Virus record (IMG/VR): IMGVR_UViG_3300028558_000094
Coordinates: 1 to 24,311 of that record
Length of the DNA stretch: 24,311 bases
Source of the DNA: a virus
Reading direction: 5' to 3' (one strand)
Below are positions 1 to 24,311 of the stretch, piece after piece; the first letter of the stretch is position 1; every line of letters begins with the position of its first letter. Both the position numbers and the translations under genes were made by a program. A model generated the notes under the pieces. The model made no database searches and was not told the DNA's origin. It saw only the letters and a program-made list of their open reading frames with translations.

Positions 1-90
1 CAGGTTCTCGAAATGATGGACGGGCGTCAGCGTCACCGCGCCGAGCGCCATAGGCGCAACACGGAAGCAGCGTGGCAAGCACCGCGTTAA
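1..90 (+). CDS. C-terminal end of an unidentified protein (partial)
   Basis: Reading frame 1 is open from the window edge to a TAA at 88-90, giving 29 residues that end in a strongly basic, His- and Arg-rich tail (RQRHRAERHRRN). The next gene's ribosome binding site, AAGGAGG, follows within 20 bases, which fits the tight packing of the plus-strand gene train. The start lies outside the window and no family is recognisable. A chance open frame of this length cannot be excluded. Confidence 0.4.
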   Translation, partial: QVLEMMDGRQRHRAERHRRNTEAAWQAPR

Positions 91-111
91 AGAACGGTTA
101 AGGAGGCGGAA

Positions 112-237
112 ATGGTCACTCGCATTCGGTTCTATCTCGGCAGGAAATGGCTCGGCCTCGGGCTGTGGATCATGCCGTCCGACGCGAAAGCGTACTTCGG
201 CTACAATATCGATTTCCTGCGCCGGATACGTGGCTAA
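112..237 (+). CDS. Small hypothetical protein, 41 aa
   Basis: A 41-codon gene starts at ATG 112 behind a near-perfect ribosome binding site (AAGGAGG, 5 bases before the ATG) and ends at TAA 235-237. The product is basic and aromatic-rich, with a short hydrophobic stretch (WLGLGLWIM, residues 13-21) and a basic C-terminus (LRRIRG). The hydrophobic stretch is too short for a confident membrane span, so it may be a peripheral membrane or amphipathic peptide. The strong ribosome binding site and its place in a row of similar genes are the main support. Function is unknown. Confidence 0.6.
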   Translation: MVTRIRFYLGRKWLGLGLWIMPSDAKAYFGYNIDFLRRIRG

Positions 238-283
238 GCACAAATCAGCACAACCCCGTTGAGAACACAGAGGACGGAAAGTC

Positions 284-508
284 ATGAAGACGCTAAAGGT
301 GACGCTCGAAATCAAGGTGGACGACTGGACGCCGGATTTCGAGGAGGATGATCCGCCTCCGTCATCGGTTGATGATTACAAGGCATCTGATGTGGCCGGC
401 GTGCTCGCCAATATCGATGAGCACAACACGTCCGAAATCCTCGCCGGTTCAGACGTGATGGTGAACTTCAAGGAATGCCGCGTGATCGACGCCGCTTGGC
501 TCGACTGA
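284..508 (+). CDS. Small acidic hypothetical protein, 74 aa
   Basis: The 74-aa product is strongly acidic in its first half (DDW, FEEDD, DD) with a PPPSS turn around residues 24-28. It continues with a segment of mixed polarity ending in CRVIDAAWLD. It starts LKVTLEIKVDDW, which reads like an edge beta strand. A purine-rich GAGGACGGAAAG stretch precedes the ATG. No domain is recognised. Acidic small phage proteins sometimes mimic DNA or bind host proteins, but that is only a thought for this one. It is the second complete gene in the plus-strand small-gene train. Confidence 0.6.
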   Translation: MKTLKVTLEIKVDDWTPDFEEDDPPPSSVDDYKASDVAGVLANIDEHNTSEILAGSDVMVNFKECRVIDAAWLD

Positions 509-546
509 CTACCGCATTAACGGCGTAGTAACATCGGAGGAAAGAG

Positions 547-750
547 ATGACGCAGGCTTGGACATGCAAGGAATGCGGCGTCGAACTGACGCGCGATCAC
601 GACATTTGCTGTCTGTGCCTTGCGGCACGGATGCAGAAATGCCCGCCGGACCCGCGCTACGAGCCACGAATCGGGCCGCTCGAATTTTGGTCCGCGCCGA
701 TAGTGGCGCTTCTCGTCGCCGTGGCGCTCGCCTTCTGGCTCAAGCATTGA
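547..750 (+). CDS. Zinc-ribbon-like protein with C-terminal membrane anchor, 67 aa
   Basis: The N-terminal half has the cysteine spacing of a small zinc ribbon: C-x2-C (CKEC, residues 7-10) followed by C-C-x-C (CCLC, residues 21-24), with a further Cys at residue 32. The C-terminal half is one hydrophobic helix (APIVALLVAVALAFWL) ending in KH, a typical tail anchor. The likely layout is a cytoplasmic metal-binding head tethered to the inner membrane. The ribosome binding site GGAGGAAAGAG lies directly before the ATG. The next gene starts 10 bases after the stop. The partner or target is unknown. Confidence 0.65.
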   Translation: MTQAWTCKECGVELTRDHDICCLCLAARMQKCPPDPRYEPRIGPLEFWSAPIVALLVAVALAFWLKH

Positions 751-760
751 GGAGAGGCAA

Positions 761-844
761 ATGCTGTTGCTAGAGCACATCTCGCTTGCTGCCACAGTGC
801 TCGTCCCGATAGGCATCCTTGTCTATGTCACGTTCTGGTTCTGA
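761..844 (+). CDS. Very small membrane protein, 27 aa
   Basis: This is a 27-codon reading frame from ATG 761 to TGA 842-844, with a clear ribosome binding site (GGAGAGG, 4 bases before the ATG). Apart from an N-terminal LLLEH, the product is essentially one transmembrane helix (LAATVLVPIGILVYVTFWF). It follows the membrane-anchored zinc-ribbon gene by 10 bases, so the two are probably translated together and may act together in the inner membrane. Function is unknown. The strong ribosome binding site and hydrophobic composition argue for a real gene despite the length. Confidence 0.55.
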   Translation: MLLLEHISLAATVLVPIGILVYVTFWF

Positions 845-876
845 GATGTATTCGTGTCGATAATACGGAGGTTGAA

Positions 877-1089
877 ATGGAAGACTGCGACGGACGGGAA
901 ATGACGTTCGACGATTTCAAGGTAAGGACGGTCGCGCGGCATTGGCGGTGTGATTGCGGCGGGGAATTTATCTGCGCTGAAGGCGTTTCGAATACTTTCG
1001 AAACGAAGTGGCGGCACTCCTGCGATAAGTGTAACCAGAGCCGATGGGCTGAAAAGACATATCCCGGGATCGAGCATTTGACCAAGTGA
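877..1089 (+). CDS. Zinc-ribbon-like protein, 70 aa
   Basis: The product has two cysteine pairs that suit a treble-clef or zinc-ribbon fold. One is C-x-C (WRCDCGGEFIC, about residues 24-33) and the other C-x2-C (CDKC, about residues 49-52), with a His just before the second pair. The N-terminus is acidic (MEDCDGREMTFDDF). A GGAGG ribosome binding site lies 5 bases before the ATG. The fold suggests a nucleic-acid or protein adaptor, but no family was recognised. It is one of three Cys-pair proteins in the plus-strand train. Confidence 0.6.
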   Translation: MEDCDGREMTFDDFKVRTVARHWRCDCGGEFICAEGVSNTFETKWRHSCDKCNQSRWAEKTYPGIEHLTK

Positions 1090-1103
1090 TTTATGGGTAG
1101 AGA

Positions 1104-1409
1104 ATGAGCATGAAGCCCGCAGAATTTCCGAACGAACTGACCCAAGCAGCCTTTCGCGAAAACGAATTGCTGGCCCGTATCGAGCGCCTGACGGCAGAGA
1201 ACGAGAGGCTTAGGGCGACACTCGGTGAAATCGAGACCGTCTCCAATATCGCGCCGGCTGACGATAGGTATGGATCGCTGGCAGTGCGGATGGAAAAGGT
1301 TTGGCTTCTATCGCGCGGCCACGCGCTTCATCAGCAGTTAACACCGCAGTCAGAGAAGCCGCCGCACTTTCGCGAGATGCGCGGGATATTCAAGGAGGAA
1401 GGGAAATGA
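1104..1409 (+). CDS. Coiled-coil hypothetical protein, 101 aa
   Basis: Residues 18-45 form an obvious coiled coil (ENELLARIERLTAENERLRA) with leucine/isoleucine heptads, followed by a less regular basic C-terminus (REMRGIFKEEGK). Phage proteins with a short N-terminal coiled coil of this kind are usually small dimeric accessory factors. A second Met (residue 3) is a possible start; GGTAGAGA precedes the first ATG and is a modest ribosome binding site. Its stop overlaps the next start as ATGA, so the two genes are probably coupled. Confidence 0.6.
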   Translation: MSMKPAEFPNELTQAAFRENELLARIERLTAENERLRATLGEIETVSNIAPADDRYGSLAVRMEKVWLLSRGHALHQQLTPQSEKPPHFREMRGIFKEEGK

Positions 1410-1540
1410 TACCAGACGAGGTGATGAGGTGGCTCGCCATCCGCCTAGGTAGACGCTTAGAGTTCAACGGCCCGAACGTCTTCGGCGTCGTCTATCTGTG
1501 GTGTGGAAAACTTTGGTTTCCTGACAAAGCACCGCAGTAA
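1406..1540 (+). CDS. Small hypothetical protein, 44 aa
   Basis: ATG 1406 was chosen because AAGGAGG sits 7 bases upstream and the start overlaps the preceding stop as ATGA. An upstream in-frame ATG at 1301 would lie deep inside the previous gene and has no such support. The product is basic in its first third (RWLAIRLGRRLEF) with an aromatic second half (VVYLWCGKLWFP). It may be a compact beta-rich peptide. No family is recognised. It is the last gene before an AT-rich gap with a promoter. Confidence 0.55.
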   Translation: MIPDEVMRWLAIRLGRRLEFNGPNVFGVVYLWCGKLWFPDKAPQ

Positions 1541-1597
1541 CATCACATAAGCATTGCGCAGGATGTGCCGAAAACCGTGTCAAGCAAAATTTATTCT

Positions 1598-1635
1598 TCA
1601 ATGATTTCGGAGCGAAACTTACGCTAAGTCATTGA
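1598..1635. promoter_or_regulatory. Inverted repeat upstream of the 1646-1671 promoter, possible operator
   Basis: TCAATGA (1598-1604) and TCATTGA (1629-1635) are a perfect 7-base inverted pair. Inside lies a second perfect 5-base pair with a 3-base loop, TTTCG-GAG-CGAAA (1605-1617). The element lies in an unusually AT-rich 158-base gap and ends 10 bases before the putative -35 area. It could bind a dimeric regulator or fold in a transcript from upstream. No run of T follows, so it is not an intrinsic terminator. Confidence 0.35.
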
Positions 1636-1645
1636 TGGGCGCAAA

Positions 1646-1671
1646 TTGATAAAAGTCCCGTTTGCTATAAT
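1646..1671 (+). promoter_or_regulatory. Extended -10 promoter driving the 72-aa gene
   Basis: A consensus -10 box TATAAT (1666-1671) is preceded by TG at 1663-1664, the extended -10 arrangement TGnTATAAT. A TTGATA at 1646-1651 is only 14 bases upstream, too close for a standard -35 box, so the promoter probably relies on the extended -10. It is the best sigma70-type promoter noticed in this GC-rich window. Transcription would start about 20 bases before the ribosome binding site of the next gene. Confidence 0.6.
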
Positions 1672-1698
1672 GCCTGCGTCAACTCAAAGGAGGGTCGC

Positions 1699-1917
1699 AT
1701 GACCACACAGATCGAAGTCGGAGATACGGTGACGTGGCGGCATGGGAAGTCCAAGGCGAAGAGCAACATGCCGCTTGGGATCGCGGGCTGCGAAGTCCTG
1801 GAGATCGGGCAGACTGCGGATGGGCTACCGGCGGCGCGGCTGAAGCTGCCGCCGTTCTTTGGCGGCCTCCCCACCGATGCTTGTAACGGCTACTTGGCTG
1901 ACTTGGAGAAGGAGTGA
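1699..1917 (+). CDS. Small hypothetical protein, 72 aa, one-gene transcription unit
   Basis: The gene starts at ATG 1699 after a strong AAAGGAGG ribosome binding site and has its own promoter (1646-1671) and intrinsic terminator (1923-1954). The product opens with IEVGDTVTWRHGKSKAKS, the wording of small beta-barrel (KOW/SH3-like) modules in which a VGD turn leads into a strand. It continues with CEVLEIGQT and AARLKL, which also look like beta strands. Such barrels commonly bind nucleic acid or other proteins, but this is inference from strand pattern alone. Possessing its own promoter and terminator makes it resemble a phage moron or an independently timed early gene. Confidence 0.65.
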   Translation: MTTQIEVGDTVTWRHGKSKAKSNMPLGIAGCEVLEIGQTADGLPAARLKLPPFFGGLPTDACNGYLADLEKE

Positions 1918-1922
1918 GGACG

Positions 1923-1954
1923 GAGCCGCGCTCGGCAACGGGCGCGGCTTTTCT
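1923..1954 (+). terminator. Intrinsic (Rho-independent) terminator
   Basis: AGCCGCGC (1924-1931) pairs perfectly with GCGCGGCT (1942-1949) around a 10-base loop, and the stem runs into TTTTCT (1949-1954). It begins 6 bases after the stop of the 72-aa gene. The T-tract ends just before the ribosome binding site of the next small gene at 1967, so that gene needs read-through or another promoter. Confidence 0.75.
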
Positions 1955-1966
1955 ATGGAGCTTAAA

Positions 1967-2065
1967 ATGCGCCTGGATGGGAAGTGCTATCTATGCCGAA
2001 TTGGTATCTGCGGGCCAGGAGATCGGTGCCCGGTCTGCTCAGCGATCCAGCCGCCGCCGCGTTAA
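1967..2065 (+). CDS. Mini zinc-ribbon peptide, 32 aa
   Basis: This 32-codon frame starts at ATG 1967, 6 bases after GGAGC; the in-frame ATG at 1955 sits in the terminator T-tract and has no ribosome binding site. The product is almost only a metal-binding knuckle pair: CYLC, then a lone Cys, then CPVC (KCYLCRIGICGPGDRCPVC), ending in IQPPPR. Two C-x2-C pairs 14 residues apart are right for one zinc ion. Small knuckle peptides of this kind occur in many phages as unassigned genes. The start directly downstream of a terminator is odd. Confidence 0.5.
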   Translation: MRLDGKCYLCRIGICGPGDRCPVCSAIQPPPR

Positions 2066-2099
2066 TAAGCGATAAGGCTTGCCACGGAGAGATGTTCCC

Positions 2100-2246
2100 A
2101 TGACTGACCTAATTTGGATCGGCAACACCCTGTACCCGCGGTGGGAAGCTCTGGTATTTGCCGCTGCGGTATTGCTCTCACCGGCCGCGGCCATTGTCGT
2201 CGTGGCCTTTTTGGTTGGCTTCATTCGCAATAAACCTCGTATTTAA
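2100..2246 (+). CDS. Small single-span membrane protein, 48 aa
   Basis: ATG 2100 follows GGAGAGATG with about 9 bases spacing and runs to TAA 2244-2246. After a short polar N-terminus (MTDLIWIGNTLYPRWE) comes one long hydrophobic helix rich in Ala and Val, and then FIRNKPRI, a positively charged end that should stay in the cytoplasm. The next gene starts 4 bases after the stop, so translation is probably coupled. Function is unknown. Confidence 0.55.
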   Translation: MTDLIWIGNTLYPRWEALVFAAAVLLSPAAAIVVVAFLVGFIRNKPRI

Positions 2247-2250
2247 GATC

Positions 2251-2460
2251 ATGCGCTGCATCCACTACGTAGGCTTCAGGGATGACCGCTACTGGAACGC
2301 TAGGCGTATTTGGGGAGGTCCGGCCTTTGTGCATCGCTGGTGGGACAAGCGAGCGAAACGCGAGATCGCGCCGGATGACGTTGTGATCTTCGCGGAAGGC
2401 GACTGGACCCAGGAGCCGAGCCGCTACAACGCGCCGGACCTAGACGAGCCAAGCGCGTGA
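2251..2460 (+). CDS. Small conserved-type phage protein, 69 aa
   Basis: ATG 2251 is chosen because it lies 4 bases after the previous stop; a longer frame from 2158 would overlap the membrane-protein gene. The N-terminus MRCIHYVGFRDDRYWNARR, with IWGGPAFVHRWWD after it, resembles a type of small protein I recall from phages and prophages of Alphaproteobacteria. It is aromatic and basic first, then acidic (DDVVIFAEGDW). The VVIF and EGD turn suggest a compact alpha/beta domain. No enzymatic motif is visible. There is almost no ribosome binding site (TTTAAG), consistent with translational coupling. Confidence 0.6.
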   Translation: MRCIHYVGFRDDRYWNARRIWGGPAFVHRWWDKRAKREIAPDDVVIFAEGDWTQEPSRYNAPDLDEPSA

Positions 2461-2511
2461 TTAATGGGCAATGAAGCGTGCCCTTGTCCGGCCCTGCGGT
2501 AAGGCTATGAT

Positions 2512-3159
2512 GTGCCCATGTCAGCCCTGCGCAGCCGAGTAATTTCCACCGTCCTGCAACCGTGGGGAGCGGCATATTCGGCCGGCGCACCGCGGCACCT
2601 GCTTAGTCTGGTCGCGGGCATGAGCGGTGCGCGATCGACAGGCGTCAGCACCGCCGACCACTTGGCGCTATACCGTCACGTCATGTGCCGCCGGCCTCAA
2701 TATGTGCTGGAGCTCGGCGCCGGACAAAGCAGTGCCGTCATCGCGCTAGCGCGGCAGGACGCAGGCATTCATGAGGGAAGGTTTGTGGCGGTCGAGGAGT
2801 CGCCGGAATGGCTGGCACATCATCGCGAGACAATCCCGGCCTCGCTGCTGCCTTCAATCGACCTGATCCAGCGGGACGTGAGCGCGCGCGACGTGACCGG
2901 CCGGCGCGCGGCGTTCTACCGCGATCTGCCCGTGCTGCCGTATGAGTTCGTGCACATCGACGGCCCGGAGATGGCGTCGCGCGGGGCGCGGGTGTCGTGC
3001 GACGTGCTCGACATGCTACCGAGCTTGGCGAGCCGATGTCTGATCGTGTTCGACGGGCGGGAGGACACGGCGCGCTTTGCGTGGCCGCACCTGGAAAGCG
3101 CCGGTTTCAAAATGCGGCGGCATCCGTTCACGCTCAGCCACGAGTTCGTCCGCGGCTAA
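2512..3159 (+). CDS. Class I SAM-dependent methyltransferase, 215 aa
   Basis: The fold of a Rossmann methyltransferase is readable. Motif I, VLELGAGQSSAVIALA, at residues 65-80 is the glycine-rich SAM loop. FVAVEESPEW (91-100) gives the acidic residue E95 that would bind the ribose. FVHIDGPE (146-153) matches the Asp-containing motif after strand 4, and IVFDGRED (178-185) follows strand 5. About 60 N-terminal residues precede the fold. The pattern HIDGP plus DGRED resembles methyltransferases acting on sugars, O-antigens or small molecules more than DNA methylases, and no DPPY-type DNA methylase motif is present. GTG 2512 has AAGG 7 bases upstream; ATG 2518 is the alternative. The gene's TAA overlaps the stop of the convergent secreted-protein gene. 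Substrate is unknown. Confidence 0.75.
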   Translation: MPMSALRSRVISTVLQPWGAAYSAGAPRHLLSLVAGMSGARSTGVSTADHLALYRHVMCRRPQYVLELGAGQSSAVIALARQDAGIHEGRFVAVEESPEWLAHHRETIPASLLPSIDLIQRDVSARDVTGRRAAFYRDLPVLPYEFVHIDGPEMASRGARVSCDVLDMLPSLASRCLIVFDGREDTARFAWPHLESAGFKMRRHPFTLSHEFVRG

Positions 3160-3527
3160 CTGAGTGTGCCCGGCGCGAAGCAATACGATGTGCGGCCACC
3201 GTAGCCGTCGAGATACCACCACACAGCGCGGCCGGTCGGATTGGGATGCTTGAGCACCATGTAGCTCTGTAGTGTCGTGGCGCCCCTGCCTGTGCCGATG
3301 GTCACTGAGCCATCCTGATTGAGCGTATAGGCCCCATCATAATAATGCCCGTCAGATTTGTCGCAACACCACTCGCCCTTTTCGTTGTGCTGCGTCTTGA
3401 ACCACTCGGCGTTTGGTGAGCCGGCGTAGCGCCCGTCTGGATCGCGCCCAAAGGCCGGTGCCAAGATGAACAGCATACAGGCCACGCACACCGCGCTCGC
3501 GAGCCAAACGATCCATCGCGGTATCAT
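3156..3527 (-). CDS. Secreted or membrane-anchored Cys-containing protein, 123 aa
   Basis: The start at 3527 overlaps the stop of the upstream gene as ATGA. Residues 1-26 form a signal peptide or anchor (IVWLASAVCVACMLFIL, then APAFG). The mature part begins RDPDGRYAGSPNAEWF and has a vicinal Cys pair in GEWCCDKSDGHYYD and a third Cys near the end in SYCFAPG. This layout (DPDGRYA, WF, CC-x-DG, PNPTGRAVWW, CFxPG) matches a family I recall from alphaproteobacterial phages and genomes, with no function known to me. It closes the late operon, behind the lysis genes. A periplasmic role in lysis or superinfection exclusion is possible but unproven. Confidence 0.7.
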   Translation of the reverse strand: MIPRWIVWLASAVCVACMLFILAPAFGRDPDGRYAGSPNAEWFKTQHNEKGEWCCDKSDGHYYDGAYTLNQDGSVTIGTGRGATTLQSYMVLKHPNPTGRAVWWYLDGYGGRTSYCFAPGTLS

Positions 3528-3841
3528 TTGAAAATCCTCGTGACGAACACCGTGACGAACGAACTGAGGATGCTGCTGGCGATAACGAATACGGCATAGA
3601 GCGTCTTCACCCCGCCTTGCGTTGCGGACCTCGCGTTTTCGATTGCGCGCACCGCTTCCCATAGCCGGCGCTGGTCGTCGGCAATGCGCTCCACCGCGCG
3701 TTTGAGATCGGCGATCTGCTCATTCTTGAGATCTGAAATCTCGTTGTGGATGAGGCCTTCCAGCCTCCCGATAGCTTGCGAGAGGTTTTCAAGTTGCTGG
3801 ATCATTGCGGGTATGCGCTCCACCGGACCCTCCACGGCCAT
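3524..3841 (-). CDS. Coiled-coil protein with C-terminal membrane span, 105 aa
   Basis: Residues 10-70 form a long amphipathic coiled coil (RIPAMIQQLENLSQAIGRLE, then further heptads to about WEAVRAIE). A single hydrophobic helix at residues 81-101 (YAVFVIASSILSSFVTVFV) and a basic TRIFK end follow. This N-in, tail-anchored layout resembles XhlA-type lysis accessory proteins and some antiholins, so a modulator of the holin is a reasonable guess; no sequence family was recognised with certainty. GGAG lies only 2 bases before the ATG, but the start overlaps the stop of the 17-codon frame as TAATG, so it is probably translated by re-initiation. Confidence 0.65.
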   Translation of the reverse strand: MAVEGPVERIPAMIQQLENLSQAIGRLEGLIHNEISDLKNEQIADLKRAVERIADDQRRLWEAVRAIENARSATQGGVKTLYAVFVIASSILSSFVTVFVTRIFK

Positions 3842-3894
3842 TACTCCGGACTCGCCAGATGGAACTTCGGCGTGCTTTGATCGGCGTCAGCCAT
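3841..3894 (-). CDS. 17-residue coupled leader-like peptide
   Basis: A 17-codon frame starts at 3894 behind AGGAG (ATAGGAGACCACGCG before the ATG) and ends in TAA that shares its last A with the ATG of the coiled-coil/membrane gene (TAATG). The peptide is MADADQSTPKFHLASPE. Its ribosome binding site is better than that of the next gene, which suggests that its role is to deliver ribosomes to that gene. It may also be a functional micro-protein. The 70 bases between it and the o-spanin stop hold no other feature I can support. Confidence 0.45.
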   Translation of the reverse strand: MADADQSTPKFHLASPE

Positions 3895-3964
3895 CGCGTG
3901 GTCTCCTATCGGCCTCGTGGTGGTCAGGGCTGGCCGGATGTTCACAGCACCCGGTCGGCCCGCT

Positions 3965-4348
3965 TCAAATCTTCTGACGCAACCGGCGCAGTCGCTCACG
4001 TAGCGTTGGCTTCTTCGGCGCAGGTTGCGGAACGATTACGAGCGGTGATGCTGGTTGCGGCGCGGCAATGACAGCCGGCGCCTTCACCGGCATCGGATTG
4101 AGGTACGCCGGGCGGTGCTCCGGGCGCTTCCAGCCGCAGCCGGCCACGCCAACCTCTGTCGTCTCGTCCGCCCATTTCTGGTCGTACCGAGTCGCGCCCT
4201 TGATCTGATAGACGGGTCGCGGGAATGCCTTGCAGGCGCCGTCCGTGAGCGTGGCGAACTTAGTGTTGGCACAGCCCGCTAGAAGCATCCCAAGTGCCAC
4301 CGCCAGCATCGCAGGCATCCACGTTCGCAGTCCCTTTTTCCGCAGCAT
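3965..4348 (-). CDS. Outer-membrane lipoprotein spanin (Rz1-like), 127 aa
   Basis: Start 4348 gives a basic N-terminus (MLRKKGLR), a hydrophobic segment and a lipobox LLAGC at about residues 22-26, so the mature protein should be an outer-membrane lipoprotein. The C-terminal third is proline-rich (PAVIAAPQPASPLVIVPQPA) and ends in a basic helix (LRERLRRLRQKI). The gene begins inside the inner-membrane spanin gene in another frame, overlapping it by 89 bases, which is the classic Rz/Rz1 arrangement. The role is to link inner and outer membranes and fuse them in the last step of lysis. At 127 aa it is longer than the roughly 60-aa Rz1 of lambda, and two extra Cys residues (ACKAF, AGCGW) could form a disulfide. 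Confidence 0.75.
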   Translation of the reverse strand: MLRKKGLRTWMPAMLAVALGMLLAGCANTKFATLTDGACKAFPRPVYQIKGATRYDQKWADETTEVGVAGCGWKRPEHRPAYLNPMPVKAPAVIAAPQPASPLVIVPQPAPKKPTLRERLRRLRQKI

Positions 4349-4493
4349 CGTTTGCCTTCCTGTCCTTCGCTGCGATCGCAGCGACCGCCGCGTTCCAGCC
4401 TTTGCCGTAGTAGTGAATGCCGATTGCGACATCGCCGATCAGCGTGGCGACGAGGAAACCGCCGAGCAGGTAGAGCTTGATCTGTGCGAACAT
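4260..4493 (-). CDS. Inner-membrane spanin (Rz-like), 77 aa
   Basis: One N-terminal transmembrane helix (residues 7-27, LYLLGGFLVATLIGDVAIGI) is followed by an Ala-, Lys- and Asp-rich helix (AAVAAIAAKDRKANDAAEK) that would form the periplasmic coiled coil. It ends in a Cys-x-Gly-rich finish (DACDAGGGTWDASSGLCQH). This composition and the position between endolysin and a nested lipoprotein gene identify it as the i-spanin partner. It is short for the group, with only about 45 periplasmic residues, so the longer o-spanin probably makes up the distance across the periplasm. It starts 1 base after the endolysin stop (TGA-C-ATG). Confidence 0.7.
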   Translation of the reverse strand: MFAQIKLYLLGGFLVATLIGDVAIGIHYYGKGWNAAVAAIAAKDRKANDAAEKGTANVDACDAGGGTWDASSGLCQH

Positions 4494-4494
4494 G

Positions 4495-4998
4495 TCAGTC
4501 GCCTCTCATGACCCAGGCCGCCTCGCCCTTGAAGTCGTCGGTGCGCCGATGCACGAGGCCGCCGAGAACCTTGCCGTTAGCCTTGGTCCAATGGCTCAGA
4601 TTTTCTGCGGCAGACGCGACATGGCCGGCGTTGAGTTCGCGCACGAAAGTTGAGCCGCAGGCGTTGCGCTGGCCGACGTTGTAGAAGAAGTCGAGCGCCG
4701 CGATGTGCCGGTGTTCCGGCATGTCAGCGAACAGGCACTTGCGCATGTTCACGTCGTATTCGTGCAGCTTCTTTTGCAGGTCCTTGTCGCAGAAGTCCGG
4801 CGTGAACTTGTCGCCGACGCGGACCTTCGGATTGTCGTAACTGGTCTCGCCGTGGCAGTAGGTGATGACGTGCGGCGGGTCGAAATATTGGTGCTTGGCC
4901 ACGAGGACAGACGGCCCTTCCCAACTGCCTGTGTAGCTGGCGGCGGCGGCGATGCCGACCGCGCCGAGCAGCCATGGCCATTTACGGTTTTGGGCCAT
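4495..4998 (-). CDS. SAR-type endolysin, glycoside hydrolase family 24 lysozyme, 167 aa
   Basis: The GH24 (T4 lysozyme/P21 R-like) fold is clear. The candidate catalytic Glu is E27 in SWEGPSVLVA, Asp D40 in YFDPP and Thr T52 in ITYCHGETS, corresponding to the E-D-T triad. The C-terminal signature NACGSTFVRELNAGHVASA, followed by NLSHW, GKVLGGLVHRR, is typical. It cleaves the peptidoglycan glycan strand. Residues 7-25 (WPWLLGAVGIAAAASYTGS) are a weakly hydrophobic, Gly/Ala-rich segment directly before the catalytic Glu, as in signal-anchor-release endolysins that are exported by Sec and freed when the membrane is depolarised. The usual GYGHT is altered to CHGET. Its start overlaps the holin gene by 17 bases. 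Confidence 0.85.
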   Translation of the reverse strand: MAQNRKWPWLLGAVGIAAAASYTGSWEGPSVLVAKHQYFDPPHVITYCHGETSYDNPKVRVGDKFTPDFCDKDLQKKLHEYDVNMRKCLFADMPEHRHIAALDFFYNVGQRNACGSTFVRELNAGHVASAAENLSHWTKANGKVLGGLVHRRTDDFKGEAAWVMRGD

Positions 4999-5224
4999 TG
5001 CCGCCCCCGCTTAGTGAGGCTTGGAAGACCACCCGGCTAATGCCAGCGGCTACGAGGCACAGGGCAGCAAGCAGCGATAGGACGAAAGGCGATCCCTTCG
5101 CGTAGGGCTGGATCATCTGTAGAAAGAGCGACGCCCCCTGAAAGCCGAACCCGAGCAGAATGAAGCGCATGCTCCATGCCCGCGTCAGGATAACTGGCCA
5201 GTCTGGGTGCAGCCGGAGTGCCAT
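4982..5224 (-). CDS. Holin (two-span, pinholin-like), 80 aa
   Basis: After the polar start (ALRLHPDWPVILTRAWSMR) come two hydrophobic helices: about residues 20-38 (FILLGFGFQGASLFLQMIQ) and 47-67 (FVLSLLAALCLVAAGISRVVF). This is a class II holin layout, and DWPVILTRAWSMR resembles small holin-type proteins I recall from phages of Proteobacteria. Next to a SAR endolysin, a pinholin that collapses the proton motive force is the natural partner. ATG 5224 has AGGG 8 bases upstream. A GTG at 5263 inside the 15-base repeat is in frame and would add 13 residues (MRCCRRLCCQGAR), so a dual start is possible. Confidence 0.7.
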   Translation of the reverse strand: MALRLHPDWPVILTRAWSMRFILLGFGFQGASLFLQMIQPYAKGSPFVLSLLAALCLVAAGISRVVFQASLSGGGNGPKP

Positions 5225-5250
5225 ACGCGCACCCTGACAGCACAACCGGC

Positions 5251-5268
5251 GGCAGCAACGCACTCAGG
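5251..5268 (-). repeat. Gene-end repeat, copy 1 (upstream of lysis cassette)
   Basis: The coding-strand core TGAGTGCGTTGCTGC (5266-5252) is identical in four places in the window; this copy extends to CCTGAGTGCGTTGCTGCC. It starts 3 bases after the TAG of the 1159-aa gene and lies just upstream of the holin. It contains no hairpin. A promoter, a processing site or a regulator binding site are the options. Confidence 0.8.
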
Positions 5269-5269
5269 G

Positions 5270-8200
5270 CTATTGCCGGGGTGCCATCGGGCCGGAATTG
5301 CGCAGGTTTTCCATCCGCGCCCGCTGCTCCGGCGTGGCGTACATATAGAAATCCTTGAGCGTGCGGCCGGACAGCCGCGTGCCCGGATTGGCCCAGACAC
5401 GGGCGTAGTAGCGTTGCAGCCCCGGCGGCACGCCGAGTTCGGTCATTTGGTTCATGGCCCCGGCCACGTCGCCGCGGAGGTACTGCCGCTGGATGTCCGG
5501 GAGTGCGGACTGCACCGCGAAATCGTGCTGCTGGCGGGCGTGGTACATCTCGCCGACCGCCGGGCCGCCAGGCGCACCCTTCGAGAACGTGACGCCGGCC
5601 ACTGGCCCGAAGGCTTGCAGCGCGTTCACTTTGGCGTCGCCCTCGCCTTTTACGAGGTCATGGAAGGCGTTGAACTGCCCTTCCGGGAACTGCGACTTCG
5701 CGATGTGCGCGACGATGGCCCCGATGTTGGCGAGATACTTGCCAGGCGTGTCGGCGTTCGGGTCGTAAATCTTCCGGCCGAAGCCCTTGTCGTTTTCCAT
5801 GATCTGCCAGACGGGCCGAGAGAACGTGCCGAGTTTGCGGCGCATCATGTCGAGCGGCCCGGTCATATAGCCGATGAACTCCTCGCCGATCTTGCCGGCC
5901 GGGTTGCGGGCGTAGATCGCCGTGCCATCCTTGGCGTAGCCGACGAGAATGCGATCCTGCCGGCCGGGCTCGTTCGTGTTCGTGGCGCTGAGCGACTGCA
6001 TGAAATTGAACGGCTGAACGAGCGAAAGCGGGTGCTCCTTCGTGCGCGTCATCGCCTCGCGGAACCGCTCGACATAGCCGTGCAGTTCCTTGTCGAGCGT
6101 CGAGTCGTTGAACATGACGTTCATCGCGCTCTGCAACAGCGAGTTGCCGACGTAGAGCATGGCCATGTCCATGCCGACCGTGGCCATCGCTTTACGACGG
6201 GCCATGGTCTTCGCGTATTTGACGGCGGTCTCTGCGCTTTCCTCCGCAGCCTCGCCGGTAAGCCCTTTGCCGAGCCCACCATCGCGCTCGATCTGCGCGA
6301 GCACGTCTTTCGGCAGGCCGGTGAACATGTCCTTCAGGACGCCGAGGTTGCCGAGCGTGAAGGTGCGCGAGAACAGCAGCATGTTCGACACCTTGCGGGC
6401 GGCGTCGGACATGGCCTCCTGCGGCAGCGAGCCGGCGAAGCGGTTGGCGAAGTGCGCGGCCACGCGGGAGGCGGTCGTGCGATCGACGCCCTTCCCCACC
6501 ATCTCGTCGCGGAAGTTGACGTAGAGCCCGGCCTGCAAATCGGCCACGCGGTCCCACAGCATCGTGTTGTGCCAGAAGTCGCCGGCCTTATCGATGGCGC
6601 GCATGGTCGCCGCGCCGGCCTCGGGGTCGAATAGCCCCGGCACGGCGCCGAGAAGCTTGGCCGTCCATGACCGGCCCGGTGTCAGGTCCGGCGCCTCCAT
6701 GATCGAGGAGATGTCCTGCTTGAAGAAGCGGTGGCCGATCGGCACGAGACCGTTGTCGATCGCCTCCCGCATTCCGGCCATGTCGTTCTTGAAGCGGTTG
6801 CCCTCGAAGTAGACCTTGAAGGTGGCCACCTTGCCGGGCATCGCCGGCAGCGCGCGGCCCCACTCAACGGCGTTGTGGATCAGCGGCGAGTTCATGATGA
6901 GGCTCATGGTCTTGCCCTTGAGCGACATCATTGCGCCGTAGAGAGGCCCCGAGCGGTGGGTCAGTACGGCCCGCAACGGCCCCTCGAAGTCGCCGTGGAC
7001 GTAGAGCGGGACCTGCTCGAAGATCGGATTTCCCTCGGCGTCCTTGACCACCTTGGCCATGTTGCCTTCGAGCGCCACGTCGCCGTTTGGCTTGTATTCG
7101 AACTTCGGCCGCCAGGTCTTGAACGCCGGGTGATCGAGTGTGAACCACTTCTGATCGGAGCCGGCCGGGATGGCGCCCTCGCTGACGGTCTCGGCACCGG
7201 TGCGCTTGCCATAGTCCTTGATATTGTTGATGAGCGTCCGGCCGGCGACGGCGTCCTCGAGCTTGGCGGTGGCCAGCGGGAGCACACGAATGTCGCGGGC
7301 GAGCTTCGCGCCGGGGCCGAGCAGCTTTTGCGCCGCCGCCTCGGTGTCCTCGGCGGTCAGATAGTTGCGTCGAAGCATATTCGAGGTGCGGGTCTTCAGG
7401 TTGAGGCCGATGCCGTTCAGCGGGATCGCGCCCTCGCCGGAGACGGCCGACGCCGCGTTGATGACCTGCCGCGGGGTGTAGGCCGGCAGGCCCTCGCCCT
7501 CGACCATGCCGAGGTCACGCGCTCGGCCCCACGCGACCTGGGCGCGGGTGTGCAGGTCGTTGACCGCGGCGCGCTCCTCCGGGGTCAGGGTCGCGAGGCC
7601 CATGTGCTCGGATTGCTGGCCCTCCTGCCGCATGACCGACTCCTCGTCGGCCGCATTCCACATGCGCTCGCGCTGCTCCGGGTCGAACCGCTTGGCGATG
7701 TCGTCGTCGATCCGGGACCACTCCCACCGGTTCCGACGCATGCCGTTCGCGAAGTCCTTGGCGATGGCCATACTGTCGGCCGTGCCCCTAGCCATAGGGG
7801 CAACGAGCATCTGAGCGTCCCGGCCGATGTCGAGGAGCTTGTCGCCAGACGCCTTTAGCGACTCGCTGATTCGTCCGGGCGCCGGAGATGGCTGATCGGA
7901 CAGGGGAACGTCCGTTGGCGCATCAGTGGCCGCCGCTGAGAGGCTGGTGGGCCTGCCGCCGGTCTCGGTCAGCACCTCCTCGTCCGCCGGGTCGATCTTC
8001 ACCGGCTCCTGCTTGGTCGTCAGATCGTGCTTCAAAAATGCATCGGTCTGGGCGTCGTTGACGGCCTCGGCGGGATGCAGCCCGTCTTGCTGCCACGCCT
8101 GCCGCAGATTTGCCTCGGTGTCCTTGCCGCCGAGCACGGTGGCGGCCTTCTTGAAATCGATCGGTGCCGGTGGCGGCCCGACGACCTGCGCTCGCACGGT

Positions 8201-8749
8201 GCCGTCCGCTGCGGTGTAGGGCCGGGCGAACTGGCCATTGCCGGCGTCGATCAGGGGCATCTTGGCCGGCACGTCGGGCGTGACACCGCCCGTCATCGCC
8301 ATGTCCTGCGAACGCTGGATCAGGGTGTCAAGAGGCTCGGGGGCATTCGGGTCGTCGCTGAAGTCCTCTTTGCGGAGGCCGGGGCCGGTGATGACCTTGC
8401 CGGACAGGACGTCGTGGCCGAGGGACACGCCGCTCGCGACCATCTCGGGGATCTGAGCGACCGTCGCCGCCAAGGTGCCGAGCGCCGCCGCGCCGTACCC
8501 CGTCACACCGCCCTGCTTCAGTTCGCCGGCCGCCCACTCCTTGATCCGCTGCGAATAGGACTTGGCGGCCATCTCCTCGAACGCCTTGCCCATAACAGAG
8601 CCCTGCGCCACGCGCGCGGCAAAGGCCGGCGACTGCGGCACGGGCTCGAGCGGCGGCTTCGCCTCGAACGGATTGCCCTCGACCGGCTCCAGGGTCGGGC
8701 CGGCCGGCTGGTCGAAGGGGTTACCGTCTACGGGCTCGAGCGTTGCCAT
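5270..8749 (-). CDS. Large internal virion (ejection) protein, 1159 aa
   Basis: The position, last in the structural series after gp12-like and two internal-protein genes, and the very large size match the biggest DNA-ejection protein of podoviruses (T7 gp16 position). The start at 8749 overlaps the previous stop as TAATG. The N-terminus repeats a short motif: LEPVDGNPF, LEPVEGNPF and a third LEPV within the first 40 residues, a kind of Pro/Phe linker common at the ends of phage internal proteins. The middle is rich in charged helices. Late hydrophobic helices (MATVGMDMAMLYVGNSLLQ) and many Met/Ala helices could enter the membrane. No transglycosylase or other enzyme motif was visible, unlike T7 gp16. 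The C-terminus ends NSGPMAPRQ. Confidence 0.65.
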   Translation of the reverse strand: MATLEPVDGNPFDQPAGPTLEPVEGNPFEAKPPLEPVPQSPAFAARVAQGSVMGKAFEEMAAKSYSQRIKEWAAGELKQGGVTGYGAAALGTLAATVAQIPEMVASGVSLGHDVLSGKVITGPGLRKEDFSDDPNAPEPLDTLIQRSQDMAMTGGVTPDVPAKMPLIDAGNGQFARPYTAADGTVRAQVVGPPPAPIDFKKAATVLGGKDTEANLRQAWQQDGLHPAEAVNDAQTDAFLKHDLTTKQEPVKIDPADEEVLTETGGRPTSLSAAATDAPTDVPLSDQPSPAPGRISESLKASGDKLLDIGRDAQMLVAPMARGTADSMAIAKDFANGMRRNRWEWSRIDDDIAKRFDPEQRERMWNAADEESVMRQEGQQSEHMGLATLTPEERAAVNDLHTRAQVAWGRARDLGMVEGEGLPAYTPRQVINAASAVSGEGAIPLNGIGLNLKTRTSNMLRRNYLTAEDTEAAAQKLLGPGAKLARDIRVLPLATAKLEDAVAGRTLINNIKDYGKRTGAETVSEGAIPAGSDQKWFTLDHPAFKTWRPKFEYKPNGDVALEGNMAKVVKDAEGNPIFEQVPLYVHGDFEGPLRAVLTHRSGPLYGAMMSLKGKTMSLIMNSPLIHNAVEWGRALPAMPGKVATFKVYFEGNRFKNDMAGMREAIDNGLVPIGHRFFKQDISSIMEAPDLTPGRSWTAKLLGAVPGLFDPEAGAATMRAIDKAGDFWHNTMLWDRVADLQAGLYVNFRDEMVGKGVDRTTASRVAAHFANRFAGSLPQEAMSDAARKVSNMLLFSRTFTLGNLGVLKDMFTGLPKDVLAQIERDGGLGKGLTGEAAEESAETAVKYAKTMARRKAMATVGMDMAMLYVGNSLLQSAMNVMFNDSTLDKELHGYVERFREAMTRTKEHPLSLVQPFNFMQSLSATNTNEPGRQDRILVGYAKDGTAIYARNPAGKIGEEFIGYMTGPLDMMRRKLGTFSRPVWQIMENDKGFGRKIYDPNADTPGKYLANIGAIVAHIAKSQFPEGQFNAFHDLVKGEGDAKVNALQAFGPVAGVTFSKGAPGGPAVGEMYHARQQHDFAVQSALPDIQRQYLRGDVAGAMNQMTELGVPPGLQRYYARVWANPGTRLSGRTLKDFYMYATPEQRARMENLRNSGPMAPRQ

Positions 8750-10458
8750 TACTGCTTCACCCGGAAATACTTGCCATCCTTCTGGACGTACCACTGCCCG
8801 TCAGCGGCCTTCCTCGCACCTTCCATCGGCGGCTTTTCGACCGGCGCGTTCTGCACGTCGACGCCCGTCACCGTCTTGCCAGGACCGGTCAGGTTCATCG
8901 ACCCCTTGTCATTCGCGAAATCGAGCCCCTGCTGCATGGTGACGTGGTACTTCGCGATGTTCTCGGGACGACCGAAGAAGTTGGGCGAGGATGGGTCGTA
9001 TAGCGAACGCGGGTCCTTGCCGGCCGCGCGCAAGGCCGCCTCCTCCGTGATCGCGTCGCGCTGCGCGGCGTACATCTTCTGCTGGCCGAGCGCGGAGTGA
9101 ATGCCGTACTGCGCGAGATAGCCGTCGACCGTGCCGGCGTATCGCTTGAAGAACTCCGTGCGGTCGGATTTCAGCGGCGGGTCGTTCGGCATAAGGTCGC
9201 GCTGCTTGACGAGGCTCAGTCGCACCGCCGCGTCCTGCCGGGACAACTTACCAGCCGCCTCGGCCTTGAGGATGTCGACGGAGTTGGTCGGGTTGCCATC
9301 GACGAACATGCGCGCGTCGAGGTCAGTGACCGTGCCCTGATCGCTGACTGTCGGCCCCGGCTTCTGCTGGCTCTCGCCCCAATCGAGATAGGCCTTGACC
9401 GCGGTCGCGGCGTTCGGTGCGGTCGGGTTCTTTTTGGCGACATCGAGCACATCCTTGAAATAGGTCGGCGCCAGCGTGACCTTGTTCGTGGCCGGGTCGA
9501 TGCTGACGTTCTTCGCGAAGGCGTCGTTGACGCCATTGTGGACGGCGTTCTCGGCAAGCTGCCGGTTATAGAGTTCGGTCTGCTTAACTAGTAGCGTGTT
9601 AGTCCGCGCCTGCACCTTCGCGGCTTTTCCGAGCGCCAATTCCTCCTGACCGTTGATGAGGTCGGGGTAAGCCGTCGCCCATTTCTTGGCCTCGGCCTCG
9701 GGATCGGCGGCGGACTGGATCGCACCGAACGCGCCTGACTTGACGATGGTCTCCCTCATCTTCTGCGTGAGGTCCATCTTCGCCTTGGCCGCATCGACGC
9801 CCTTAATGTTCGGCGAGCTGTCCACCACGCCGCCGACCACGCTGTCGACGCTGCTGAGTAAATGCGGCACCGATGACGGATCGCTGACCGCCGTGTTCGA
9901 CATGCTCGTCGCGGTGTTGTGGATATTCAGCGATGCCGCGGTGCCGGCCAGCGTCGACATGTCCGCCGACGTCTTCTCGAACATGTGGTTGCGCAGCGAC
10001 TCGGTATGCGACTCGGCCCACCGCTGCCCGCCTTCGGTAAGGAAGCCCTGGTTGAACTTTTCCAGCGACGGTTCGAGGACATTCTCGCGGAATTTCTGCG
10101 CAACGGTCGGGTCGTTCGGGTCCGCGTTCTTCGCGGTGTCGTTCCACGCCTGCGTCAGTTGGTCGTTCAACCCGGCCCATGCCGTCGCGCCGTGACTGAT
10201 TTCCTGATGCTCGATATACTGCGTCGCGGTGTTGCCGACGTCCTTGATCGTGCTGGCGACATCGCGCGCGACACCCTCGCCAACCGATGCCGTCTCGGCA
10301 CCGAACCGCTGCGTTTCATTGCCGAGTTCTTGGGTCGCCGCCGCGGCCTGACTGTAAAGTCGGCCACCGAGGCGCGCTGCATTGGCGGTCGCCTCGACGC
10401 CGGTCTCGGACGGGTTAAGACTGAGTGGCGGCGCGGCGTAGGTGCGGATTTGCGGCAT
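8749..10458 (-). CDS. Internal virion (ejection) protein, 569 aa
   Basis: The protein is almost all alpha-helical, Ala-, Asn- and Gln-rich, with little hydrophobic clustering, as expected for the middle ejection protein (T7 gp15 position). It opens MPQIRTYAAPPLSLNPSETG, which resembles the start of internal core proteins of short-tailed phages, and ends in a small strand-rich piece (GQWYVQKDGKYFRVKQ). The segment LARRLGGRL-like near residue 30 and repeated NTAT/ST pieces suggest a surface-packed helical bundle. AAGGA lies 6 bases before the ATG at 10458. Gene order (199-aa, 569-aa, 1159-aa) supports an ejectosome trio. No catalytic motif is seen. Confidence 0.65.
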   Translation of the reverse strand: MPQIRTYAAPPLSLNPSETGVEATANAARLGGRLYSQAAAATQELGNETQRFGAETASVGEGVARDVASTIKDVGNTATQYIEHQEISHGATAWAGLNDQLTQAWNDTAKNADPNDPTVAQKFRENVLEPSLEKFNQGFLTEGGQRWAESHTESLRNHMFEKTSADMSTLAGTAASLNIHNTATSMSNTAVSDPSSVPHLLSSVDSVVGGVVDSSPNIKGVDAAKAKMDLTQKMRETIVKSGAFGAIQSAADPEAEAKKWATAYPDLINGQEELALGKAAKVQARTNTLLVKQTELYNRQLAENAVHNGVNDAFAKNVSIDPATNKVTLAPTYFKDVLDVAKKNPTAPNAATAVKAYLDWGESQQKPGPTVSDQGTVTDLDARMFVDGNPTNSVDILKAEAAGKLSRQDAAVRLSLVKQRDLMPNDPPLKSDRTEFFKRYAGTVDGYLAQYGIHSALGQQKMYAAQRDAITEEAALRAAGKDPRSLYDPSSPNFFGRPENIAKYHVTMQQGLDFANDKGSMNLTGPGKTVTGVDVQNAPVEKPPMEGARKAADGQWYVQKDGKYFRVKQ

Positions 10459-10467
10459 GTTGTTTCC

Positions 10468-11067
10468 TTAGAGCATCGCCAGCGCGGCTATGCCCGCAGC
10501 GGCCTTGATGCCGCCGGTTATCATCCCGGCCGTCTGCGCAAATGACCCGAGATCATCCTGCTTCTGAGCAAGCGCGTCCTGCTCGCTCGCGACGTTGTTC
10601 TCGACACCGGCCGAATAGCGCGCATATCCGGCGAGGTTCGTGTAAGCCTGCTGCTGCTCGTTGTAGCCGGCCTCAGTGATGAGCCCCTGCTGACCGACGA
10701 CCTGCTTGGTCAACGCGCCCTCCTGCGCGCCCATGCGCAGGATATCGAGGCCACTCCCGCTCATCGTAAAACCGGAGCCGGCGACATCCGCCTGCGTCGT
10801 GCCGAGGCCCTGATAAATCTGCCGCTGCGTCTGCATTTCCTTGACGGCGGTCGATTGCTCGGTGAACTGCTCGTTCTGGTGAGCAAGCGTCGCCGCTTCG
10901 TCGTAGTTCGTGGCCTCAACGAGATCGCCCTGCGCTTTGAGGCGCGTCCCTTCGGCGGTAATGCGCGTGCCGTCGGCCTGAATTTGAAGGCCTTGGTTCT
11001 TCTCGATGCCGCCAAAGATATCTCCGGCAGCGCCAGCGAAGTCACCGAACATCGTGCCGAGTGCCAT
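10468..11067 (-). CDS. Small internal virion protein (T7 gp14-like position), 199 aa
   Basis: The N-terminus (MFGDFAGAAGDIFGGI) is hydrophobic and Gly/Ala-rich. Residues 28-50 carry a short repeat of the form x-A-(D/E)-G-T-R (QADGTRITAEGTRLKAQGD). The middle is a Gln-rich helix with the family-type stretch AGSGFTMSGSGLDILRMGAQ at about residues 95-114. The C-terminus has a hydrophobic helix (GMITGGIKAAAGIAALAML). A small, Gln-rich, amphipathic protein with membrane-active ends, directly after the gp12-like gene, fits the T7 gp14 role of forming the outer-membrane part of the ejection channel. AGGA lies 7 bases before the ATG, and it begins 3 bases after the gp12-like stop. Confidence 0.65.
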   Translation of the reverse strand: MALGTMFGDFAGAAGDIFGGIEKNQGLQIQADGTRITAEGTRLKAQGDLVEATNYDEAATLAHQNEQFTEQSTAVKEMQTQRQIYQGLGTTQADVAGSGFTMSGSGLDILRMGAQEGALTKQVVGQQGLITEAGYNEQQQAYTNLAGYARYSAGVENNVASEQDALAQKQDDLGSFAQTAGMITGGIKAAAGIAALAML

Positions 11068-11070
11068 GGC

Positions 11071-14000
11071 CTAGTCCTGCGTCTGTAGAAATTCGGTGAC
11101 GGCGACGACCGTTGCGGGGTACGGGCGCGTGATCTGCCAGCACAGCATTCCGTCGAAGCTGTTGTCGTCGTCGAGTTCCTGAATGTGTAGGCCGGTCTTG
11201 GTTTGCAGCGGCGTGAGCGCCGCGCCGCCGTCCGGCGACGTCTTCAGGTTCGCCGTCCGCATCGTGCCAGCGAACGACGTGCCGAACTTGATGCCCTGCG
11301 TCTGGAACAGCAGCGCGGCGTACTTGCTCGCGCGACGCTTCTTGCCGAGCGCCGAGCCGGTGCGCGCGCCGGTCTCCTGCGGCGCCACCGGACGGACGAT
11401 CTGCCCCTGAGACGCGAAGGTGAACCCGACCACGACGGGGAATGTGCCGGAGTAGGCCGCGACATAGGCCGACGTGAACAGACCGCCGGCCGCGCCATAG
11501 GGCACGTTCACGATGCCGTTCGACACGGCATAGTCTCCGCAGTCGAGGCCGCCCGCCATCACCGCGACCGTCTTTCCGTTCAACGGCCACAAGCCGCCAA
11601 GCTGGAAATAGGACTGACCGCCGATCACGACGTTCTGCGTGAACGATGGCGCGATACCGCTGTCGACGTGCCAGGCATTGAACAGCGTCGTGCTCTCGTC
11701 TGGGATGTTCGTCAGCACCTCGACCTGCCGCAGTCCCGTCCCGCTGTCGAATGTCACCATCGTCATCGTGTCGAGCGTGCCGTCTTCGCTCGTGCCGTCG
11801 CAGATACTCTCGATAGTGCGGCTGCCACCGTGCGTGTGGCTATGCCAGCCGATGAAGGTAGGCCCCTGCGACGTCATCAGTGTGTCGCGCTTGTAGCTCG
11901 CGCCAGAGAGCGCGCCGGCACCATCTCGGAACCAGATCGTCGGCACGAGTTCCTGCTGATAGGCTATCTCCGAGATGCCGCTCAGCGTCAGGTGCTTCGC
12001 CTTCTCGGTCAGGTTCGGCGCGGTGAACTTGCCGGAAAACACGTCGGCAAAATACTCCATGATCTTGCGCAAATACCGCTGCACGAAGACGAGTGTGTGC
12101 TCGGTGCGGCGCGGCTCGATGTTCGCGCAGCCGATGCGCGTGACGCGGTGCGCCTGCATGTTGAGCGGGGTCAACGGGCTGTTCAATGTCGACGCCTGCA
12201 CAAGCCATTCGCCGGCCTGCGTGCCGCAGAGGATGCCCTGCTGGTCAGGCTCCATCCAGAAGATAGCGTTCACGTCCGGCGCGGCAAACGTGTAGTCGAT
12301 GGCGCTGGCGTCGGTGACAGTCCCGTCCTGCTCGGTCGGCGCGAAATTGAAGATGTCGTTCGGTACGCTGCCGTCGACACGGTTCCCGACCGCGCCGGAC
12401 AACCATAGCCGGCCCTCGTGGTAGGTGCCAACGGTCGGCCATCCTGTCGTGTCGCTGAACACGCCGAGGCGCCACGTGCGGATGCCGCTCGTGCCGGGAA
12501 GCGCGGTGCCTAGAATTTCGACGCTGACGCTCGCGCCGCTCGACCCAGCCGGCGAAAAGAACTCGACCTGGGCGATCGAGATCGTCTGTGTAAACTGGAA
12601 GCCAGCGGACCCGGCCGGAAGTAGCGTAGTGGACGTAATAGCCTCGACCCACACATAGGGGAATGTCGTTGCGGTGTCGTTTGACAAAATCGTCACGGCC
12701 GACGCCCCGAGCGCGGTTGCTCCAGTCCCGGTCCATTGCGGAGCCGTATAGGTGCCAAGAACGGTGCCGTCAGAAGCCGAAGACGGCGCGGTTTGCTTGC
12801 CGCGGAGATTGATCGTCAACGTGACTTCGGTAATGTCCTTGTAGCTGCTGTTCGCAATGCCGCCGTCCGTGGGGGGGATGATCGTCACGAACCCGATCTT
12901 CTGCGCAGACGCGCTGTGGTAATCCTTCCCGACATAACCGGAGAGAGTGTAGGTCTGCCCCAGGATGCCGCTGCCGTCGCTAAAGGTGGCAGTTGAGGAT
13001 GCCGAAGTGGCTTTGTTCGGCACGCCGTCGAACGACGCGGCAACGCCGCCGCTGCCTGTCAACGTCCCGATATTCGCCGAACCCGACAGGCTGCCGGAGA
13101 TGAGATTGAGAAGGCCGGTGATCTTTCCCCACGTCCAGTTCGCCGCGTTCGGGTTGATCTCCCAACTCGTCAGGTCGGTGCCGGGAATGACGCCAGCGGA
13201 CACGCTCTTGAGCGCGGTCCAATAGGCGCCGGCGTAGGTGACCGAAAGTCCGGTGGTGTAGGTGCTCCCCACGGCCCACAGCGGCGGCTCGTAGTTCATC
13301 CGCATCATGCGGCCGATGTCGGTCGCCAGAAAGCCGTTCGGCCCGACCGCCACGGACGGAGACACCTTCAGCCATTGCGTCGAATGCGTGTCGGGCTGGT
13401 AGTTGAGGTTTTGGTCGACGAGCGACTTGTAACTGTTCGAGCTATAGGTGACGAAATCGCCGATGCCGTAGGTCTGCGTCGCCGACCACGCATTGAACGA
13501 CACCGTGCAGTTGACGATGCCGCTCGTGCCATCCGGCGTAAGGATCGCGCCGCCAGCCACAGGATCGAGGTACGGTCCATCCTTGAAAACTGCGGTGTTC
13601 AGAGCGAACGTCGCCGACTGCGTATTGCTGGGATCGGTGACGACGGACAGCACGTTCGGAGCGTAGGCGCCGTGAAGAAAGACGGACTGCTTCTCGGCCT
13701 GGACAGAGCGAAGCGACGCGAGGTCTGTCGCCTTATACGGCGTCGTGATCTCCATGACGCGCTTGACATTGCCGGAAACGAATGTGCCGAGTGTTGACCC
13801 GTCGATGGCCGTTCCGGTCATCGCACCGGCGATGGAAAAATGCGTCGAGTCGGTGACCGTAATCGTGATCGGGCGGTTTTGCAGGAGCGGATCGTTGACG
13901 CCGAGATCGGTGAAATAGACCGTATTCCCGGTTGACCAGCCGTGCGGTGCAGAGGTTTGCACCACGGCCGGGTTTGCGGTCGATATTGCGGCCACGGCCT

Positions 14001-14304
14001 GCGCGTCGTTCGTCATGACGACAGATGCACCGGTAAGAAACCGGATGTTCAGCGCAGAGATGACCATCGTGTAGGGGTGCGACTCCTCGAAATCGAACGC
14101 GATCACGCGCGCCTGAAGACCACCCGGCGTAAAGGTCGCGAACTTCGTCCCCGGCCGCCGCGTCCATGCGCCGGCCTCCAGCGGAATGCCGTTGAGACAC
14201 ACGGCCATTGCCGTGCGATAGCGTTGGTCGGTGACGCGGCCCTGCGCCAACGGCGACCAGACGCCGCCGAGGAAGCTGTCCTGTGTGAAGGAGGCGTCGC
14301 CCAT
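11071..14304 (-). CDS. Tail tubular protein B / tail-tube stabilisation protein (gp12-like), 1077 aa
   Basis: The N-terminus FTQDSFLGGVWSPLAQGR, followed by YRTAMAVCLNGIPLEAGAWTRRPGTKF at about residues 28-54, is the signature of the podovirus gp12-like nozzle family. An FCCH-like hairpin module (ISTANPAVVQTSAPHGW to TDSTHFSIAG, about residues 107-160) is common in it. Two CBM5/12-like modules are inserted at about residues 273-311 and 343-381. Start 14304 is chosen because it lies 2 bases after the gp11-like stop; the longer open frame runs into that gene. The protein builds the tube below the adaptor and may contact the cell surface. It is larger than T7 gp12 (about 790 aa), the difference being partly the inserted modules. 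Confidence 0.8.
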   Translation of the reverse strand: MGDASFTQDSFLGGVWSPLAQGRVTDQRYRTAMAVCLNGIPLEAGAWTRRPGTKFATFTPGGLQARVIAFDFEESHPYTMVISALNIRFLTGASVVMTNDAQAVAAISTANPAVVQTSAPHGWSTGNTVYFTDLGVNDPLLQNRPITITVTDSTHFSIAGAMTGTAIDGSTLGTFVSGNVKRVMEITTPYKATDLASLRSVQAEKQSVFLHGAYAPNVLSVVTDPSNTQSATFALNTAVFKDGPYLDPVAGGAILTPDGTSGIVNCTVSFNAWSATQTYGIGDFVTYSSNSYKSLVDQNLNYQPDTHSTQWLKVSPSVAVGPNGFLATDIGRMMRMNYEPPLWAVGSTYTTGLSVTYAGAYWTALKSVSAGVIPGTDLTSWEINPNAANWTWGKITGLLNLISGSLSGSANIGTLTGSGGVAASFDGVPNKATSASSTATFSDGSGILGQTYTLSGYVGKDYHSASAQKIGFVTIIPPTDGGIANSSYKDITEVTLTINLRGKQTAPSSASDGTVLGTYTAPQWTGTGATALGASAVTILSNDTATTFPYVWVEAITSTTLLPAGSAGFQFTQTISIAQVEFFSPAGSSGASVSVEILGTALPGTSGIRTWRLGVFSDTTGWPTVGTYHEGRLWLSGAVGNRVDGSVPNDIFNFAPTEQDGTVTDASAIDYTFAAPDVNAIFWMEPDQQGILCGTQAGEWLVQASTLNSPLTPLNMQAHRVTRIGCANIEPRRTEHTLVFVQRYLRKIMEYFADVFSGKFTAPNLTEKAKHLTLSGISEIAYQQELVPTIWFRDGAGALSGASYKRDTLMTSQGPTFIGWHSHTHGGSRTIESICDGTSEDGTLDTMTMVTFDSGTGLRQVEVLTNIPDESTTLFNAWHVDSGIAPSFTQNVVIGGQSYFQLGGLWPLNGKTVAVMAGGLDCGDYAVSNGIVNVPYGAAGGLFTSAYVAAYSGTFPVVVGFTFASQGQIVRPVAPQETGARTGSALGKKRRASKYAALLFQTQGIKFGTSFAGTMRTANLKTSPDGGAALTPLQTKTGLHIQELDDDNSFDGMLCWQITRPYPATVVAVTEFLQTQD
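13162..13488 (-). repeat. Two CBM5/12-like modules inside the gp12-like protein
   Basis: Residues 273-311 (WSATQTYGIGDFVTYSSNSY, ending PDTHSTQW) and 343-381 (WAVGSTYTTGLSVTYAGAYW, ending PGTDLTSW) share the pattern W-x(2-3)-T-Y-x2-G-x2-V-x-Y-x-(G/S)-x2-(Y/W) with a closing Pro and Trp. This is the aromatic layout of carbohydrate-binding modules of the CBM5/12 type. Binding of a sugar is inferred from family knowledge. Confidence 0.6.
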
Positions 14305-14306
14305 CG

Positions 14307-15587
14307 TCAGTACCGGCACGTAATGAAGTCGTCGACGGGCGGCTCTACCGCGCCCTCCTCGATGGCATTCACGGTGCGCGCCTCGCCCATGAAGCGCGTG
14401 TACTCGCCGGCAATGGCGGACAGCTTGGCGAGCGACCCCGTAACCGGCTCGCACACGGCCTCCGCAACACGGCACGCAAGCCCCTCGCAAAACATGTCGT
14501 CCATGCTGCGGACAATCGTGACGTCCGCGACGAACCGGAACACGATGACCGACGCATCGCATGTCACGAGGTAGTTCCCCTCGAAATTCCAGTCGTCGTA
14601 TCCAAGGCCCCCGGGCGCGCCGAGGAACGAATACGACCCGGCCTTCGGGTCCTGCGGCGCCTCGCGCAGATAGCCGGCCGGGAGCCGATAGACGTTCCGC
14701 GTGCTTGGCTCCGTCGCCGGGCCGCTACCGACCGGGTAGAGGATGTTCAGCGAGCGGAGCGCCAAGCCGCCGATCGGACGCCACGACATTGCGCTCGCCG
14801 TGATGGTCGGGGATCGCGACCACCCGTTTGCTGCATTCGTGTTCGTCCAGTGCACGCCGCCGTCGACGGTCGGATCGTTGCCGAGATTGCCGCTGCCGAC
14901 TGACGAGTAAATGAAGCCGTCCGAGCCGGTGACGGTCTGGCTCGCGCTGTAGGTCGTTCCCGCCGCCCATACGGCGGGACCATCGGTCGGCGTGATGTTG
15001 AGATTGAAGGGCAGCAGGTTGCGCCACTGAGAGCCGCTGTAGCTGACGACCTGGTCGGCGAAATAGGTGACCGTCGCGTCCCATGCTGTCGCGGTGTCGG
15101 GCTGGTCGCTGTTCGCGTTCGCGAGCGACATGTAGACCTGATAGGAGCCGGCCGTCGCGCCAGCCTTGTAGACGAGTTCGCCCGCGGAATAGGCCGTGCC
15201 GCTGCTCCACAGCGAAACCGTTACGGGGCCGAAATAGGCGTCCCAATATTCGTTGTTGCCGCCGGGCGAATTGTTGATGTTGTCGGGCTTGAGCGAAATC
15301 CACAGCACGCCATTCGCGTCCTGCACGATCTGGCCCGGCAAGTAGGTAGCGGTCGCGCTGTACGTCGGTGCATTCAGCAGCAGTGTGTTCGCGTCGATGG
15401 CGCGCAGAACGGCCTTGCGGATCGCGAACCGCCACACGTTCCGGCGCAGTTCGGCCCGGCGCACCTTGTCGTAGGCGTTTGAGACTTCCTGATTGTTCTT
15501 GCTGTCCTCGTCGATGCTGGCAATCGGCGTCGCACCGCAGTGCTGAAGCGCGCGGTTCGCAATGTCGAGGCTGTCGAGAAACGGCAT
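14307..15587 (-). CDS. Tail tubular protein A / adaptor (gp11-like) with inserted sugar-binding modules, 426 aa
   Basis: Residues 1-72 (MPFLDSLDIANRALQHCGA, then a basic helix with YDKVRRAELRRNVWRFAIRK) and about 250-426 form the usual head-tail adaptor: RLPAGYLRE, then YLVTCDASVIVFRFVADV and a C-terminal helix with SLAKLSAIAGEYTRFMGEAR. Such proteins dock to the portal ring and carry the tail tube. Between the two halves sit four CBM5/12-like modules at about residues 76-115, 127-169, 169-207 and 207-247. T7 gp11 is about 196 aa, so the extra length is mainly these modules. A weak AGAGG precedes the ATG. The stop lies 2 bases before the gp12-like start. Confidence 0.8.
   Translation of the reverse strand: MPFLDSLDIANRALQHCGATPIASIDEDSKNNQEVSNAYDKVRRAELRRNVWRFAIRKAVLRAIDANTLLLNAPTYSATATYLPGQIVQDANGVLWISLKPDNINNSPGGNNEYWDAYFGPVTVSLWSSGTAYSAGELVYKAGATAGSYQVYMSLANANSDQPDTATAWDATVTYFADQVVSYSGSQWRNLLPFNLNITPTDGPAVWAAGTTYSASQTVTGSDGFIYSSVGSGNLGNDPTVDGGVHWTNTNAANGWSRSPTITASAMSWRPIGGLALRSLNILYPVGSGPATEPSTRNVYRLPAGYLREAPQDPKAGSYSFLGAPGGLGYDDWNFEGNYLVTCDASVIVFRFVADVTIVRSMDDMFCEGLACRVAEAVCEPVTGSLAKLSAIAGEYTRFMGEARTVNAIEEGAVEPPVDDFITCRY
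14847..15362 (-). repeat. Array of four CBM5/12-like modules inside the gp11-like adaptor
   Basis: Four consecutive segments share the W/Y-x-T-Y-x3-Q/E-x-V frame and end in a Trp: TYLPGQIVQDANGVLW, WSSGTAYSAGELVYKAG, WDATVTYFADQVVSYSGSQW and WAAGTTYSASQTVTGSDG. Neighbouring units share the closing/opening Trp. They divide the adaptor fold into two parts, so they must fold as an outward-pointing arm. Confidence 0.6.
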
Positions 15588-15595
15588 GGCGGCCT

Positions 15596-16747
15596 CTATT
15601 GGGTCAGGGACGGCGGCTTAGTGCGCAGCTTTTGCAAGCTGGCCTTGACGCGCCGGATGGGGTTGAGGACGCCAGAAATCAGCGAGTTCGGGATGCTCGT
15701 GACGCACGAAACAGCGAGGCGCTTGGCGACGGTGCTGATGCGGCTGACCGACGTCGTGCAACTCACGGCTAGAACCAGCACGCGCTCTTTCAGCACGGCG
15801 ATACTTGTTGAGGTCGTAGAGGCGACGGCCAGTATTTTCCGCGCTATCCTTACCGCCGCAGTCGACGACGAGCAGGACACCGCAATCGAATGTGCTGCCG
15901 ATTTGATCGCGGCGACTGCACTGACGCAGGCGATTGCCAGCCCCTTCGTGACGGCCTTAAGGCGCGTCGTCGTCGTCGTGCACGCCACCGCCTCAATTTT
16001 CCCGGTTGACCGTGACGGCGAAGTCGTCGTCGTGCACGAAACGGCCAATGACTTGCTATTTATCGTTCCAACATACGACGTCGGGATCGTGGGAATCGTA
16101 TAGGTCGCGCCGCTGTAGCGGGCGACGCCCGGCGTTACGCGCGCATAGCCGACGTCGCCATTGAGAAAGTCGCCGGCCGCAGAGCCGCTATCGTCCGCGC
16201 CGACGCACATCTTGCGCGTCGAATTGCTGATCGTACCGGTGGCGTTAGCAGACGTGCCGAGGCGGTTGCCGTTGAAGAACAGCGACCATGTTCCGGACGC
16301 TCGGACCAGTGCGCAGTGATACCACGTCGATGTCGAAGCGGTCCCCGCCTGAATGTTGACGCGCGACGATCCGTCGTAGGCGAGGCCGATCACGGTACCG
16401 GCGGCGTCGATCCAGATGCCCCAACCAAGATTGGTCGGCGCGTTGATCTGATCGCCTTTCGTGACGATCGAGTTGTACGAATGCAGTGACGCGAGATTGA
16501 ACCACGCTTCCGCGGTGAAATCCCCCGCGCCGGGGTCCATCGTCGTCGAGGTGCCGTAATCGACGTACTGCGAACTGGCCTGAACGAATTTCGCGCTGGC
16601 GCTCGCACCGGTCGGCGGCGATGGCGTCGATGAGACAATCGTCGGCGGACCATGCGTCGTCGCGGTCTGCGCCGCATTTGAAATATCAGCGAAGTCGGAC
16701 TCGTATTTGGCAAGCAGCGTTACGCTGCTAAAATTCGGGTCCGACAT
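15596..16747 (-). CDS. LamG-like lectin protein with an 18-residue repeat tail, 383 aa
   Basis: Residues about 8-222 are a concanavalin A-like/laminin G (LamG) jelly-roll: GDFTAEAWFNLASLHSYNSI, then WYHCALVRASGTWSLFFNG and FLNGDVGYARVTPGVARYSG are typical strands. Such domains bind glycans on host cells or hold virion decoration proteins. From residue 231 to 356 the protein changes to seven 18-20 residue units based on LAVSCTT, each with a Cys at the same phase except one Ser. A basic tail (NPIRRVKASLQKLRTK) ends the protein. The gene lies between small structural genes and the gp11-like adaptor. No fibre gene is seen, so this may be the receptor-binding or a head/tail decoration protein. No good ribosome binding site is visible. 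Confidence 0.65.
   Translation of the reverse strand: MSDPNFSSVTLLAKYESDFADISNAAQTATTHGPPTIVSSTPSPPTGASASAKFVQASSQYVDYGTSTTMDPGAGDFTAEAWFNLASLHSYNSIVTKGDQINAPTNLGWGIWIDAAGTVIGLAYDGSSRVNIQAGTASTSTWYHCALVRASGTWSLFFNGNRLGTSANATGTISNSTRKMCVGADDSGSAAGDFLNGDVGYARVTPGVARYSGATYTIPTIPTSYVGTINSKSLAVSCTTTTSPSRSTGKIEAVACTTTTTRLKAVTKGLAIACVSAVAAIKSAAHSIAVSCSSSTAAVRIARKILAVASTTSTSIAVLKERVLVLAVSCTTSVSRISTVAKRLAVSCVTSIPNSLISGVLNPIRRVKASLQKLRTKPPSLTQ
15680..16057 (-). repeat. Seven Cys-phased 18-residue repeats in the lectin protein
   Basis: The units start KSLAVSC, KIEAVAC, KGLAIAC, HSIAVSC, KILAVAS, LVLAVSC and KRLAVSC. The Cys (or Ser) falls at residues 238, 256, 274, 292, 310 (Ser), 330 and 348: exact 18-residue spacing except one 20-residue step. 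Each is followed by Thr/Ser-rich residues. The DNA copies have diverged, so selection seems to be on the protein pattern. Confidence 0.85.
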
Positions 16748-16765
16748 TCGACATTCCCGACTGTG

Positions 16766-17143
16766 TTACGAGAACGTCACCTTGATCGTGAAGGCGATCG
16801 AGTCGTTCGTTGCGAGGTTGATGACCGTGAAGTCGGCGTAGACGTCCATGTTGCCGCCGGTCGGCGGCGAACCGCTGCCAACCGCGTCGAAGGCGCCGAC
16901 CTCGGTAATGGCGCGCGAGCCGGCCGCGGTGATCGTGCCGGTCAGCGTCATATTGTCGTTCGTGACGGTGGTGGTGCCCTGCGCCGCCGAGGCGGACACG
17001 CGGGATTCGGTGGTCGTGGTCGTCGTCACCACGTTCGCCGTCGCGGCGGCAGCCGAACCGGTGCCCCACTGAAGCCACCAACTCGCCGCGACCAGCAGCG
17101 ACGTGATCCGCGCAAGACCGTTGTTCTGGACGCGAGCCGTCAT
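16766..17143 (-). CDS. Small virion-type structural protein, 125 aa
   Basis: Start 17143 overlaps the upstream stop as ATGA and has AAGGG 7 bases upstream. The sequence is Thr- and Ala-rich and beta-rich: SWWLQWGTGSAAA, TTTTTTESRVSASAAQGTTT and SRAITEVGAFDA at about residues 80-91. The pattern WGTG, TESRV, and ITEVG(L/A)FDA is one I recall in small phage structural proteins next to tail genes. It ends NDSIAFTIKVTFS, a likely C-terminal strand. It probably decorates the tail or the neck; the exact place is unknown. Confidence 0.6.
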   Translation of the reverse strand: MTARVQNNGLARITSLLVAASWWLQWGTGSAAAATANVVTTTTTTESRVSASAAQGTTTVTNDNMTLTGTITAAGSRAITEVGAFDAVGSGSPPTGGNMDVYADFTVINLATNDSIAFTIKVTFS

Positions 17144-17319
17144 CGGAATGCCCTTTTCAGGATGATCCAGCCGTTCACGGCCCATCGCCGCAGCGGGTTC
17201 ACGTGCCAGTAGGAGATGACCCCAAGGCTTTCGACGCGCCCGTCCGCACGGATGACCGTGGCTTCGACGCGCGCCTCACGCGCTTTCCCTGATGCGATTA
17301 GTCCGCCGCTGACTGCCAT
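17140..17319 (-). CDS. Small conserved-type phage protein, 59 aa
   Basis: ATG 17319 (MAVSGGLIASGKAREARVEA) is taken as start, although no clear ribosome binding site precedes it. The frame is open further upstream through the gene-end repeat, but that part reads as non-coding. The C-terminal half, GVISYWHVNPLRRWAVNGW, then IILKRAFR, is aromatic and basic and reads like a peripheral membrane or nucleic-acid-facing helix. It starts 28 bases after the end of repeat copy 2. Overlap with the next gene is ATGA. Function is unknown. Confidence 0.55.
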   Translation of the reverse strand: MAVSGGLIASGKAREARVEATVIRADGRVESLGVISYWHVNPLRRWAVNGWIILKRAFR

Positions 17320-17346
17320 GTCGCCACAACGCCATGCGGCGGGAAC

Positions 17347-17364
17347 GGCAGCAACGCACTCAGG
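17347..17364 (-). repeat. Gene-end repeat, copy 2
   Basis: CCTGAGTGCGTTGCTGCC on the coding strand, identical over 18 bases to copies 1 and 4. It starts 1 base after the TGA of the 99-aa gene; the TGA of the invariant 15-base core starts 3 bases after it. It lies in a 46-base gap before the 59-aa gene. Confidence 0.8.
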
Positions 17365-17365
17365 C

Positions 17366-17665
17366 TCATTCCACGGCGGTCGGGATGCGGGTGATCTCGA
17401 GATAGTTCGCGGTGAACGTCGCGATGACCCACTCGTAGGTGCCAGGCGGCAAGGAGATGGTCTGCTGGCCGGCCGTCGCCGTGATCTGCGTGATGCGGGC
17501 GGTATAGGTCGTGCCGTCCGGCCCGAGCTTCTTGAGGTCGATGGTGCCCGTGCCGGTCGACTTGGTCTCGATCCAGTACGAGCCGCCGCGCAGCGTGAAC
17601 GGCCCGATGGTGCCGGCCGCAACGTTCGAGTCGATGCGTTGATCGAAGCCGTTGAACACTGCCAT
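17366..17665 (-). CDS. Small beta-rich structural protein, 99 aa
   Basis: Strands are easy to see: MAVFNGFDQRIDSNVAAGT, then GPFTLRGGSYWIETKSTGTG, TTYTARITQITATAG, ISLPPGTYEWVIATF and NYLEITRIPTAVE. The pattern, with GGSYW and PPGTYEW, suggests a jelly-roll or Ig-like decoration domain. It starts 1 base after the previous stop (TGA-C-ATG). It is one of a block of small genes between capsid and tail genes that are likely head or tail decoration proteins. No family was recognised. Confidence 0.6.
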   Translation of the reverse strand: MAVFNGFDQRIDSNVAAGTIGPFTLRGGSYWIETKSTGTGTIDLKKLGPDGTTYTARITQITATAGQQTISLPPGTYEWVIATFTANYLEITRIPTAVE

Positions 17666-17666
17666 G

Positions 17667-17888
17667 TCAGCCGCCTACGTCGAAGCCGGCCGCGCTGACC
17701 TGCTGGGCATTCTCGAAGAACCGCTCGATGGCTTCCAGCGCCTTGACGACTTCGAGCCGGCTTGGGGTCACACCATCGAGCACACGAAACTCGAAAAGGT
17801 CGCTCGCGGACGATGACGTTCCGGTGGTGTAGTCGAGATAGCTGGTCCCCTCGGCACCGCGCGCAAGGCTCACGTAATGGTTCGACAT
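17667..17888 (-). CDS. Small conserved-type phage protein, 73 aa
   Basis: The product MSNHYVSLARGAEGTSYLDY, with FEFRVLDGVTPSRLEVVKAL and AIERFFENAQQV, is a compact alpha/beta protein. It resembles small proteins I recall next to phage capsid genes in Alphaproteobacteria (MSNHYVSL... RLDVVKALE... FFEN). Its C-terminal helix is amphipathic. AGGAG lies 6 bases before the ATG, one of the better ribosome binding sites of the late operon. Function is unknown. Confidence 0.6.
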   Translation of the reverse strand: MSNHYVSLARGAEGTSYLDYTTGTSSSASDLFEFRVLDGVTPSRLEVVKALEAIERFFENAQQVSAAGFDVGG

Positions 17889-17902
17889 GCTTTAGCTCCT
17901 GC

Positions 17903-18223
17903 CTATTCCGAAAGGCCGCCGTACCCGCCTTCGACCGCCTTCAGGGCGGCAATGAGTGCGGCACGCAGTTGGTTGCGGCTCGTAACGACCGCGCTATTCC
18001 AGACAACGGTCACGTCGCCATTGATTGAGGCGGCGAGCGCCGTGTAGTCGGTATTGAGCGTGGTCACGTGCGCCTGCGTCGGGCTCGCGCCGTCCGCGAC
18101 CAGCGTGGCGACGTCTGCCGTGACCGTGGCGAAGTTCGGGATCGAACCACCTTTGACGGAGGAGCTATAGGCTCCCCCGCCAAGAGACTGGCCGACCGTG
18201 ATGTTGACGGCGGCAAGGGCCAT
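17903..18223 (-). CDS. Small structural or unknown protein, 106 aa
   Basis: The sequence starts MALAAVNITVGQSLGGGAYS and continues with Thr-, Val- and Ala-rich segments (FATVTADVATLVADGASPTQ) and a helix RNQLRAALIAALKAVEGGYG. Composition and position after the capsid-decoration gene favour a virion protein. The gene starts 6 bases after the preceding stop. No domain or motif was recognised. Confidence 0.55.
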   Translation of the reverse strand: MALAAVNITVGQSLGGGAYSSSVKGGSIPNFATVTADVATLVADGASPTQAHVTTLNTDYTALAASINGDVTVVWNSAVVTSRNQLRAALIAALKAVEGGYGGLSE

Positions 18224-18229
18224 CGTCGG

Positions 18230-18769
18230 TTACTCGACGTAGTTGACGCAGACGCCGAGCTTGCCGGTGCCGGTGGTGACGGCGGTCGTGTGAACCACGG
18301 CCACGATGTCGAAGAAGCCGCCCGGGTCGGACGTGAGGCCGAGCGCCGACCACAGCGGCTTGTTGCGGAGCGCGAGCGTGTAGTTGCCGCTCTCGTTCGT
18401 CTTGTCGACCTGCGCCACGGCGGACGAGCAATCGATGTCCGACGCGAAGAACTGATCGCCAGTGGTCGGAACGATGACGCCTTGGTTCGCCGGCTGCGTG
18501 CCATCAACCGTGCTGTCGGAGTAGTAGACCGACAGGTTGAAGGCGCCGGCACCCTGCGCTTCGCTCTCGAACAGGACCTGCTTGACCTTGGCCGCGCTCG
18601 GGATGCGAACGAGACGGTAGGTCGAGCCGGCCGCCATCGTCGTCGAGACGGTGACGTAGCCGCTGACGCTGCGAAGGTGGCCAGGAGCCCCCTCGCCGGT
18701 GGTGAGAGCCACGACAGGAACGGCGTCGAGGTTCGTGATCGGGGTGGACTTGAGTGCTTCGGTGGTCAT
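18230..18769 (-). CDS. Probable capsid decoration or minor head protein, 179 aa
   Basis: It lies 12 bases after the major capsid gene, with AAGGA 8 bases before the ATG. The signature STYRLVRIPSAAKVKQVLFE (residues 49-68), then GAGAFNLSVYYSD, a FFASDIDCSSA piece and LWSALGLTSDPGGFFDIVAV, belongs to a family I recall directly after capsid genes in phages of Alphaproteobacteria. It is beta-rich with a hydrophobic core and ends GVCVNYVE. A decoration protein or minor head protein is most likely from position; direct evidence is lacking. Confidence 0.65.
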   Translation of the reverse strand: MTTEALKSTPITNLDAVPVVALTTGEGAPGHLRSVSGYVTVSTTMAAGSTYRLVRIPSAAKVKQVLFESEAQGAGAFNLSVYYSDSTVDGTQPANQGVIVPTTGDQFFASDIDCSSAVAQVDKTNESGNYTLALRNKPLWSALGLTSDPGGFFDIVAVVHTTAVTTGTGKLGVCVNYVE

Positions 18770-18781
18770 GTGGGCGGTTCC

Positions 18782-19714
18782 TTACGGCGTCACATCGGCG
18801 GCGGTGGAAGTGTCGGCGCACTTGACCTTGAGCAGCCGGCCTGGTTCGAGGCGCGTCGCACCGACCGTCATGCTCGTGTAGAGCTGGTACGGCTGGCTCG
18901 ACAGCCAATCGGCCTGGCTGATCTTGTTGTAGACGTCCTTCCAGATGCCGAGGTAGAGGCCGGACTTCACGAAGGCCATGTTCGACCGGATGCTCGACGC
19001 GCTCGACAGGCGCTCCGAGTAGAGGATGTCGAAGCCCATGAAGCGGGTGATCTTGCCCTCCGCGTTGCGGGTTGGGGCCTGATCGCCGCTGAAGTCCGAC
19101 GACATGACCTGCGCCTGGTTGAGCAGATCGCTCTCACCCTGCGAGTTCGTGACCCACGTCATCGGCTCGCGATCGACGGGGACCTGTGCCTTGCGCATGA
19201 TGCGCTTGGCTTCGATCATCTTCGCCACCGTCAGGCCGGACGAAGCCGCCGACTTGAACGTGTCGCTGATTTCCCATGCGCCGGAGAACGAGGCCCACGT
19301 TTCGGTCGATAGGCTACCGGCGTCGGTGCCGATCTGCGCGTCGCCGAAGGCTGCGGCGATGATTCGGTCGTCCCACTCGCGGGCGACCGCGGCCGACGAT
19401 TCCGACACGTACTGCGAGGTCGGGTCGGACAGGAGACGCAGCTTGTCGAAGGTGTCGATCAACTGCGTCGCTTCCTTGTCCACCGGGAAGACCCAGCGGC
19501 GAGTGAAGTCGACGTCCTGACGATTGAGCGGCGCGAAGCGGCCCGCGGGCGCCTGCATCTGGATCGCACCGATGTACTGGATCGGCGAAGCCTGCTTGCC
19601 GATGTGCGCGCCTTCCATGACGCGACCGCGGAGCATGGACTGCTCCTGCTGAAGCTTGAGGTTCAGCAGCGAGGAGAATTGGGTAACGGCGAGTTTGATC
19701 AGGTTCTCGGACAT
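18782..19714 (-). CDS. Major capsid protein, 310 aa
   Basis: The start MSENLIKLAVTQFSSLLNLK, then LRGRVMEGAHIGKQASPIQY, RQDVDFTRRWVFPVDKEATQ and LIDTFDKLRLLSDPTSQYV are the conserved parts of the HK97-fold capsid family found in many short-tailed phages. AVAREWDDRIIAAAFGDA (about residues 109-126) marks the start of the next conserved part. The end YTSMTVGATRLEPGRLLKVK is typical. No cleavage site is evident. The gene is preceded by the longest gap of the late operon (185 bases), with direct repeats and a gene-end repeat, and has only a weak GGGA ribosome binding site. It self-assembles around the scaffold. Confidence 0.85.
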   Translation of the reverse strand: MSENLIKLAVTQFSSLLNLKLQQEQSMLRGRVMEGAHIGKQASPIQYIGAIQMQAPAGRFAPLNRQDVDFTRRWVFPVDKEATQLIDTFDKLRLLSDPTSQYVSESSAAVAREWDDRIIAAAFGDAQIGTDAGSLSTETWASFSGAWEISDTFKSAASSGLTVAKMIEAKRIMRKAQVPVDREPMTWVTNSQGESDLLNQAQVMSSDFSGDQAPTRNAEGKITRFMGFDILYSERLSSASSIRSNMAFVKSGLYLGIWKDVYNKISQADWLSSQPYQLYTSMTVGATRLEPGRLLKVKCADTSTAADVTP

Positions 19715-19765
19715 GGCTGGTCCCGTTGCGGTTTGAGCGAAAGAATGGTGGCGTTTCCCTTTGCA

Positions 19766-19844
19766 GGGGGCCGTCAGACCTTCGGCCGTGTCCGTGAACC
19801 GGGGGCCGTCACTTGTCGCGATCTAGCCGTGTCCTTTCGGGGGC
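19766..19844. repeat. Direct repeats in the capsid leader
   Basis: On the plus strand, GGGGGCCGTCA occurs at 19766-19776 and 19801-19811, each followed by GCCGTGTCC (19785-19793 and 19826-19834), and a third partial GGGGGC starts at 19839. The unit is about 35-41 bases. It lies in the untranslated leader of the capsid gene. On the coding strand the left end is followed by a small CCCT-GCAA-AGGG hairpin. Only the capsid gene has such a leader here. Confidence 0.7.
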
Positions 19845-19887
19845 TATCGACGCCGCGAATGTCCGCACACTAGCCGCGCCGCCGGGC

Positions 19888-19902
19888 GCAGCAACGCACT
19901 CA
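19888..19902 (-). repeat. Gene-end repeat, copy 3 (upstream of capsid)
   Basis: The 15-base core TGAGTGCGTTGCTGC is intact; flanking bases differ from the other copies. Its TGA is the stop codon of the 57-aa gene. It begins the long untranslated leader of the capsid gene. Confidence 0.8.
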
Positions 19903-20073
19903 CTTCTTGCGCATGGCTTCCAGACGAAGCCCGAGCCGAGCACGCGCGCCGTCCTTGCCGGGGTCGTCTTTGTGCTTCTCCATGTAGGCGTTGGTGGACA
20001 TCCCGGCGCGCTTGGCCGCAGCCTTTTCCGCGCCGGGATGTTTGATCGCTTTGCTGATCCACTTAACGGCCAT
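19900..20073 (-). CDS. Small basic phage protein, 57 aa
   Basis: The start at 20073 lies 1 base after the upstream stop (TGA-C-ATG). The product AVKWISKAIKHPGAEKAAAK, with GARARLGLRLEAMRKK at the end, is a Lys-rich helical protein resembling a small family (KWI..AIK.PG...) often found next to phage capsid genes; its role is unknown to me. The stop codon is part of the gene-end repeat. It may bind nucleic acid or the prohead. Confidence 0.6.
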   Translation of the reverse strand: MAVKWISKAIKHPGAEKAAAKRAGMSTNAYMEKHKDDPGKDGARARLGLRLEAMRKK

Positions 20074-20074
20074 G

Positions 20075-20395
20075 TCAGGCCCTCCGCTTGTCGACCGCCA
20101 TGTGCGCGAGCGCAGTCTTCGCCCGGTGTGCGCGGTCAAGCGCCGCCGGGTCGATCATGTCGGGGCCTTGCAGCCCGCCTTTGCACGGGTGGCCGCAGTA
20201 CGGCTTGCCGCTGATGACGCAGCCCTTCGGGCCGCATTCGAGCGGGCAGGCCGTGTTTGTGATGCCAGCGAGCTCGTCCGGGATCGCGACCGCCTTGACG
20301 GCGGCCGGCGCGAGGTGGCGCGCGCGGCGGGCCTTCTTGCGGCGCGTGGCTTTTCGTTTGGTCGGCGGGGCCTCGATGGTGGTGGTGTCGGTCAT
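20075..20395 (-). CDS. Cys-rich, basic head-region protein, 106 aa
   Basis: The first 30 residues are a disordered, highly basic tail (PPTKRKATRRKKARRARHL). Residues 50-72 hold a five-Cys cluster with a His, CPLECGPKGCVISGKPYCGH and a last C just after. The pattern C-x3-C-x4-C-x7-C-x2-C suggests a zinc-binding or disulfide-linked knot, followed by KGGLQGP. This cluster type recurs in small proteins I recall beside phage capsid genes. It overlaps the scaffold stop as ATGA. A DNA- or prohead-associated role is plausible; no enzyme motif is present. Confidence 0.6.
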   Translation of the reverse strand: MTDTTTIEAPPTKRKATRRKKARRARHLAPAAVKAVAIPDELAGITNTACPLECGPKGCVISGKPYCGHPCKGGLQGPDMIDPAALDRAHRAKTALAHMAVDKRRA

Positions 20396-21249
20396 GCCGC
20401 GACCCCCGTGATCTGCGCAATCAGGCTTTCGTGCTCACGCCGGGCCGCAGCGTCGCCTTTGAACAGCCGATCGACCCATTGTTTGTCGGCTTGGAGCTCA
20501 GTGAGCCGAGCCTGCGCGCTGGCCTGCGTGGTCGGCACCGTGCCCTTGCCGTCGACGAAGGTGTCCTCGCTGGTGCCCGCGCCGATCTTGCGGAATATCT
20601 CCATCACCCGGGAGTAGCCCACCACGTTTTCGAGCGCGGTGATGTCTTCAGGGCTGACGCCGAGGCGCTTTGCCCCCTGCATCGCCGTGAGTTTGTTGAG
20701 GTCCTTGTTCGGCCCCCACGATTTGTCGAGTTCGGCCTTTTCGGTGTTGATCTTCGCCGTTTTCTCGGCTGCTTCCGCCGCGTCCGCGCCTTCCATGAAT
20801 TTCACGACCGACTGAGCAAAGGCCGTCGCAGCATCCTTCGGGAGATGGTTCGCAAAGGCCGTCTGGCGGATCGTGTCGGCGAATGCATCGTCGATCGCAG
20901 TACCGTCCGCAAACTTCACAGCGGACAAGTCGTAGCCCTTCGGGTCGTTCGGCTTCCCGAGGCGCTGATAGACGCTGTTCCATCCGGCTTCGTCCTTCGC
21001 ATCCTTGGGGAGCCGGATCAGTTGCTCCGGCGGCACGCCGACGAACTTCTGCGCCTCGCGCGCGGCCTTCGTGGCTTCGAGCGCGATGGTCACCGGGTCG
21101 TCGGCCTTCCACGCCTTGTTCTGCCAGTAGCCGACCGTCTCGGCGTCCGCCTTGCCCTCGTACCAAGGCTTCGCAGCAGCGGCGGTGGCCGCAGCGGCGG
21201 CGCCCGGATCGGTGGTGGTCGTTGTGGTCGTGGTGTCTCCGTCAGCCAT
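20392..21249 (-). CDS. Head scaffolding protein, 285 aa
   Basis: It sits between portal and capsid genes, is acidic/Ala-rich and helical, and has a low-complexity N-terminus (eight Thr in a row, then AAAAATAAAA). Residues 28-100, KPWYEGKADAETVGYWQNKA, then AREAQKFVGVPPEQLIRLPK and WNSVYQRLGKPNDPKGYDLS, match a scaffold type I recall in phages of Alphaproteobacteria. The C-terminal helix (RLFKGDAAARREHESLIAQI) is the expected capsid-binding part. It acts inside the prohead and leaves before DNA packaging. The Thr run is encoded by an ACC/ACG/ACA series. It overlaps the Bbp19-like gene by 8 bases. Confidence 0.75.
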   Translation of the reverse strand: MADGDTTTTTTTTDPGAAAAATAAAAKPWYEGKADAETVGYWQNKAWKADDPVTIALEATKAAREAQKFVGVPPEQLIRLPKDAKDEAGWNSVYQRLGKPNDPKGYDLSAVKFADGTAIDDAFADTIRQTAFANHLPKDAATAFAQSVVKFMEGADAAEAAEKTAKINTEKAELDKSWGPNKDLNKLTAMQGAKRLGVSPEDITALENVVGYSRVMEIFRKIGAGTSEDTFVDGKGTVPTTQASAQARLTELQADKQWVDRLFKGDAAARREHESLIAQITGVAA

Positions 21250-21520
21250 CGTTCTCTCCTGGTTTGACGCGCGGCCTGCGCAGCGCGAGTTGAAGGATGT
21301 CGTCTTCGGTCAGGTGCACGAAGTTCTGGATACGCAGCCAGACGAGCCGCTTTCCTTCCTCCAGCGCGTGCATTCTGGCGTCGGCGCGGAAACACGGCTC
21401 GGCTGCGTTGGTGAACGGCGCAAGATCGGCGAGAACCGCCTGCCCTGCCGGCGAACCGAAACAGACGCGGTAAGCGCGCTGCAATTCCTCATTCGCGGCG
21501 GCCATTTCTTCGGGTGTCAT
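21242..21520 (-). CDS. Bbp19-like small head protein, 92 aa
   Basis: The layout ELQRAYRVCFGSPAGQAVLA (residues 12-31), then DLAPFTNAAEPCF, HALEEGKRLVWLRIQNFVHL, is that of the Bbp19-like family named after the Bordetella phage BPP-1 protein, which lies in head-gene clusters. The G-x-GQAVL and EG-(K/R)-R landmarks are in the expected order. Its function is not established; its place between portal and scaffold suggests a head-assembly helper. It overlaps the portal stop as ATGA. Length is as expected for the family. Confidence 0.7.
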   Translation of the reverse strand: MTPEEMAAANEELQRAYRVCFGSPAGQAVLADLAPFTNAAEPCFRADARMHALEEGKRLVWLRIQNFVHLTEDDILQLALRRPRVKPGENDG

Positions 21521-23271
21521 TGCGGAGCGCCTTGCTGCGGACCCCCGACGCCTTGCTGCGGCCCGATGCCGGGCTGGTTCTTCTGCACCGTGGCCTGCGC
21601 TTTAAGCATCGCGGCCTGCGCCGGCATTGCTTGGATCTGAGCCTGCCGTGCCGCGGCCTTAGCGCGGTTCTGGCGCTTGACTGCGATCTTGCGCGGGTCC
21701 GCCATCCAGCTTTCCGGCACGCCCTGAATGTCGGCGATGTCGGGCAGCGCAGTATCGAAGTCGAACGGGTCGAGATACGAGGCGTCCTGCGTGATGTTGG
21801 CGATTTCCTTCGCCGTCTCCACCGTCCGCATGAAGCCGGCCGCCTCGCCCGCACGCTGCGTCTTCGCCAGCGGCGAGGTGTACTCGACGTGGTACTCGCC
21901 GCGCGCTTCGCGGAGCCGCGCCGGCATGGGAGGCAAGAGGTTCTGCGCCGCAAGCACGTCGAGTTCGCGGTCGATCATCTGGCCGAGGCCGGTCTGGAGC
22001 TTGCCCATCGTCGGGGCGATCAGGATGCCCTTCTGATTGACGATCTCCGTGACCTGCGTCGCGGTCAGCACCTTTTCTTCGAGGATCAGTTTGAACAGCG
22101 AGACAAGGAAAGCGTCGTCGATCAGCGACCGCTCCATGTCCATCATCTTCTCGTTGATCGCGATATTGCCGGTCGGCAGCACGTCGACGAGGCGCTTGCC
22201 GTCCTGCGACATGGCACCGGGGTTCATCGCGCCTGGCCGCAACGAGAAATTCGTCAGGCCATCGTCCGTCGTCAGCAACACCGGATCGGCGGCGCGGTGA
22301 CCCTGCTTCAAGAATGTCGTCTTCTGCGCGTTGAGCGTCTTCAGCGCCGGCAGGACCATCATCGCCGGGCCGCGCCCGTACACCTCGCCCGGCCCTTCGT
22401 CATAGCGAAATGCGGCGATCGGCAGAGAGCGATAGCCGCTCTCCGGCGCCATCAGGCACTGCCCCTCGATGGACACATAGTAAGAACCATATGGGAGGGC
22501 GCGCGCGTCGTAGCGGCGCGGGTCGTAGTCATCGCGCGGACGCACGCAATGCAGAAATTGATAGGGAAATTGGCTGTTCGTCGACAGTGCCGTGTGCAGG
22601 CCCGGCGGCAATCGATCCATGCCCCACTTCTGCGCGGCCTGCGCGGCGGTCAGCTTGAACCATCGAATGAAGCCGTCGATCTGCCCCTGGTGGTTTTCCC
22701 GCCAGTACATCTCGCCCATCGGCACGGCCTTGTAGCGAATGCCGCGCACGCCGCCGAATAGCCGCGTATCGAGCGCATCGACGAACATAGCGGCATTGCC
22801 GTAAGCCCCGACACCGCGCCAGTTGTTTTGATTTTGGCCGGTGAAGTTCGCGACCGCGGCATAGCGATATTTGAACAGCAGGTTCGTGGCCTGCTCGAAC
22901 CACAGCCGCGTCAGCCGATCCTTCATCACGTAGTCGTTGTCGGCGCGAAGCTGATGCCACTGCATGTTGCGCGGCGTCAGCATCGAGTCGCAGATCGCGG
23001 CAAACCGGTGGAGCGCCATCTGGCCCGACGAGTCGACCTGCTGCTGCGTTTTCTTCTGGCCCGGTGTGTTGTAGGCGCCATAGAAAAACGTGTTGCGCGA
23101 CGGCGGATCGATCAGCGCGGCCACCTCCTCCCACTGACCGGAGAAGCCGGAATTTCGCCACGAATACATCTGCGAGAACTCTTGCAGCACATCGCGCACG
23201 ATCTGCTGCTCGCGCTCCGGAATGACGCGCGGGACCGCGGCGTTGGCCGTGTATGGGTCAGTGGAGGACAA
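21517..23271 (-). CDS. Portal protein (T7-like head-tail connector), 584 aa
   Basis: The podovirus portal family is recognisable: WEEVAALIDPPSRNTFFYGA, then LHRFAAICDSMLTPRNMQWH, GAYGNAAMFVDALD, GEVYGRGPAMMVLPALKTLN, FSLRPGAMNPGAM and a Gln/Ala-rich helical C-terminus (crown) ending in QQGVGGPQQGAPQ. It forms the dodecameric DNA gate at one vertex. No ATG is available near the N-terminus; the first in-frame start with a ribosome binding site is TTG at 23271, 9 bases after GGAGG (GGAGGCGCGCCGCCTTG). The next Met is at residue 35, inside conserved sequence. The TTG start overlaps the upstream gene by 14 bases. Confidence 0.85.
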   Translation of the reverse strand: MSSTDPYTANAAVPRVIPEREQQIVRDVLQEFSQMYSWRNSGFSGQWEEVAALIDPPSRNTFFYGAYNTPGQKKTQQQVDSSGQMALHRFAAICDSMLTPRNMQWHQLRADNDYVMKDRLTRLWFEQATNLLFKYRYAAVANFTGQNQNNWRGVGAYGNAAMFVDALDTRLFGGVRGIRYKAVPMGEMYWRENHQGQIDGFIRWFKLTAAQAAQKWGMDRLPPGLHTALSTNSQFPYQFLHCVRPRDDYDPRRYDARALPYGSYYVSIEGQCLMAPESGYRSLPIAAFRYDEGPGEVYGRGPAMMVLPALKTLNAQKTTFLKQGHRAADPVLLTTDDGLTNFSLRPGAMNPGAMSQDGKRLVDVLPTGNIAINEKMMDMERSLIDDAFLVSLFKLILEEKVLTATQVTEIVNQKGILIAPTMGKLQTGLGQMIDRELDVLAAQNLLPPMPARLREARGEYHVEYTSPLAKTQRAGEAAGFMRTVETAKEIANITQDASYLDPFDFDTALPDIADIQGVPESWMADPRKIAVKRQNRAKAAARQAQIQAMPAQAAMLKAQATVQKNQPGIGPQQGVGGPQQGAPQ

Positions 23272-23722
23272 GGCGGCGCGCCTCCGGGTCGAGCGGGTTC
23301 ATCGTCGGGTCGATGCGGCGGTCGGCGACGATCCACTTCTGCGCGACGTTGAACATTTCGATGCGCTGGTCGTCGGGCAGCTTCAATTCGTCGGCGAGCC
23401 GGCGAAACTGGCCCTGCATGTCTGCGGTATGTTGAAAGATCGCGACGTTCTTTTCGATCTTGCCGGAGCGATTGACGATGTCGGCGACCACGGCGCCGGT
23501 CTTGTCGATCCGGCCGCATGTCGTCGGGAACGGCGGCGCGATGCTGGAGAAGCCCGGGAAGGCGACGCGCAGCAGCACCGGCATGGCGTCGTCGTAGGTG
23601 TGTGCGAGCATCGACAGCACGATCATGCCGATCGGCCTGCGGCGCGTGGCGATCAGCGCGCGGACCTGCCAGCCGTCGCGCAATTCCTGCGCGTGCTTGC
23701 GAACGGTGAGGTCATCCGGCAC
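23258..23722 (-). CDS. Phage head-region protein of unknown function, 154 aa
   Basis: The frame starts at GTG 23722, which overlaps the previous gene by 11 bases, and ends inside the portal start region. The product looks coding over its length: VRKHAQELRDGWQVRALIAT, then RRRPIGMIVLSMLAHTYDDA, PGFSSIAPPFPTTCGR and a helical, acidic second half with DELKLPDDQRIEMFNVAQKW. A later Met at residue 33 is an alternative start. It is located between terminase and portal, where packaging or head-assembly helpers occur. No family was recognised with confidence. No strong ribosome binding site is seen before the GTG. Confidence 0.6.
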   Translation of the reverse strand: MPDDLTVRKHAQELRDGWQVRALIATRRRPIGMIVLSMLAHTYDDAMPVLLRVAFPGFSSIAPPFPTTCGRIDKTGAVVADIVNRSGKIEKNVAIFQHTADMQGQFRRLADELKLPDDQRIEMFNVAQKWIVADRRIDPTMNPLDPEARRLVLH

Positions 23723-23912
23723 GGAACGAACCCAGGAGGTTCATCGCGGCCATACCCATCGTATTCGCGCCGGCCGAAGACGGGTCGGCCTGACCGCTCG
23801 CCTTCATGAGCCGCTTGCGGCGCTCCTCCTCGGTCTCGCCGACCTGGTTGGTAAGCGCGTTGCCGTCGCCCAACCCGAGATCGAGGGAGGCCGGTGAATA
23901 GGAGTTCGCCAT
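23712..23912 (-). CDS. Small phage protein between terminase and portal, 66 aa
   Basis: ATG 23912 (MANSYSPASLDLGLGDGNAL) is chosen because it starts after the gene-end repeat; the open frame upstream reads through the terminase end in another frame. The middle TEEERRKRLMKASGQADPSS is a charged helix followed by a Gly/Ala/Met C-terminus (GMAAMNLLGSFRAG). Small genes of this size and composition, with a TEEERRKR-like helix, occur between terminase and portal in podovirus-like phages. No Shine-Dalgarno sequence is visible upstream, which is unusual for this operon. Confidence 0.55.
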   Translation of the reverse strand: MANSYSPASLDLGLGDGNALTNQVGETEEERRKRLMKASGQADPSSAGANTMGMAAMNLLGSFRAG

Positions 23913-23939
23913 GCTGTGAAGGTGCGCAGACGGCGCGCG

Positions 23940-23957
23940 GGCAGCAACGCACTCAGG
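23940..23957 (-). repeat. Gene-end repeat, copy 4 (after terminase)
   Basis: CCTGAGTGCGTTGCTGCC on the coding strand, identical over 18 bases to copies 1 and 2. The TGA inside it is the stop codon of the terminase gene, and it lies in the 40-base gap before the 66-aa gene. Confidence 0.8.
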
Positions 23958-24311
23958 CGAGGTCGAAATCGACGTCCGCGGCCTGCCGGGGGCCGGCCTG
24001 CGTCGTGCCCCGGACGACGAAATTCGATGTCGTCTTGGCATGACGGATTGCCATGCAGAGCACCCGCGTTGCGCTCAGCAGGTCGTCGTCGATCTTGTTC
24101 ACAAGGCCGTTGACCCGGTGGTAGCCCTGATATTCGTCGAACCACTCAGAAAGGTGCGCCGCGACCCTGAGTTTGCCGAGGCCGAGGCGGTTTTCCATTT
24201 CGGTGATGCCGTCCTCGAAGCTGTAGCCGCCTTGTGGGAAAGTCGCGTGCGTCGGCAGCATGTTGAGACCGAGTTTCTTGTAGATCGCGGCGACCGTCTC
24301 CCCCGACATGA
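23953..24311 (-). CDS. terL: Large terminase subunit, C-terminal part (partial)
   Basis: The reading frame runs in from the right window edge, so the Met at 24309 is most likely internal. The landmarks IYKKLGLNMLPTHATFPQGG, then LRVAAHLSEWFDEYQGYHR and KIDDDLLSATRVLCMAIRHA are those of the C-terminal nuclease end of phage terminases, where the DDD-LLSATR segment supplies a conserved Asp near the third metal-binding position. The enzyme cuts concatemeric DNA and drives it through the portal into the prohead. The ATPase part and start lie outside the window. It ends in the TGA that opens repeat copy 4. A small-terminase gene would be expected to the right. Confidence 0.8.
   Translation of the reverse strand, partial: MSGETVAAIYKKLGLNMLPTHATFPQGGYSFEDGITEMENRLGLGKLRVAAHLSEWFDEYQGYHRVNGLVNKIDDDLLSATRVLCMAIRHAKTTSNFVVRGTTQAGPRQAADVDFDLA

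Follow-up and report, generated by a model that had tools for sequence, protein, structure and literature searches.

At the middle promoters of bacteriophage T4, MotA takes the place of -35 recognition, and transcription is carried out by the host RNA polymerase with a sigma70 -10 box. In phage lambda, cI transcribed from PRM is a leaderless mRNA. More generally, leaderless genes with a -10 box adjoining the open reading frame (ORF) are known (PMC12340547), and the start-associated sequences (SAS) of mycobacteriophages sit directly upstream of start codons (PMC3203893).

The locus that we compare with these systems is a 15-base element, TGAGTGCGTTGCTGC, that recurs in a viral DNA sequence of 24,311 nt (IMG/VR record IMGVR_UViG_3300028558_000094; hereafter, the window). 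The window covers part of a podophage late operon; the capsid and portal of this phage have distant, low-identity homology to those of HTVC010P-type podophages (pelagiphages). A preliminary description had reported four exact copies of the element on the minus (coding) strand, each at a gene end (5252-5266, 17348-17362, 19888-19902, and 23941-23955), and our scan of the window recovered these four and no further copy at ≤2 mismatches. Since 5 matches were found at ≤3 mismatches versus 1.1 expected, four exact copies are far beyond chance. Two copies are the same over 19 bases and a third deviates at one end base, so that 18 bases are common to three copies, as had been noticed; it was also correct that in two copies (19888 and 23941) the TGA of the element serves as the stop codon. 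In the other two (5252 and 17348), the stop codon ends 3 bases ahead of the 15-mer. What had been overlooked is the distance to the next gene, whose ATG is 39 to 40 nt past the first G of the core, GTGCGTTG, in three of the window copies.

The repeated 15 bases are probably (probability about 0.82) the upstream half of phage-specific late promoters that are read by a sigma-dependent (host) RNA polymerase. In this model, each copy would supply the -35-side half of a promoter (box 1, GTGCGTTGYTG, at -40 to -30), followed, after a spacer of 16 to 18 bp (most often 17), by a -10 box, YANNTT, that contains the characteristic -11A and -7T. The corresponding features of the window, all on the minus strand, are given below, with offsets counted from the first G of the core; the -10 boxes of copies 1 and 3 were read from the sequence.

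23941..23955, minus strand: copy 4, past the terL stop codon; box 1 is GTGCGTTGCTG, with the predicted -35 TTGCTG at 23942-23947
23919..23924, minus strand: predicted -10 box CACCTT of copy 4; spacer 17, predicted +1 at 23912
23712..23912, minus strand: 66-amino-acid (aa) gene after terL, behind copy 4; ATG at the predicted +1 (offset 40), no Shine-Dalgarno (SD) sequence
19888..19902, minus strand: copy 3, box 1 ahead of the capsid gene; the TGA within it terminates the preceding gene
19867..19872, minus strand: predicted -10 box TAGTGT of copy 3; spacer 16, predicted +1 near 19860
19750..19846, minus strand: predicted leader of the capsid mRNA, three tandem hairpins of the type GGCCCC(GCAA)GGACACGGCC (R1, 19824-19846; R2, 19783-19808; R3, 19750-19772)
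18782..19714, minus strand: major capsid protein gene (phrog_3437), 185 nt from copy 3
17348..17362, minus strand: copy 2, box 1; poor -10 box CGTTGT at 17326-17331
17140..17319, minus strand: 59-aa ORF behind copy 2; ATG at offset 40 (predicted +1)
5252..5266, minus strand: copy 1, box 1 ahead of the lysis cassette
5231..5236, minus strand: predicted -10 box CAGGGT of copy 1; spacer 16
4982..5224, minus strand: lysis-cassette gene for an 80-aa DUF7940 protein, with its ATG at the predicted +1 (offset 39)
4495..4998, minus strand: endolysin (Phage_lysozyme, PF00959)

The 66-aa gene has homologues in 15 of 15 genomes compared, and the stop codon of the 59-aa ORF overlaps the start codon of the next gene (ATGA).

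The element is conserved in relatives, which were collected via the capsid protein alone. In these sequences, the core GTGCGTTG occurred 146 times on the late-gene (capsid) strand versus 16 times on the opposite strand, and the reversed sequence, used as a control, occurred 10 and 21 times on the two strands. A gapless alignment of 127 distinct sites on the core revealed the conserved sequence GTGCGTTG[CT]TG and a second box, [CA]ANNTTCC, at fixed offsets 28 to 35, with almost no conservation in between, so the motif is bipartite (GTGCGTTGYTG, 17 bp, YANNTT). When a matrix of both boxes was run over the window and 14 large relatives (13 taken whole and one to 39 kb), 69 matches at ≥14 bits fell on the late strand versus 2 on the opposite strand, and shuffled sequences gave 0 to 1. 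The sites are asymmetric, share a single orientation, and lie at gene boundaries. The flanks of box 1 are homogeneous within genomes and unlike between genomes (0 of 2,000 permutations were as homogeneous), and two relatives carry a changed core on the late strand, namely GTGTGTTG in G013 (6 versus 1 on the opposite strand) and GTACGTTG in G010 (3 versus 1). A second contig of the window phage, L033, which is 100% identical over 4,752 bp and adds 3.7 kb beyond the right end of the window, contains two more GTGCGTTG sites just beyond the window; in this held-out check, the element was found with an ATG at +40 in the terS position. Of the further matches to the 15-mer in viral_contigs, L033 and L049 were followed up.

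The spacing of the two boxes is that of sigma70-type promoters. If TTGYTG (offsets 5 to 10) is taken as the -35 and YANNTT (offsets 28 to 33) as the -10, the two are 17 bp apart, which places +1 at offset 40. On the coding strand, the second box has a modal offset of 28, with 27 to 29 common and spacers of 16 to 18, and it carries A at offset 29 in 62 to 69% of sites and T at offset 33 in 57 to 67%. Box 1 is a nonconsensus box at -40 to -30 that stands in place of a -35 and is common to the sites within a genome. Given that the second box is just as strong at sites without a nearby ATG, the geometry is independent of translation signals. The weak points of the promoter reading are that the -10 box is generally weak and that the one of copy 2 in the window is poor. 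Consensus sigma70 promoters along the operon were in no excess over shuffles. The stop codon lies 0 to about 14 nt from the element at most sites, whereas the distances from box 1 to box 2 and from box 2 to the ATG are tightly held, which argues against a stop-associated function, one of the possibilities raised in the preliminary description. Since the ~40-bp gap would itself be the promoter, the closeness of the stop codon is likely incidental to compact gene packing. Separately, the capsid and terS copies carry extra inverted repeats over the -10, which lie outside what the promoter model explains.

Most copies of the element look like late promoters that would yield leaderless mRNAs. An ATG occurred at offsets 39 to 42 in 74 of 147 sites, versus ~1.6 per offset elsewhere. 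Using a -10 matrix trained solely on sites without a nearby ATG, we found the ATG 11 to 14 nt past the start of the -10 in 78 of 99 ATG sites (shuffled mean, 31; maximum, 43), and the position of the ATG tracked that of the -10 across sites (rho = 0.41, P = 8e-5). Genes at the predicted +1 had an SD sequence in 2 of 29 cases (7%) versus 338 of 556 (61%) for other genes (P = 4e-9), and the ATG lies 12 to 13 nt past the first base of the -10, the arrangement predicted for leaderless genes. All 29 of these genes have a pyrimidine at -1 (C in 25 of 29, versus 242 of 556 other genes), as expected if transcription begins at the A of the AUG. From the position of the ATG and the -1 pyrimidine, we infer that the 5' end of the transcript lies 6 to 7 nt past the -10. 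The start codon would thus coincide with +1 at about half of the sites and at three of the four in the window, where the 66-aa gene, the 59-aa gene, and the DUF7940 lysis gene fit this arrangement. A leaderless mRNA would also account for the missing SD sequences that had correctly been remarked upon. Leaderless initiation is not universal, since at some sites the start codon is 55 to 220 nt away.

The capsid gene is such a case. Its promoter would produce a leader of ~150 nt with three conserved hairpins, with the start codon far downstream. Almost all capsid relatives retain this triple-hairpin leader between copy 3 and the capsid gene: pairing holds in 92% of cells versus 83% in shuffles, both sides have changed in 14 of 19 pairs, and covariation scores 0.31 versus 0.15, a value that 0 of 500 shuffles reached and that is far above the score of every slid version. 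The support is comparative, since the window leader alone folds no better than shuffles. No Rfam family was found for the element or for the capsid leader.

Box 1 is not a normal -35 and its variants go with the genome, so one would expect the phage to encode a factor of its own. Such a DNA-binding factor would probably bind box 1 and bring RNA polymerase to the promoters late in infection, in the manner of MotA in T4. A good candidate for this switch, and the best that we found, is a ~170-aa protein family encoded just upstream of terS; its role and the late timing are predictions. Thirteen of the 14 large relatives encode it, and the one that does not, G019, is also the only one without the element. 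These genomes are related rather than phylogenetically independent, so that independent events are fewer than the genomes counted. The family also occurs in L033, in L049 (a contig recovered solely with the 15-mer), and in the fragments L174, L175, and L180, which were themselves fetched via the protein. Its occurrence is confined to element-bearing genomes, and three whole genomes that lack the element lack the family too. Unlike the window phage, MW202898, which is its nearest annotated relative, and phage BUCT708 have neither element nor factor in their whole genomes. The sharpest case of independent co-occurrence is NZ_CP094518, a 46.6-kb circular replicon (phage-plasmid) of Bradyrhizobium sp. 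ISRA432 that was found only via a tail protein with 26% identity. It encodes the candidate factor (E = 6e-31) and carries GTGCGTTGCGG five times, always on the late strand and in one case exactly 40 nt ahead of an NCBI-annotated start codon. Bradyrhizobium is the only named host, and it comes from this one related replicon rather than from the window phage. Sequence statistics show the motif and its strand bias, the constant spacing, the match with start codons, the missing SD sequences, and the co-occurrence with this family; promoter activity and the start site are predictions, and the association of factor and element is correlative.

The ~170-aa family has no Pfam match, and the member tested has no PHROG match. 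Its predicted structure (pLDDT, 75) has helices compatible with an N-terminal helix-turn-helix (HTH); comparison with the PDB gave no significant match and many insignificant ones to HTH/XRE-like regulators, a weak resemblance that provides a lead rather than an identification. No cultured phage among 50,697 records carries the factor, neither the capsid nor the factor retrieved a relative when bacterial genomes were scanned, and a five-sequence factor profile found few new phages. The promoters could instead be read by a phage sigma-like or other small HTH protein outside the terS-adjacent family, given the weak sigma region 4-like HTH matches in G003, G012, L033, and G011. We consider this unlikely, since these proteins are mutually unrelated, all score under the curated cutoff, include one on the opposite strand, and are not conserved across element-bearing genomes; sigma region 4 proteins were accordingly rejected as the conserved factor.

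Three other explanations share features with the promoter reading. The preliminary description had likened the copies to the spaced late promoters of phages with their own RNA polymerase. The first half of this proposal is borne out by the bipartite -35/-10 motif, its restriction to the late strand, the starts at +1, and the homogeneity within genomes; the second half is not. Promoters of a phage-encoded, single-subunit (T7-like) polymerase would likewise be conserved, spaced, one-stranded, and genome specific in their variants. A PF00940 protein was nevertheless found in 0 of the 14 largest relatives, in a search that detected the T7 control at E = 1e-109, and the box-gap-box geometry is that of a sigma-dependent polymerase and not a single contiguous ~20-bp block. 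A T7-like polymerase is excluded as far as this search can see, and we regard the explanation as the least probable of those considered here.

An RNA-level signal, i.e., an antitermination, processing, or translation element in the transcript past each gene end, would suit a short linear box at gene ends and the GC-rich inverted repeats that follow some copies. However, the window copies have no conserved fold (z-scores near 0, with one of -1.7) and none has a terminator-like stem, so terminators and RNA folds at the element were rejected after folding and terminator scans. A translation signal also fails to explain why the same two boxes occur ~190 nt from the capsid start and why the -10 tracks the start codon. 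This reading is very improbable. Only slightly less so is a stoperator-like system such as that of cluster A mycobacteriophages, in which a ~180-aa HTH repressor acts on asymmetric, one-orientation boundary sites to block transcription during lysogeny. The asymmetric sites in short intergenic gaps, their single orientation, the phage-specific variants, and an HTH-like candidate protein of similar size are all shared with the sites and repressor of L5 (PMC9283540). Stoperators, however, predict no second box at a fixed distance with -11A and -7T, no start codons at +1, and no loss of SD sequences; moreover, our sites are almost confined to the late strand, and terS, rather than an integrase and repressor, is the neighbor of the candidate gene.

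On the promoter reading, a broader proposal can be made, to which we give even odds: in a family of temperate soil podophages and phage-plasmids that includes at least one from Bradyrhizobium, the whole late program may run from dedicated activator-dependent promoters, mostly producing leaderless mRNAs, under a previously undescribed family of ~170-aa HTH-like activators that codiverges with the promoter core, with the capsid alone expressed via a triple-hairpin leader. If so, there would be a readable late-gene code for a large group of uncultured phages, with which sequence would suffice to predict late operons, true start codons, and the probable master regulator, and it would be a rare case of leaderless translation built into phage late morphogenesis and lysis genes. 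The genome-specific core variants allow a direct test of how specifically the candidate regulator recognizes DNA.

Compared with the described systems, the element shares with cluster K mycobacteriophage SAS (PMC3203893) that it is a short asymmetric repeat, mostly in one direction and ahead of genes, and some copies of each carry an additional inverted repeat. The resemblance suggested in the preliminary description does not extend to position, since SAS adjoin the start codon, whereas box 1 is at -40 (~40 bp upstream) or much further away. Like cluster A stoperators (PMC9283540), the element is asymmetric, placed at gene boundaries in one orientation, and associated with an HTH-like protein of about the size of their ~180-aa HTH protein; unlike them, it goes with -10 boxes and starts and is predicted to activate rather than to stop transcription. 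The genes behind it resemble the leaderless mRNAs of bacteria and phages in that the -10 ends 6 to 7 nt ahead of the start codon and an SD sequence is missing, although here this would be a regulon-wide trait of late phage genes that is tied to a phage-specific box. As at T4 middle promoters, an activator-type box would stand in for the -35, at the normal distance from a sigma70-type -10 read by the host RNA polymerase. Relative to the MotA system, the element differs in the sequence of its box, in a candidate activator that looks unrelated, in serving late rather than middle genes, and in having the start codon at +1.

A structured element lies in the predicted leader of the capsid mRNA, where covariation among 46 relatives is strong:

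Window 19750-19846, minus strand: three tandem hairpins of the type GGCCCC-GCAA-GGACACGGCC

The triple hairpin matched no family in Rfam and is possibly a coat-protein operator or another riboregulator. At the predicted capsid promoter, a GC-rich inverted repeat overlaps the -10 (the predicted second box) in many relatives, and its arms vary yet stay complementary (e.g., GCGCGG-CAGTTT-CCGCGC):

L082, about 9825-9850: GC-rich inverted repeat at the capsid-gene site (other examples: L109, L098, and L101)

In the predicted terS promoters of relatives, the -10 is covered by the palindrome TAACNNGTTA or TAATTTGTTA (examples: G013, G006, G009, L064, and L098), a possible operator for a second regulator.

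The window phage's own candidate late factor gene is found on its second contig, L033, where it adjoins a small open reading frame on the opposite strand:

L033 8254-7580, minus strand: candidate late factor
L033 about 7400-7650, plus strand: small helix-turn-helix reading frame with weak similarity to sigma region 4

Two further window genes lie, respectively, where the early-type plus-strand region meets the late operon and within the tail block, downstream of the predicted late promoter element at 17348-17362 (minus strand):

Window 2512-3159, plus strand: methyltransferase-domain gene (PF13578)
Window 15596-16747, minus strand: concanavalin A-like lectin domain protein (PF13385)

Among the relatives, the 46.6-kb Bradyrhizobium "plasmid" NZ_CP094518.1 looks like either a phage-plasmid or an excised prophage; it carries genes for an integrase, a repressor of the S24 type, a portal protein, and a capsid protein.
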